Source: Paramyrothecium sp. XJ0827 | Taxonomy: Eukaryota; Ascomycota; Sordariomycetes; Hypocreales; Stachybotryaceae | NCBI GenBank assembly: GCA_020881915.1 | Contig: JAJFPB010000013.1 | Location: forward strand, 62,001 to 126,000 | Reading direction: 5' to 3' | DNA length: 64,000 bases | Shown here: piece after piece, positions 1-64,000 of the stretch | Layout of the letters: each line of letters begins with the position of its first letter | Position numbering within the stretch: position 1 is the first letter of the stretch | Position numbers and translations under genes: made by a program | The notes under the pieces: model-generated | Told to the model about the DNA's origin: nothing | Databases searched by the model: none | Seen by the model: only the letters and a program-made list of their open reading frames with translations

Positions 1-2
1 CC

Positions 3-329
3 TCTCTAACAAGACAGGCACGTATAATACAGCAATGGCTGAAGAACCAAGACTTCAAGATCATCCGATTCCAACTCCGACAAACAGGGTGGCTCAAAAG
101 AGGGTCAATATCAACGTCAGATCTAGTGTTCGCCATGGTGATCCCGCTACCCTTTGCGGATTGCGAGGTCCAATACCAGCCCGAAAAGAACAACCCCATG
201 ACGCGGAAGCCTTGCAAATGGCAAACCCCGCTCTTGATTTCACCAAATAGTGCCCTTATTCTTGCACGCGGCGAGATCAAATTTATATCAATGGATATAA
301 CGGTTGCGATCATACAGGGAGAGCAATAG
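3..329 (+). CDS. 3' end of an unrecognised gene entering from the left edge
   Basis: An open frame is already running at the window edge and stops with TAG at 327-329, about 108 codons. No start is visible, so it is the C-terminal part of a longer protein or its last exon. The translation is mixed hydrophobic and basic, with segments such as FKIIRFQLRQTGWLKRG and a hydrophobic end (ITVAIIQG). I do not recognise a family. A shorter overlapping ORF in the next frame from position 35 is less likely because it depends on an internal ATG. The stop lies about 80 bp from the convergent stop of the next gene. Confidence 0.35.
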   Translation, partial: SLTRQARIIQQWLKNQDFKIIRFQLRQTGWLKRGSISTSDLVFAMVIPLPFADCEVQYQPEKNNPMTRKPCKWQTPLLISPNSALILARGEIKFISMDITVAIIQGEQ

Positions 330-408
330 CTTTAGTCGTCAGGCGGGAAATTGAAGTAGTCATCAAATGAATACTGAGATTCTGATATCGCGTTGACGTC
401 AATGCGAT

Positions 409-2814
409 CTATGCTGGTTGCATTATCCTGCATGGCGTGTGTGGCAGTGAATGGTCGCCCCCATGAGAGAGGTCGTCAAGGTTGCAGTCGGCACCCTGAA
501 GTAAGGTCGGAGTAGATGTGCTCTCTACATGCCGGATATGCCCAGTGTCGCCAAAAAATTGAAGGAGAGCTGCAGCCGCGTCTTGAGTCCCAGATAGGCA
601 ATGACTACCCTGAAGCAGTTCATTGACGCCGGGTAGGGTTATGTCTTGAGTCGGACTTTGTGGGACGGACTGATGATCCTCTGGATGTACCACTGCGAGG
701 TGACTGACGAATGTTGAGACATGTCTTTCACTCTCTGTTGTGCCTCGATCGATGCTACATGGTGCATGCAGTATTGAAGTCGATTCAGCAACTGGTATAG
801 GCCCATCAGGTGCTGTTGCCCTCGGTTCATGAGCTATGCTTTCGTCCAGGAAGAAGCTCTCATGGGTATCGTCTGGCGAGCCAGCGATGTTCGAATGAGA
901 CGCCACTATGGGTTTGCCGTGACTGTTGTCACCGAAGCCATTGACGCTAGGAAGGGTTATGCACTGATCCTGGAAGTTCGGAAGAGACTGTCCAGAAGGC
1001 GATGTTCTGTTGTCTGACACTCCAGCAGGGGATGTATTGTCATTCCGAAATGTGTTGATATGATGATCTTCCTGATCACTGCGAGAGCTATCTCCTGATG
1101 TCGATTCGACGTAGCCGAGGGTTTTGGCCTCCTTACGGGTTGCCGAGGAGCCTAGAGAGACCTCAAGAGCCGCACTCTGTGATGGGCTTCCACATGTCTG
1201 GGGCTGTTGATCTGAGGTTGGTTTCTGTATCCTCTGTCGCTTGAGATGTGACTGGTCATAGGAAGCCGATTCATTACGACCGTGCTTGTTTCGAAAGGTT
1301 GACGGGTTTTGGGGAGCTGGCGGGGCGACGATTGGGTAGAGAGAATGCCCGCTGGGTTGGATTCGTAATTCCTCGGGGGTATCGGGGAACTGGTTGAGCC
1401 GGAGCTTTAGGGACGGCCCCTCCACAATATCAAATCTCCCGAGAGAAGTAAAACCAGCACGACTGCAGAGGGTTTTGAAACTGCTAGAAATTTAGTCGAC
1501 ATTGGTGCGGAACACGGAATCACGTACGGTTCGTATAGTCCAGCAAGCGGATGAAAAACGCAGTTGACACATGAATCAATCTGGCTGGCGCGTTTTTCTA
1601 TTGCTTGAGATATACCTTGCGCAACAAGTTCCTCCAGTCGAGGCCAATCGGATTGTAACTGTCGTTCAAAATGAGTATATCTGAGTCCAACTGAAGATGT
1701 TAGCCGTGAACTCAAGAAGCTCAGAAGGTATATCGTACTAGCCATTGTAACGAAAGCAAGCAGCCCTATCCTCCCAATCAAATAACACACATGATTCGTT
1801 ATCCTTAGAATGAGTCCTGCTCGTCGAGCAGGGTGATAGCGATATGACTGTGATATTTTACGATCCCAGTGGATGTACCAGATGCAGCTGGCACGGAGCT
1901 CCCTGATCTTGGTTACCTGCTTCGCTTCTTTGAGCATGTCTTGCGCCTCATTCCATATTATGTCGGCCTGTTTCACATAATCAGTGATGTGTTCTTTGTT
2001 TGTCTCACGAGCCTCAAAAGCCTCTGTTGGTAGTTGCAAGCTTTGCTTGTGAAAATGCAAGGCGGACGGCAAGCCTGATTTTGTGATGCGTTCAATAATT
2101 TTCTGAGCAACAGTAGACAACCGATCATGACTCTGTTCATTGGCGTTGTGCTCTGTATTGTCCTCGGTATTTTCTTCGGTATTGTCCTCGGTGTTGTTCT
2201 CGGCATCGTCCTCGCTATCGTCCTCGGCATTGTAGTGTGCCTCACCGCCATACTCTTGTTCACCGTCATCTCCTGGATCGTCGCCCTCGTCATTCTCGTT
2301 GTCTTCGGGGTCGCCAACTCGGCTCTCTTCTTGGACAGTCGCTCGGAGAGCAGAGCGTTCCGTTGACCCTTGGCTAGAATTCGAATCGGGTAGATGAAAA
2401 TCTGGCAGAGCACTCGAAATGCTCAAGAATTCTTCCAAAGCTCTCGAGTTACAGGTAGTTCCTGTTGATTTCGATGTTTTTATAGGACTAGAACATGTCA
2501 ACGCAGAGTTGAGATAGGGTTTCATAAACATACCGTGCTTTTCCAACCCATGTCCCAGCTTTAAAGATTTGATGTCGAATATCGTAATCCACTGTAGATT
2601 TAGAGCAGCATGGAGTATTGACAAGAGAGGTGAAGAGAACCCTCTCATCTAGATCCTCGACGTGATGCTCCCAACAGCGGAGCTGGGCAACAAGCCAGTG
2701 TCTCTTGACAGGAAAGAGGGTGACAATATGTACGCTAGATTCATCGCGAAAGATCTCATGCCTGGTGACTTGATTCGCGAGTATTCCAGTAAGGTATTCA
2801 TCCAGATTTGCCAT
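409..2814 (-). CDS. Hypothetical 771-aa protein, three exons, acidic repeat and hydrophobic segment
   Basis: The gene is complement(join(409..1483,1528..2487,2534..2814)). Both introns are short and canonical on the minus strand: intron 1 at 2488-2533 (GTATGT...CTAG, 46 nt) and intron 2 at 1484-1527 (GTACGT...CTAG, 44 nt, CGACTAA branch-like site). Splicing joins three separate open frames without a stop, giving 771 codons plus stop. The chosen ATG at 2814 is the only one before an upstream in-frame TAA. The N-terminus (about residues 1-95) is ordered and aromatic-rich. It is followed by a Ser/Thr-rich stretch and a very acidic Asn-Thr-Glu-Asp repeat around residues 140-190. A hydrophobic stretch around residues 315-345 (CYLIGRIGLLAFVTMAS) could be a membrane segment. 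The C-terminal 350 residues are low-complexity Ser/Pro/His-rich. I recognise no domain, so no function is assigned. The exon structure is well supported; whether the gene is expressed is not shown. Confidence 0.7.
2151..2236. repeat. 12-nt-type minisatellite inside the acidic coding repeat
   Basis: Near-identical units related to TCCTCGGTATTG are tandemly repeated here. Read on the minus strand they encode the Asn-Thr-Glu-Asp repeat of the 771-aa protein. Variation between units changes N/H and D/E/N only, so the acidic, polar character is kept. The plus-strand reading gives a hydrophobic Ile/Leu/Val ORF that is an antisense artefact. Confidence 0.75.
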
Positions 2815-2901
2815 ACTGCGTCGAAAGGAGTTTTTGATAAGGTCAACGTCAAGAGCTGGGGTGTCTGTGGAAATGAGTTGTATTTAGCGCCGAGGGGTAT
2901 A

Positions 2902-2924
2902 TGTAACACGTTAAACGTGTTGCA
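2902..2924. repeat. 23-bp near-perfect palindrome upstream of the 771-aa gene
   Basis: Two 11-bp arms, TGTAACACGTT and AACGTGTTGCA, flank a single A with one mismatch between arms. It lies about 90 bp upstream of the start codon of the minus-strand gene, so it could be a binding site for a dimeric regulator. A transposon footprint is the alternative. Function is inference only. Confidence 0.35.
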
Positions 2925-3394
2925 TCAACGCCCCCTGCTCGGCAAAGCTTCGCCACCACCACCAGCCCCGCCCAGTAATCCACTTGGTCATTTAATTCGC
3001 AATCGTGTTAGCCCCGGCAGTTCCGCTAGAGGGGGGACAGGATGATACAGGACGCATTGACGAAAGCCGCCGAGCAAGCTGAGCAATAGACCAAGCGATA
3101 ACGTAGGCGTTACTTGCTGTTGTTCCCTGTTTGTTCATGAGGTGATTATCTCAGCCTTTCCAGGCCATACCTGGTTCCCTCTAAGAAAAGATGGGCTACA
3201 TATATGCCCGTCCCCAATCCCAAATCTGCACATCTGCCTTGCATCTGGTTGCCTTCCTGCACCTTCCCCAGCCGCTTCTCCCTGGTTCGCAGCCTTCTCG
3301 TTAGTTGCCTCAACCATTCCCTGGCCGCCTTATCCATACTGTCGGTTTTTCTTCCTGCCACTGCCTTATTCATTCACTAGCAATTCCGTCCATA

Positions 3395-4115
3395 ATGGAG
3401 CCAATCTCCCAAATTTGGGTAGCGGCCACTGCCCTTTTTCTTATTATTCTCGTCCTTCAGTTTTTCTATCTCCGTTGGGTTGTGGAGATCCCGTGGAGTA
3501 GCCTTCACAAGATCTTTGAGATCGACCTACAACAACCACATCTACACCTGCTCTGCTTTTTTTTGTTCTATTCTATTGCTGGGATTTCCCTCCTGACCGC
3601 AGCTATTGTGATTCTGAGAACAAAGGATGATTACCACACTGCGCTTATATGCACAATATTCTCTCTTTTCATTACCCTGGGCTCTCCCATAGTGTTTCTG
3701 GTACGTCTGAAGGGGAATATCTGGGGACTAGACTAACAATTTACAGGTGGAATGGGTCTTGAAACGAAGGAGAGCGATACAAACAGACGACGATCTCCTT
3801 ACTTCTCTTGATGCGCCAGATGACCCTGAGCGCGCCAGGCCAGTTGCCTTATCCTCTAAGCCAGATTGTGGATTTGGTTCAACGAGCCTGGCATCTACAA
3901 ACTCGAAAGTCAGCTATACCTCGACAACTGCGCTGGCCACGGACTATTCAGACTCGACGCCTCCAAATTCCCCTCAGGTGGACTGTGCCTCACCGACAGC
4001 AGGTAATCCATGGTGGATCACAAAAGAACCGTCGACAGATTCTGGGTTTGCTACACTGGATGACAACACAAAAGAGACAATTCCCGTGGCGGGATGGCTT
4101 AAGGGTTGGTTTTGA
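3395..4115 (+). CDS. Hypothetical 224-aa membrane protein, two exons
   Basis: The gene is join(3395..3700,3747..4115). The intron at 3701-3746 (46 nt) has GTACGT donor, a GACTAAC branch site and a TTTACAG acceptor, and joins two frames in phase 0. The first exon encodes three hydrophobic segments, near residues 7-25 (AATALFLIILVLQFFYL), 45-68 and 75-100, typical of a small integral membrane protein. The second exon encodes a hydrophilic, acidic Ser/Thr/Pro-rich tail of about 120 residues ending in GWLKGWF. An ATG at 3305 is in frame upstream, but the ATG at 3395 (context CATAATGG) gives a start directly before the first membrane segment and is preferred. No family recognised. A pyrimidine-rich stretch precedes the start. 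Confidence 0.65.
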
Positions 4116-4439
4116 ATGGGCAGGCTTAGTACCAAACTGAAGGCGTCAGTTTCGCAGATTGTATTATATCCAATTCTAGCAGTGTTGTTGATTCTTGGAA
4201 TAACATTGATAGCTCGTCATTCAGGGATGTTCAGTGAACTGGTTCCGCCGGGGGAATGGAAAATCTGTCTACCTGTATCCTGACTAGAACATACAGCCCT
4301 GGTTTGAGCCCTGGTTTGTCCCGGATGACGCACCTGCAGCCGCTTTTATAAGTACACCACGGTGCCGCGCTTTCCGTAGCTTGAGAAAGCTGACTTCTTT
4401 TCCTGGCCACGAAACGTGCCTTGCCCTGATCTCCGCCCC

Positions 4440-4825
4440 GGAAAGACGAAGAAATTGGCTGATGCAGATCCTTGCCAGCTTCACCACGGAACACATGCTG
4501 CGCGTTCACTTGCCGGGTATGGGTGAGTTCTGCTGAGGCTGACGGGCGAAACCGGTTTCTCGCTTGAGGTGTCGATGACGCGGTCTGTGATACGAAAATC
4601 GTGTGTCATATTGCTATAGATACACCTTGGCAACGCGTTTTCTCGGGGGTTTCCCCTGTTCACAGCCTCGAACCGCATGTTGGCCTTCCTTCCGCTCCGC
4701 TCTACGCCTTCCTCGGTCTCGTTTTTGGCATTCTCTCGGCTCGGGGAAGATGAACCAATCGGCTGATGCAGACCCTTGCCAGCTTCGCCACGGAACACAT
4801 ACTGAGCGTTTGCTTGCCTCATGGG
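4440..4825. repeat. Degenerate direct duplication of about 70 bp
   Basis: The segment around 4450-4520 (TGGCTGATGCAGATCCTTGC) recurs around 4755-4825 (CGGCTGATGCAGACCCTTGC), each followed by CCAGCTTCxCCACGGAACACAT. Minus-strand readings of both copies share the peptide VFRGEAGK. No intact gene spans them. The stretch 4116-5030 otherwise holds no convincing coding region and is best read as intergenic or relic sequence. Confidence 0.5.
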
Positions 4826-5030
4826 GAAGGAGATACAGAGCTCGCCCCGGCGAAGACTGTTTGCTGACCCCTATTCGTACCCGCACGTAAAACGCCATCT
4901 TACTTGGATTCAAATACACCTGCGCGGCCACAAGTCCAATCTTCAATAGCCATACCCAATACAACAACCGGAAGCCAACGTATTGCTCCTTGTCCGTCAT
5001 ATTTTGGTATTCAGCTAACTGATTGGGTAG

Positions 5031-6438
5031 ATGCCGCTCCTACAGCCTCCACAGTCCTTAAAGCGAAACGCAGACGACCAGTTACGAAAGCATGATCACA
5101 CAAAACGACCCTTGAGGCTCAACCAGCAGCTGATGGAGGAACGGCTGTCACTCACCCAGGAGATCATGGTATGTCTACATAATCCGCCAATCGGTAAAAC
5201 TGACCATGGCGCAGCAATCAAAAACTGGGGTACTGGATAAGTTTCTAGCTCTCTGCCAGTACATCAGCATGATTTTTCTGGGCGATCCCAGTAGTTTGGC
5301 AGCCAAAACGGTCCTGGAGCGAGACTCGGATGAGTGGCTCTCGCATATCTCGAGGTTTGACAGCAGCGAGACGGACGAAACATCACTACTTCGCTGTGCT
5401 TTAGAGTTTGCTGGCGGAAGGGCAGATGCTCGGCAGAGACAAGTTTCCCAAAAACGGTCGGCAAACGACAACCTCCGAACGTTTGCTACGATTCTCGGAA
5501 TAGAGGCGGAGCATCCATGTTCACCCAGCACGGTCGATGAAGACCGTATAAGGAATGCTCTCCTGCAGTCCGAGAGTCGCACAATTAACAAGAATATCTG
5601 GAGGAATCCAGATATTATGACAAAAGAAAGGATCAGCCGATTCGTTCCAATTATATTCTTGGAGCCTGCATTGCCGGCCGTTGTTGTTGATAACCTCGAC
5701 TGGGGGACATTAAAGTCATTTCAGGCAATGAGGTAAGAAACACAACCTAGTGTCAGTGTTGATCAAGCCATTTTGACGCAGTGCAGATATCTATTCTATA
5801 GGAGCTTACCAGATGCCCGGTCCGAGATCAAGAACGACATGTATCTATTTGTTTGCTTTTGCGCAAACTTGGTAATAGTTCCACCAGCCTTTCGACAATG
5901 GGTCACGTCTACAGATGGCCGCGAATTCCGGCAACTTACGATCGCACGAATTCTAGAGAACCTGAAGAAAGAGGAGGTGGCCTTAAGAGTGGCGGCAGTC
6001 ATTTCACTTGAGAGGCTTGCGCCTTGTCTTCCTGACGAAGTCTGCTCGCCGGTCAAAGGAACCTTCCTTCAAGACTATGTGGATGGGGCGCAAGAATCTC
6101 GGCGAACGACCTGGATTCACATGGGTCGATCGATTAGCCGTGTTCTAAATTGTCACGTAGCTGCAAGGAGTCTCCTTGATCAAGCTGCTGAATCAGGACA
6201 CGGAAATCCATCTGATGAACTGTCCGATCTATACTGGAAGTACGTGCTCATCGAAGAACTCGATCCATTGGAGGCCTTTAACCGAACAGAACGCACCAGG
6301 AATAAAAAACTACAGCTTCATTCCTGTGGGAGCCCGGAACTGAAGATCGTTGAATGGGTTGAGGTCAGGATAGAGGAGAACGTTGATGATGTGGCCACAG
6401 AGTGTCCAACAACCAAGTTACTTGACTTGGTTGGTTGA
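5031..6438 (+). pseudogene. 5' part of a host gene disrupted by the hAT-2 insertion
   Basis: The surviving part is join(5031..5168,5215..5732,5802..6397) followed by transposon sequence. Introns are 5169-5214 (GTATGT...GCAG, 46 nt) and 5733-5801 (GTAAGA...TATAG, 69 nt), both preserving frame. The frame now runs 14 codons into the transposon and stops at 6438. The duplicated 8-bp target TGTGGCCA at 6390-6397 and 12,613-12,620 shows that the original frame continued at 12,621 to a stop at 12,856, for about 495 residues. The protein is helical and Leu-rich, with a basic start (LKRNADDQLRKHDHTKRPLR) that could bind nucleic acid. No family is recognised. The start is uncertain because an upstream exon could exist. 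The disrupted gene would give a protein lacking its last 79 residues. Confidence 0.7.
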
Positions 6439-6648
6439 GGTTGCTTGATTACGTAACAAGCAACCACGAGTAAGGACTCCTCCGACCAACCAAAAGCAAG
6501 CCTTTTTGGCGTACTCGAGTCAACTTCAAGTTACTCGACCAAATTACCGAATCGGGTAAGCTGCCAAGGGTGTCTAACCTTAAGAGGGCAAGCTATAAAC
6601 AGCGGCGCACCCTGATTGGCCCATTCTTTGATTGAAATGAGTGCACCC

Positions 6649-9600
6649 CAGTGAAGTAAATAGTGTGGCCGTAAATAAGACAATATCATATTCAATATCG
6701 TATTGCCTGCACGGTATAAAAATACCGTGCAGTGCAAGCAACACCGGAAACCGTGCAATACAGTGCATGGTCGTTCAAATATCGTATAAATATGATATCA
6801 AATATAGTGCAAGTACTATGTAATACGAGTAGTACGAGGATTCTCCCCATATATGAAGCATTATGAAGATCCCAATTTACAGGACTTTTTACTAACGAAG
6901 TGTAACCTGGTTGATCTGCACTCGGTTGATTGCCGATAGTAATAACGCCACCAAATAAAGGCCTCGTCACAAACTCCTGAGTGTTTGAGTGAGTATGTAA
7001 CAAGCTCGCCAGCTCTCCGAGAGCTTTCAGTTCTTCTTTTCTTCAATGCAATCAATTTGTTGGTTTCCAAGCATGCTTCTGGACGAATAAGGCCTATGCC
7101 CCTGACATGAAGCGTGTCAGCTCCTGAACTTTTCCCTACTTCCTCAACAAGTCTTATCCTACGAAATAATGGCTTCTCAGCGCTCAGGCATTAGCGCTTC
7201 CTTCACGGCTACATCATCCCAGACTTCCCTAGCCCCTGGTTCGTCGGTTATCAGCGACAACGGAGATTCTGATGTCGGAGAGACATCTATTTCGCCGTTG
7301 TTAACCTCTCAATTTAAGAAGAAGAAGCGTACGTCGAAGATATGGGATCATACGCCCTTCGGAAGGAATCAGATCGTCCGTAATACGGAAGGTCAGATTA
7401 TATGGCGTTGCAAGTACTGTAAAGGGAAGCCTGCCGAATATCTCGAAAATGGAGGCACGGCACACATCTACAAGCACCTTAAATCTCACACTACTCTCGA
7501 TATATTAACGCCATGAAGAAAGGGCTGCTAAAACAAGGAATCACCTTGAGGAAGCCTTCTCACGGATGTCTCAGAACACGAATCCCCTCAAACGCCGTCG
7601 ACACGATGACGAAACGACAGATCTTGACGCTGATAAGTTTGAGCAACTGTATGTAGAGTGGATTGCAGACTGCGGGATTGCACTTCGTATAGCAACAAGA
7701 GAAAGCTTTCGAGCGTAAGTGCTCTAATACACTTAATATTAATGGTTCATATACTAATCTTATGCCCTTTTAGCTTGCTCAAATTCCTCAATCCTGGAGT
7801 CCTCTCGATTTTACCTACATCACATCAAACGATTCGCGAGTGGGTGATGCGAACGTTTGAGACGCAAAAGCGACGTATACGACAAGTTCTCCAATCAGCT
7901 ATCTCGAGAATACACTTCACCGTCGATATATGGTCCTCTCCAAATAAGCTTGGTATCCTTGGTATTGTTGCACACTTCATTGATAGCAACGGCGAGCTGG
8001 TTTCATATTGTCGCTTTACGAGAGGTACACGGCAAGCATTCAGGAGAGAATCAGGCCCATATTGTGATGAATGTCGTCGAGGACTACGGAATTGTCACCC
8101 AGATTGGATACTTTGTTTCAGACAATGCAGACTCGAATGATACGTTGATGAATTCTCTACAGAAATGCATGCCTCTATCAACTTATTGAGAGAATAATAC
8201 TAATGATTAATAGTGTTGAACGAGAGGCACAATATCATATACGACGCGAAACATCACCGCCTTCGTTGTAACGGTCATACCATCAATCTAGCGGCTCATG
8301 CGTTTATGTTCCCAAAAACCGCACCCGACGAAGCCCCTACGAAAAACCAGGTTAAAAAGGACACTACGAGCGAATATATCAAGCCTTCAGACGCTGATAT
8401 ATTGAAGTGGAGGAAGGCTGGTCCTCTTGGCAAGCTCCACAACATCGTTGTCTTTATCCGATGTAGTCCACAACGGATACAGAGGTTTAAGGAGATCAGT
8501 GAGAAAAAGGGTCTCTTCTTCGTGACAACGATACAAGATGGAACTCAAAGTACTACATGATTGAGAGAGCCATTGAGCTCGCAGATCAAATTGATTACTA
8601 TTGCTCAAAGGAGAAGGACCTTAAGCTTGATTCGCGTATGCTATATATCCAATTGAGAGGACAACACTAATAGTTTCTAGTTTCCGAACAAGACTGGGCT
8701 GAGCTGAAAAAAAATTTGCAACTTCCTCAAGTCATTCACCGATGCCACCAAGGCTGCAGAAGGTCACGCGCATACAATCGATCGAACGCTACCCATAATG
8801 GACTTCCTGCTTAGCGAATTTGAGGCTGCACGAATCGAGTACGCAGATGACGCTTTTATGACGCCTTGTATTGATGCTGGATGGGCGAAACTCGACGCAT
8901 ATTACACTCTTACAGAGCGGTCACCTGCTTATGTTGCAGCTATTGTCCTCAGCCCTCATCGAAAGTGGCACTACTTTGACACCGCCTGGGAGGAACATCC
9001 TGAGTGGATTGAGAGCAATAAGACTGCCGTAGAAGATCTCTGGAAGTCTCGTTACGCACCAGTCGCCAAGTCAGCGGAGTCGTCGACCCAGTCCTTGGTT
9101 GAAAAGCCACTAGTGAAGAACTCGTTTCTTGCATGGGAAGACGAACATGAGGATCCCGAGCTTCCTACCCTATTTGACGAGTATCAGAACTATATATCAG
9201 CCCCAAGAATCAAAGTCAAGGATGTACGAAGGTGGTGGCTTGAGGATACACAACAAACGCTCTATCCAAACCTTTCCAAAATGGCGCTCGATCTTTTGTC
9301 AATTCCTGCGATGTCTGCTGAGCCAGAACGTCTCTTCTCTGATACAAAAATCACCCTCCAAGATCGCAGGAACAGGTTAGGGATTGATATAATTGAGGCA
9401 ATTGAGTGCATAAAGTCCTGGTCGAAGACTCACAAATTGGCTTGGGTTGACGACGTTGAGCTTGTCTTGGATACAGCTATCATTGGAGAAGAGGAACAGC
9501 AGGGGTCTTCTAACATTATACCTGATATTACGAGCAATAGATAGTATGCAAACAATTCAAACTCATAATGCTCGAATCTGTGAAGTTTTCTTTTGACCTC

Positions 9601-10008
9601 TAGATCTACCTACTTCATTCTCACACCTAAGCAATAGGAGTGACGTTAAATTAGTCAATTATGTAGCTTAAGTAAACCCTTAACATACGCGAGCGAGGTC
9701 TAGGAAAACGTTTTCCCGAGCGTTCTCGCTATCTGGCAATAGTATAATCTTATATGTTGGCTGTGAATGGCTTCATCTTGTTAGGGTCCGTGAGACTATC
9801 TTGAGCCTCAACCTTACTCAATTTGGTTAGTTTTATGCTTAGGCCATGCGGCTCTTCGCACGCCGTGCGATATGATATTACGATACGATATTGCTTAAAT
9901 ATAGTGGAATACCGTATACCGTGCAGTGCACCGAATTCCTAAACAATCCAGTGCAGTGTGGCGTTGAAAAAATATCGTATACCGTATTTTGCACTATTTA
10001 CTTCACTG
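6649..10008 (+). mobile_element. hAT transposon hAT-1, copy 1, nested in hAT-2
   Basis: The terminal inverted repeats are CAGTGAAGTAAATAGTG at 6649 and its complement CACTATTTACTTCACTG ending at 10,008. The flanking 8 bp are GTGCACCC (6641-6648) and GTGCTCCC (10,009-10,016), seven of eight identical, fitting a hAT target duplication with one later mutation. Length is 3,360 bp. A 26-bp hairpin lies at 6707-6732, and subterminal motifs such as CCGTGCAGTGCA recur near the right end. A second, 5'-only copy lies at 31,234-32,698 and is almost identical, so the family moved recently although both copies encode broken transposase. Confidence 0.9.
7169..9544 (+). pseudogene. Broken hAT-1 transposase, copy 1
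   Basis: The frame starts at 7169 (MASQRSGISASF). It encodes a BED-type zinc finger (WRCKYCKGK...HIYKHLKSH, near residues 80-110). A 59-nt intron at 7715-7773 (GTAAGT...TTTAG) follows. Compared with copy 2, two bases are missing near 7514 (ACGCCATG against ACGCCTAATG), shifting the frame. A further two-base loss lies near 8012 in the ATATTGTCGC stretch. Later pieces continue the hAT fold: a Cys-Asn-Gly-His block near 8260, a C-terminal exon at 8798-9544, and the hAT dimerisation block (YPNLSKMALDLLSIPAMSAE) around 9262-9320. Two more introns are likely, one ending near 8212 and one near 8636-8680 (GTATGC...CTAATAG). This copy cannot make a full transposase. Confidence 0.85.
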
Positions 10009-10096
10009 GTGCTCCCTGAAGGATCTCCTTTTCTTTCTCAAACTTTCCGCAAAGCCAAGGTTGTAGATTTGGCCTAGTGATGCTACCATCTTAAAT

Positions 10097-12445
10097 ATGT
10101 CTTCGCATCCATTCTTCAGGTCTCATGGAAGGCTCGAAGAAGCCACCCGTCCTAGGACTCCTTCTGAGTCGCTCGGTCCCTCCCGGCCGAGCACTCCTGT
10201 CTCCGCCTCAACTCGAACTAATGATGAGACCACTCGTTCGACGCCTTCGGACGAAAGAGGGATGTCGGACGCCTCTCAGTGCCTTTTCCCTATCGACTGG
10301 GACAAAATCCGCTACGACAGGAAGCCAGTACCATCCATTCGATACCGTCAGCCTCATAAGCGCGTCATCAACTCCAAATCCCAGCCTTCAGCAATCTACA
10401 GGCACGGCGCTCAACTTACGACGGACGGGAACAACAAGTATTGGCTGTGCAAGTATTGCCATATTAGTGGCCGTCATGATGCTGCGCTGTTTGCCAGTGA
10501 GAGCACGACCAGCATCATTTACCACCTTAAACAGCAGCACAGACTGGAAGAATTTGGTTACAAAGCAACAGGATCCGATCCTTTCAGCATAGCTAAGAGG
10601 ACAGCAAGCCTCACGCCATACCTCGGAAGCCGGCGCGTGGTGTTCGACGACCTGAAATTCAAGGACGATTTTACTGACTGGGTCATTGTCCTTGACCTGA
10701 CATTTCGTCAAGCGACTCATCGGCGCACGAATGAGATTTTTACCAATTATCTCGAAGACATTGACAAGATCCTTCCCAAAAGCCCGTCAACTCTTAGCAG
10801 TTGGGTCAAAGAGAAGTGGCTTGGCGATGGTGGGAGACGCGTTTGGCTAAGGGCAAAGCTCCATTCCGCCAAAAGCAAGGTCCATATCTCGGTGGATGCA
10901 TGGACATCGGAAGAAGGGACAAACTATCTTGCCATTGTTGCTCACTTTTTGGATGAAAAGCATAAGTTGCAAACCGCTCTTCTGGACCTTCCCCCTCTGA
11001 AGGGGCCTCATTCTGGCGAGAATATTGCCAAGGTGTTGTCATCCACCCTCGATTTCTACGATATCTCACCACTCATGGGCTTCTTCATGATGGACAACGC
11101 TAGAAGCAACGATGTATGCATTCTGGAGCTAGCAGAGCAGCACCCGACAATCAGACGCGAAAATCGCCTTCGGTGCGTCGGCCATATGCTGAACCTCATC
11201 GTCAAAGCTCTACTGTTTGGACAAGGCGTTAGCAAGCTGGAGCAACAGCTCCGTGGCGCATCCGATGACGAGCGGTTTGAGATATGGAGGAAGCAGAGCT
11301 TCATCGGCAAGCTCCACAACTTCTGCGTGTGGATCAACAGAAGCGACCAGCGACGGGAGCGGCTGAAACAGTACATCTTGCAGGCTTACGAAGAAGGCAG
11401 CATTGAACAGCTTTATACTAGAGTCCTGGTCGATGGCGGCATCCGCTGGAACTCTGTATATGCCATGATTGAAAGAGCCCTGAAACTTCGCCACGCAATC
11501 GATCTATTCTTTCTCCATTATAGCCATGTGGGTGAGGGATATGATATCTCGGGCGATAACCTGACTCCACAGGATTGGGTCGATCTGGGCCACTTCCATG
11601 CTATCCTCAAGCCTTTCAAAGATCTAACAAAACGCATGGAAGGACGGGCAAACAAAGTTGGCCGAGAAGGATCACATGGCTCACTCCACGAGACCATCGA
11701 GTCGCTGGATGTACTCTTCAAGAAGCTCCAAGAGGCTGGGAGATTCGCAGATGATCATCCTGACGTGGTGTCAACATACTATTCCCATGCTATTGATGCT
11801 GCTCGTGTCAAGCTTGAGGAATACTTTGGCCTCACAGACGCCAGTCCTGCATATCGATGCGCAGTTGCCTTGCATCCGGCCAATAAGTTTACCTACTTTG
11901 AGCTTGAATGGAGCCACAATAAGCAATGGATCAGCGGGGCAAAGAGAGTGGTGCAGGAGGTGTTTGCACAATACGAGGCAGAAGCGGAGGCGGGCCTAAT
12001 GGACGGAGCGCGACAGGAGCTGGAGCTGGAGGAGTTGGAGGAGCTAGAGGAGAAGGCTATTGTTCATGGCAATGCGACACTTGATCCACTCCAGCAAGCT
12101 CGTAAGCGTCGTCAGAGGCTTGCCGTCACTGCGATGTCAGCTACACGAGGAAAGAAGCGGGTGAAACGGACCTCTGAGCTGGATGAGTTTATGGCGAGGA
12201 CCAATAAGGCTGATCTGGATGTTGAGGATCCTCTGGAGTGGTGGGTTCGCCATGCATCTGACTACCCAATCCTGTCCAAGATGGCGTTTGACTTGTTCAG
12301 TTGCCCAGCTATGAGCGCTGAGTGTGAGCGTGCTTTCTCACAGGCAAAGAAGGTCATCACGGATGAACGGAACCGGCTCAGTTCGGACACTGTAGCGGCG
12401 ATTGAATGTCAAAAGCACCTGCTTCGAAGCGGCATGTTAGCATAG
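10097..12445 (+). CDS. hAT-family transposase of hAT-2, intact
   Basis: A single uninterrupted 782-codon frame. Residues 1-60 are Ser/Pro/Thr-rich. A BED-type zinc finger spans about residues 113-148 (YWLCKYC...YHLKQQH). The catalytic core follows, with the first Asp in HISVDAWTSEEG (near residue 265), the second in FFMMDNARSND, and the third acidic residue in the C-terminal SAECERAFSQ block. The conserved hAT dimerisation region near residues 725-770 reads YPILSKMAFDLFSCPAMSAE and then NRLSSDTVAAIECQ. Length and order match Ac/Restless-type fungal hAT transposases, which cut and paste DNA in the nucleus and leave 8-bp duplications. Only about 88 bp separate the start from the end of nested hAT-1, so its promoter may be hAT-1-derived or lost. 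I see no introns or frameshifts. Confidence 0.92.
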   Translation: MSSHPFFRSHGRLEEATRPRTPSESLGPSRPSTPVSASTRTNDETTRSTPSDERGMSDASQCLFPIDWDKIRYDRKPVPSIRYRQPHKRVINSKSQPSAIYRHGAQLTTDGNNKYWLCKYCHISGRHDAALFASESTTSIIYHLKQQHRLEEFGYKATGSDPFSIAKRTASLTPYLGSRRVVFDDLKFKDDFTDWVIVLDLTFRQATHRRTNEIFTNYLEDIDKILPKSPSTLSSWVKEKWLGDGGRRVWLRAKLHSAKSKVHISVDAWTSEEGTNYLAIVAHFLDEKHKLQTALLDLPPLKGPHSGENIAKVLSSTLDFYDISPLMGFFMMDNARSNDVCILELAEQHPTIRRENRLRCVGHMLNLIVKALLFGQGVSKLEQQLRGASDDERFEIWRKQSFIGKLHNFCVWINRSDQRRERLKQYILQAYEEGSIEQLYTRVLVDGGIRWNSVYAMIERALKLRHAIDLFFLHYSHVGEGYDISGDNLTPQDWVDLGHFHAILKPFKDLTKRMEGRANKVGREGSHGSLHETIESLDVLFKKLQEAGRFADDHPDVVSTYYSHAIDAARVKLEEYFGLTDASPAYRCAVALHPANKFTYFELEWSHNKQWISGAKRVVQEVFAQYEAEAEAGLMDGARQELELEELEELEEKAIVHGNATLDPLQQARKRRQRLAVTAMSATRGKKRVKRTSELDEFMARTNKADLDVEDPLEWWVRHASDYPILSKMAFDLFSCPAMSAECERAFSQAKKVITDERNRLSSDTVAAIECQKHLLRSGMLA

Positions 12446-12612
12446 ATCTACGACAGGGGGCCCGTAGAGGAATGGAAAATAGTCGAGTAACGTCAACCAA
12501 CCAAGCAAAGCAAGCCACTCTTACCGAGTAAACCAAGTCAAGCAAGAGGGTCCCGTCAACCAAGTCAAGTAGAGAGTCCAAATTTTGCTTTACTTGGTTG
12601 ATGGACACACTG

Positions 12613-12856
12613 TGTGGCCATTGACTTTGTTAGCCTCCGACTCAATGTAGAGGCCGAGGCTCATTCGCGCTTGATAAACCACGACGACGAAGCTGACCTA
12701 CCCACGAACAGCCCGAATGACGCATGGGAGATTGTGAATACCTACGATAAAAGACATACGCCTGTCTACCACCAACAGATGTGTCCAACCTGTGCCGAGA
12801 TACAAGAAGACGGTGGATTTTACGGCCCAACGGTGCCGCCCGAGGAACGGCGCTGA
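12613..12856 (+). pseudogene. Displaced 3' exon part of the hAT-2-disrupted host gene
   Basis: The second copy of the target duplication (TGTGGCCA, 12,613-12,620) is followed by an open frame to TGA at 12,854-12,856. Its phase is exactly that of the host frame ending at 6397: GTG GCC A at the break continues as TT GAC TTT. It encodes 79 residues, including IDFVSLRLNVEAEAHSR and a CPTC pair. On its own it has no start codon, and it is separated from the rest of the gene by 6.2 kb. Confidence 0.75.
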
Positions 12857-13724
12857 TTGCAGCAACAATAGATAGTGGCCAAGCCCTATTTCATACACAT
12901 ATTACCACGTCGCCATCTGTCAAAGGTAATAGCTCTGTGCTGCTTGTGGTCCGCACATTACTCACAATATGAACCCAGGCGGAAATGCCAAAAGGAAATG
13001 GAGACTACTTGGAAACCTCGAGGCGGCCTATGGGCTTTGGGCTCGCCCGACAACGAGCAGGCTCAGGAATCCCATTTGCGTCATGAGAATGGCGCGTGCA
13101 GTATACGCCGAATCGCTGAAGCTGCGCGGTCATGGCGCTCCTCTGGGGGATCGGGGAAGGAGCTTCCTTATCCAATAGGAGATCATAGGTGGCAGTGGGG
13201 TCGAGTAGATAATATAACTTCTCTGCCAGACCAGTCAAAATGAAATCTTTCCCCTTGCATGGTTCCTAACTCCTCGACAGCCCACCTCAACCTGCTCTGC
13301 CGTGCTATCTGCCAGTTCGTCGTTTGGCACGTCTCGTATCCCTCCTCCGCCTCGTATCACAAACGAGCTGTTCTCGGCATCCACCTCTACAATCACTCGT
13401 CGATCCCGGCTCGATAGGCTCGCGAACATAACCCCAGGCTACTTTGAAGCCCGCCAACTCTCAATCGATCCAGAGACAGCGTGATACGATCGTAGCCCAT
13501 CGACCGTTTCACGAGATTTAATATCGTCAACCATCTCTACACGTCATAGCAAGCCTTTGAACCGGAGTACTCGGGACTCCTCATATGCCTGACGGCTCGT
13601 ATCGCCAACAAACCATTCTGGCATCCTACAATCTCGAACAGCAGCGAAGCGACGGCGAAAACCAGTGGGCTCTTTGGCTTTTACTCCCTGGTGAGCCACC
13701 AGACAGGCGACTGTCCTTGCAAGT
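12857..13724. other. Mostly uninterpreted sequence with one possible short exon
   Basis: Several short open frames overlap here and none has good support. The best is a plus-strand frame from about 13,281 (after a CGACAG acceptor-like site) to TGA at 13,482-13,484. It encodes a Ser/Thr/Arg-rich peptide ending ITPGYFEARQLSIDPETA and could be an exon relic. The part at 13,537-13,640 is duplicated downstream. Confidence 0.3.
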
Positions 13725-14742
13725 ATGACTCCGAGTCACCGAGAAGTTCTCCGACAAACAAGCAATCCCACCCAGTCGTCGGTCGATTGCTCAAGCAGCA
13801 CAAGAAAGATCCGAGATGTTTCTCGATGTGTGCGATTCACAGAGCCGCTGGTTACCCTGGTATTCGGAGGAGAACAACCTGAAGATTTAGCTGATGTCGT
13901 TGATGAGGATCATCAATACACTGGAATGTCGCTTCTCGATGTGGTGGGCACAGAAGATGCGGTCGTCCGCCCCAATAAGCTTTCTACCACTGAGGCTCTC
14001 CGCTTGTTGTCAAAGAAGCCACTCGAATATCCAGACGAATGGACGACAGTCAACGGTCAGTCTGATGAGGATACACGAGAAGATGAGAGAGGAACAGTAG
14101 CGAACGAAAGAGGATCAGAAAACACGGGAGACGCGGGGAAGTCTGACGAGACTGATGATACTGATATCTTCATGCTTGAGCATGCAGAGAAGAAATCTGA
14201 CGAACCTCCTCCAAAATACCTTGACGAAGATATTGATGAAGCAGAGACTCAAGCACCAGTAAGGACCGACTCAGCAAGCAACCCTTCGGAGGGGCTACCT
14301 ATTCCCTGCTCTATGAAAAGCGCTTCCTCGATGTTATCCCGACCACTCGGGCCCTACAAAGGGGGTCCTCTCCACTTCACACCGTTTAGTAGACAGCAGC
14401 TGTACTGCGGTTTACCTACCAAAACCGGCGATCCGTCCAATGCACCAAGTTTTAGTGAGAGGCTCGCACAAGAAGAGCCATGGACGGACGAGGTGGACGA
14501 GACCGATCAAGATTTCGACCTCAAACCAAATCCACCCATCTTGCAGGCAACAAAGTACAAACCGGGAGGCTATACTACTTTCGCCTAGGCCTCATTTAAT
14601 CGAAACCAACCATGCCGAACTCCCTTGTTCTGTAAAATGGGTGTGCGGAAGTGCGGAGATCTGTGCTACACGTGATAGCAAGCCTTCATATCCCTGGCGG
14701 CTCGTATCGTCAATAAACTATTCTCGCATCCAATCTCAGAGG
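13537..14742. repeat. Duplicated block of about 80-100 bp (13537-13640 and 14665-14742)
   Basis: CTACACGTxATAGCAAGCCTT...CGGCTCGTATCG...AAACxATTCTxGCATCC is present twice, once on each side of the 287-aa ORF. The second copy has T where the first has C at several positions, for example CGTCAATAAACTATTC against CGCCAACAAACCATTC, a pattern resembling repeat-induced point mutation or ordinary drift. The duplication brackets the ORF as direct repeats. Confidence 0.5.
13725..14588 (+). CDS. Hypothetical acidic 287-aa protein
   Basis: An open frame of 287 codons starting at ATG 13,725. Residues 1-90 contain a more ordered part (VRFTEPLVTLVFGG...LLDVVG). Residues 110-200 are strongly acidic and Ser/Glu/Asp-rich, and the C-terminal 80 residues are Pro-rich. 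No domain, signal peptide or membrane segment is recognised. The frame may have an upstream exon, since the sequence before the ATG has no clear promoter. Short direct repeats flank it. It could be a genuine lineage-specific gene or a fragment of a larger one. Confidence 0.45.
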   Translation: MTPSHREVLRQTSNPTQSSVDCSSSTRKIRDVSRCVRFTEPLVTLVFGGEQPEDLADVVDEDHQYTGMSLLDVVGTEDAVVRPNKLSTTEALRLLSKKPLEYPDEWTTVNGQSDEDTREDERGTVANERGSENTGDAGKSDETDDTDIFMLEHAEKKSDEPPPKYLDEDIDEAETQAPVRTDSASNPSEGLPIPCSMKSASSMLSRPLGPYKGGPLHFTPFSRQQLYCGLPTKTGDPSNAPSFSERLAQEEPWTDEVDETDQDFDLKPNPPILQATKYKPGGYTTFA

Positions 14743-14850
14743 TTCAAGACCGTGTCAACGCGAACTCCTTGTCAGCAGACAGGAACAAAGCTAACAAATC
14801 ACTTGCCCTACTACGCAGTCAACCGTGTGCTGCCACGTTCGATATCCGAC

Positions 14851-15855
14851 ATGGCCGGCAAGCGCAAGTCCGATAGCTCACAGGCGAAGCAGCAGCCTCC
14901 GCCCGTACAACGCTGTTATCGCCCGGGAAACTTCACATGTACAGGGCAAGCCTGTGACCGATGCAAAGTAGGCCGCCTCCCATCTCGTCCTTAACCTTGT
15001 ATATTCGAGCACACAACTTGCTGCCTTTCCCCCCTCACAACTCCATCTTCTTCATCTCGCCCTGTTCTAAAAACATTTGCGCGTCTGCAGGTGCGCAAGA
15101 TACGTTGCGATACAAAGACAGATGCTTGCAGCAACTGTCTTGACGCCGGCATCTTTTGCTATATCACGGACCGCACATCAGGCCGCACCGAGCGTCGGGG
15201 CTACACACGGGAGCTGGAGTGCATCAAGGCTGCTCTCGAGGCGCGCATTGCCTACCTCGAGACTGAGCTAGCCGAGAACAACATACCCTTTGACGCGTAT
15301 GAAGGCCCCAACTCCTTACCCACCTCGCCCAAGGACGCAGATGGCTCCCGAAACGAGGAGCACACAGTCGTCGATGTCACTTGCAAGTCAAAAACGAGAG
15401 AGGATACGAACGAATCCGTACATCTTACGGCACAGCCGCCAACTGCCATGATCGCGGAGCCGTATCAACACTTCGTGCCAACCATCGGTTCTACCTCACC
15501 GAACATCATTTCAATGCAACAGCCACATTCTAGTCCGCCCATGCAGCAGCCTGCGACTGCCCTGGCAATGCAGCAAGCTCCGATCACCCAATCTATCCAT
15601 ATAGGAAGCGCCTACATCTCAGCCTTCTACACAGCGCAGCCTTATCAGCCTGACCATCAACTTCTATACTACGCCTCATCAGCTTCCCCCTCAATCCAAG
15701 GATCGATCTTTAGCCAACCGTCAGATCACAATCAGTGCAAAACTCTCGCCAAAAGCATACCTCATCCCCGGAACCGTTCATCAAGTCAGAATAAGCCGTT
15801 ACATCCCTATTTTTCATCACATATTCCCAGTCGGTCGGCAGCCCACTATTGCTAG
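14851..15855 (+). CDS. Small Zn2Cys6 transcription factor (293 aa)
   Basis: The gene is join(14851..14967,15091..15855). The 123-nt intron (GTAGGC...TCTGCAG) splits the zinc cluster. After splicing the protein reads CDRCKVRKIRCDTKTDACS then NCLDAGIFC around residues 34-63, the six-cysteine binuclear cluster of fungal Gal4-type regulators. A short linker and a coiled coil (LECIKAALEARIAYLETELA, about residues 82-105) follow, giving the usual dimerisation element. The remainder is Gln/Ser/Pro-rich with MQQP repeats, a plausible activation region. The protein lacks the large fungal-specific middle homology domain, so it is shorter than most of the family (500-900 aa). It would bind DNA in the nucleus; target genes are unknown. 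Start chosen at ATG 14,851 with strong context GACATGGCC. Confidence 0.85.
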
Positions 15856-15868
15856 AAAAAGATTGACC

Positions 15869-16078
15869 CTAGCCCTGCGCTTCAACACACTGCTGTCCTC
15901 CCCGCTGCTCCGCCGAAGCGCTGTAAAGCTTTCGAATTTGTCGTCCTATACGTCGACAGATGTCTGGAAATGTGGGTAGAAGGTAGCTGGGTGGAAGATG
16001 ATGGCCGAGGAGGAACAAGATAATAAAGAAGAAGATCGCTGTTACACTGGTTGCTATTAAAGCAGCGTTCGAGTTCAT
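15869..16078 (-). CDS. Possible 69-aa single-pass membrane peptide
   Basis: A short minus-strand frame starts at ATG 16,078 (context CCAAAATGAAC) and is convergent with the Zn2Cys6 gene, their ends 13 bp apart. Residues 6-27 (ALIATSVTAIFFFIILFLLG) form one strong hydrophobic segment, followed by a basic, soluble tail. It may be a small membrane protein or a chance ORF in a 3' flanking region. Confidence 0.3.
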   Translation of the reverse strand: MNSNAALIATSVTAIFFFIILFLLGHHLPPSYLLPTFPDICRRIGRQIRKLYSASAEQRGGQQCVEAQG

Positions 16079-16199
16079 TTTGGCTGTATGGTCTGTAATG
16101 ATGCTTGAGCCAGGAAATATGTTGGAGCGTGATGTGATTATAGATAATATAGACTTCTATGGTAGCAGAAAAGGAGGACGATAGAAAAGCTCGACGGCC

Positions 16200-16380
16200 C
16201 TAGACAAGCTCGACAAAGATCAATTTTTGATAGCCAGTGTCTCTATGTTTGGCCAAGTCTGCGGAGCCCTAAGCAGTTGGCCTCCTCTTCATGTATGCTC
16301 CGACTGAGTTAGGCCATTTGTTCTCACAGTCACCTGATCTTGCTGCCAGGTTAAAGTGCGGGGCCACATTATCCTCGCCC
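16200..16380. repeat. 5' flanking block shared with the methyltransferase gene (copy 1)
   Basis: This block and 18,562-18,740 are diverged copies: both carry GACAAGCTCxACxAAGAxCAAT, AGTGTCTCT, AAGTCTGCGGA, TTGGCCTCCTCT and CAGTCACCTGATCTxGCTGCC in the same order. Copy 1 lies upstream of the Est1-like relic (start 16,457) and copy 2 upstream of the methyltransferase pseudogene (start 18,813). Duplicated promoters are the simplest reading. Confidence 0.65.
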
Positions 16381-16456
16381 TCTTCTTACTCTTCACCCAT
16401 TACCAACTTCTTCCACATCTTCGCTCTTGGTCGGCCATATCCTCATCATCGCCATC

Positions 16457-17181
16457 ATGAACAATACAACGCCAACTGGACAAGATAACCCACAGGCAAG
16501 TAACTCCTATATTTTGAACCATTGAAGCATTCGAAGCTGAGCATTTCTCTAGTCTCGTATTGGCAACAGCCAGGCTATGGCATCCAGCCAAGCAACAGCT
16601 TCGACGGACGCGGGCCCTCTTATGGATGAGGCTGAAGCCAAGGGACGATACCAAAATATTCGCTCAGTCGAAAATAGGAGCATCCAAACTGTCGAAAAGA
16701 TTAAACTCAGACCAGACGACGAGATCAACAACGAAGAATTCAAAGCACTAGTCGGATTGCAAATAACGTTGATAAAGGAACACGAGGAATTCTTCTCTTC
16801 CAGTCAGCATCCAGCGGCGTCAGGCGGTATGAAAAGGCTAATCGTAAAGTATGGCTTGCACGAACGCGTCTGGAGACATGGAATCAAGGACTTTCTGGAG
16901 TGCCTTAGATTAAGCTCCCAGAGTCCAAGGATCATATGGAACGGTTTGTTTCGGTTGCTCTTCGCTCTGTGAGGAGGTTATCGGCGTCTAAGCCTGATCT
17001 CATTGGCTTCTGGTTTGATTGCCATCGCGACATTTCACGATATAAATCGGCTCTTGAGAGCGGTACTGCGAAAGAGTCGGATGAGCTGGCAGAGGATCTT
17101 ACGATTCGGGATGATGACGGCAAAATAGTTTCAGCATCTGACAATAAAGAATGGAGGCACAAGCGCCACGCTCTCTTTTAA
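16457..17181 (+). pseudogene. Truncated, frameshifted relic of an Est1/SMG7-type gene
   Basis: A short first exon (16,457-16,495) is joined to 16,574 by a likely GC-AG intron (GCAAGT...CCAG, 16,496-16,573). The frame then reads HERVWRHGIKDFLECLR, which resembles the WRHGI-FLE-LR signature I associate with fungal proteins annotated as Est1-type DNA/RNA-binding domain. One base appears to be missing near 16,911: adding it would bring KLPESKDHMERFVSVAL and HRDISRYKSALES into the same frame, and the second frame ends at 17,181. An intron at about 16,844-16,908 (GTAAAG...CCTTAG) would also restore an open frame but would remove the conserved motif. Full-length family members run much longer downstream, so even an intact frame would be only a fragment. 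Family assignment is from memory of the motif. Confidence 0.5.
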
Positions 17182-17994
17182 TATATGTCTCATTGGTTTC
17201 CCTTGGAGAAGGATAGAGTAGATTCTCTCGTAGCCCTCTAAGCCACTCATGGCACTTTTCTTCAGGCCTTTCTCCTGGAGACCAACATCCTTACTCGCCG
17301 GTACGCAAGCCGAAAAGGGGAAATGGTTAACTCCACCGTGATTTTACTTGGGACTGACGCTCGGAGGCTACAGGCGGCCTTGACTTGAACCTCGAAACAC
17401 CATGCTGACCTTCATGATGAATCAGGGGCCCGTGCGTAGCGCAGACTTCTTATCTAGGTCCATGCTTATACCGCTGGGGATAAATTGGTTCGCGTCCCGC
17501 CAAATACATGCAATGCTACTGTCTCATGCATCATACAGCAACATATCAGGTCTTTGTCATAATGTGTACTCATATCTATGTGTGTATCTCGCATTCTCGA
17601 TCCAATCATGTGCTAACAGTTGCAATAGAGAGAGCTCAGCTGCGAGCATTACTACCACCTAGTTGAATCATGGTGTCCGAAATACATTGCTACTGAAAAA
17701 CCATGTCCCCCAGATGTCATCAGTAAACAGTACTGGGGTGATGATATTTGCGGTAAAGTTCAGTGAAATGCCTTTTCTAGCCGATGTGTGCTAATGTATA
17801 TCAGGCTCATGCCGAGGAAGACAAAAGAAACGTCCTCCTTGGGTGCCAAAATCCGTACCGTGGCCTTAGAAGCCCACCAGAAAGCTGATTGGGGTTATGA
17901 GTGACGTGCCTCTAGCATTTCCAAAACGTTAGGAGTATATGGCCTATGAGAGGAGGTCGGGAGCCATGTAATGACGTCGAAAGTAACCGTCAGT
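17182..17994. other. Intergenic, no gene seen
   Basis: The region holds only short open frames (for example 17,402-17,662) without coding features. I see no repeats or RNA gene. Confidence 0.5.
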
Positions 17995-18447
17995 CTAGTC
18001 TCTGCGTCCATTCGCCAAACCAGAATGGCCTTCCACCTCAGATTCATTCTCATTTCCCATGCCGGCTTGGAATATATCTTCTACATGCATGATCGGTATG
18101 ACTCCATTAACCCCGTTGACATCCTCGGTCTCTCCATAAACAGTTCCAGCCTCCTCAGTTGTAGGTCTAGCCTGTTCCCCTGGGTACGTCAAGATCACAA
18201 AGTCGGTTGGTATTCCAGAATATAGCAGTAAGGTTTCGTCGGTTACACCTTTGGCTTTTATTTCCTGGAGGAAACGGTCGAACTGCTCCAGTGTTGGGCT
18301 AGATACTTTATTCGAATCAATAGTTTCGTTGTCCAGAGAAATAGACGGCTCTTACCAAACACCGACCGCGAGCTCTTTCGGATGAATGATATAGCCAAGC
18401 TCCTCCGCAACCTCCAAGATCTTGGCCTCCTCCTCATAGGCGCTCAT
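17995..18447 (-). CDS. Hypothetical 131-aa protein, two exons
   Basis: The gene is complement(join(17995..18298,18356..18447)). The intron at 18,299-18,355 (57 nt, GTAAGA...TATCTAG) splits a codon, and joining keeps one open frame. The protein starts MSAYEEEAKILEVAEELGYI, continues through CPTLEQFDRFLQEIKAKG and ends in a Glu/Asn-rich tail. It is acidic and mostly helical in its first half, with no signal peptide or membrane segment. It is divergently oriented from the methyltransferase pseudogene, with 365 bp between starts that include the duplicated flanking block. Function unknown. The consistency of the splice and the absence of stops support a real gene. Confidence 0.6.
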
Positions 18448-18561
18448 GGTGAAAAGGGTCGGAGCAGAAGATGAAGGGAATAAAAGCGATTCACTTGTAG
18501 GGTGCTAGTAAATAAAGAAGATTGAGTAGCTCAACGATTCCAGAGTTGGAGACAGATCAAA

Positions 18562-18740
18562 TTGGACAAGCTCAACCAAGACCAATTACTGATAGCTAGT
18601 GTCTCTGTTTTGACTAAGTCTGCGGAACCCTGATCCTTTGGCCTCCTCTGCATAACGCTCCTACTGTTGGGCCATTCATGTACACAGTCACCTGATCTCG
18701 CTGCCAGGTTAAAGCGCTGGGGAGCATTCTCCTCCCCTCC
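18562..18740. repeat. 5' flanking block shared with the Est1-like relic (copy 2)
   Basis: Diverged copy of 16,200-16,380 lying between the divergent 131-aa gene and the methyltransferase pseudogene. Shared landmarks such as AAGTCTGCGGA and CAGTCACCTGATCT occur in the same order and similar spacing. Confidence 0.65.
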
Positions 18741-18812
18741 TTTGACACCCACTCACTGATCAATCCGGGAGCTTCTGTCCTTCAAATCATCTTTACATTC
18801 ACCAGCACTACA

Positions 18813-19795
18813 ATGTCGTCAAACGCAGACAAGGACATCGTTGACATCGGCGGCAGCCGATTGTCCAATTCTTTTAACGATCAAGTCTGGAAAGCTCTGA
18901 TGGGCGAGATCGATTTTCCAAAGGAACTTGCTTATGCTGCCGGCATGGACCAGTGGATCAACATCTCTGAGGGGTCGTACCAGACGTCGGATGAGCTTGG
19001 CATCATCAAGGCCAATGCGAGAAATGTCGTGTCCGCCATGCCTGACGGCACCTCCATCATCGACATGGGCGCCGCCAACTCGACCAAGTACGAGCTCTAC
19101 GTGAAAGAGTTCATCGCGCAGGGCAAGACTTGCTCGTACTTCCCGCTGGATGTGCCGTACGACTCGCTCCTGAAGCAGGTGGAAACGCCAGAGACAAGTT
19201 TAAGGGCGTCCATACCGTTGGGCTATGCGGCGAAATTCAGGATGGAATCACCTACTTCCAACAAATGAAGGGACCTAAGCTCTTTCTTGTCCTTGGTTCC
19301 ATCTTGTACGATGCTCCTCGGGAGATGTGCATCGACCGCGCCAAGGATTTCGCCAACCTACTCAGACCTACTGACCGTCTTGTCATCGGGCAAGACAGTC
19401 CTCCGGCGTCTGGAGATGTGGCAGCGGTGTACTCATCCTATTCCACTCCGGAATATGATGCTTTCATTACCAACTACCTGGAAGCCATTCACGACATTGC
19501 TGGGATAGAAGTTGACCCCAAGAAGGCTTGGACTGTGAACCATTGTACAGAGACGACGATGCATTGGTTTAAGGTCGACCCAACCCAAAAGCTTATTTGT
19601 ACCAAGCTCGATGGACATGTGATTGAAGCGGATAAGTCATTCATGATGTTCCCTTCTTGGAAGCAATCCAGGGAGCAGGTTATCACCTTGACAAACGCCG
19701 CCGGGCTAGAGATTGAGACGCTGGGCAAGGCCGAAAACTCTGACATGCATCAGTATCTTATCTGGCTCGCGCATGCCAACCATTTTTCTTCATAG
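18813..19795 (+). pseudogene. EgtD/EasF-type SAM-dependent methyltransferase, one frameshift
   Basis: The start at 18,813 (MSSNADKDIVDIGGSR) leads into a segment with a SAM-binding motif I, TSIIDMGAANSTKYEL, near residues 84-99, and later FPLDVPYDSL (acidic loop). Around 19,183-19,190 one base is missing and the frame passes to a second ORF that continues DKFKGVHTVGLCGEIQDG, KLFLVLGSIL, RLVIGQDSP and the C-terminal part to a stop at 19,795. Joined, it would be about 327 residues, the size of the histidine-specific methyltransferase family that includes ergothioneine EgtD and ergot-alkaloid EasF enzymes, which N-methylate amino acids or dimethylallyltryptophan. The family call rests on motif order and length; the substrate cannot be told. 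No biosynthetic neighbours are present. The indel may be real or an assembly error. Confidence 0.65.
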
Positions 19796-20040
19796 AGAGC
19801 TGCGCACATAACGAGAAATTATCATTGCGAATGATTATATCTGCGTACTTCTGGTACAACAGCCATGGAGATATTATGCTGGGTGTTGGGAAGATTGACC
19901 TTAGGGACGACGCCTACCATGGCGGCAGCCGTTATTTGGACTCGAGTCAGGCCTGGGTACTTTAAGGGTAGAAGGAATGTGTAAATGGAACAAGAGATAC
20001 TCCCTGGAGCTTTCAGGGGCTATGACAGCGTCTTCCGAGT

Positions 20041-20385
20041 CTACACCAATTCATCCATCCATTGAAAGAGGCGACAGACGTGATCGCCGATGGCATACCA
20101 GGACGCTCGCAGAAGCTTGGCTGCGATGCTATCTGCGCCCAGAGACATGTTGCCGGTTCGTGATATCGCATGTTTCACATCTTCTAGGAAGCTTGTTGTG
20201 AAGTTCTGGGCGAACTCCCGTTCCGGCTTAGTTATGAAATGCCTTGCGGTTTCTTCGAAAGCCGCACAAAAGGCTCTGTTGTAAGTCTCAGTGTATTCTT
20301 GCGCAAGCCTGTTGGCAGCTTCGGCAACGCTTATTGGCTGATCTTCTCCCTGTGGCGCAGGTAGGGTGTCAGAGGTGGCGTGATG
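20041..20385 (-). pseudogene. 3' fragment of an unrecognised host gene abutting a LINE
   Basis: A minus-strand open frame runs from the LINE junction at 20,385 to TAG at 20,041-20,043, about 115 residues, including ISVAEAANRLAQEYTETY and SIAAKLLRASWYAIGDHVCR. It has no start codon and begins exactly where the LINE 3' end (TCTA repeat) stops, so the upstream part of the gene has been displaced. I do not recognise the family. Confidence 0.4.
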
Positions 20386-21949
20386 ATAGATAGATAGAGT
20401 TTATTACGCCCGGGAGAACGAATCTCATAGGGCCTGTAGGTACGCTAAGCTATTTACGATTCCTCCGCATTGATCCGGTCTACACAAAGGAAAGCCCCAC
20501 TTCTCTTCTTAAGTCTTTTCCGTTCAAGCCTCGCTTGACTCTGCTTGACAGGCCTGCTTGAAGGCCGACTTCTCCAAGTGTTCAGCATCCTATCTTCAGC
20601 AGCTGAAGCATGGTCTGTCAACTTGAGGCTGTTCGATGTTAGTAGTCAACTGTGATGTTAATGTTTTAATATGTTCTGTTTTCCCTTTCTCAATTTAGTC
20701 TTCCCGTCGCCATCGCAAATTTGACTGTCGCTCGCACCGCCTCCAGGTTAGGTGCCCATTTGGGTCCATCTGACGCCGGCTTTCCACCCAGGAAGAAGGA
20801 AAGGTTTCCCATCATGCTTTGTCCAGCTTGTCGCATGTTTCCGCGCTCCGTATCCCACCTTGTGCATCGGAACAGGAAATGCTCCATCGTCTCTGGTGCG
20901 CGTCCGCACTCACACATGTCCGACCCTGCGGCCCCTATCTTGCTCAGGTAACTGTTGATCCTCGCCATTCCCGTACGAAGCTGCGACAGCACGTCGGCTT
21001 CTCGCCTCTTCAAGCTATCGTACAGCGCTTTCGGGTGCTTGCCCGGCAGGGCTCGGTCGATCCGCTTGGAGTAGCCGCCCACTTTGTCGGGTAGTCTCCG
21101 TTGCTGGCGTAGCCGCGCTGCCACTAGCCTGGTCCGGGTAGAGCGAGCCTGGTATGGCAGCACTTGCAGTGTGCATTCTGCTCTGGTTGCCTTCTGGGCT
21201 TGTCTCTTTGCTTCACGGCTCATAGTGAGGCTGTCGTCTTGGGACGGCACCCAGACCATCTTGACTCTGTTGTTTCCCTTCCCCAGTCGTTCAATGTGCT
21301 CATAGATCTGTCGGATGGTGATCTGACCTGATTGTTGCCGGGGTCGCGCGATCGCCTTGAGTGACGACTGGCTGCTTGACAATACTGTAAGTTCTCGACG
21401 TTGCAGACCATCGGGCATGCATCGCAGTGCCATCGCTATCGCCTCCAGCTCGGCCGTGTATGGGTTCTGGTCGTCTCGTGACCCGAGAGTGACCGAGTAC
21501 CTGGCAACCACGGTGTCTGTCTGACCAGACGATCTGTGGGCTACGATGCCGCCCATGCCCACAAACCCTCCTCTGTCGGAAGCGCTGGTCGCGATGACAA
21601 TATCGCTGACATTCTCGGCTGCCGCTATCGCCGCTTCACGGTCGGCATCGCATACCGTCGACACACGGTTGTGCCACGGTGGTACCGCATAAGCCTGAAT
21701 CGTTTCCATCCGTTCAATACCGCTCCCTTCGTGAGCAAGTGCCAGTTTCTTCAACGGTGACATGTATCTTCGGCTCGTTGACACCTTGAGGGTTGCGAGC
21801 GGATGTGTCTTTGGCAGGGTCTGGATGTTGATGTAGATCTCATGCCAGCTTGAGCATGCCTCTCGCCTACCGTCTGGAGGCTGGCCTCCGCTTCGGCCAC
21901 TGCCGTCGACACTGTCCGAAAAGCGCCCGTGATGGCCCGCGCCCCCATC
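20386..21949 (-). mobile_element. 5'-truncated non-LTR retrotransposon (Tad/I-like LINE)
   Basis: The minus-strand sequence contains the C-terminal RNase H and zinc-knuckle part of a LINE ORF2, a 3' UTR of about 300 bp and, at the 3' end, tandem TCTA units (20,386-20,399), the simple tail typical of fungal LINEs. The 5' end is cut at 21,949, where a Copia LTR begins. It is inserted next to, and probably within, the host fragment at 20,041-20,385. Confidence 0.8.
20690..21949 (-). pseudogene. LINE ORF2 C-terminus: RNase H and CCHC-like end
   Basis: The main frame (20,690-21,784) holds an RNase H fold: VIATSASDRGGFVGMGG, then NPYTAELEAIAMALR, VLSSSQSSLKAI and VKMVWVPSQDD. It is followed by a C-terminal CECGRAPETMEHFLFRC motif common to fungal LINEs. 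The first and third catalytic Asp positions read Ser (TSASDR where TDASDR is usual, SSSQSSL where a D or N is usual), so this copy is probably catalytically dead. Upstream, the frame 21,751-21,948 and the peptide IYINIQTLPKTHPLATLKVS are in different frames, showing a frameshift near 21,850. The reverse transcriptase itself is absent. Confidence 0.75.
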
Positions 21950-22069
21950 TGTTGAAATGGGAAGATAGCAGGTTTTAGGCTACTTAATTTCTAAAAATGA
22001 GAGGTGGGAGAGTCACCACTTATACAGTTTACCACCGACTTGATCGTCCATCACACGTGACCTCCAACA
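21950..22069 (-). repeat. Copia 3' LTR, 120-bp type
   Basis: Plus-strand reading starts TGTTGAAATGGGAAGATAGC and ends ACCTCCAACA. It is essentially identical to the solo LTR at 62,220-62,339 and clearly different from the 111-bp type at 27,477 and 40,641. Confidence 0.85.
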
Positions 22070-22279
22070 CTCCCACTCGAGCAAGGCGGTGGTACTCAGT
22101 CTACTAGTTCTCAGCAACCTCATTAAAACCTTAAAACACCTTCGTGGGTGAAAGAGGAAAGAGTGTTACTGGAAATATCGATGCCGTCCCGGGTTCGTGG
22201 GGAATATTGTCTTGGATAAGACAAGGCTCCCACTGCAGCCCGCCTCGGTATCTACTTCAACAAGTGCAGACAGCACTTT

Positions 22280-22620
22280 CGATTCTTCACGGCTTCGGTC
22301 CACTGAGTACCGCACCCGAAGCCGGAAGCTCATTTTTTTTGCCAGATCCATTACGCCGTGTTAGCAGCGCGCCAGGCCGTGTTAGCAGCCTCGGGCCCTT
22401 GGTGCTCGTTGGCAATAACTGCGGCTGCTCGCAGTACCAAGGTTCCATGGTCCAGTTCGGGATTTGCGACCCATGCAGCATTCCTTCCCGGCTTCGGTCC
22501 GCTGACACAGCCCCGAGCCTTCGAGTTCGTCTTTTGCCAGATCTTCTTGGTCTGGTCGGGAATTGCAACCAGTGCGGCTGGGTCACTTATTGACCTTCTA
22601 GCGGTAGTTGAGGTGAGTTG
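22280..22620. repeat. Tandem repeat of about 180 bp in the Copia 3' untranslated region
   Basis: Units containing GCCAGATC, GTGTTAGCAGC, GGCAATAACTGCGGCTG, CAGTACCAAGG and CGGCTTCGGTC recur in tandem. The same array occurs inverted at 40,060-40,460. The short ORFs across it on both strands are artefacts of a GC-rich repeat. Confidence 0.6.
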
Positions 22621-22762
22621 GACGAGCTGCCATTGGATGTGGCAATCGGGGTAGTAGACTCCCACTGCATCCTCGCGCAGTGGCTCGGGGTAACACGTGT
22701 TGAATGTGTTCCAGAATTCGCAAAGCCTCGTAGCGTGGATCCTCTTTCTGACCCGAATAGCT

Positions 22763-25700
22763 TTACTCGTCCGGTCCGACCACTCCTAGGGCCTTCCGGA
22801 ACACCTGGAAACGATCCTTAGGGAGAGCTTTTGTGAGTCCATCAGCTACTTGTTTGTCGGTCGGGATATATTTCATCTCAACCTCTCCGCTGGCCGTCTT
22901 TTCTCGCACAAAATGCTCTTGAATTGCAATGTGCTTTGTACGGGAGTGGTACTGAGGTTCTTAGCCATCGCTATGGCACCCTGATTATCGCCGTAGATGA
23001 TTGTGGCAGCTAACTGGTTTGTGGCATCTACGCCTCTCAAGAGCTCTTGTAGTAAGATCCGTAGCCAAATGGCCTCCTTAGCTGCCTGTGTTTGCCCCAT
23101 GTATTCGGCTTCGCAAGTAGACAGGGCCACAGACTGTTGTCGCTTTGCAGCCCAGCTGATTGCACCGCTGCCGATGTTGAAGATATACCCGGCAGTGGAC
23201 CGTCGAGTCTCGGTGTCTCCGGCCCAGTCAGAGTCCGTATATCCCGTCAATGGGTAAAGGTCTCCTTGGAACTTGAGCTTGAAATCGCAGGTTCCTCGTA
23301 GGTACCTCATGATGCGTTTCACCGCGGCTTCGTGGGCCTTGGTGGGTTTTGCGAGATAACGGCTGCAAAGTGAGACGCCGAATGCAATGTCTGGTCTGGT
23401 CCCTAGCATTGCGTACATCAGACACCCAATTGCTTTGGCGTACCAGTGCTTGCGATCTGAGTTGGTTTCGTCATTGTCAAGCGCGGGCTCTAGCTTCGCC
23501 GTTGCCACTGGGGTCGCAGTCGGTTTGGAGTCCCATAGTCCGAATTCCTTCAGGACTTTCTCAATGTACCCCTCTTGCGACAGGCTCAGTCTCCGCTGTC
23601 TGCGGTTCCGAGTAATGGACATGCCTAGGTAGAAATGGCAGGGCCCAAGATCTGTCATGCTGAACCGCTTGTTGAGGCTTTGTTTAATCATCTCGATGGC
23701 CCCCTTTGATGGTCCTGCGATGAGCAGGTCGTCCACGTAAACGGCGATGTAGGTTTGGCCTTTGACGAAGACGCCCATGTCGGAAACGAGAGGCTGGAAT
23801 CCCTGCTCTTGGAGGAACAAGGAGAGAGTCTGGTACCATATTCTGGGTGATTGCTTTAACCCGTATAAGGCCTTTCGCAGTTTCCAAACTCTTCCGGTTC
23901 CGTCGTCGAACCCCTCTGGCTGCCCAACGTAGATCTCTTCGTCGATATTCCCGTAGAGAAAAGCAGTTTTGACGTCCATTTGTTCGAGCTCGAGGTCAAG
24001 CGCTGCGGCTATGGCAAAGATTGCCTTGTATGTCATGGGCTTAACGACTGAGGCGAATGTCTCGTTGTAGTCGATTCCTTCTTGTTGCTCGAAGCCTCGG
24101 ACCACGTAGCGTGCTTTGAATCGCAGGATTTCCCCATTGGCTCCCCTCTTGAGTTTGAACACCCATTTGCCCCTCAGTGCCTTCCGGTCCGGTGGCAACT
24201 TTGTCAAGGTGTAGACTTCGTTCTCCTCAATGGATTCCATCTCGGTAGTCATTCCCTTGAACCAGTTCTCCCACTGAAGGGAATCTCGGGCTTCCCTTAT
24301 CGTTCGGGGCTCCGCCTCGTCTTCCAAGGAAGCCGCAAGATTGACATGGGCGCACACGAGGTTGGTGAGGGTATTGGTTCCTAGGAGTAGGTACCTCGAA
24401 GGAAGTTTCGCCTTGGTCGATCTCTGTGAGACCCGGAACTCTTCATCCCTGTATGGCGCCTCGGTTGGGTCAAGGGAGGCTCGGATGTTCGTACGTGGAT
24501 AGTTTCTGCTTCATCTTCCGACGTAGTCTCCTCAACCTGTGGGGTGATGTTGTGTCGCGACGGAGACGAAAGCTCTATTTCCGGATACAAGGTGGGACCT
24601 TCGTTTCTTGTCTTCTTAGATCCACTAGGTGTTCCCGCCGATGTGTTGTGGAAGCTGGATTCGTCGAAGATGACGTTGTTGGCGATGAAGACTCGATTGT
24701 TGTTGTCCACAACGATGTAGTTACTAGAGCCTTGATATCCAAGAAGTCGACATTGAATCGTCTTCTCACGCAGTTTTTGTCTCTTGGCAGGTGGCAGTAC
24801 TGCCCAGCCATTTGCGCCAATAACACGGATGTGAGAGAGATCTGGTTTGTCTCCGAACCACGCCTCATAGGGGGTCTTGTTAAGGACCTTGCTGGGGCTC
24901 CTATTCCGTACGTACACAGCCGCGTAGAGGATATAGGGCCAGAGATTTCGCGGCAAGTTTGATCGCTCGAGTGTGGGTGTAACCTTTTCTTGAAGCACTC
25001 GATTAAAGGCCTCCGCAACCCCGTTCTGCTCATGCTGATCGGTCGCGGTATAGCGAATCACGATGCCCTTGTTATCGCAAAAGTTGTATAGCTGGTCACT
25101 GCGATTTTCGCCACCCTGGTCGACGTGGAGGTAATGGCATCGACGTTCCGGTCTCTCGTATGTGTCGAGGAGGTGTTTGAAATGTCTCGTGAACTCGGAC
25201 TTTTCCTTGACTGCGTATGCCCAGCCCATGCAGGTAAAGTCGTCCACGAAGACAATCCAATATCGCGAGCCGTCATATGCTCTGTCGGGAAATGGTCCTG
25301 CAATGTCTGCGTGGACGCATTCTAACGAATACGTTCCTTTGCGGATTGACTTTCGGTGTGGTCGCTCTTTCTGTTTCCCAACCATGCATGGTTCGCAATT
25401 TTGGCCGCGTTGAATCGGGTGAATACCGTGAGCCATTCCCTTCAAGGCCTTGATTCCGTTTTCGCTCAGATGTCCAAGTCTTTCGTGCCATATTTGAAGC
25501 TCGGGGTCGCTAATAGCAAGTGACGCCAAGGCAGCGTTGATCACTTCATCTGGTTGGTCCACGACGTAGATCCCTGATCGTACAGTTGCTGTCAGGACTA
25601 CTTGGTTGTCATGCATCACCCTGGCTTGGTTGTTGTCGAAAGAGATTTTCGCCCCCTTCCTTGTTAAAGCAGATATCGAAACAAGGTTGACACGTCCTTC

Positions 25701-26921
25701 CGGGGAGTATACTGAGTTGTCAAGAGCCAATTGTCGCGGGCCATCAAGTCCTTTTAGCCGTAGGATATAGTTTCCCAGTCCCTTAGGGGTGATCTGTGCC
25801 TCGCCGATTCCAACTGTCTGTCCGCCGCTCCAGGGGCGAAGGGTACCGAAGTTATCCCTTTTGCAAAAGGTGTGCATCGAAGCTCCGCTATCCAGCACAT
25901 GCACTTGCTCAAGTAAATCGCTCAACCCTTGGCCCTGGTATGCCATGAGCTGTATGACAGACTCGGCATGGATGGCGAGAGCATTCGTAACTTCGTCTTG
26001 GTCCGCATTTCTGGCACGATTGTTGGTCCTTGGGTGATCTTGGCGCTGCTTTCTTCTGTATCGCCTATCGTTCAGGCGTTTCTTAAGCTCTGGGTGAAGT
26101 AACCAGCAGCCATCTGAGGTATGCCCAAGCTTCTTGCAGTGGCTGCAGGTCGTGAGGTTTTGCTCCTTGATGGCAGCGACCATGGCAGCATGCTTGATTG
26201 TCTCTTCGTCTTGGTCTTGTTGCTGCATCCGCTGGCTGTGTTCTTCCTGCTCGGCAGCTCTAGTGGCTTCTTCAATAGTAGTAGCTGCCTTGATGATGAT
26301 GCCCTCGAGATTCCGTTCGGGTAGCAGGCTATGGCTCTGAAGAAATGCAGTGAGGAATACATGATACTTGGGTCCAAGTCCATTGAGGAACTTATCCATC
26401 AGTTGTGGCTCTCCGATTTGACTAGTTTCGTCTAGTTGAAGGATTTGGTCTCGGGGCTTCCGTAATTGCCGAGAGAAGTCAGATACATTTTCGCAGTTGT
26501 CCAGAGTAAGCCGATCAAGCCTTTGCTGGAGGCCGTGGAATACACTACTGCCCTTGGGTTTGAAGTGTTGCTCTAATGTTTTGAGGATGTTGGCTAAGTG
26601 GCTGAGACCTTGGACTTCCTGTTTGGGACGGAAACCAAGTCGATATCGAACTGCCCCGCACGCCCGAGCTTGTCTCTGGTGCCAAGCATCTAGCTTTTCT
26701 TCGAAGTCGACTTTCGAGAGACTTCCTTGCACCGGTGGGTCTCGTTTTCTCTCCAGGAGATCGCCATAGCCAGACAGGGCCAATAGGTCTCGGATTTCCT
26801 CGTTCCAGTTGATCCAGCCTCCAGAGGATTCGAGTTTGGCAACTCCGGAAAGGTTTCCGCTTAGGCTCGAGTCTTTACCTTCTGACATATTGGAGTAACG
26901 TACAGTTCGGTTCAAAAGCAC
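22763..26921 (-). pseudogene. Copia Gag-Pol polyprotein with two frameshifts
   Basis: The 846-codon frame (26,921-24,381) begins with Gag and has a CCHC knuckle (CSHCKKLGHTSDGC, near residue 260). Then come a protease active site (VLDSGASMHTFC, near 345), the integrase HHCC zinc site (HERLGHL...NCEPCMVGK) and the catalytic triad in VHADIAGPF, LHVDQGGEN and QNGVAEAFNR. A frameshift near 24,375-24,390 leads to the second frame (24,357-22,873), with reverse transcriptase (WVFKLKRG..., YVDDLLIA) and RNase H (YTDSDWAGD, STCEAEYM, YGDNQGAIAMA). A second shift near 22,955 separates the last residues, which resume as KHIAIQEHFVREK and DKQVADGLTKAL with a stop at 22,763-22,765. Domain order (integrase before RT) is that of Copia/Ty1. 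All catalytic motifs remain, so decay is slight. Confidence 0.9.
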
Positions 26922-27135
26922 CTTCCTCTGTAAACAATCTTTGTTCTTAATTTTAGGACTAACCCCGCGTCTTTGTCCTTAAAGAGAGGAAGGTGAATTT
27001 GTACCAAACTGTAATGTGATGTGTTGACGTTGTTTAGTTGTTTTCGACGAAAGTAGAGGTAAGACAAGGGGTCCAGCCTGTCCTTTTCACAGATAGCAGC
27101 GGCAGGCTATCAAGGCCAGCGAGAAGTATGGCACA

Positions 27136-27240
27136 AGCAGCGAGGAACTGACGGAAACAGCGAGGAGATTGACGGAAACAGCGAGAAGCTGCCGGAAACA
27201 GCGAGAAGCTGCCGGAAGCGGCGTGAAGCGGACGGAACCA
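27136..27240. repeat. 21-bp tandem repeat in the Copia leader
   Basis: Units close to GGAAACAGCGAGAAGCTGCC are repeated about four to five times between the 5' LTR and the gag start. A structured or recombinogenic leader is possible. Confidence 0.7.
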
Positions 27241-27464
27241 TGGTGAAGTTGGTGTTCCACAACTCAACCCCCGTTGTGATACTTGGTAATGATCAAGCGG
27301 TGGGTTTTTCGTATAGGAGACAGGAAGATAAGGATCCTGATCGTGGCAGCATCCAAGGTCACTGTTGAGTCTCCAGTGCAGTGGAAGGGACTGTAAGGTC
27401 CTTGTGAGTAAGGGATAGATGATTAGATAGGAGACTCAGCTTTTTAGATTTAGTTTAGCCGTCC

Positions 27465-27476
27465 GGGCTCATAACC
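27465..27476 (-). other. Primer-binding site matching the initiator tRNA-Met anticodon arm
   Basis: Directly inside the 5' LTR the minus strand reads GGTTATGAGCCC. Its complement GGGCTCATAACC is the anticodon stem-loop of eukaryotic initiator tRNA-Met. Copia-type elements are known to prime from an internal half-tRNA of this kind, so the match fixes the element's orientation and boundary. Confidence 0.75.
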
Positions 27477-27587
27477 TGTTGAAATGGAAAGATTGCAGGT
27501 TACTTATTACACAATGAGAGGTGGAAGAGTCACCGCTTATATACAGTTTGCCACAGACTTGATCGTCCACACACGTGACCTCCAACA
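27477..27587 (-). repeat. Copia 5' LTR, 111-bp type
   Basis: Plus-strand reading TGTTGAAATGGAAAGATTGC...ACCTCCAACA. It is nearly identical to the LTR at 40,641-40,751. The minus strand carries a CTGTATATAAGC box that could act as TATA element. Confidence 0.85.
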
Positions 27588-28151
27588 CAAACAAAAGCCT
27601 ATCAAATGGTCGGCAAGCCATTTCGGGCTCCAACATTAAGTACCATCTCGTCCTTCGAAGCGGACGCAAGCCACCGTCCATTGGGCGAGATGACCAAGGC
27701 ATTGATAGCGCCACTGTGTCCTCCAATTTTTGGTCATCTCTACCAGTCGAGATGTCCCAGAGCCGTAGCATCCCATCCTTCGAAACAGACGCGAGCAACC
27801 GGCCGTCAGGGGAGAAGGCCACGGCGTTGACAGAGCCAAGATGGCCCTCGAGCGACCGCTGATAGGCACCTGTCTCTGCATCCCAGACACGCACCGTTTT
27901 GTCATTTGAGGCGGGCGCGAGCAACCGGGTGTCGTCATACGAGAAAGCCAGAGCGTTGACAGAGCCACGGTGGCCCTCGAGTGTCTGCTTACACTCATTC
28001 CATTCGTCTCGTACGTTTGGGACTCTTTTAAGCCAATTCGGTCTGTCCTTGCTAAACTGCTGGCAAACCCAACTGTTCTGAGGTGTGAATATAAGAGCCG
28101 ACACGTTTGCGGATAGCGATCTTCCAATTCAGCTCTACACCCTACTTTCAA
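27588..28151 (-). pseudogene. Fragment of a NACHT-WD40 (HET-E/NLR-type) gene
   Basis: The minus-strand frame from about 28,104 reads SALIFTPQNSWVCQQF and DEWNECKQTLEGHRGSVNAL, the linker that joins NACHT and WD40 parts in fungal STAND receptors. Two WD repeats follow (SNDKTVRVWDAETG, SKDGMLRLWDISTG). A frameshift near 27,710 follows, after which the next repeat (GAINALVISPNGRWLASASKD) is in another frame. The NACHT domain and most repeats are missing, and the 3' end is cut by the Copia LTR. Such proteins act in non-self recognition; this piece cannot. Confidence 0.75.
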
Positions 28152-28219
28152 ATCAACTCTACCCCCCTGTCACCAATAGCGCGGTTTGCCTTTTGGGTGC
28201 GGTTTCAAATCAACTCTAC
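28148..28219. repeat. Short direct repeat TTTCAAATCAACTCTAC
   Basis: The 17-mer TTTCAAATCAACTCTAC occurs at about 28,147 and again at about 28,203, between the WD40 fragment and Fot-like element A. No gene is seen between 28,152 and 28,310. Confidence 0.4.
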
Positions 28220-28310
28220 GTAAAGTTAATTCACAACTTGGGGATAGCGCCACCGACGCAACGCTTAAGTCAGTGTAAGGCTGGTAACTCTAACTAAAGC
28301 CTTACAGCTA

Positions 28311-30170
28311 ACGTACATACATAACGAGTGGGCCAACATAACGAGTGGGCCATAAATCCCTCATCCTACATCTCAATCAATTGATCAAATGATTCACCAT
28401 AACTAGCCATGACAAACTCAATTAATGAGACTAATCTCAATCTTGCTCTTCAGGCTCTTCAGAGGGACCCAAAAATAAGCCTGCGACGTGCTGCAGCTAT
28501 CTACAATATCCCCCGTCAAACATTAACTCGCCGTCAGCAAGGCGTATCTTCTCGACGCGATACTATGCCTAATCTACGTAAACTATCTGATCTTGAGGAA
28601 CAGATGATAGTTCAATATATTCTTGACTTAGATCTGCGAGGATTTTCTCCCCGGCTTCGTGGTGTTGAAGATATGGCTAATCGACTACTTGCTGAGCGAG
28701 AGATGCCTCCTGTTGGGCCACGCTGGGCCTCGAATTTTATTAAGCGGCAACCAGAGCTCAAGACGCGTTTCTTTCGCAGATATGACTACCAGAGAGCCAA
28801 ATGCGAAGATCCAATCGCGATAAACGCGTGGTTCTCGCTCGTGGAGAACATAATCGCGAAGTACGGCATAAGATCAGATGATCAGTACAACTTTGATGAG
28901 ACTGGCTTTATGATGGGCGTTATTACGAGCGGCATGGTTGTTACAGGCGCAGAGAGGCGTGCAAACCCTAAAAAGGTCCAGCCTGGGAACCGCGAATGGG
29001 TCACAGCGATTGAATCGATCAATGCTGAAGGGTGGGCGCTGCCGCCGTTCATCATTGTTGCAGGCCAATATCATCTCTCGAGCTGGTATCGGGAAAGTAA
29101 CCTCCCGGCCGATTGGGCTATTGCAACTACAAAAAATGGCTGGACCGATAACGAGATAGGCCTCGAGTGGCTAAAGCACTTCAATCGGCATACAATCAAA
29201 AGATCAAATGGTGCCTATCGTCTTCTAATCCTTGACGGGCATGAGAGCCACCATTCGGTCGCATTTGAGGATTTCTGCAAGGAGAATAAGATTATTACGC
29301 TCTGTATGCCGCCTCATTCATCTCATCTACTCCAGCCGCTAGATGTGGGCTGCTTTGGGCCGCTCAAGAAGGCTTATGGTCGAGAAATAGAGCATTTGAT
29401 CAAATGCTCTATAACACACATTTCCAAGACCGAGTTCTTTCCCGCCTTCTACGCTGCACACCGAGCCACTATGACCAAATCGAATATTCAGGGAGGCTTT
29501 AAGGGCCCCGGACTTGCTCCTTTAGATGCGAACCATGTGATCTTAAAGCTTGATATCCGGTTACGAACTCCAACGCCTGCTATTGATGAGCCTGAGCTGC
29601 CTGCCCCTTGGACTTCAAGGACTCCAAAGACAGTTAGGGAAACAGAATATCAATCTGAATATTTAAGAAGACGAATCAGGAGACATAAGAGTAGCTCTCC
29701 AGCATCAATTATTGAGGCCCTGAACTCATTCTCTAAGAGTTTACTTGCAAATCAGCATAAGATGGCATTACTAGAGGCTGAGGTCCGCGATCTTCGAGAG
29801 GCAAATGAGATACTAAGCCGGCGCCGGAGAGAAAAAAAGAAACGCCTACGCAATGGAGGGACAATGACTATAGGGGAAGGTCAGGTATCGATTGATCAAT
29901 TGGATGTAGATACGCAGGTAGTAGCTGAATCGTCGAGGCGAGGTGGTCAAGGAAGATCGGGGCAGCCGACCCAGCGGCGATGTGGTGTATGCGGCAAGCC
30001 CGGCCACAATGCACGAACATGCAAGATAGAGGTAGAGGTCTCTGGGCAAGAGTATAGCGATTAGTTTTAATTGATCAGATGGTCTATGGTGTTTTAATTG
30101 AGGTTCCTTTCTCGAGGGTTGAGATTTATGGCCCACTCGTTATGTTGGCCCACTCGTTATGTATGTACGT
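28311..30170 (+). mobile_element. Fot/pogo-like element A, complete
   Basis: The element is 1,860 bp, flanked by TA at 28,309-28,310 and 30,171-30,172. The terminal inverted repeats are perfect over more than 40 bp. They start ACGTACATAC and contain two tandem copies of ATAACGAGTGGGCC separated by AAC. The only gene (28,409-30,064) is open. Ends, target duplication and gene are all intact, so this copy may be autonomous. A 32-bp remnant of the same terminal type survives at 62,188. Confidence 0.92.
28409..30064 (+). CDS. Fot/pogo-type transposase A, intact (551 aa)
   Basis: The N-terminus carries a helix-turn-helix of the pogo/CENP-B type. In it RRAAAIYNIPRQTLTRRQQG (about residues 26-45) contains the predicted recognition helix. 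A second DNA-binding helix set is followed by SNFIKRQPELKTRFFRRYDY. The catalytic DDD triad is visible: D163 in YNFDETGF, D276 in LILDGHESHH and D312 in LLQPLDVGCFGPLKKAYGRE. A basic coiled-coil stretch (EANEILSRRRREKKKR) and a C-terminal CCHC knuckle (CGVCGKPGHNARTC) end the protein. The enzyme would cut and paste its element into TA sites. No intron or frameshift. Confidence 0.93.
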   Translation: MTNSINETNLNLALQALQRDPKISLRRAAAIYNIPRQTLTRRQQGVSSRRDTMPNLRKLSDLEEQMIVQYILDLDLRGFSPRLRGVEDMANRLLAEREMPPVGPRWASNFIKRQPELKTRFFRRYDYQRAKCEDPIAINAWFSLVENIIAKYGIRSDDQYNFDETGFMMGVITSGMVVTGAERRANPKKVQPGNREWVTAIESINAEGWALPPFIIVAGQYHLSSWYRESNLPADWAIATTKNGWTDNEIGLEWLKHFNRHTIKRSNGAYRLLILDGHESHHSVAFEDFCKENKIITLCMPPHSSHLLQPLDVGCFGPLKKAYGREIEHLIKCSITHISKTEFFPAFYAAHRATMTKSNIQGGFKGPGLAPLDANHVILKLDIRLRTPTPAIDEPELPAPWTSRTPKTVRETEYQSEYLRRRIRRHKSSSPASIIEALNSFSKSLLANQHKMALLEAEVRDLREANEILSRRRREKKKRLRNGGTMTIGEGQVSIDQLDVDTQVVAESSRRGGQGRSGQPTQRRCGVCGKPGHNARTCKIEVEVSGQEYSD

Positions 30171-30219
30171 TAATCACCTTACAATATAGGCTAGAGAAAC
30201 TAAAAAACCTCCACCTGCA

Positions 30220-31233
30220 CTACCTAAACAGTGCTAACAGGCGGTCGACTGTTTTGGAGAATAATCTCACAAACAAAACAAAAACTAGGTCATTACCAAA
30301 CTCAATCGTCCCAATCCAAATTAGTACAGACAGCAGGATAAATCCAATCAGACCTATCAAGTTTATGTTTTTGTGACTTGCGACGTGGGACTTGATATGC
30401 CTGCATGCATCTTGTAAACCTCTTCTCTCTAATTCATTATATGCCTTCGGCAAGTCATAGGCCATGCCCTGTGCGACTCCAATTACGTCAAGTTGCAACG
30501 TCGCAAGTTTGACCTGGAAAAGCCTTTTGACCTCCGACATCCAGTGGTCAGGCCCAACAGGCCCAGCTAGAATGTGCTCCATCCTAGATATCCGGAAATG
30601 TTCCGTCGGCTTGGCGTAAGCCTGTTGATAGTAGCGAGGAATCGCCATAGACAAATTCAACAGTGTAACACTATCAGTGATCCAAGGCTTGTTCCATTCT
30701 GGCTTGAGAAGTTCGCTGTCGTCAGAGTGATCCGGATACCATGTGGCCCCAGTGCGAGGATGCCTGATGGCGAAGGAACTGGTACAGGCGAGAATGGTGT
30801 GTCTTTGGAGGTGATTGAATGACACTTGCCCAAAATTGGATTGCAAGCCGGCCGTTATTGTGGCAGGAAAGATCGGGTCGTCGCTAGGATTGGCGTACAG
30901 TGTATTGGAGCCAATGAGGAAAATCCAAGTCAGCGCGTTTGGAACCTGAAATTCCTTTCTCACCTTCCGCTGGCCAACCGTTGTCTCGAGTTTATCCCAT
31001 CCTTCAGGAGGAAAAAGTCTGGGATTAATAAAATGAGTGAGCCACAACATGGACTAAATGGGAAGAAGGAGACTTACTTGATATCGTGGCTTCTCCTCCT
31101 AAAAAGTTGTTGCCTGATGTGGTCCTTCGTCATCTCAGGGAAAGTCGTAGACATGGTCAAGTTTGAATCGCCCGTATCCCAAGGCATGAAATTGCCAAAA
31201 TAGTAAGAAACATTGCGAGACCCAGGCTCTCGC
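30220..31233 (-). pseudogene. 5'-truncated gene for a membrane-anchored hypothetical protein
   Basis: The structure is complement(join(30220..31018,31078..31233)), with an intron at 31,019-31,077 (GTAAGT...CCCAG, 59 nt) joining NVSYYFGNFMPWDTGDSN... to LFPPEGWDKLETTVGQRK. The C-terminal region has a hydrophobic segment (INLIGLIGFILLSVLIWIG) and a second one (LVFVLFVRLF), so the protein is a likely tail-anchored or two-pass membrane protein. The coding frame runs straight into the left end of hAT-1 copy 2 at 31,234, so the gene's 5' part is gone. Family unknown; conserved tryptophans and prolines suggest a real ancestral gene. Confidence 0.6.
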
Positions 31234-32698
31234 CAGTGAAGTAAATAGTGTGGCCGTAAATAAGACAATATCATATTCAATATCGTATTGCCTGCACGGT
31301 ATTTTTATACCGTGCAGTGCAAGCAACACCGGAAACCGTGCAATACAGTGCATGGTCGTTCAAATATCGTATAAATATGATATCAAATATAGTGCAAGTA
31401 CTATGTAATACGAGTAGTACGAGGATTCTCCCCATATATGAAGCATTATGAAGATCCCAATTTACAGGACTTTTTACTAACGAAGTGTAACCTGGTTGAT
31501 CTGCACTCGGTTGATGCCGATAGTAATAACGCCACCAAATAAAGGCCTCGTCACAAACTCCTGAGTGTTTGAGTGAGTATGTAACAAGCTCGCCAGCCTC
31601 TCCGAGAGCTTTCAGTTCTTCTTTTCTTCAATGCAATCAATTTGTTGGTTTCCAAGCATGCTTCTGGACGAATAAGGCCTATGCCCCTGACATGAAGCGT
31701 GTCAGCTCCTGAACTTTTCCCTACTTCCTCAACAAGTCTTATCCTACGAAATAATGGCTTCTCAGCGCTCAGGCATTAGCGCTTCCTTCACGGCTACATC
31801 ATCCCAGACTTCCCTAGCCCCTGGTTCGTCGGTTATCAGCGACAACGGAGATTCTGATGTCGGAGAGACATCTATTTCGCCGTTGTTAACCTCTCAACTT
31901 AAGAAGAAGAAGCGTACGTCGAAGATATGGGATCATACGCCCTTCGGAAGGAATCAGATCGTCCGTAATACGGAAGGTCAGATTATATGGCGTTGCAAGT
32001 ACTGTAAAGGGAAGCCTGCCGAATATCTCGAAAATGGAGGCACGGCACACATCTACAAGCACCTTAAATCTCACACTACTCTCGATATATTAACGCCTAA
32101 TGAAGAAAGGGCTGCTAAAACAAGGAATCACCTTGTGGAAGCCTTCTCACGGATGTCTCAGAACACGAATCCCCTCAAACGCCGTCGACACGATGACGAA
32201 ACGACAGATCTTGACGCTGATAAGTTTGAGCAACTGTATGTAGAGTGGATTGCAGACTGCGGGATTGCACTTCGTATAGCAACAAGAGAAAGCTTTCGAG
32301 CGTAAGTGCTCTAATACACTTAATATTAATGGTTCATATACTAATCTTATGCCATTTTAGCTTGCTCAAATTCCTCAATCCTGGAGTCCTCTCGATTTTA
32401 CCTACATCACATCAAACGATTCGCGAGTGGGTGATGCGAACGTTTGAGACGCAAAAGCGACGTATACGACAAGTTCTCCAATCAGCTATCTCGAGAATAC
32501 ACTTCACCGTCGATATATGGTCCTCTCCAAATAAGCTTGGTATCCTTGGTATTGTTGCACACGTCATTGACAGCAACGGCGAGCTGGTTTCATATTGTGT
32601 CGCTTTACGAGAGGTACACGGCAAGCATTCAGGAGAGATCAGGCCCATATTGTGATGAATGTCGTCGAGGACTACGGAATTGTCACCCAGATTGGATA
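31234..32698 (+). mobile_element. hAT-1 copy 2, left part only
   Basis: It starts with the same CAGTGAAGTAAATAGTG end as copy 1 and is almost identical to it for 1.46 kb. It stops at the TA (32,697-32,698) where Fot-like element B is inserted. The corresponding right half is not found on the other side of B. The 26-bp hairpin at 31,292-31,317 has its loop inverted relative to copy 1. Confidence 0.9.
31754..32698 (+). pseudogene. hAT-1 transposase, copy 2, truncated
   Basis: The first exon (31,754-32,301) is open and longer than in copy 1, because the two bases lost there are present here. It includes the BED finger (WRCKYCKGK...HLKSH). The 59-nt intron (32,302-32,360) is conserved. The second exon encodes LLKFLNPGVLSILPTSHQTI and HFTVDIWSSPNKLGI, where the first catalytic Asp lies. 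One base is missing near 32,637 (GAGATCAGG against GAGAATCAGG), and the frame is then cut by element B. The C-terminal half is absent. Confidence 0.85.
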
Positions 32699-32796
32699 AC
32701 GTACATGATAAGCGAGTGCACCAACCAAGCGAGTGCACCAAAAATTACTCAATCTCTCCTCTTTACATCTAATCAACTATTTCTCAACCACCAAAT

Positions 32797-34450
32797 ATGT
32801 CACAATCAAATAATGAAGCTAATATGCTTCTCGCTCTTCGGGCCCTTCAAAATGACCCGAAACTGGGTCTACGACCCGCCGCAAGATTATACCAGGTGGA
32901 TTATTATGCCCTTCGTCGCCGACAGAGGGGCATCCAGTCTCGGCGCGATACCATCCCCAACTCACGGAGACTATCCGATCTAGAGGAGCAGATTATTGTC
33001 CAGTTCATTCTCGACCTGGATTCGCGAGGATTTCCCCGCGACTGCGTGGTGTTGAAGAAATGGCCAACCGACTGCTCGCTGACCGCGACGCGTCACCTGT
33101 CGGCAAGCGCTGGGCTTCCAACTTCGTCAGGCGACAACCAGAGCTCAAGACGCGTTTTTTCGTAAATATGACTATCAGAGGGCTAAATGCGAAGATCCAA
33201 CCATTATTCGCAATTGGTTCCGGCTCGTGGAGAACACAATCGCGAAATATGGCATCGACCTAGCCGATATCTACAACTTTGATGAGACCGGCTTTATGAT
33301 GGGCATAATTGCAAGCGGAATGGTCGTCACAGGTGCAGATAGGCGTGGAAACCCGAAATCAGTCCAGCCTGGAAACCGGGAATGGGTTACAGTCATTCAG
33401 GCGATTAATGCCGAAGGCTGGGCGATCGCGCCGTTCATCGTGGTCGCGGGCCAATATCACCTCGCCAGCTGGTACCAGGAAAGCAACCTTCCGGGCGACT
33501 GGGCTATTGCGACAACTCAAAATGGTTGGACCGACAATGAGACCGGCCTTGAGTGGCTAAAACACTTTGACCGGCATACCAAGGCCCGATCAACCGGTCG
33601 CTATCGTCTTCTGATCCTCGATGGGCATGGAAGTCACCACTCGGTTGACTTTGAGAAATATTGTGAAGATAACCATATCATTACGCTGTGTATGCCGCCT
33701 CATTCGTCTCACCTACTTCAGCCTCTTGATGTCGGGTGCTTTGGGCCACTCAAAAAGGCATACGGTCGAGAAATAGAGCATCTGATCAGGTGCTCTATAA
33801 CCCACGTTTCTAAGACTGAGTTCTTTCTGGCATTTTACGCCGCCCACCAAGCCGCCATAATAGAAATTAATATCAAAGGGGGTTTTAGAGGGGCCGGGCT
33901 TGTTCCTTTAGACCCAGAAAGTGTCATATCGAAGCTTGACGTGCAGGTACGAACTCCAACACCGATTGAGGAGGAGGCCGGCCTCCCCGACCCTTGGGTG
34001 CCCAAGACGCCAAAGACGGTCCTTGAGGGCTACCTCTCAATCTGAATACCTTGAAAGACGAGTCAGAAGGCACCAGGAAGCTCCCCAGCATCTATTGTTG
34101 ATGCGCTTAAGTCATTTTCTAAGGGAACGAAGGCGATAATGCATCAAATAGCATTATTAAAGTCTGAGAACCAGATCCTTCGACAGGCAAATGAGACTCT
34201 TAGCAAGCGGCGTAGGGCAAAAAGAACCCGGCTACAGAATGGAGGGAAGATGACTATAGGTGAGGGAAGGGATGAGATTGATCAGAGAGACGTTGATGCG
34301 CAGATAATGGCTGGATTGTTGAGAAGTGGTGGTCGAGGGAGGTCAGCACTGGCGAGAGAAAGGCGCTGTAGAACCTGTGGAAATACCGGACATAATTCAA
34401 GAACATGTCAGATAGTTGTGTTAGTATCTGAAGAAGACGATAGTGATTAA
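32797..34450 (+). pseudogene. Fot/pogo-type transposase B, three frameshifts
   Basis: The start is MSQSNNEANMLLALRALQ, with helix-turn-helix LRPAARLYQVDYYALRRRQR. Relative to paralogues there are three single-base indels: near 33,038 (GGATTTCCCCGCGACTGC), near 33,161 (one T missing from the RFFRKYDY codons) and near 34,030 (one extra G at GAGGGCTACC). Between them the catalytic motifs survive: YNFDETGFMMG, LILDGHGSHHS and LLQPLDVGCFGPLKKAYG. The final frame ends with the CCHC knuckle CRTCGNTGHNSRTC and stops at 34,448-34,450. Not functional as read. Confidence 0.88.
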
Positions 34451-34731
34451 TTTTAATTGATTAGATGTTTTGTAGTGATTTTAAGTAATGTTCTATTTTA
34501 ATGGTGTGAATTTTTGGTGCACTCGCTTGGTTGGTGCACTCGCTTATCGATGGTGCCCGCAATTGCGTCGTAATCCGCTTAGACCACGTGACCACTTATC
34601 GCCCGCAAAACGCGGCACGTGAAATCCGTGAAATCGTGTGCGCGACGCCTGATAAGTGCATTTGATAAGTCCCCCCCGACTTATCAGGGCCTCCAGCCTA
34701 CCCACCACATAGAAGGCCCCGATCCACTGAG

Positions 34732-37222
34732 ATGGCTGCCGACGACTCATACACGGCCGCGGACGAGCGCGCCCGTGCCGCCCGGAGGGCCGGCCTCCAG
34801 GCGAAGAAGGACGAACCGCCGGCGAACACGGTGCGGAGTTACGCGGCGAAGCAGCGGGAGTGGAAGGCGCGTCCTCCGGCCGGCCCCCCCCCCTTTCCCC
34901 CCGTTTTAAGTAGGCCCCCCTAGGCGGCTAACAGACGAATACCTATAGGCCTGGTGCCATACGCCCCGGGCTGCAGCTGACGGCTCGCTCTATAGCTGGC
35001 CCGACGGCGAGCTCGTAACGCCAGACAAGCTGGCGGCGTGGCTCAAAGAGGATATCCTCTTACGACGCGTAGCGCCGCCGCAGAAGAAGCCACGGGCGCG
35101 GGGAAGGGGTAAAGGCAAAGGCAAAGGCGAGACCGTACAGCTACGGCAACAGCTCGAACAGGAGCAGCTCGAGGCCGCGGCTCTGGCAGAGGCCGAAAGC
35201 CTAGCCGAAGCACTAGAGGTCCCCCTGGCCGAGGCCGCCGAGCTGCTCGCGGACGACCGCGAGGGCTACGTGCCACCCACGGCCCTTGCGCCAGCTGTAG
35301 TAGACCTTACTGAAGGATCCCTGCTTACGAGGGGCACTATCGACGCCTATATCGCGGCCATCATCGAACTCTGGCGGCTCCAGGTGGCCCACGGCAACGC
35401 GAATACGGAGAACCCCCGGGGCGCCGCCGTACGAGGCTTCCTTGAACAACGGGGCCGGCAGCGGGGGAAGCACGACCGCGCCTCCTTTAAAGACCGCGGA
35501 ACAGACGGGATCCAGGCCGGCTATTCCCCCGATGAATGGCTCCGGATCCAGGATCTCCTTCTCAGCGGGGCCGCGTATACGCCGCAAAACCTCCGTACGC
35601 GAGTCGACCTCCTCTTCGGCCACTACTACCTCTTACGAGGGGAGAACCGCCGTAAGATGGAGCTTGCAGACCTATCCCTACTCGACTATCCGCCTTCAGA
35701 AGGCCCGACCCTCTGTGGCTGCCTCGTAAGCCTTTTACGAGACGGCAAGCTAAATAAGACGGCGAGGAAGGAATTTATGGGCGCCCTCCGGCATAAGGAC
35801 CCCTTATTATGTACGCAAGGGGCCCTAGCACAGCTCTTCTTCTGGCGCTGGCACGTCGCCGGCGAGCCGGCCCCGTCCTTCCGGCGCCGTCAGGACTGGT
35901 ATCGGATCAAGGTCCTCGTCGGACGGGACCGCGAGCAGGAGCTCTCGTACCCGACGCAGTTACAAGAGACCTGGCGTATCTTCGGCGCCGCTGGCCTTAT
36001 TGCGTCGAAGAAGACGCATCTCCCGCGTAGGGTAGGCGCCCAGGTCGCGGAGACCTACGGCACGTCGCTCGCCCAGATCTCGCAGGCCGGCCGCTGGAAC
36101 CAGAGCGTGCTCTGCCAGGCCTATCTTACACACCTACCGCGCCAGTTCATGCGTATCGTCGCCGGATTCTCGGCGTCCCCAGGGGACTACTTCCTCGCGC
36201 GTGCGGCCCACGAACCCCCGTACGTCTTACAAAAGCAGCTCTGGCCGTGGATCGAGGAGTGGGAGCCCCGCTTTGAGGCGCGCGCGCGCCGGCAATGCTG
36301 GTCAGAAGGTGGCCTCGACGATGACGACCTAGCCGCCGACGGCTTCCTTAAGCTTATGCGGCGCCTGCGTATAGTACTCTTACAGGACCTGGCTGTCTTA
36401 CAGCCCCGCTACCCATCGCTACCCTTCTTTGCCTACGCCCCTTTTAACGGGCCCAAGTGGGACGAGTTCGCCGTCGCCGTGCGCTCTGACGCGGTAGGGT
36501 CTACGGAGCCGTTAAGCTTGCTCGTACGACGCGCGCTGCCGGAGCTAAGCGGCGTCTTAGAGAGCACGCGCGAGGCCCTCTTACAGAATAGCCATCGGCT
36601 CGCCATCCGGCTAGAGGCCCGGCTAGAGGGGATTCAGGGCGGCCTCGATGCCCTCCTCCAGGGCAAGGTCCCTATTACCTTTACTGGCTACTTCGGGGCC
36701 GGGCCAGCACTGGCCCCGGAGCCGGCGCCGTCCACAGCCCCTACCTTGAATCTCAATACGTCTCCGGCCCCAGAGCCTCTGGTACCAGGTATGCCCGTCG
36801 TTACAGCCCTGGCTAGGGTCTTTACGGTGCGGGACGTCTGGAAGGAGTGGGAGGAAGGGATTGCAGGCCAGTCGGCCGTACGGGTGCTGGAAGAGACGTG
36901 GGGAAGCCGCTGGCGCCCGGGGAACGGGGTCAGGGTGCAATTCTGTCGCCGGAAGGTGATCTGGGACGAGCTCTTGGCCCGTACGGCGTCCGGTAAGAGC
37001 GAGGAGGAGGCCGTTGCAGAACTAGAGATCTTACGCGCCGGCCGGAGCTTGAACCGGCTCGTCGACGAGCTCAAACAGCGTCGCCGGCGGGGTCAGGGTC
37101 AGGGCCAGGCCCAGGGCCAGATACGGGTACAGGTAGGGACGCCCGTGCCCGATAACCCGGGCCCAGGCCCGGGACCAAGTCCGACTCGGGGCCAGTGCCA
37201 TCGGGGCGCTGGACCCGGCTAG
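34732..37222 (+). CDS. Crypton tyrosine recombinase with GCR1_C-type DNA-binding domain
   Basis: Exon 1 (34,732 to about 34,866) encodes NTVRSYAAKQREWK. A short intron, apparently ending with CTATAG at 34,948, joins it to WCHTPRAAADGSLYSW and the long frame to 37,222, about 802 residues. The donor is unclear (GCGCGT after the AAG codon, or GTCCTC). The core resembles the Ndc10/CBF3-like fold used by Cryptons. Tyrosine-recombinase residues are visible: Arg in YLLRGENRRK, His and Arg in THLPRRVG, then GRWNQ and the nucleophile candidate Tyr in CQAYLTHLPR. A GCR1_C-like domain lies near residues 675-735 (FTVRDVWKEWEEGI...WRPGNGVRVQF). The C-terminus is Gly/Gln/Pro repeats. No frameshift within the long exon. 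Confidence 0.82.
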
Positions 37223-37275
37223 GGAGGAGGCGGACCGCCCTCGTCGACGGTAAGCCAGCTGTCTAGTAGGGTCTT

Positions 37276-37305
37276 TATATATATATATATATCTATATCT
37301 ATTTA
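37276..37305. repeat. AT-rich microsatellite (TA)n/(TATC)n in the Crypton 3' region
   Basis: About ten TA units followed by CTATATCTAT lie just downstream of the recombinase stop. It contrasts with the GC-rich coding part and may serve as an easily melted or polyadenylation-related region. Confidence 0.6.
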
Positions 37306-37395
37306 GAAGATGTATTTTTAATGATTAAAGAGCCGTAGAATTAGTGCATTGTTATGTCGTAGTCCTTGTAGCAGAGTCTACCCCTATCCCTTCCC

Positions 37396-37544
37396 GGTGC
37401 TGCACACGCAAATATCTCGACGGCCAGTAGGCTATACAGCGCCGCTACTGGACTAAACGCACCGCCGGAGTGTAGCAGTCCCCCAGGCCCCAGAACGGCC
37501 TCGATTGGGCCGCTGGCCGTGGAGATATTCGCGTGCGCGGCACC
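37396..37544. repeat. 32-bp inverted repeat in the Crypton 3' region
   Basis: Arms at 37,396-37,427 (GGTGCTGCACACGCAAATAT...) and 37,513-37,544 are complementary at 28 of 32 positions, separated by 85 bp. A large hairpin near the 3' end could bind the recombinase or end transcription. Confidence 0.7.
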
Positions 37545-37650
37545 GAACACTTATCAGGTGGTAGTTGTGTAATCGCATACGATTTCCCGAAATTACTCCG
37601 CAAAACGACCCCACGATAAGTTCTGCTTATCATGTACGTTATTATATTGG

Positions 37651-38592
37651 TTAAAGAAGAAGAAAGGCTAGCGCTAACCAGCGGAAGCTATAGACAAGAC
37701 ATCCACATCCTAGCCACCAATGGATCGGAATAGCCATTGATCCGTCAAAAACAACGGATCTCAACACAGCAAGCCAATGGCGACAGGGTTCGTGGGACGG
37801 GCTGCTGCGCGGAACGCGTTCACAGCCCTGACCTTGCGCTGGCAATCTAGCGTCGGATTGTCGAATTCGAGCACGACGCGCAGCGACAGGAAGTCCTGCG
37901 CGAGCTGCCGCTAGCCCGCGTCGTGGGGGTGCGCATGGCCGAGCTGACGGCGATGATGCCGAGTGCGCTTTCGGCATTTCCTCGATCTGATCGGCCTCGT
38001 CGCTCATGAAGTGCGCGTTGTAGGCGGTCTTAGCGAACACCTCCACGACGTCAGCGGGCCACAGTACATCCTGGGCCTCGGAGTGTGTGAGGCCTGCGAC
38101 GTGCTCATTGTCGTCCTTGTACGACCACGCCGGCTCGAACTGTTGGCCACTGCCAGCTCTGCTTATCCTCGATAGCGCAGCACGGTCCTACTCGTGGCTG
38201 TCGCCGTACAGATAACTCAGCGGCTTCGGCGGCTGGTAGGATACGTAGTACCTAGCCAGGATGCCGCTGGGCGTGTCGACGAGGAAACTCAGCTCTGTCA
38301 TCTGACAGATGTCGGACAGGATGTAGTCGCCGCTGATTGGGCGCTGGCTGAGGATCCAGCCCTCGCTTGGGTGGGCGCGGTTCCTAAATGGTTTCCCAAA
38401 TCCGACGCCTGGCCGGTGAGTTGGCCTTTGAGTGATGTCTCCAGCAGGCTCAGCTTGGCGCGCGGACCACCTGCCTATGATGGTGTTGTCCGGTAGGATA
38501 AGGGCGGCATCTTTGCTAAACGGCCTGGGCAGATCTTGCTTCCTCCATATTGTCAGCGGTTGCATGGTGGGCTCGTTGGCGGTAGGGACCAT
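37651..38592 (-). pseudogene. Degenerate ORF pair with one in-frame stop, family unknown
   Basis: A minus-strand frame from 38,592 (MVPTANEPTMQPLTIWRKQD) ends at TAG 38,188. The same frame then continues open for about 180 codons (FEPAWSYKDDNEHVAGLTHS, LWPADVVEVFAKTAYNAHFM) to 37,651. The residue pattern looks coding on both sides of the stop, suggesting one gene with a nonsense mutation. The last 80 residues are Ala/Arg/Pro-rich and may be out of frame. I do not recognise the protein. Confidence 0.4.
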
Positions 38593-38966
38593 CTTGAGGC
38601 TTTGTGCGGAGCTGTGCTGAGAAGGAGAGCGCGGGGTCCGGCAACAAGCTCGAGGCTAACTGTGGGTGGACTATTGCGTCGCGCTGGTTGCGGAGCTTAC
38701 CTTACAGATGGTTGGACGGGAGCGTTCGAGCGCTGGCGAGGCTGCAGCTCAAAGCGGGAGACTAATCGTGCGAGAGCCGAGATTCGAGGTAGGTGGCGGG
38801 CGACGGCGGAGAAGGGTAAAGGCATATGTTCTTCTAGTCAATGCGCCGGAGCGCCTGCGGCGTTCGCGGTACGAGAAGGCTCGCATTTGAAGGTGCTGGT
38901 TGATCTAAAAAATGAACCACTTATGTCCTTACCTGCCTAACTTAAACTCCTCATCCAACTTCCCCT
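38593..38966. other. No gene identified
   Basis: Only overlapping short frames are seen (plus-strand 38,536-38,940 is the longest, GC-rich and without recognisable features). It may be the promoter side of the degenerate minus-strand ORF. Confidence 0.4.
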
Positions 38967-39320
38967 TTACCAATCCAAAGAGCCCTCATAGCTATCAACT
39001 GTGCTTGTCATATCTACCTCACCAACCGCTGCCTCCACCTCGACCTTGAATCTGAGTCCTTGCCCCTTCCACTCCCTCGCGATCGTTTCCCGGAGCAGCC
39101 GCTCGTAAAACTTCTTCACTTCCTAAAACTCATCCTCCCTCCCCTTCCTGACTTCTTGAACCACCTTCAACCCAGGTCCCCAGAGCCAGAATCGCCAGCC
39201 ATTGCAACTCGCCGGCACACGTAATTTCGTCTCACGTTCTACCTCCAACAGTGACTTGGTTTGCAAACCGTTTAAGGGCCTCCACCCTACTGCTGCATAG
39301 ACCGGATATCTGGAATGTAT
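38967..39320 (-). pseudogene. C-terminal gene fragment with one in-frame stop, cut by Fot-like element C
   Basis: The minus-strand frame begins at the element C junction and reads GWRPLNGLQTKSLLEVERET and SCNGWRFWLWGPGLKVVQEV, then TAG at 39,123-39,125. It continues in the same frame as EVKKFYERLLRETIAREWKG and DSYEGSLDW to TAA at 38,967-38,969. Both parts look like natural helical protein. No family recognised. The upstream exons are missing beyond the transposon. Confidence 0.45.
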
Positions 39321-39322
39321 TA

Positions 39323-40047
39323 ACGTGTATGATAAGCGAGCGCGCAATACAAGCGAGCGCGCACTTTTCTCCTCAACCACCTAATTATATCTTTCAACTT
39401 AATTTTCTCAACCATAAATCATGTTATCATCAATCAATGAGGCAAATATTAATCTCGCCCTTCAAGCCCTTAAGAAAAACCCTCAATTAACTCCCTTTCG
39501 CGCTTCAAAGATCTACAAAGTCTCCCGCCGCACCCTAGAACGCCGACGCGATGGCATTCCTACCCGACGCGATATTATGCCTAATTCGCGGAAACTATCT
39601 GATCTAGAGGAACAGACTCTTGTTGAGTATATCCTTGACCTAGATTCCCGAGGATTTCCCCCGCGGCTTAGTGATGTGGAAGAAATGGCCAACCGACTCC
39701 TTGCTGACCGCGACGCGTCACCTGTTGGCAAGCGCTGGGCTTCCAACTTCGTCAAGCGACAACTAGAGCTCACGACGCGTTTTAATCGTAAATATGATTA
39801 TCAGAGAGCTAAATGCGAAGATCCGGCTACTATTCGCAAGTGGTTCTCACTCGTAGAGAACGTAATCACGAAATATGGTATTACCCTAGCCGATATCTAT
39901 AACTTTGATGAGACTGGCTTTTTAATGGGCATGATCGCAAGCGGTATGGTTGTTACGGGCGCAGAAAGGCGTGGAAGACGGAAATCAGTCCAGCCTGGAA
40001 ACCGGGAATGGGTTACAGTCATCCAGGCTATCAATGCGGAAGGCTGG
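39323..40047 (+). mobile_element. Fot/pogo-like element C, left part only
   Basis: It follows TA at 39,321-39,322 and begins ACGTGTATGATAAGCGAGCG, with two copies of AAGCGAGCGCGCA in the terminal region. It ends at about 40,047, where Copia 3' sequence starts. The right terminal repeat is absent. Confidence 0.85.
39421..40047 (+). pseudogene. Fot/pogo-type transposase C, truncated after the first catalytic Asp
   Basis: The frame starts MLSSINEANINLALQALKKN and keeps the helix-turn-helix (SKIYKVSRRTLERRRDG) and YNFDETGFLMG. It reads to AINAEGW, then runs into Copia repeat sequence and stops at 40,188 after about 47 foreign residues. The second and third catalytic Asp and the zinc knuckle are missing. 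Confidence 0.85.
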
Positions 40048-40751
40048 GAGGCTCGGGGGCTGTGTCAGCGGACCAAAGCCGGGAAGGAAAGCTGCATGGG
40101 TTGCAAGTCCTGGACCAGGCCATGGAACCTTGGTACTGCGAGCAGCCGCAGTTATTGCCAACGAGCACCAGGGGCCCCAGGCTGCTAACACGGCCTGGCG
40201 CGCTACTAATACGGCGTAATGGATCTGGCAAAAGATGACTCGAAGGCTTCGGGGGCTGTAAGTGGACCGAAGCCGGGAAGGCCGCTGCCTGGGTTGCAAT
40301 TCCGGACCAGACCATGGACCTTGGTACTGCTAACAGCCGCAGTGATCGCCAACGGGCACCAAGGACAGATGCTGCTAACACGGCGCAATGGATCTGGCAA
40401 AAGATGAGCTTCCGGCTTTGGGTGCGGTACTCAGTGGACTGAAGCCGTGAAGAGTAGATACCGAGGCGGGCTGCAGTGGGAGCCTTGTCCTATCCAAGAC
40501 AATATTCCCCACGAGCCCGGGACGGCATCGATATTTCCAGTAACACTCTTTCCTCTTTTCACCCACGAAGGTGTTTTAAGGTTTTAATGAGGTTGCTGAG
40601 AACTGGTAGACTGAGTACCACCGCCTTGCTCGAGTGGGAGTGTTGGAGGTCACGTGTGTGGACGATCAAGTCTGTGGCAAACTGTATATAAGCGGTGACT
40701 CTTCCACCTCTCATTGTGTAATAAGTAACCCGCAATCTTTCCATTTCAACA
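40048..40751 (+). mobile_element. Copia 3' fragment with 111-bp LTR
   Basis: It is the reverse complement of the 3' untranslated repeats and 3' LTR region of the Copia element at 21,950-22,660. It comprises two or more units of the 180-bp repeat, the leader to the purine tract CGAGTGGGAG, then the LTR at 40,641-40,751 (TGTTGGAGG...CCATTTCAACA). The gag-pol part is absent. It truncates Fot-like element C. Confidence 0.85.
40641..40751 (+). repeat. Copia LTR, 111-bp type
   Basis: Full LTR, TG...CA, preceded by the polypurine tract. Nearly identical to the 5' LTR at 27,477-27,587 but not to the 120-bp LTRs. Confidence 0.85.
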
Positions 40752-41097
40752 ACAACTGCAGGGTTGCGTGTGGAAGGGGGGCGCGCAATTATTAGTCAGC
40801 TGGGGGGCGCGCAAAAATTAAATGCGCGCCCGGGCGCCTCTGTATTGGTCGCCGTCCTTCACTTGGCCAGCAACGCCCACTGTATTTCTCCCCCCTCGGC
40901 ACCCTACTCCTCCGCCCTACCATACCAACCTTTCGGACTCGCACTATACAGGGTGTTGTTTAGCGGCCAATTTAGGCATACCAAGAGAAAATCCAAGCCT
41001 GAAATGTTGCAATGGCCAAACTATACCAGGACACTGAGAACTCTTGTACGCGACAACCTTCCTTCATCCTGGTAGACAAGTCCCTTCCGACACCCCC
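40752..41097. other. Uninterpreted, with repeated GGGGGGCGCGCAA motif
   Basis: GGGGGGCGCGCAA occurs at about 40,780 and 40,805, followed by ATGCGCGCCCGGGC. This might be the end of another, unrecognised transposon. A 103-codon frame (40,764-41,075) has no recognisable features. Confidence 0.35.
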
Positions 41098-41337
41098 GTA
41101 TCTCCTTGACAGTCAGAAGGTGCGCAGGGGATGTATGAGACATGGATCTGCACCAACTAAACGCGGGAAAAAGCCCGAGACTTCGGATTACTAGCAAATT
41201 GGCTGGTGGTAGAAGTCCCAGCATTTCCCACTTTGACAAAGGGCTACATCACATACGTCACAGCCGTACGCCGACCTTGTACCCTGCTTGCTGCGTCCAG
41301 CTCGTCGGTTGAGGGCATCGCCATCTAGTTGTTCCAT

Positions 41338-41594
41338 CCCCTTGACTGCGCGAAGCCTCAGATGTTGTAACGGACCGGGATCCTAATCAATTGGAACCAG
41401 GTAAAATCTAGATACATTGAAGCTCTGGTAAATTAGCTGATGGTAGATGTACTGGCATTTCCCTTTATTACATAGAAGTACATCGCATAGTAAATTAGGT
41501 GAGGTAGGGCTGGGAAGTTACTTTATGTACCGACATTATGACTAAGATGTTGTGGGGATCGTTACATCATCTGAGGCTTCGCGCAGTCAAGGGG
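41338..41594. repeat. 35-bp inverted repeat at the 3' end of the piggyBac-like gene
   Basis: Arms at 41,338-41,372 (CCCCTTGACTGCGCGAAGCC...) and 41,560-41,594 are complementary at 34 of 35 positions. The right arm overlaps the last codons and stop of the transposase gene. The 187-bp loop holds the 3' flank. A shorter imperfect direct duplication (AAATTxGCTGxTGGTAGA) is present at 41,195 and 41,430. Confidence 0.8.
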
Positions 41595-43337
41595 ATAGGG
41601 CCCTGTTGACCGCGTTTTTGACTGCTTTGACGGCCCTTTGAGCGTGGGCCAATTTGAACGCCCTGACATGCAAGACAAGGCCCCCTTTTACCTCTATTGA
41701 CAAGTTTATGCTGTGCAAGGGGCGTCAAATTGTCCCCAGCGCGATAACGTTGTCTTGACGTCCCCGTCTTTGCATATGTACGGAAAATCTCGTCAACTAA
41801 GGCCTCTAGGAACCGGCTTTGGGCCTTGTACGGCTTCCAGCTTGGATGGCCTTGTCTTTGCAAAATGAAGCTGTTAGACAAGGCCACAGCCAACAGGAAC
41901 CCCCAAGTAACTGCCCGGGCCGGGCCACGGCGTTGACGGTGGTTTGAGGCGACGTTGGCCCTCAAATGGTCACCAATGTCTACGCCATTCATATTGTCGT
42001 TGTATTCGGCTGCCGCGGACGGTATTGTAAGCTCTAGCTGGCCGTTTGAACCGAATTTTGGCCACTGTACGGCTGTTGTGTTGTCGGGCGGCGGCGGATG
42101 CGTTGGACGGTCTCGGTGCCTTTATATACGGTTGACAATAGCAAAACGAGGGCGTTATCTTTCCAGGCTATTTGGTTGACCTTCAGGGGCGTCAGCGGCT
42201 AGAAAATGCGTCCCGGATGTCTCTGAGGGCCCTACTGACCTTGTTATCTTGTGTGGGCCACGACAGTAACTTCCCCCACTGCCACAGACGTCGTCCGGCT
42301 CGATCGTCTGTCTTGAGGGCCAAGAGACGCTCGTACAGCCCACAATTGGTGCGAGCCGTCCTTGTGGCCCCATGGCCAAGGGTCCTAAGGGCCCGGAAGA
42401 GGTGGGGAGACGAGAAGAGGTTGTCTACGATGAAATGGTGGCCCGGCTCGGGCAGACGCTTTGCAAGGGCATAGACGACGCCTTGGATAGGGTTGAGAGC
42501 GTTTTCTTCATCGTCAAGGTCCGGGTCCTTCCACAATTGCCGTTCGACACCGACAGGGCCCCATTTGGCCCCTGGGGAGTGCCAAATCCACTGTAATATG
42601 TATCCATGGGTCCCTAGAAGCCAGACCTTGAGCCCAGTGGGCGTTGGCTTGGTTTTTATCGTCACCTTCTGTTTTGAACGTCCTTCAAACAAGACCATAG
42701 CTTCGTCAACAGCCACAAACGTGCCCACGATGACAGCGGCCATAGCGGCGGCCATCATGTGGTTGGCCCAGTCACTGGCCTTATCATACGGGTCCGGCAC
42801 CCCTGAGTGTATTGTGCCCGGGTCATCGATTCGTAGGCGTCGTTTGACGAGGAAAAAACGGTTATAGGTCATATATTTGATGATTTCATGACTGGGGACG
42901 TGTCGGCCACCTTCTGGCGCCCTCCAGAAGTCCTCAATCCTGAATTCTTTATGTAAAATCATATAAATCCATATTCCTATCCATATCCATAGCTCTGACG
43001 CTGTTGTCGGCGTCCAACCGTCTTGACGGGCTGTTTTTTTTCGGGGCCGCGGCGGCTCGTTGGACGGGTCGTTCGTGTAGGCAGCCCATTGTTCGACGAG
43101 GGCCTCGGGAAGGAAAAGCTGGAATAGCTTCAACGGCGTGGGTGGAAGAGGCAGGACACGAAGAGGGCGTTCGGGGACATCCATAGCTTCAAAATGCGTC
43201 CCTGGACGCGTTGTTGGCTCAAAATGCGGTCTGAATGTGGCATCGGCCGGTTGTTCCCTCGTCGCATGGTCTGTTTGAATAGGGACCCGTTCGTCGGGGC
43301 CCACGGTGGACACCGCAGCGTCTGCGGCGTCCTCCAT
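41567..43337 (-). pseudogene. piggyBac-like transposase, one frameshift
   Basis: The frame starts at ATG 43,337 (MEDAADAAVSTVGPDE). The catalytic core has the expected acidic residues: GTFVAVDEAMVLFEGR, HHFIVDNLFSSPHLF and YNDNMNGVDIGDHLR. A probable intron at 42,181-42,239 (GTCAGT...CTGAAG, 59 nt) joins PTQDNK to VNQIAWKDNALVLLLSTVYK. One base is missing near 42,085, after QRIRRRP, before the frame continues VQWPKFGSNGQLELTIP to the end at 41,567. The C-terminal CLACQG is reminiscent of the Cys-rich tail of piggyBac transposases. Without that single indel it would be about 571 residues, a normal length. Confidence 0.8.
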
Positions 43338-43509
43338 GGCTCAATTCGTCGTGACGCCGTTGTCCACGATGTGGGTAATAGTAAAAACGTATACATAGCA
43401 ATTTGGCTGCGTCAGCGTTTTCTTGTTCCTTTCCGTACCGACGCGTTGACCGGGGTGGTGTGGGTCTCACACATCCCTGCGCACCTTCTGACTGTCAAGG
43501 AGATACTCT

Positions 43510-43541
43510 GCATTGGATCACGCGAGTGTGTGATCCAATGC
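43510..43541. repeat. Perfect 12-bp hairpin GCATTGGATCAC
   Basis: GCATTGGATCAC and GTGATCCAATGC flank the 8-nt loop GCGAGTGT. It lies four bases outside the piggyBac-like right repeat. It may be a small palindromic element, an excision scar or a terminator-like hairpin. Confidence 0.6.
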
Positions 43542-43786
43542 TGATTGGCGAGATCTGCCCCGTTCGTCTACCACCCACAATAAACCAATTGGCAGCCCCA
43601 ACTCCACATCATCCCCGCCTTATCCATCTCACTTTCCGACGGTTGAACCCTTACTAGAGTTACCCCTCTACTTCTCTACTTAAAATATACTCTTCTTATA
43701 ACGTTACTTTATTTTATATACCTCCTCTTGAACCAGAGGCCTTGGGATAGCAGGTGTTTTATACGTTTTGTCGTTTAAGACGTGAG

Positions 43787-45916
43787 TTATTTAGGGGGCG
43801 GTAGACGTGGTAGGGGATTGCTGTGTGGAGGTAATAGCGAAGGTAATTGCAGGTCGATGTTTTGTAATGGCAGTAACGGAGCTGCTGAAACTGGATATGA
43901 CGGATTTACCCACCTACCACCATCAAAAAGGCGGCCTCGACAGTCCCAAATAGGTTCGGAGATATATCTCCAGTCATTAGCAGGGTATATGCTGGTCTGC
44001 AACGGAAACGGCCAAGGTTTATACCTATTTTGTTTGCCTCTACTGGTTGCGACCGGAAAAAGTCCCATCTCGACCCCGGGTTCGGCATTGTTGTTTTGAT
44101 GGAAGGGAGCCGGGACCGGGACGTAGCATGGGGCTTCTGGAAAAGTCGATACTACGCCTGGCGATGTTGCCAGCAAGGCGCTGGCAAGTGCAGCGTCTGC
44201 CATGGCAGACGTGCCTGACCAGTCAGGGAGGGTCTTGTCAGAAGGATTAACAGCAGCATACTGCCCCCCTTGAGATAGATGGGGCCTGTTGTCGTTCGCA
44301 ATGCTACGACCCGCCGTCATCGAGTTCGATGTGGACAGGGAATCTCGGGCACTAGCCTGAGGCGAGCCGCACTCATCAATGATATCAGCCGTCGCCTCGA
44401 TATTGGCCGATGAATCCGGTAATGGTGAATCGTGCCCATCAATGGTATCAACAGTCGGCCCGATATCGGTCGGTAAACCCGGTGATGGTGAAACCTCACT
44501 CTCGTCACCAGCCATAGGCAAGTTCGTTAACGGCGGTTCAGCTAGCCGTGAGTATTCCCGCTCAGTGTACTCCATCGGGACCGCTGGAGGGGCCGCTGGT
44601 GAAGTTTGATTGCCGTCGGTCGTCAGATCCATTGTTGATGCTTCGTGGAGCGTTTTCCCTTGGGGCGTAGTGATGACAATGATCTCCTCCTCGGCTTCAG
44701 ATTCCTCATCAGCTATAAGCTCCTCGTGTCGTGTCCTTTCTCGTTCTCGGAGAAACTTGCGTATCTGGCCAGAATTGTCGAAGAGGTTCCTAGCTTTGGT
44801 CTCCTTGGCATCAAAGGTCTGAAGGTCCTTGGCCGCAACCCAACTAGCCGCGCATTTGCTAGGGAAACTTTGCCCATCAAACCACATGACAGGGTACACT
44901 CGTTGAGTGACAAATGGCCCACCGTCTTCGTACCCTTGCCGCCATTGGAAAGTCTTCGACATAGTGTCGTAATCATAGCAGGGTGGAATATTCTCCGTAA
45001 GTCCAAGCTCTGCGACGGTGCGCAGCACACCGACCTGCTGGAGATTGGTGGTGGGTAGGAGTAGCACCGCCGACCATTTCTTCGACTTTTCCCAGAAGGC
45101 AAGATAGATTTCGCCAGGAATGATGGACTCGGCAGACTTGAGTTGTCTCCGGTTGCTGTCGCCGTTCCTTTGGTTGTTGGCAATTTGTGTCCCAGTCTCC
45201 CCAGCTGTCTCTGTATGGTTCATGGGAGGCTCGGGCAGATTCCTCGCGTTTCGGCATTTATGTTTCCACCCTGTTTTCTGTCGTTTCCGCTGGTCTGTTG
45301 CACTTGCGGTCTTGAGCCTTCTTTTAGTCTAAGCCGGGTTAATACCATAAATCCTCGAGGTAGCGGCCATGATCCTTACAGTATTAGCCTCGATGTTGGT
45401 GGCGGCCTGATTCACTTCGCCCGAACCTTGAGCTGGCATGGAGCCGGGGACTGCTTGCCATGAATCTGCTTCAGCTCCAGCTTGCAATGCGGTGTTGGCG
45501 AAGTCCTCAGACTGTTGACTCTGGGCTGATTTGAAAATCTTCTCCAGCGAATCCCCAGCCATGATTGGCCGTAGTGCTCCAAACAATTCTTCGCAGAGTC
45601 TGCTAATTGTGACCTCAAGTCTGTGGACATAGAGCACTTCGGCCTGTTCCAGATTCGACAAGTGGCTAGCTTTGAGTTTCTCCAGCTCCTGGCCATAACT
45701 CACGATTTTGGCTTCCGTCCTTGCCCAATCAACTGGGTCTGTATTGGCATAAACTTGCTCCCAAGCCATTTCGAGGTGGCCATTGACAGCGGCCACCTTC
45801 TCTTCATACTCGGCGGTCGGTGACTTGATTGAATACAATTCGCGGCGGCATTGTGCAACACAATCCTGCACTAGACGAAATTGCTTGAATATAGATCTTG
45901 GTTCTGGACTTGGCAT
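43787..45916 (-). CDS. Hypothetical 692-aa protein, possible chromatin-reader-like domain
   Basis: The gene is complement(join(43787..45328,45380..45916)). The 51-nt intron (GTAAGG...GCTTAG, 45,329-45,379) removes an in-frame stop and joins two phase-0 frames. Residues 1-150 are predicted helical (VQDCVAQCRRELYSIKS, KIVSYGQELEKLKASHLSNL). A basic stretch, KRRLKTASATDQRKRQK, follows the splice. Near residues 235-340 a compact domain reads PGEIYLAFWEKSKKWSAVLL ... FQWRQGYEDGGPFVTQRVYP ... VMWFDGQ. This resembles PWWP/Tudor-like chromatin readers in its GEIYLAFW...W..VLLLP start, but the resemblance is weak. The rest is acidic, Ser/Pro-rich and ends in a proline-rich tail. A GTG-begun extension to 45,928 is rejected in favour of ATG 45,916. 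Probably nuclear. Confidence 0.7.
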
Positions 45917-46776
45917 CTCGCTTGGCACCTGAATATCCCGCGCCTATATGAATTGCCGCGAACAGAGCCTTAGATCCTGAGGGGTATTAATTGATAGATT
46001 TCCAGTGGAAGGTGTCAGTATAGAAGGGTTCTGACCTTTGCGACAGTTGTGCTGCTTCTTTGGGCGTCTTTCCTCATCTTGAACTTTGCGAGGGGGACAG
46101 GGGTTCTTTCAACCAAATCCAAACGGAGGAAGGGGACAGGATCCTGTACCCAGCCGGACCAATCAATGACGGACATTATGGTATTCCAACCAACGACGGT
46201 GGGGCCTTAGTGGTCTGTTGGTCAAGGACCAAAGAAGCCGATTGGCTTGCTGACAAAACAGTTCTTGGCGGGATCCCTGAATTATCAGCTTCAAGAAGCA
46301 TAGTCTTGGGGAAAATGGAGGCGCTAATAGTCATGTGAGAGGCTACTAATGCAGTTGGTTCATGGTGCATTCATGGCAATTACTGCTGGAAATTCTGTTG
46401 AGGGATTTCGTAATACGGGGAAAGCCGACGTGGTCGGATGTCTCTGTATTAGTGGGCCCTGTACGGCCATTGTCACCCTGATATCCGGCTCCTCCGTACG
46501 CGTTCGCGTTCCAGCGAACAAATGAAATCTCCTGCAAAGTCTGTGTCGCTTTAATTAGTTCTGAGCCTAGCTTTAGTCTAATCATGTACAGATCCGATGG
46601 GGTTTGGGAAGACTGGTCGGAGGCTCAAAATTTAGTCAGTGGGTTATGGCCGGACCTAGCCATTGTATGTCCTTGGAAGGAGGGTAGCCCGGTCGATGGT
46701 TTTACCTTTTATACATCCCAGGGAATTGCGGTTTACTCTATAAAGTGGAGGAGTATAAACATTAGTGCAGAGTCTC
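45917..46776. other. Promoter side of the 692-aa gene plus unassigned sequence
   Basis: Short frames at 46,060-46,338 and 46,584-46,776 (plus) have no recognisable features. The second runs into Fot-like element D and could be a gene fragment. Confidence 0.35.
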
Positions 46777-46778
46777 TA

Positions 46779-48613
46779 ACGTGCATGATAAGCGAACGCT
46801 CCAGATAAGCGAACGCTCCAAAAATCTCAACCCTTACAATAGAAACCTCAATAAAAACACAACGAACCAATTGGTCAATTGAAACTAATCGCTATACTCT
46901 TGTCTAGAGACCTCTATCTCTGCCTTGCATGTTCGTGCATTATGCCCTGTCTTGCCGCAAATGCCACAGCGCCTCGGCCTCGATTGCAATGACCTCCCTT
47001 GACCACCTCTTCTCGACGATTCGGCCACTATCTGACTATCTACCTCAATTTGATCAATTGATGCCTGACCTTCGTCTATAGTCATCGTCCCTCCATTACG
47101 TAGGCGTTTCTTTTTTTCCCTCCGGCGCCGGCTTAGTATTGCATTTGCCTCTCGAAGATCCTTAACCTCTGACTCTAATAGAGCCATCCTATAGATAATT
47201 GCCTTCGTTCCCTTAGAAAAAGACTTCAATGCCTCAACAATTGATGCTGGAGAGCTGCTCTTATGTCTTTTAATTCGCCTCTCAATGAATTCAGATTGAG
47301 ATTCTGCCTCAAGGGCTGTCTTTGGGGTCTGCGGAACCCAAAAGGCAGGAAGAGCTGGCTCACCCACTGGCGGCGTTGGAGTTCGTAACTGAATATCAAG
47401 CTTTGAGATCACATGGTCCGCACATAAAGGAATAAGCCCGGCCCCTTGGAAGCCTCCTTTGATATTTTTTTCCGTCATAGTGGCTTGGTGTGCGGCATAA
47501 AACGCCGGGAAGAACTCAGTCTTAGAAACGTGTGTTATAGAGCATTTGATTAATTGCTCTATTTCTCGCCCATATGCCTTTTTGAGCGGCCCAAAGCATC
47601 CTACATCAAGTGGCTGGAGTAGACGAGATGAATGAGGTGGCATGCATAGCGTAATGATGTTATTCTCCTTGCAATATTCCTCAAAAGCAACTGAATGGTG
47701 GCTCTCATGCCCGTCAAGGACCAGAAGACGATAGGCACCATTTGATCTTTTGATTGTATATTGATTGAAGTGCTTTAGCCACTGGAAGCCCGTCTCGCTA
47801 TCGGTCCAGCCATTCTTGGTGGTTGCAATAGCCCAATCGCCCGGGAGGTTGCTTTCTCGATACCAGCTAGAGAGGTGATATTGGCCTGCAACGAAGATGA
47901 ATGGCGGCAGCGCCCACCCTTCAGCATTGATCGATTGAATCGTAGTAACCCATTCACGGTTTCCGGGCTGAACCTTTTTAGGGTTTGCACGCCTTTCTGT
48001 GCCTGTAAGAACCATACCGCTTGCAATAACGCCCATCATAAAGCCTGTCTCATCAAAGTTGTATATATCATTTGATCTTATGCCGTACTTCGCGATTGTG
48101 TTCGCCATAAGCAAAAACCACGCATTTATAATAGCTTGATCTTCGCATTTGGCTCTTTGATAGTCATACCTGCGAAAGAAACGCGTCTTAAGCTCTGGTT
48201 GCCGCCTGATAAAGTTTGAAGCCCAGCGTTGCCCAACTGGAGGCATATTGCGTTCAGCAAGCAGTCGATTGGCCATATCTTCAACACCACAAAGCCGGGG
48301 GGAAAACCCTCGTGTATCCAGGTCAAGGATATATTGGACTATTGTCTGTTCCTCAAGATCAGATAGTTTACGCGAATTGGCTATATTCGGGACTGTATGC
48401 CCTGTTGCCGGCGCTGCAGTGTACAGCGATAGATATTATAGATAGTTGCAGCGCGTCGCAAGCTTAATTTTGGGTCTTTTTGAAGGGCTTGAAGTGCAAG
48501 AAGGATATTTGCTTCATTGTTTAAGGTAGACATGCCTAGTTGTTGTGAATCAATTGATCTTTGGATGATGATGTAGGATGAGGGATTAGTGGAGCGTTCG
48601 CTTATCATATCGT
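46779..48613 (-). mobile_element. Fot/pogo-like element D
   Basis: It is flanked by TA at 46,777-46,778 and 48,614-48,615 and is 1,835 bp long. The left terminal region has two copies of AAGCGAACGCTCC (ACGTGCATGATAAGCGAACG...). The right end, read inward, is ACGATATGATAAGCGAACGC and has only one copy. The gene is on the minus strand. Confidence 0.9.
46885..48533 (-). pseudogene. Fot/pogo-type transposase D, N-terminal frameshift
   Basis: The start at 48,533 reads MSTLNNEANILLALQALQKD with helix-turn-helix RRAATIYNIYRCTLQRRQQG. After QSR about seven bases are missing compared with paralogues (near 48,395), giving TAG. From there the long frame to 46,885 is open and holds YNFDETGFMMG, LVLDGHESHHS, LLQPLDVGCFGPLKKAYG and the knuckle CGICGKTGHNARTC. 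The catalytic part is separated from the DNA-binding part, so the element is probably not autonomous. Confidence 0.88.
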
Positions 48614-48934
48614 TAAGTTTAGTAACGTTAACTTAGTCTAAAATAGGGTTGAGAATACGACATGTGGATAAGATGACTTGAGAAATCTGTAAACCAATCC
48701 ATCGCTGTACAGTAATCCGCCAGCATATCTCTTCAGGGCTGGCCCAGGTCAAAGTGGCAACAACCGAGCCCCGCAGTTGTGCAAATTGACATTGCAAAAA
48801 TTGCTGGGCAGATTATGCGAGCTGGCTATCTGCCAATGCCGTGCAGTAAATTTCTTATTTCACTCTTTTCGCTCCTCACCTCCCTTTCCCTTTCCAATTT
48901 CGATCGTCACATATCTGCACGAGCGTGAATCGTC

Positions 48935-49981
48935 ATGCCGAGAGAGCTACCACGCAGGGTTGTCAGGTCTTGTGCCTTGGACTGGACTGACGTTGCTTCG
49001 CAGAATCAGTCGAGGCTCATGGCTATGCCAGCTGAGATTCGCAACAAGATATGGAGGAGTTTCTTTTCCCACGTGGTACGCCCGCGCTTGCGGTACGCCT
49101 GCGATATGGGAAGCGGCATTGAATCGGACTCACATTTCGAAATCGCCTGGCTCTACGCCAGCAAGCGGCTCTACCTGGAAGTCTGGCCCGTCTTCCTGGG
49201 TCAGGTGCGTCTCGACGTGGTGTACATGAGCCACTCGCCGGTGCAATTGGCTATTATGCCTCCTCCGATCCTTCGAAGAGAGCTTCGCGAGATATGCTTC
49301 CACTGCCCAGTATCGGAATGGGCAGAGCGACCACCGAGGCGGCCATTCCCTTTCAATAGGTACCCGCGCTTGAGCACCTTTCGCATCGCTAGCAATATCT
49401 TGATTCTTCTTGATAGATTCCGGTGCAAAGATAGCAATGACCCTATGACTGTGGAAATGTATCGAGGGCTTTCGCCCCCGGAAAGGCTGGCCGCATGGAA
49501 AGACGCCCGCCTGCCGTCCGTGGACGAGATCATGGAGCACATGACCAGCATCGGCAAAGGCGGCTGGATAAGCCGCGTCGTAGATCCAAAGAACTTCACG
49601 CGCCCTCTCGTACTAAATCCAGACTCGGATGATGAGAACGACAGCGAGGATTGGCAGGGGTGGACAGAGCCACCCTATTCGGAGGACGAGCAAGAGAAGG
49701 GGTGGTTCTATCGGGGCAGCCGCGAAAGCCGATCGGCGGAGTGGTTGGAGGCTAAAGAGGCCAGGGACCTTGAGGCGTTTCGAAAAGTTGCCAATCAGAT
49801 GCACACCTTCGTTGAGGCTGAACTCACGCTCTTCAAATGGAAAGTCTACCCCACGTCTGGCGATACGCTGGATACACTTTTCGTTCTTGTAGACACGAGG
49901 ACGCGAAAGATTATGGAAATGAGGATGTTGGATGCAGAAGAGATCAAGGAGAGGGCTCGGTGGGCCGCGGAAGCGACTTAA
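48935..49981 (+). CDS. F-box/2EXR-type hypothetical protein (348 aa)
   Basis: One uninterrupted 348-codon frame. Residues 27-45 (SRLMAMPAEIRNKIWRSFFS) match the LxxLPxEIRxxIW pattern found at the start of F-box-like and 2EXR domains of many fungal proteins. The following hydrophobic part (FEIAWLYASKRLYLEVWPVF) fits the same module, in which W and Y residues recur. The centre is basic and Pro-rich. Residues 230-265 are acidic (DSDDENDSEDWQGW), and the C-terminal helix region ends LDAEEIKERARWAAEAT. The role in the family is usually unknown; substrate-receptor function is possible by analogy only. It is one of few apparently intact host genes here, with a pyrimidine-rich upstream region and CGTCATGCC start context. 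Confidence 0.75.
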   Translation: MPRELPRRVVRSCALDWTDVASQNQSRLMAMPAEIRNKIWRSFFSHVVRPRLRYACDMGSGIESDSHFEIAWLYASKRLYLEVWPVFLGQVRLDVVYMSHSPVQLAIMPPPILRRELREICFHCPVSEWAERPPRRPFPFNRYPRLSTFRIASNILILLDRFRCKDSNDPMTVEMYRGLSPPERLAAWKDARLPSVDEIMEHMTSIGKGGWISRVVDPKNFTRPLVLNPDSDDENDSEDWQGWTEPPYSEDEQEKGWFYRGSRESRSAEWLEAKEARDLEAFRKVANQMHTFVEAELTLFKWKVYPTSGDTLDTLFVLVDTRTRKIMEMRMLDAEEIKERARWAAEAT

Positions 49982-50364
49982 TCTATGTATCCAAGTCGGC
50001 GAGGCGCAACCACATCCGACCAGGCCATTCCTCCGACGCCCCCAGCCGCACTATGAGTCGCACGCCTTAGCTGCCGAACCTGTGGCCTGCTACCACCAAC
50101 ACTTTGAATGACCAGTTAATGCTGAGACAATCCATCCAGCGCCTAACGCTTCCTTGCTTGGGGACTAGTAGAGGTCTACCGCACACTGTGTCTGCGCCAC
50201 ATGGGGCCAGAAATTGGCCCGTTGGAAACATCCTAGAGTAGGCCCAAGTCTGATCTAACCTTGTATGCTTTTCTTGAAGTGGGCGTTTAGCTGTGATGCA
50301 ATCTGATAAAAAACAAATATATTATTTAAAGACTTTGTGTTGACTGCTAGATGAAAGATTTGCT
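49982..50364. other. Intergenic, no gene seen
   Basis: No supported frame or repeat. It separates the convergent ends of the F-box/2EXR gene and the adenosine deaminase fragment. Confidence 0.5.
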
Positions 50365-51053
50365 TTAAAGTACGTGATGACCCGACGATCTCAACAATCC
50401 CTCAACATATGCATAGTCCTGAATGACCCATCTCAACCAAGCATCCCACTCTATCTTCCACGAGGAGAATACCAACAATCTTTCCTCCTCGCTCATGCAA
50501 GCATGCTCGATGCTCCATTCTATTAGTTGCCGCCAACCGTGTACCGTCATATCTGCCTTGCCAATCATAACTTGGTAAAAGTCATGAGATAGAGTCGACC
50601 TGCGCGAAAGGTCAGTAGGTCAACTTTGAAACGCTGGAGTAACACCCGCTTGAACAAAGTTCCATTGTCACTGCTCACAGAACAGTGAACGTTATTAGCT
50701 AGGAGATCGTAGATGGTATGCCCACTCATTCTGGGTGTGAGGCCTAAGATTTGATTCGAAATAGGACAACTTTCTAGGCAAATGTTCCGATCTCTCATTT
50801 GTTCCATGATGGCAGGGTGTCGGGAGAGGGCGAATCCATGGCCGATACGCTTGCAGCCAAGCAGCAAGGCATCTACCAGGTTACGGTCAACCTTGGTCCC
50901 GATATCCAGGGTCTCGCCGCAATGAAGAAGGAGAGGTATCTCAACGCCGGAGGCTTCACAGTCCTTCTGGAACTGGAGCAGTTCTGGAACGAAATCTTCG
51001 AGAGGTCGCCCATTCGCCTCTTCCCCTACAAGCAGGGGTCTGCCTCTATCCAC
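50365..51053 (-). pseudogene. ADGF-type adenosine deaminase, 5'-truncated fragment
   Basis: The minus-strand frame reads GRPLEDFVPELLQFQKDCEA, LLLHCGETLDIG, CKRIGHGFALSRHP, CLESCPISNQILGL and CSVSSDNGTLF. These are the metal and substrate motifs of the adenosine deaminase/ADGF family (HxGE, GHG, SPISN-like, SxDNG). After a 46-nt intron-like segment (50,600-50,645, GTGTTA...GCAG) it continues SHDFYQVMIGKADMT to a stop at 50,365, but the splice phase is off by one. The first half of the enzyme, including the first HxH metal ligands, is missing, and the fragment starts near a TAGATAGAA-rich junction. The enzyme would deaminate adenosine to inosine, often extracellularly. Confidence 0.75.
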
Positions 51054-51069
51054 TTCTATCCACGCCGCC

Positions 51070-51145
51070 TTAAGAGTAGATAGAATAGATGACTTAGTAA
51101 GCAGACCCGAGGTAGAATGGATAGAAGTAGAATCTATCTATCTAC
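51070..51145. repeat. TAGATAGAA/TATCTATC-rich junction
   Basis: AGTAGATAGAATAGATG, TGGATAGAAGTAG and TCTATCTATCTACGTAGAT make a degenerate microsatellite exactly between the adenosine deaminase fragment and a hAT fragment. It resembles the simple tail of the LINE at 20,386 and could mark a repair or insertion junction. Confidence 0.45.
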
Positions 51146-51660
51146 GTAGATGCCTAGGTTTACAACGTCACATACGCCACACTTGCTAGCTCCAGCCTCA
51201 CGAACCCTCAACGCCATCAGCCAGCCATCCAGTGCCATTTCACTATCAACTTGTTGGCCTAATTGGTCCTCCAGCGCCTCGATCTCTGCATCCCGGAGCG
51301 CGATTCCATCGTAGTCTTCCATCAAGCCAGCCTTTATCCACGATCTTATCGTCTGGGCAGCAGAGATTACATCAATTCCGAGCCGTGCCCGCCGTATTGT
51401 GACCATACAACCTGCAGCAGAGAATGTTCTCTCACACTCGGCTGCCATTGGAGGCACGTTGAGCACGTCAAAGGCCATCTTCGCCAGCCGAGGGTACTCA
51501 AACCGACGCTCCATCCAGTACTTGATCCGGTCAGCCTTCGAGGAGAGGTGTGTCTCTTTGACTGAGAGAAGCCAACGGTCGACCCTCGAGACCTTTTCGT
51601 CCTCCGCTCGCCATGTATCCTCCTCTCGGCCCCTTCATCTTTTTCTTGCTTTATCTGTCT
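51134..51660 (-). mobile_element. C-terminal fragment of a hAT transposase
   Basis: The minus-strand frame reads WRAEDEKVSRVDRWLLSVKE then FEYPRLAKMAFDVLNVPPMA and ECERTFSAAG, the hAT dimerisation domain, followed by RARLGIDVISAAQTIRSWIK. It differs from hAT-1 and hAT-2 and so represents a third family. No terminal repeats were identified. Confidence 0.75.
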
Positions 51661-53135
51661 AGTCCGTAGACATGAGACGGATAGCCGCCAAGCTCATGTC
51701 ATGCTTTCACCACCCACCTAGATCATTAAGGGGGACCATCGTCGTGCCCCATCGTCGGCCCCGGCGTCCCCACCCCGAGGCCGAGGTTTTCTTGCCTCGC
51801 CCATCGCAGAAGCGCCCCCCCCCCCCGCCCCCCCCCACACCCAACCCCCGGATCCCTGAACCATTACACACAAGCTAGAATTAAGGGGCTTTCGAACTGT
51901 TTGACATGCCCCTTGCCGGCGCCTTGTTCTTCTGACTAGCGCGCCAATGCGGGTGTCAGGTGGCGTGGAGCTTCTATCGTTCCTATAGGAATGGTTCAAC
52001 GGCCCATGCATGGCCAGCCCAGCACGGGATTTCTCCTCTTTGCTTGCCTCTGTCTCTGCATCTCCATGCTGAACTATGAAGGCTCGTCGTACCTGCCGTG
52101 CGTGAGGAGGAACAGCGACTAGTGAGTGGATCTTGGCACGCATCGGGACGGTGCCGCGGCATGGCAGATTGGCCAATGGCCGGGGGCATCACCTTCAGGG
52201 GCAACCTGTGAATTCAGGCGATGTGCATCTTCGAGTTATTCGCAAATAATCCCCCCCTAACACAATGTTGGGAATTGAGCTGGCAGAGATGGCGGCGTGA
52301 GTGCGCGACGGTCTGAACCACACAACTGGGAGGCGGTCAAATACGGGTGGACAAGTGTTCCGGGTGATTTCGGATGGCGTGGTATTACTGCAGATCGGTC
52401 ATATTATCACCGCCGCCCCTTGGAGGAGATCGTATGGGTAGCACCAGACCCGGCGGTTGGGCCCTGGCGCCAGACTGCCCGTCTCAAAGGGATCCTCAAC
52501 TCGGGGGGTCTAAATCAGTCAACCCTCCCAACCTAGTGGAACCCCCCGGAGTACCCTGTATGGTGCCCCGGGTGTACTAGGGAGGAATAGTGGAGGAGAT
52601 AAGGGCCACAAAGCAAGCAGGGGATCTCCAGGAGCATTAACCTTGGCCAAGGGATATTGCTTAAACTCGGAAAGCGTTCGACCAATGGGGGGCGAGATCC
52701 ACGCTGTAGCAAGGGTGGACGCGGCTCTCGCCCCCCATTTGGTTGGTCGCAGAGAATGGGCTTGGGGAAACGAGGACGAAAATCAGGCATTGTGTGTACG
52801 CATCAGTGACTAGTGCCCTCTCGGCCTGAACAGGCTGCCGGGCGTAATAAATTGCATTGTATTGGTTGGTTTGGTGGCTGACAGCTTCCATTGTGATTTG
52901 GCGACCGCCGGACGTGGCGTTATAAGCGATGACTGAAGGAGAGCTGAAGAGCGGGACAGGGTCCTGAGCGACATGTAGATGAATTTGGTCCCCAAAGTTG
53001 AAGTTAAAACATCTCGGATGACCGACAATGGACTGGGATTGTCATTTTGTGGCGGCTTTGTTATCCCTCTGACAAAACAGCGACCATAAACACGACTCTA
53101 CACAGGACTACGAAATATCGGACGAGCCAGGAAAG
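51661..53135. other. Non-coding, with poly-C tracts and a GC-rich inverted repeat
   Basis: Uninterrupted C runs occur at about 51,815-51,840. An inverted repeat lies at 52,681-52,697 (ACCAATGGGGGGCGAGA) and about 52,726-52,746 (complement with one extra T). Frames here are low-complexity artefacts. The part from about 52,900 is presumably promoter and leader of the MHYT gene. Confidence 0.45.
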
Positions 53136-56001
53136 ATGTCGACCGCCAACCAATCGATGGACCGGGTACAGGGGAAACGGTCCCCTATTCGTTCAATGTT
53201 GGATTCGTGATTTTGAGCTACGCCATCAGCGCGCTTGGCGCCGGCTCGACCCTCGAACTGATCCGCCGGCGAACCTCCCTTAAGGGAACGTATAATCTGT
53301 GGGGTTTCTCTCCGTCACTCTCATGTCAAACAGGAAGCCGGCTAACCGTCTTATCCTGTAGTCTCTTGCTCGGGGGGGCCGCGATATCGATGCAAGGGAT
53401 TGCAATATGGTCCATGGTTAGACCTCGCCACCACGTCAGGACTCTTTGGAGCCTTTCCAGCTGATCAACCTCGCAGCAGTTCATCGCAAACCGGGCGATT
53501 ACCCTGTTGAATGGAGAGCCGGATTTGCAAATTGTCTACTCGGTTCGCACCACTGTTGCATCGTTTTTCGTACCAATCTTCGTTCTGCTCGTTGCGTTTC
53601 TCGCGGTCAATATCAACGAAGACATCCGATGGTGGCGCGTCTGTCTGGCGGGCTTGCTCTCAGGCGGTGCCATCTGCGGCATGCACTACCTCGGCGATGC
53701 GTCCATCAGCAACTACCGCTGCAGTTACAACATTGCTAACGTCGTCGGCGCGGCCGTCATTGCCCCTTCGGCTAGCACAGCAGCTCTGTCTCTTCTTCGT
53801 CTTCACGAACGCCTGGACCGACTCGACCCTGAGGAGAATTGGTTGCGCCTTCATCCTCGCCGGCGCCGTGTCTGGGATGCACTGGTGTGCGGCCTTGGGG
53901 ACAAGATACACGTTACGACATGTGCACATTTCCACTCATGGCGAGACTTCGAGGGATACGACGGTCATAGCAGTCATCTGCCTGGTTAGTCGACGAAACC
54001 ATACAGTCATCAGAGTTCCTTCTCTGCTAACACAATGCTAGTCCGTTGTCGCGTCTTGTATCATAATCACCACCGCCATTTGTACCGCGCGGACGAGGAA
54101 ACGATATGCTGCAAAGTCACAGCAGATTGTCGTGGCGGCCGCAGTGTTCGACGATCAGGGTAGGATCCTTGTCAACCCAGATGGCCTACTGCCCAGCCAG
54201 ATGATCACGGAGGTGTTTCCGCAAAAGTCAGTGGACGATATCTTCAGCACGGCCCATCCCCAATTCCACTGGATGTACAGGGCGTCACGAAATTGGTCAA
54301 ATGTTGCGACCCTGCTCGACTGGATGAAGACGCACCTTGAACCCCTCCCTCAGGGTGGCAGACGTGGCATGGGGTCCACCAAACTGGTCCAGGAGAATGG
54401 CCAACTCGTCGAAAATTACGACATGAAATTTCGCGAGCTGTTCTGTATTGCTGCGTCCACGCTGTCAGCCCGGATGGGCGAGGGCCTCGCCAACGCCGGA
54501 GCGCTCTGGGACGAGATTTTCGCCACAGGCACTAGCAGCGAACCACGGCCGCTCACCCGGCTTGGGCCAACGACCGATGAGATTGTTAACCCTAATGGCC
54601 CGGATGCCAGTGTGGGACCAAAGGCTGAAGAGACCCAAGACCAAGACGTTCTGCTCGAGACAGGGTTGAGGCCGAGCCAAGACCTGAGTGGTCGAGGGTC
54701 TCTTCTATTCTTGGTGCGGCATGTGAGTGCATCCCATGAGGTCGCCAAACTTGAAGCTTCCGGGTTCCGGTTCGCCGAGCCGCGCCGTGTTGTAGACATC
54801 ATCCGATCGAGCATGCAGATCAGGACACAGCGGCTTGAGGGAAGACTCCTCGACATGGCCACCTACACGGAGAGCAGGGCCACAGTCGAGCCGGGAGTCC
54901 ATCTTGGCGTGTTTGCTCTACGCGCCCGGGTGGACCGATTCGGATTCGACGTCTTGGTCAACAGAAATTCGCGGAACACCCTCCCGACAGTCATGCTACC
55001 TGTGAAGAAGCTTCAGCAGTGGCACCACGACTTTCTCCTAGACCTCGATAGCCAGCCCGTGCCCACGCTCCTTCGACGGCTGGAGCTCATGAATGACCCC
55101 CAGCCGCTTAAGGCCCAGTTCGCTGCCCAGCTGCGAGGGGCCATCTCCGCCCTGGGGAACGAGATCGATAGCCACGTGTACGAAGAGGCGTCACTTTCGG
55201 CTAGGGTCGTCCAGATACCGTGCAGGGCGCTCGACAGCTCCTCATCAGGCTCAAGCACTTGCCCGCTTATCACCCTGCAGGTGATTCTCAATATCAACGC
55301 CACCGTGCGCGGCCGGTCCTGGACATTTGTGCCGCTACAGTTCTTGAAGGTGCGTCAACTGGTGTATGAAAACTCGCCGCACCATGCCGTGTTCGGCCGC
55401 GCCCTGCACCGTGAGATGTCCACCATTCTGTCGTCCCTACCACCTGTGTCGGTCAAGAGATCAGGCATCGACGCCATGCCCCACCACAGCTCGTCAACTC
55501 TTGCCCTATGCAACAGTAGCTCCAACAGCAGCACGTCTAACGACGAGCTCGGCATAACTGAGAACTCGCGCAATGACTGTGGACAGACAAGGCAGCTCGA
55601 ACCTCCATCATTCCCATATCAACAAGCTGGAGCCCGGCCGTCCTCATCGACACAGGCACAGCCGTCTCCGTTTGGAGGGATCATGGTGTCGCGGGAGATA
55701 GTAGTGGACGTGCAGGACGCCAACCAGGAGAACACATCATCCCTCGCGGGGCTGTTGGCGTCCCGCCCCAGTTCAGCCGGGAGAAGCCAGCGCACAGCGC
55801 GCGTCTTGGCATTGGAGACCCGTAGCGTTTCTAGGCGGTCTAAGCCGGACCGGTCAATCGAGATGGAGCAGTTTACCCGCGCCATGTTAGCTGTCGGTTG
55901 CATCCCGGAGGGGCGGATGGAATGTGGAGGCGGCCGCGAGCGAGGAGGAGACAACGTTCCTCGATGAGCTTTTCGCGACGTGCGTCAAGAGGCGGCCTTA
56001 G
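53136..56001 (+). pseudogene. MHYT-domain sensor protein, several frameshifts
   Basis: Exons are 53,136-53,298, 53,362-53,416, 53,477-53,984 and 54,042-56,001. Their introns have GT...AG ends and good branch sites (GCTAACCG; GCTAACAC). The N-terminal part has repeated membrane segments (FNVGFVILSYAISALG, VFLLVAFLAV-like, VVGAAVIAPS) and MHYT-type motifs MHYLGDASISNYRC and MHWCAALGTRYTL. The long hydrophilic C-terminus starts VVAAAVFDDQGRILVNPDG and contains DIFSTAHPQFHWMYRASRNW. MHYT domains are proposed to sense gases through metal bound by the Met/His residues. In the first repeat the expected MHFIGN reads MQFIAN. Single-base shifts near the start, near 53,787 and near 55,930 break the frame. 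With them resolved the end would be DELFATCVKRRP at 56,001. Confidence 0.75.
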
Positions 56002-56716
56002 ATAACCGCATTCTTCTGCAATTGATATACGGGCTTAACCACTTTTACCCAGATCGCGCCTTACACAGGGCTGTATGGGGGTCTGTTGCCCCCCCCACGA
56101 AAGGCGGTGAGGGCACCTACACGGCACTACCGTATTATCTCAAAAAACTCGTACCTGGATGGGGAGCCGCTGGTGGGCCAGATCCGCACACACTCTTTCT
56201 AACTAGTAACCAAAACAGGAATGCCATCCAACCTCATTCCTCCACCGCACACTGCATTGAAGCTATCAAAATGCCGCAAACTGCTGATATAGGCTTTATT
56301 GATGGGGTTTGTGCGTAGCTACTATGCTGCTGTAGCCTAGGGACATAGATACAGCTAATTTCTTAGCAGTTGTGACTAACGACTACCAAAATGAAGGTCT
56401 TTTCGAGGTCGACAAGACCTACTGACTTGAATACAGGAAGCACTCGTCCCCAGGTGTTCTGACTGAGATTTCTCTAGCAAATGAAGGCATCCACCACGGC
56501 TGGGTGAGGGAAAGGAGTCGTAAGGCCATTAATAACGCCCTTTAGCGTAGAAAGGCCCCATTTTGTAGAGTCGAAGCCCGGGGGAGCTGATACAGGCGTT
56601 TTGATGAGAGATTGAAGATCCAACGAACTTGGTATGAAGCACGGCATTTTTCTGGTCAGAAGATCAGGAAAAGAAAGAGATGATAGAAGACGTTGATTCC
56701 TAGCTCATGACTTCCC
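56002..56716. other. Intergenic, no gene seen
   Basis: Only a 112-codon frame without features (55,980-56,318) overlaps this stretch. Nothing else is recognised up to the TA of Fot-like element E. Confidence 0.45.
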
Positions 56717-56718
56717 TA

Positions 56719-57404
56719 ACGTACACCACAAGCGAAAGTCACAACTAAGCGAAAGTCACAAAAATCTCTCAACCTACAACCTACCAATTCAATCAACCAA
56801 TTCTCAACAAATCAACATGCCACAGCGAAATGATGAAGCTAATATTATTCTTGCCCTTCAAGCCCTTCAAAAAGACCCAAAATTAAAAGTCGGGCGCGCT
56901 GCATCAATCTACCAAGTCTGCAGACAAAAGCTGGGCCGCCGTCACCGAGGCACACCATCTCGACACAATATTATAGCCAATTCCCGTAAAATATCTGATC
57001 TTGAGGAACAGACGATAGTTCAGTATATCCTTGACCTGGATTCACGAGGATTTTCTCCCCGGCTTCGTGGCGTTGAAGATATGGCTAATCGCTTACTTGC
57101 TGAGCGCGACGCGCCTCCCGTTGGAACACATTGGGCTTCCAGCTTCGTTAGGCGGCAACCACAGCTCAAGACGCATTTATTTCGCAGATATGACTACCAG
57201 AGAGCTAAATGCGAAGATCCAGTCGTAATAAACGCGGGCATAATGCACGAACATGTAAGGCAGATATTCCAGCCTCTGGAGATAAGTATAGAGATTAATT
57301 TGAATTGATTTTAAGGTCTGCTGTGTTTTGATTGAAGTTCTTATTTGAAGGGTTGAGATTTTTGTGACTTTCGCTTAGTTGTGACTTTCGCTTGTGGTGT
57401 ACGT
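56719..57404 (+). mobile_element. Fot/pogo-like element E, internally deleted
   Basis: It is 686 bp, flanked by TA at 56,717-56,718 and 57,405-57,406. Terminal repeats start ACGTACACCACAAGCGAAAG and hold two copies of AAGCGAAAGTCAC at each end, in good agreement. Relative to the 1,860-bp members about 1.2 kb of the catalytic region is missing. Ends and target site are intact, so it could be moved by a compatible transposase. Confidence 0.9.
56817..57308 (+). CDS. DNA-binding-only Fot transposase derivative (163 aa)
   Basis: The open frame starts MPQRNDEANIILALQALQKD, keeps the helix-turn-helix (GRAASIYQVCRQKLGRRHRG) and continues to CEDPVVINAG. There the deletion joins it, in a different frame, to the sequence that encodes the zinc knuckle in full-length copies; the remaining residues (IMHEHVRQIFQPLE) are therefore novel. 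All three catalytic Asp residues are absent. A protein that binds terminal repeats but cannot cut could act as a repressor, as known for some P-element deletion products; this is inference. Confidence 0.7.
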   Translation: MPQRNDEANIILALQALQKDPKLKVGRAASIYQVCRQKLGRRHRGTPSRHNIIANSRKISDLEEQTIVQYILDLDSRGFSPRLRGVEDMANRLLAERDAPPVGTHWASSFVRRQPQLKTHLFRRYDYQRAKCEDPVVINAGIMHEHVRQIFQPLEISIEINLN

Positions 57405-57460
57405 TAACAGCCTCGAGAACATCGGATGTCCTCCGAGCGTATCTGCCAACCACTATCCAG

Positions 57461-59923
57461 TCAGGGATTGTTCCATTGTCCCTGTCCCTCACTTGCTCTA
57501 CCTACTTGTTTTGTGGTATTCTCGCTAGCTGGGAGGGTATCGTCATCCACAGCTGGCTTTGCTACATTTGCGACCACGAACTCTGGTCGGAACTTCCGGA
57601 TTGTGTCCGTAAAGGACAAACTACCTCCCTGCAAAACGAGACCGCCGCCAATTTGCCCACTGCTTGCGTGGCTCAATATGTTGGCCTCGTCCAAAACAAT
57701 GGCAAAGTCGGTTTTCAGACAACCCGCCATCAAATATGCTGTTGCTGCGCTGGGTAGACTAGTCTCTCTGCGCTCTGTTATGGTTCTCAGACTGAGAAGA
57801 GACTGGTTTGCAACCGGCATGTGCAGGCCCATCGCGTGTAGCAACATGCATGACTTGATTGACATATCCCCGTCAGTTCGATCTGGACTAAGATATGACA
57901 TGAGCATTTGGGCAGCCAAGGAGCATGCTTGTAGGTGCCAGCCATCGTGCCGCATGCCAAAAGCCGTGCGGTAGTTCCACAACATCGAGAGAACGGATTC
58001 ACAATGAAGTGCGATAAGTGACCGAGCTGAGCGACCACGATCGAAGTCGAGAAAAGAGAGGTGGACAAATGGCTCTAGAAGCCTCAATGCGAGAACGTCG
58101 GCCGTTATACTACGTTTATTGTGTTATGTTAGCTCACGACCAAAATGCTTGTGTAGGAATCACCCCTATGCTAGAGTCGGTGACACGGCTAGTCCCCGTA
58201 GCCTCCTTCACCATTACTCACCTGAGAGACACCAACGTTGGGTTGGATGATTGCTCTGTGGTCGTTCCACGGGGCGATGTCCGCCTCCAACCACTGATTT
58301 GATCGTAGAGCTGTATCGCTAAGCGACAATCTGGCATTGGGGAGGCGGAATTGTTTACAACTTCCAGGATAATAGCTCCGCCAAGGAGACTCAGTTGCGC
58401 CTCGCTGGAGTGAGTCTCCATGAAGTATGATAGTCGAGGAGGATGGGGTGTGATTGGATATGGGATCCATAAGTTCACGCTGTTGTCGTCGACAGCATGC
58501 CAGGCGTCTGAGCCAAAATCCATAGGGAGGCGGGGCCTAAGAATTTGTGTGGTAGAGTTGAAGCTGAGCCAGAGTTTCCTGTGAGAAATCAAGGTTAGTC
58601 ATTTCTCTATACTCTTTGGCCAACGGAAGGTGATGAGAACACTGCTCGATAGGGGTCACCTCCACATACAAATCGAGAAAATAGAAACCCCATGACGCGT
58701 ACGACAAGGCTTGTTTTTCCCTTTTTGCTCGGTAGTGCTGCGAGCAGTGGCGTTCAAACAGCTACTGATCGGCACTGGCAGTGAATTCCAGTAGCCTTTT
58801 GTCGCGAGTTGGGAATGAAGGCTCAAGAGCTCGTCGAGCAACTGGCTTGCGCTTTGTGATTTGCCAGACAGATGTTCGTACATCCATAGCGCTGTCATAC
58901 CCTGAAGAAGTGCTAGAGTGGGTTGAGCCCTGTCCAGGTTCAAGATACTCATGGCTTCTTCGGCAAAGGCGTGGCCTGACAGCTGCCTAGGTTCGAGGTC
59001 ACCATCGTTCGAATTGGCATGTAACTGAGTCTGATTAGCCGAGCCATAGCCGAGAGATTAGAAGGGAGAGAAAGTTGACAATAGGAAGGAGGTCAGTTCA
59101 AGAATTAGACTTGACACAAACGTACTGTGGCCACAGCAAGGAGAGCATTGACGAGAAATCGGGAGCAGAACTGGACCTCGCTATGATTTCTTGTGCCGGC
59201 TTCTTGGGATGCGGTAGAGCAAATGTGCTCGTGAAGCACCCCCGATGGATTATTTTCGTTAGAGTTGTGTCCCATGTCCATAACACATTCAATAGGTTCA
59301 GCATGGCTTCGTCATCATTGCTGACCCTTGTCCACTGCGAGAGTGGAAGCGCGAACCGGCCATGGGTACTGACAGGCGGAGGAGCCAGACTTGAGGCCAC
59401 TCCGTCGACGATGTGCGAAAATCCTGGCCCCAATGCATTATCCGTATCTCGCGTAGCCCTGAGCTTCTGTAGCACGTTAATGGAATCATTTAGAGTGCCC
59501 TCTCTAAGTGAGCCAACGATATTACGCAAGCCCTGGTTTGCTGCTTCTAATTCTCGATTTGTCTGCGGACGAGACTGATAATGGCATCTTTCATTTTTGC
59601 GGGCGCAGGACCGACAGACAGGCTTACCACCATTGCACTAAACAGGTATCTTGCATTAGCTGTTATGGTAAGTGAGACGAATGCGAGCATTAATTTCAGA
59701 AATTCAAACCTTGATCTTGCGCTCCCGGCAACCTATTCGGCGCAGAAGCTATTAGTGGATCTGGAAGTCAATGTCTATCTGTCACCATGGGGAACTTACG
59801 GTCGCAAGCGGTCGCGGTCAGTTCCCTTTTGCGGACAGTTGCTCCCTCAAGAGCAGGATCACTCTGAGCTTGCTGTACGGCGGGAGGCTTCGATTGTATG
59901 GGACGATAAGTATGGGGATCCAT
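57461..59923 (-). pseudogene. Zn2Cys6 transcription factor with a 23-nt micro-exon and one frameshift
   Basis: Exons on the minus strand are 59,800-59,923, 59,710-59,732, 59,122-59,637, 58,625-59,030, 58,222-58,578 and 57,461-58,109. The first three build a perfect binuclear zinc cluster, CDRCRERKIKC followed by NGGKPVCRSCARKNERCHYQ, with the middle piece supplied by a 23-nt exon. Later exons match the fungal-specific middle homology region (LNLLNVLWTWDTTLTKIIHR, SYASWGFYFLDLYVEVTPIE, LRPRLPMDFGSDAW, LRLLEPFVHLSFLDFDRGRS). Exon 4 is one base short near 58,765, where KGYWNSLP passes into another frame before LFERHCSQHYRAKREKQALS. With that base the protein would be about 691 residues, normal for the family. 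Start ATG 59,923 (MDPHTYRPIQSK). It may be a true pseudogene or a sequence error in an active gene. Confidence 0.8.
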
Positions 59924-60226
59924 TGATCCCAAATGCAGTATTCGAAATGGTTCGATTAAGCTCTACGGGCAAGATCAAACGGACGCAGCTGGAGTGCTGA
60001 GTTGGGGGTTGGAAGAGCTAAAGTGGCATGTATTAGGCTTCAAGAATATGATGTATCATCTTAAAAGTAGAATGGTCGAAATATTGCACTTGTTGAGCTT
60101 GAGAGTTGCTTAGTCACTTCCATACACAAATGCACACTCATTGGGCGGGATCAACGTGGCTCCTAAGAATTTGCAAGGCTTCTTGGACGCTAGCCTCACC
60201 ATCTCGGATTGATTGAATAAACAGTA

Positions 60227-62086
60227 ACGTACATGATAAGCGAGCCGCCCAGACAAGCGAACCGCCCAAAAATCCCTCAATCTACATCATCATCATTTGA
60301 TCAAATAGTTTACCACAACTAAACATGTCAAACTCAAATAATGAGGCAAATATTACTCTTGCACTTCAAGCCCTTCAAACTACACCAAAACTAAGCATCC
60401 GACGCGCTGCAACGATCTACAATGTCAAATGGAGTACCCTCCGTGATCGGAAGAAGGGTACTCAATCACGACGCGATATTATGGCCAATTCGCGTAAACT
60501 ATCGGATCTTGAGGAACAGACGATAGTTCAGTATGTCCTCGATCTAGACACGCGAGGATTTCCACCCCGGCTCTGTGGTGTTGAAGAAATGGCCAATCGA
60601 CTGCTTGCTGAATGCGACGCGCCTCCTGTTGGGCAACGCTGGGCCTCAAACTTCGTCAAGCGGCAGCCAGAGCTTCAAACGCGTTTTTTTCGCAGATATG
60701 ACTACCGGAGAGCCAAATGCGAAGATCCAATCGCGATAAACGCGTGGTTTTCGCTTGTACAGAACACAATCGCGAAGTATGGCATTCAATCAAATGATCT
60801 ATATAACTTTGATGAGATTGGCTTTATGATGGGCATCATTGCAAACGGCATGGTTGTTACAGGTGCAGAAAAGCGTCATAACCCTAAAAAGGTCCAGCCT
60901 GGAAACCGAGAATGGGTTACTGCAATTCAATCGATTAATGTTGAAGGGTGGGCGCTACCGCCGTTCATCATTGTTGCGGGCAAATATCATCTCTCTAGTT
61001 GGTATCAAGAAAGCAACCTCCCGGGCGATTGGGCTATTGCAACAACAAAAAATGGCTGGACAGACAATGAGACAGGGCTCGAGTGGATAAAGCACTTCAA
61101 TCGGCATACAATCAGCAGATCGAATGGTGCCTATCGTCTTCTGATCCTCGATGGGCATGAAAGTCACCATTCGGTTGCCTTTGAGGATTTCTGCAAGGAG
61201 AACAAGATCATTACACTCTGTATGCCGCCTCATTCATCTCATCTACTCCAGCCTCTTGATGTGGCCTGCTTTGGGCCGCTTAAGAAGGCTTATGGTCGAG
61301 AAATAGAGCATTTGATCAAATGCTCTATAACATACATCTCGAAGACTGAGTTCTTTCCAGCCTTCTATGCTGCACACCAAGCCACTATGACAAAGAAGAA
61401 TATCCAGGGAGGATTTAGAGGGGCTGGACTTGCTCCTCTAGATGCAAACCATGTGATCTCAAAGCTTGATATCCAGCTACGAACTCCAACACCTCCTGAG
61501 GGATCCCCTGACCTTCCTGACCCTTGGGTTTCAAAGACCCCTAAGACAGTCAGAGAGACTGAATCTCAGTCTGAATATCTCGAAAAACGAATCAGAAAAC
61601 ATAATAGTAGCTCCCCAGCATCAATAATTGAGGCTATGAAGTCAATGACCAAGGGTTTAAAGGCACATCAGTATGAGATGGCATTATTGAGGGCTGAGGT
61701 TAAGGAGCTTCGAGAGGCAAATCACATACTTAGTCGACGCCGCAGAGAGAAAAAGTCCCGCTTACGCAATAGAGGGATGATAACAATAGAGGAAGGTCAG
61801 GCATTAATTGATCAAATGGATGTGAATAGCCAGATAGTGGCTGAATCATCGAGGAGAGGTGGTCGAGGAAGATCAGTACAACCGAGGGAAAGGCGCTGTG
61901 GTGTATGCGGTAAGCCTGGGCATAATGCACGAACATGTAAGGTAGAGGTAGAGGTATCTGGGCAAGAGTATAGCGATTAGTTTTAATTGATCAAATGATC
62001 TGTTGTGTTTTTATTAATGTTCTTGTCTTGAAGGTTAAGATTTTTGGGCGGTTCGCTTGTCTGGGCGGCTCGCTTATCATACACGT
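60227..62086 (+). mobile_element. Fot/pogo-like element F, complete
   Basis: It is 1,860 bp with TA at 60,225-60,226 and 62,087-62,088. Inverted terminal repeats begin ACGTACATGATAAGCGAGCC (left) and ACGTGTATGATAAGCGAGCC (right). Each carries two motif copies, AAGCGAGCCGCCC and AAGCGAACCGCCC. Only two bases differ between the ends near the tip. The gene is open. Confidence 0.92.
60325..61980 (+). CDS. Fot/pogo-type transposase F, intact (551 aa)
   Basis: Same length and layout as transposase A. The helix-turn-helix differs in its recognition helix (RRAATIYNVKWSTLRDRKKG). The catalytic triad is D163 in YNFDEIGFMMG (Ile replaces the usual Thr after Glu), D276 in LILDGHESHHS and D312 in LLQPLDVACFGPLKKAYG. 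A basic helix (EANHILSRRRREKKSR) and the CCHC knuckle CGVCGKPGHNARTC complete the protein. It would act in trans only on elements with its own terminal motif if specificity follows the recognition helix. No frameshift. Confidence 0.92.
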   Translation: MSNSNNEANITLALQALQTTPKLSIRRAATIYNVKWSTLRDRKKGTQSRRDIMANSRKLSDLEEQTIVQYVLDLDTRGFPPRLCGVEEMANRLLAECDAPPVGQRWASNFVKRQPELQTRFFRRYDYRRAKCEDPIAINAWFSLVQNTIAKYGIQSNDLYNFDEIGFMMGIIANGMVVTGAEKRHNPKKVQPGNREWVTAIQSINVEGWALPPFIIVAGKYHLSSWYQESNLPGDWAIATTKNGWTDNETGLEWIKHFNRHTISRSNGAYRLLILDGHESHHSVAFEDFCKENKIITLCMPPHSSHLLQPLDVACFGPLKKAYGREIEHLIKCSITYISKTEFFPAFYAAHQATMTKKNIQGGFRGAGLAPLDANHVISKLDIQLRTPTPPEGSPDLPDPWVSKTPKTVRETESQSEYLEKRIRKHNSSSPASIIEAMKSMTKGLKAHQYEMALLRAEVKELREANHILSRRRREKKSRLRNRGMITIEEGQALIDQMDVNSQIVAESSRRGGRGRSVQPRERRCGVCGKPGHNARTCKVEVEVSGQEYSD

Positions 62087-62187
62087 TAACTATGGGAATA
62101 TTGTTTTTCAAGTGCATCCTCGAGAAGTTTGACATCCTCTTAACTTCTTATATAGGATACTCATACTCGGAATAGGTTTTAAGAGTA

Positions 62188-62219
62188 ACGTACATACATA
62201 ACGAGTGGGCCAACATAAC
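62188..62219 (+). mobile_element. 32-bp terminal remnant of a Fot-A-type element
   Basis: ACGTACATACATAACGAGTG GGCCAACATAAC follows TA (62,186-62,187) and is identical to the left tip of element A. It ends where a solo LTR begins, so an A-type insertion was later cut by the LTR or by recombination. Confidence 0.8.
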
Positions 62220-62339
62220 TGTTGAAATGGGAAGATAGCAGGTTTTAGGCTACTTAATTTCTAAAAATGAGAGGTGGGAGAGTCACCACTTATACAGTTT
62301 ACCACCGACTTGATCGTCCATCACACGTGACCTCCAACA
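62220..62339 (+). repeat. Solo Copia LTR, 120-bp type
   Basis: TGTTGAAATGG...CCTCCAACA, essentially identical to 21,950-22,069. Flanks are ATAAC and TCAAC, not a clear 5-bp duplication. It contains the ATG at 62,267 that now opens the HET-protein frame. Confidence 0.85.
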
Positions 62340-63733
62340 TCAACAAGACCAGCAGCGCTGAGCTGACTGAGGCCATAAACTCCATGTTCACGTGGTACGG
62401 CGAGTCCGAGGTCGCCTTTGCCTTCCTGTCCGACTGGAATCCCGATTGCGGCTCGGATGAAACGGCCCTAGGGGGTTGTCGCTGGTTTACGAGAGGCTGG
62501 ACGCTCCAAGAGCTGATTGCGCCCAGAAATCTTGAGTTCTACGATGCCAGCTGGTCGGTGCGGGGGACCAAGGAATCGCTGTGCGTGCAGCTTGCGGCCA
62601 TCACAGGGATCGAACCAGCCGTGCTCAAAGATCCATCTCTACTTCCGACCATACCGGTCGCAAGGCGAATGTCTTGGGCTGCTAGCCGAGTTACCACGCG
62701 TGTCGAGGATCTAGCCTACTGCCTCCTGGGTATTTTCGACGTCAACATGCCCATGCTTTACGGAGAGGGAAACAAAGCCTTCACCAGGCTACAGCTAGCT
62801 ATCATGGAGGAGGTCAACGACATGTCCATCTTCGCCTGGAAGGCGGCGGAAAGCGAGAGCGCACAGCGGTATCGTGGGGCTCTGGCCAGCTCTCCATCGG
62901 AGTTTGCAAACGCAAACGTTGGCAATATACAGAACGTCCGGGATTTCCGCCTCGGTGATGATTTCAGCGTGACCAATAAAGGCTTGCGTATAACGCAAGG
63001 TCTGTGCCAGGATGGAAGCACTCTTGGGCTGGACTGCTGCATATCGAATGGCAAGGAGATCAAGTATCTTGGCATCGCTCTAAAGAAGTACGGATCCGGC
63101 CTCTATGTGCGAGAGCGACCTTGGCAGCTGTTGCGCCAAGATGCATGGCCACGCCAGACAGGCACCGCATTTTATATCCCCAAAACCATCCCGATTGCTC
63201 TGTCTAGGCGCCTTGAGTCATACCAAGATGTAAAGGGTGCCATCCGACTGGGCCGGGGCTTCGAGACAGGCATGTTCAAGCCGATGGGCATTCATCCACT
63301 TAGCTTGTGGGACAGCAAGCAACGCCTCTTCTTGACGGAGGGGACACCGTCATTCACCGGCTGGATCCAGTTCATGTGCGACAAGGTTGACAAGAAGAAA
63401 GCTTTTTTCCGCGCATCGGTCTTCATGGTCGTCTGTGGCATTGATCAGCTAACGAATAAACCGTGGTTGACAATCGCCACCATGGAAGAGAATAGAGATG
63501 TTTGGGACGCCACTACAGATCCAATCCGTCTGTCAGCTTTGGCCAGAGAGCGGCCGGAAAGTTCGGTGCTTATCAAAAGCGTTTTTGAGCCGGAGCAGGC
63601 CCTCAAGATCACAGTAGCGCTCCGCAAAGATGAATTTGAAGGCGTCGCTGTCCATTCCATCGACGTCAAATTTGAATACATTGAGGAAGGAGAATACCCA
63701 AGCTCTGAGTCATCAGTCTATGAAATCCCTTAG
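62267..63733 (+). pseudogene. HET-domain gene with its 5' end replaced by an LTR
   Basis: A 488-codon frame starts inside the solo LTR (MRGGRVTTYTVYH, about 24 LTR-encoded residues) and then reads INKTSSAELTEAINSMFTWY, WFTRGWTLQELIAPRNLEFY and VEDLAYCLLGIFDVNMPMLY. This is the C-terminal half of a HET domain, followed by a long downstream region ending SSVYEIP. HET proteins mediate vegetative incompatibility and programmed cell death in filamentous ascomycetes. The first part of the domain, up to the conserved DTCC(I) before INKTSS, is missing, so the protein is likely not functional. It stays open for 464 codons after the junction, indicating recent damage. The LTR could supply promoter and start. 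Confidence 0.8.
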
Positions 63734-64000
63734 GCAGGATTATTAGGGTCCAGCAGGGTTCGCCGTTCATCCACCCATCCACATTATTAAGCCATGTGGG
63801 TGGATGGATTACTAATGAAGCTATTCGCAAGTGGGTGGACGTCCATATTGCCTTCAGGCCAGTGGATGTACACGTGGATGGATATAATGCCTACAATATG
63901 AAGCTATTTACAACCTTGCTAGCGCCAGTTCCATAGCTCTCAAACTGCTAATGATGACCGTTCCGTCTTCGGTTAATGGAGCAGATAATTCAGGACCTCA
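63734..64000 (+). other. 3' flank with inverted CCATCCAC repeats
   Basis: CATCCACCCATCCACATTAT and GTGGGTGGATGG occur close together (63,770-63,810) with further GTGGATG copies to 63,880. They could be subterminal repeats of a hAT-type element continuing beyond the window. No gene seen. Confidence 0.35.

What the first reader, a model, noticed from the sequence alone, without database searches (positions are those of the whole stretch)
28311..62086. Six Fot-like paralogues whose terminal-repeat motif and transposase recognition helix appear to diversify together
Elements A-F share the tip ACGT and an AAGCGA (A: AACGA) core, but the next seven bases differ by element: A GTGGGCC, B GTGCACC, C GCGCGCA, D ACGCTCC, E AAGTCAC, F GCCGCCC/ACCGCCC. 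The motif is duplicated in tandem in nearly every end. The transposases are very similar except at the predicted recognition helix: A YNIPRQTL, B YQVDYYAL, C YKVSRRTL, D YNIYRCTL, E YQVCRQKL, F YNVKWSTL. The variable motif half and the variable helix residues change together while the rest stays fixed. This suggests a family that splits into mutually non-cross-reacting lines by changing its DNA-reading helix and its binding sites together. The correlation is seen; the causal link is inference.
Basis: partly seen in the sequence, partly recalled or inferred. Interest (0 to 1): 0.88.

Follow-up and report, generated by a model that had tools for sequence, protein, structure and literature searches.

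The report
Jumping genes with matched DNA-reading codes
One fungal genome carries many lines of the same cut-and-paste jumping gene, and across these lines the few amino acids predicted to read DNA tend to change together with the short DNA tags at the gene's own ends, so that part of a protein-to-DNA reading code can be proposed from sequence alone.

Summary
The window lies in an unnamed 51.8-Mb fungal genome with 313 matches to the end pattern. I compared 33 lineages with 23 different 7-bp motifs. Motif similarity does not follow overall transposase similarity (r -0.08) or local silent-site similarity (-0.09), but follows recognition-helix similarity: partial r 0.37, 0 of 5000 permutations.

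In scans of variable sites, residue 41 ranks first for motif base 3, residue 37 for base 4 (of 322) and linker residue 56 for core base 3 (of 305; z 19, next 6). No helix site leads in the other five columns. The right end, about 1.6 kb from the helix codons, carries the left end's motif in 17 of 17 legible copies and 18 of 22 lineages. In 117 homologues, residues 37 and 35 are the most variable of 551.

Best reading: a Fot5-like pogo transposon family whose DNA-reading residues and end sites co-evolve. Binding and absence of cross-mobilisation are not shown. At least six elements have mismatched, recombinant ends; bodies are mosaic, so 'the rest stays fixed' is wrong. No such code was found in the papers searched.

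The parts
28309..30172 (+). Element A, intact, bounded by TA; perfect 50-nt ends (TA included); core TAACGA, motif GTGGGCC twice per end
28409..30064 (+). Element A transposase, 551 aa; HTH_psq 7-45, HTH_Tnp_Tc5 62-120, DDE_1 195-364
28322..28351 (+). Element A left tandem binding-site block: core, motif, 4-nt spacer, core, motif
28511..28531 (+). Codons 35-41 of A (P R Q T L T R); AlphaFold model has helix 36-43
28574..28576 (+). Codon 56 of A (Leu) in the linker between the two HTH units; Leu goes with core TAACGA
32697..34548 (+). Element B, frameshifted, right tip lost; motif GTGCACC; helix DYYA
32899..32919 (+). Codons 35-41 of B
39321..40047 (+). Element C, truncated after residue 209, left end only; motif GCGCGCA; helix SRRT
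39523..39543 (+). Codons 35-41 of C
46777..48606 (-). Element D, frameshifted; left end (high coordinates) has one motif and a lost tip; motif ACGCTCC; helix YRCT
48411..48431 (-). Codons 35-41 of D
56717..57406 (+). Element E, 690-bp internally deleted derivative with perfect 52-nt matched ends; motif AAGTCAC; helix CRQK
56919..56939 (+). Codons 35-41 of E
60225..62088 (+). Element F, intact; motif GCCGCCC then ACCGCCC in each end; helix KWST with D41
60325..61980 (+). Element F transposase, 551 aa
60427..60447 (+). Codons 35-41 of F (K W S T L R D)

Best explanation
This is a Fot5-like (pogo / Tc1-mariner) transposon family. Each transposase finds its own ends through a bipartite DNA-binding domain. 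SHOWN: in one genome there are at least 23 different end motifs, and motif similarity follows the residues at the start of the recognition helix of the first HTH (35-38, 40, 41), not overall relatedness. Residue 41 goes with motif base 3 (Arg with G, Asp with C). Residue 37 goes with base 4. Residue 56 in the linker goes with core base 3 (Leu with A, Ser with G). The two ends of an element usually carry the same motif. INFERRED: those residues touch those bases. Changing them redirects the transposase, the end motifs then change to match, and the lines become at least partly separate in what they mobilise. Body segments are exchanged between lines by recombination. When a left end with its adjacent DNA-reading block lands on a body with another right end, a mismatched chimera results, which is probably immobile until its ends are made equal again. 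Likely advantage (inference): escape from titration and parasitism by the internally deleted and decayed copies that bind the same transposase.
Against: No binding was measured. No helix site leads in five of the seven motif columns; residue 36 is 5th for column 2 and 8th for column 6, residues 38 and 35 are 6th and 8th for column 1. In the pairwise test, residues 30, 33, 40 and 44 as a set do nearly as well (0.256) as 35-38 (0.279), residue 36 alone ranks 15th and 38 71st, and sites outside the domain (252, 550) rank 3rd and 5th. The helix predicts the motif much less well when all relatives closer than 0.2 backbone distance are excluded (2.71 mismatches of 7 against 3.14 by nearest backbone and 3.19 at random), and not at all beyond 0.3 (2.80 against 2.73). 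The code is not one to one: PRQT and SHTT each go with two motifs, and five motifs have two tetrads each, two of these (GTGGACC, GCGACGC) with helices differing at 4 of 6 residues. Four of 22 lineages have mismatched ends. The residue 56 change may have only about three independent origins on trees of 25 of the 33 lineages. Independent genomes could not be tested: no DNA of other species with these ends was reached (the pattern hits were not followed up).
Confidence: 0.8

Rival explanations
1. Helix and motif are only lineage markers: both drift and are inherited together, so they look coupled.
For: The left end and the helix codons lie within about 200 bp of each other, and copies of one lineage share both; some other residues of the first HTH (30, 33, 40, 44 as a set) also follow the motif (0.256).
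Against: Only one row per lineage was used; motif distance is unrelated to backbone (r -0.08), to local silent distance (-0.09) and to local amino-acid distance (-0.06), and the helix signal stays when all three are held fixed; the right end usually matches too.
Confidence: 0.1
2. Coupled divergence is real, but the lines are not isolated: transposases still bind and move each other's ends, and the match is only a matter of affinity.
For: Mismatched chimeras exist (L021, L025, L034, L038, L041, S052); base 1 differs between tandem copies within one end (F, PFSS, SRFT, DFST); N41 lineages have G or T at base 3.
Against: The 17 legible right ends, from nine lineages, all match their left ends.
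Confidence: 0.3
3. Exchange of a ready-made left-end-plus-DNA-reading cassette between elements, without selection for matching, explains the pattern.
For: Nearest relatives change along the gene in many elements, and chimeric ends occur; residues 44-130 of the L56 type mostly group together.
Against: A cassette would carry linked neutral sites too, and the surrounding codons as a whole do not follow the motif; matched right ends are not explained; S052 sits inside the L56 group yet has both S56 and a G core.
Confidence: 0.12
4. The motif reflects something other than transposase binding, such as a host factor or mutation bias at the ends.
For: RIP-like decayed copies occur.
Against: A motif set by a host factor would not follow transposase residues; GTGGGCC against GTTGGCC and similar differences are not C-to-T changes.
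Confidence: 0.04

Closest known systems
Fot5 and other Fot (pogo-like) transposons of Fusarium
   Same: Transposase 68% identical to one annotated Fot5 transposase in Fusarium mundagurra (P0092); same Pfam domains as the homologues listed there; TA-flanked short inverted ends; crowded on particular contigs, as reported for pogo elements on lineage-specific chromosomes (PMC3599309, passages read)
   Different: Co-variation of end motif and DNA-reading residues, and a residue-base code, were not in the passages or listings that I saw; the 2011 survey of Fot elements (J Mol Evol, cited in PMC3599309) is not held here
CENP-B DNA-binding domain / CENP-B box
   Different: No sequence match to any PDB chain at E 0.001; CENP-B reads one site (recalled), this family many
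VANDAL transposons and VANC proteins of Arabidopsis
   Same: Mobile elements whose own DNA-binding protein and short tandemly repeated target motifs diverge together into distinct specificities (PMC5735166 and PMC10398659, passages read)
   Different: VANC is an anti-silencing protein, and the regions that set its specificity were left for future studies; here the protein is the transposase itself, the sites lie in its ends, and candidate residues can be named
Tigger / pogo elements of animals
   Same: Pogo group with HTH and CENP-B-like domain (PMC7325037, passages read)
   Different: No comparable spread of end motifs within one genome was seen in the passages read

Membership tests
Fot5-like / pogo-type Tc1-mariner transposon | DDE_1 catalytic domain over the curated cut-off | tested here: met
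   PF03184 112.8 bits in A and 100 in F; 150 matches over the cut-off in the genome, the most that were scored
Fot5-like / pogo-type Tc1-mariner transposon | Psq-type HTH followed by Tc5/CENP-B-type HTH | tested here: met
   PF05225 at 7-45 and PF03221 at 62-120 in A; 7-47 and 62-117 in F
Fot5-like / pogo-type Tc1-mariner transposon | Short terminal inverted repeats flanked by TA | tested here: met
   A (100%) and F (96%), TA on both sides
Fot5-like / pogo-type Tc1-mariner transposon | Sequence relation to a named Fot5 transposase | tested here: met
   P0092, 68% identity over the whole length
Fot5-like / pogo-type Tc1-mariner transposon | Catalytic triad residues | not tested
   Not checked residue by residue
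Fot5-like / pogo-type Tc1-mariner transposon | Mobility | not testable with these tools
   Many near-identical copies on several contigs suggest recent movement
CENP-B-type DNA-binding domain | Fold of two HTH units as in 1hlv | tested here: inconclusive
Works like VANDAL/VANC (analogy, not membership) | Element's own protein and tandem target motifs diverge together | tested here: met
Works like VANDAL/VANC (analogy, not membership) | Anti-silencing activity | not testable with these tools
   A and F hold one ORF of 150 aa or more each between their ends, the transposase; shorter ORFs were not listed

The most novel reading that the evidence does not exclude
A single fungal genome holds a natural library of more than twenty orthogonal transposase/end pairs built on one scaffold. 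Their specificity follows a readable two-module code: helix residues 36, 37 and 41 for the 7-bp half, and linker residue 56 for the core. The code is reshuffled by recombination, so that new lines arise by reading-block exchange followed by end correction. The functional site of one domain may be motif + 4-nt spacer + inner core (17 bp, like a CENP-B box), because residue 56 tracks the core bases on that side.
Probability: 0.4. Interest if true: 0.88.

Novelty: new variant of a known kind. Interest (0 to 1): 0.78.

Why it matters
How a transposon changes its recognition sequence when protein and several end sites must change together is an open problem, and one genome with more than twenty natural cases makes it testable. 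The family offers a natural specificity code for a CENP-B/pogo-type domain, with falsifiable residue-base predictions. It suggests a reason (escape from titration or from parasitic deleted copies) why these elements diversify so strongly, and would give annotators a way to pair orphan ends and MITEs with their transposase.

Tried and rejected
Rejected: pure lineage marking and local linkage. Rejected: that A lacks a base in its core (it is a substitution). Not upheld: a one-residue rule for every motif column; no helix site leads in columns 1, 2, 5, 6 and 7. Residue 36 ranks 5th for column 2 and 8th for column 6 although the chemistry looks right (D or E at 36 with G at base 6 in 3 of 3 lineages and in no other). 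Not shown: positive selection; the ratio of nonsynonymous to synonymous differences is higher at helix codons (0.74 against 0.39 for the rest of the first 76) but below 1, silent differences are also higher there, and the method is crude. A prediction noted before fetching could not be put to a true test: searches for new lineages in the genome gave, as far as I fetched, only further copies of known ones. The five fetched (read) are L134 SRFT/ACGCTCC (one motif copy), L135 and L138 SRRT/GCGCGCA, L136 PRKT with GTGGCCC in the first copy but GTGGGCC in the second, and L137 SWET/GCCGCCC; they agree with the earlier pairs apart from the second copy of L136. No relative by tblastn in viral or prokaryote collections; the end pattern there gives 3 and 25 stretches, not followed up. 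Sequence searches of the PDB gave only weak zinc-knuckle and chance matches. Literature searches listed no paper on such a code in Fot elements; I read passages of four papers, none whole. Dropped rows: of 39 representative elements read, 33 were used; left out were L041 (left end belongs to another line), L045 (left end not found), S069, S112 and S059 (duplicates of used lineages) and L013 (variant of the PFSS line with TTGGATC). Two distant families (L002/L119 and the second hits of L044 and L048) showed no such ends and were not used, nor were decayed hits. Where tandem copies differ, the first was used, except in S072 (second; its core was set by hand). Motif register was set by eye in L036, L039, S097 and S113, whose cores are not standard; these four were left out of the core tests (29 of 33 used). 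Trees use 25 of 33 lineages (eight have frame differences in the first 130 codons). Copy counts rest on 104 of 128 rows with an intact second core. L036 shows two odd ends beyond its usual right-end position, and the two ends of S112 share the motif but have different cores; neither was counted as a motif mismatch.
Full report
WHAT IS THERE. A and F are intact 1.86-kb elements with a 551-aa transposase that carries a Psq-type HTH (7-45), a Tc5/CENP-B-type HTH (62-120) and a DDE_1 domain (195-364). B, C and D are decayed. E is a 690-bp internal deletion that keeps two perfect ends.

WHERE. Most of the named proteins among the 120 best matches are from Fusarium; one is annotated Fot5 transposase of F. 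mundagurra, at 68% identity. The end pattern occurs 157 + 156 times, with none for the reversed pattern. Of the 146 stretches that cover the listed transposase hits (two lists capped at 150), 71 lie on contigs 2 and 4, which are 3.2 of 51.8 Mb (contig sizes).

DATA. I read 133 N-terminal hits in 124 held sequences with the DNA upstream and chose 39 representatives. Of these, 33 served as lineages with a helix and a left motif; the six left out are named under Tried and rejected. The 33 have 23 different motifs and make 28 different pairs of helix tetrad and motif. In the intact left ends the inner two-unit block starts 86-88 bases before the ATG, with L043, whose start is decayed, the exception (97).

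IS THE HELIX SPECIAL? Residue 37 is the most variable of 551 sites among the 33 lineages (13 residue types), and residue 36 is 8th; the average entropy is 2.34 bits at 35-38 and 0.58 in the DDE domain. The same holds in another set: in 117 homologues (of the 120 listed, of 3907 found) residue 37 ranks 1st, 35 2nd, 30 3rd, 36 5th and 40 6th, with 58 different tetrads; residue 41 ranks only 119th. The AlphaFold model places a helix at 36-43 (mean pLDDT 80.6).

DOES IT FOLLOW THE MOTIF? Motif distance is unrelated to backbone distance (r -0.08). With backbone held fixed, residues 35-38 correlate with motif at 0.279; none of 2000 label permutations and none of 2000 random sets of four variable sites from outside 30-44 reached this (maximum 0.19). 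Site 37 ranks 1st, 35 2nd, 41 4th, 30 6th, 40 11th, 36 15th and 38 71st of 331; sites 252 and 550, outside the domain, rank 3rd and 5th; and the set 30, 33, 40, 44, also in the first HTH, reaches 0.256. So the signal sits in the first HTH, with 37 and 35 strongest, not in four residues alone. Because the left end lies close to the helix codons, I also held fixed the silent differences and the amino-acid differences of the other codons among the first 76: the correlation for six helix residues is 0.37, 0 of 5000 permutations reached it, and the neighbourhood as a whole does not follow the motif (-0.09 and -0.06). With one row per helix/motif pair (28) it is 0.29, 0 of 5000. The lineage with the nearest helix predicts the 7-bp motif with 1.30 mismatches, against 2.76 for the nearest backbone and 3.20 at random. 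This advantage shrinks to 2.71 against 3.14 when everything closer than 0.2 is excluded, and is gone beyond 0.3 (2.80 against 2.73). So the rule works among moderately related lineages; it is not a universal cipher.

WHICH RESIDUE READS WHICH BASE? In a scan of every variable site against every column, residue 41 is first of 322 for base 3 (z 5.5, next 3.5) and residue 37 first for base 4 (3.3, next 2.8). Residue 36 is 5th for base 2 and 8th for base 6; 38 and 35 are 6th and 8th for base 1. No helix site leads in columns 1, 2, 5, 6 and 7. Counting lineages in the table: D41 goes with C at base 3 in 3 of 3 lineages and no other lineage has C there; R41 goes with G in 23 of 23; N41 with G in 4 and T in 1. 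A and L012 share the tetrad PRQT, and differ at residue 41 (R, N) and at base 3 (G, T). Y, F or R at 37 goes with C at base 4 in 8 of 8. D or E at 36 goes with G at base 6 in 3 of 3 and nowhere else. Copies (104 of 128 rows): R41/G 56, D41/C 17, D41/G 1 (the exchanged left end of L041), N41/G 14, N41/T 10, H41/G 5, C41/A 1; copies of one lineage are not independent. Arg-G and Asp/Glu-C pairs are chemically sensible (established knowledge of protein-DNA contacts, not tested here).

A SECOND READER, NOT SEEN BEFORE. The core also has types: AAGCGA, TAACGA and TAGCGA. Core type is unrelated to the motif (r -0.03) and to the backbone (0.02), but residue 56, in the linker between the two HTH units, follows core base 3: Leu in 9 of 9 TAACGA lineages, Ser in 19 of 20 others (the decayed D has Ile). 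Its z is 19.2 against 6.3 for the next of 305 sites. Among 104 copies with an intact second core there are 31 A/Leu, 71 G/Ser and two others, explained by a one-codon shift (L034) and by D. On trees of the neighbouring codons, with 25 of 33 lineages, the Leu type mostly groups together, with S052 nested in it and changed in both protein and core, so the number of independent events is perhaps three. In other species 113 of 117 homologues have Ser.

BOTH ENDS. The right end lies about 1.6 kb from the helix codons. Among the 33 lineage representatives, 22 have a legible right end at the usual distance or, in S053, somewhat nearer; 18 match the left motif and four (L021, L025, L038, S052) do not. 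Of 20 further right ends fetched for elements whose left end was known, 17 were legible and 17 matched, from nine lineages. Among the 100 listed ends, 28 pair into elements: 21 match and 7 do not. One of the 7 differs by a single base and one is probably a wrong pairing, which leaves five chimeras (L021, L025, L034, L038, L041); shuffling gives 2.6 matches on average and 11 at most. S052 is a sixth, the counterpart of L021 in motifs. In L021, L034 and S052 the helix goes with the left end, judged by concordant relatives; in L041 it goes with the right end. Nearest relatives change along the gene in many elements. Recombination between lines is therefore likely. It explains why backbone and motif are unrelated, but not why helix and motif agree.

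AGAINST. No binding data, one genome for the DNA side, few independent events at residue 56, non-unique pairs (PRQT and SHTT each with two motifs; ACGCTCC, GCCGCCC, GCGACGC, GTGGACC and GTGGATC each with two tetrads), no leading helix site in five of the seven columns, and mismatched ends in a minority of elements.

KNOWN OR NEW. The elements are members of a known kind. The closest known principle is the joint divergence of VANC proteins and tandem target motifs in VANDAL transposons (PMC5735166, PMC10398659, passages read). There the protein is an anti-silencing factor, and its specificity-setting regions were left for future studies. I found no report of a transposase residue-base code or of so many end motifs within one genome in the listings of ten library searches. 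The library lacks most subscription journals, including the 2011 survey of Fot elements, so this is not proof of absence.

Noticed in passing
window 62186-62219 (+): A solitary A-type left end (tip, core, motif, spacer, start of a second core) 98 bases beyond the right end of F.
   Followed up: partly
window 37641 (-): A solitary tip with AAGC but no motif, probably a remnant of another element end.
   Followed up: no
window 29981-30022 and 61897-61938 (+): The transposase ends in a CCHC zinc knuckle (C-x2-C-x4-H-x4-C), present in A, D and F, that weakly matches retroviral nucleocapsid chains (E 0.26 or worse).
   Followed up: no
L034, L041, L062, L069: Left ends with three tandem 17-bp units instead of two, while related copies have two.
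   Followed up: partly
L009, L094, L100, L115: Copies with many stops and G-to-A or C-to-T-like changes, as expected from repeat-induced point mutation.
   Followed up: no
L121 (C2:318259-318696), L122 (C2:396025-396207): Short non-autonomous elements with family ends; the 183-bp one differs by one base between its two outer motifs (GCGGTCA/GCGATCA), for which no transposase is among the lineages read.
   Followed up: partly
C2:193373 and C2:1789862: End motifs (ATGTAAC, ACGACAC) without a matching transposase lineage among those read.
   Followed up: no
several lineages (F, PFSS, SRFT of S049, DFST): The two tandem copies within one end differ only at motif base 1 (G/A), which suggests that base 1 is hardly read.
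   Followed up: partly
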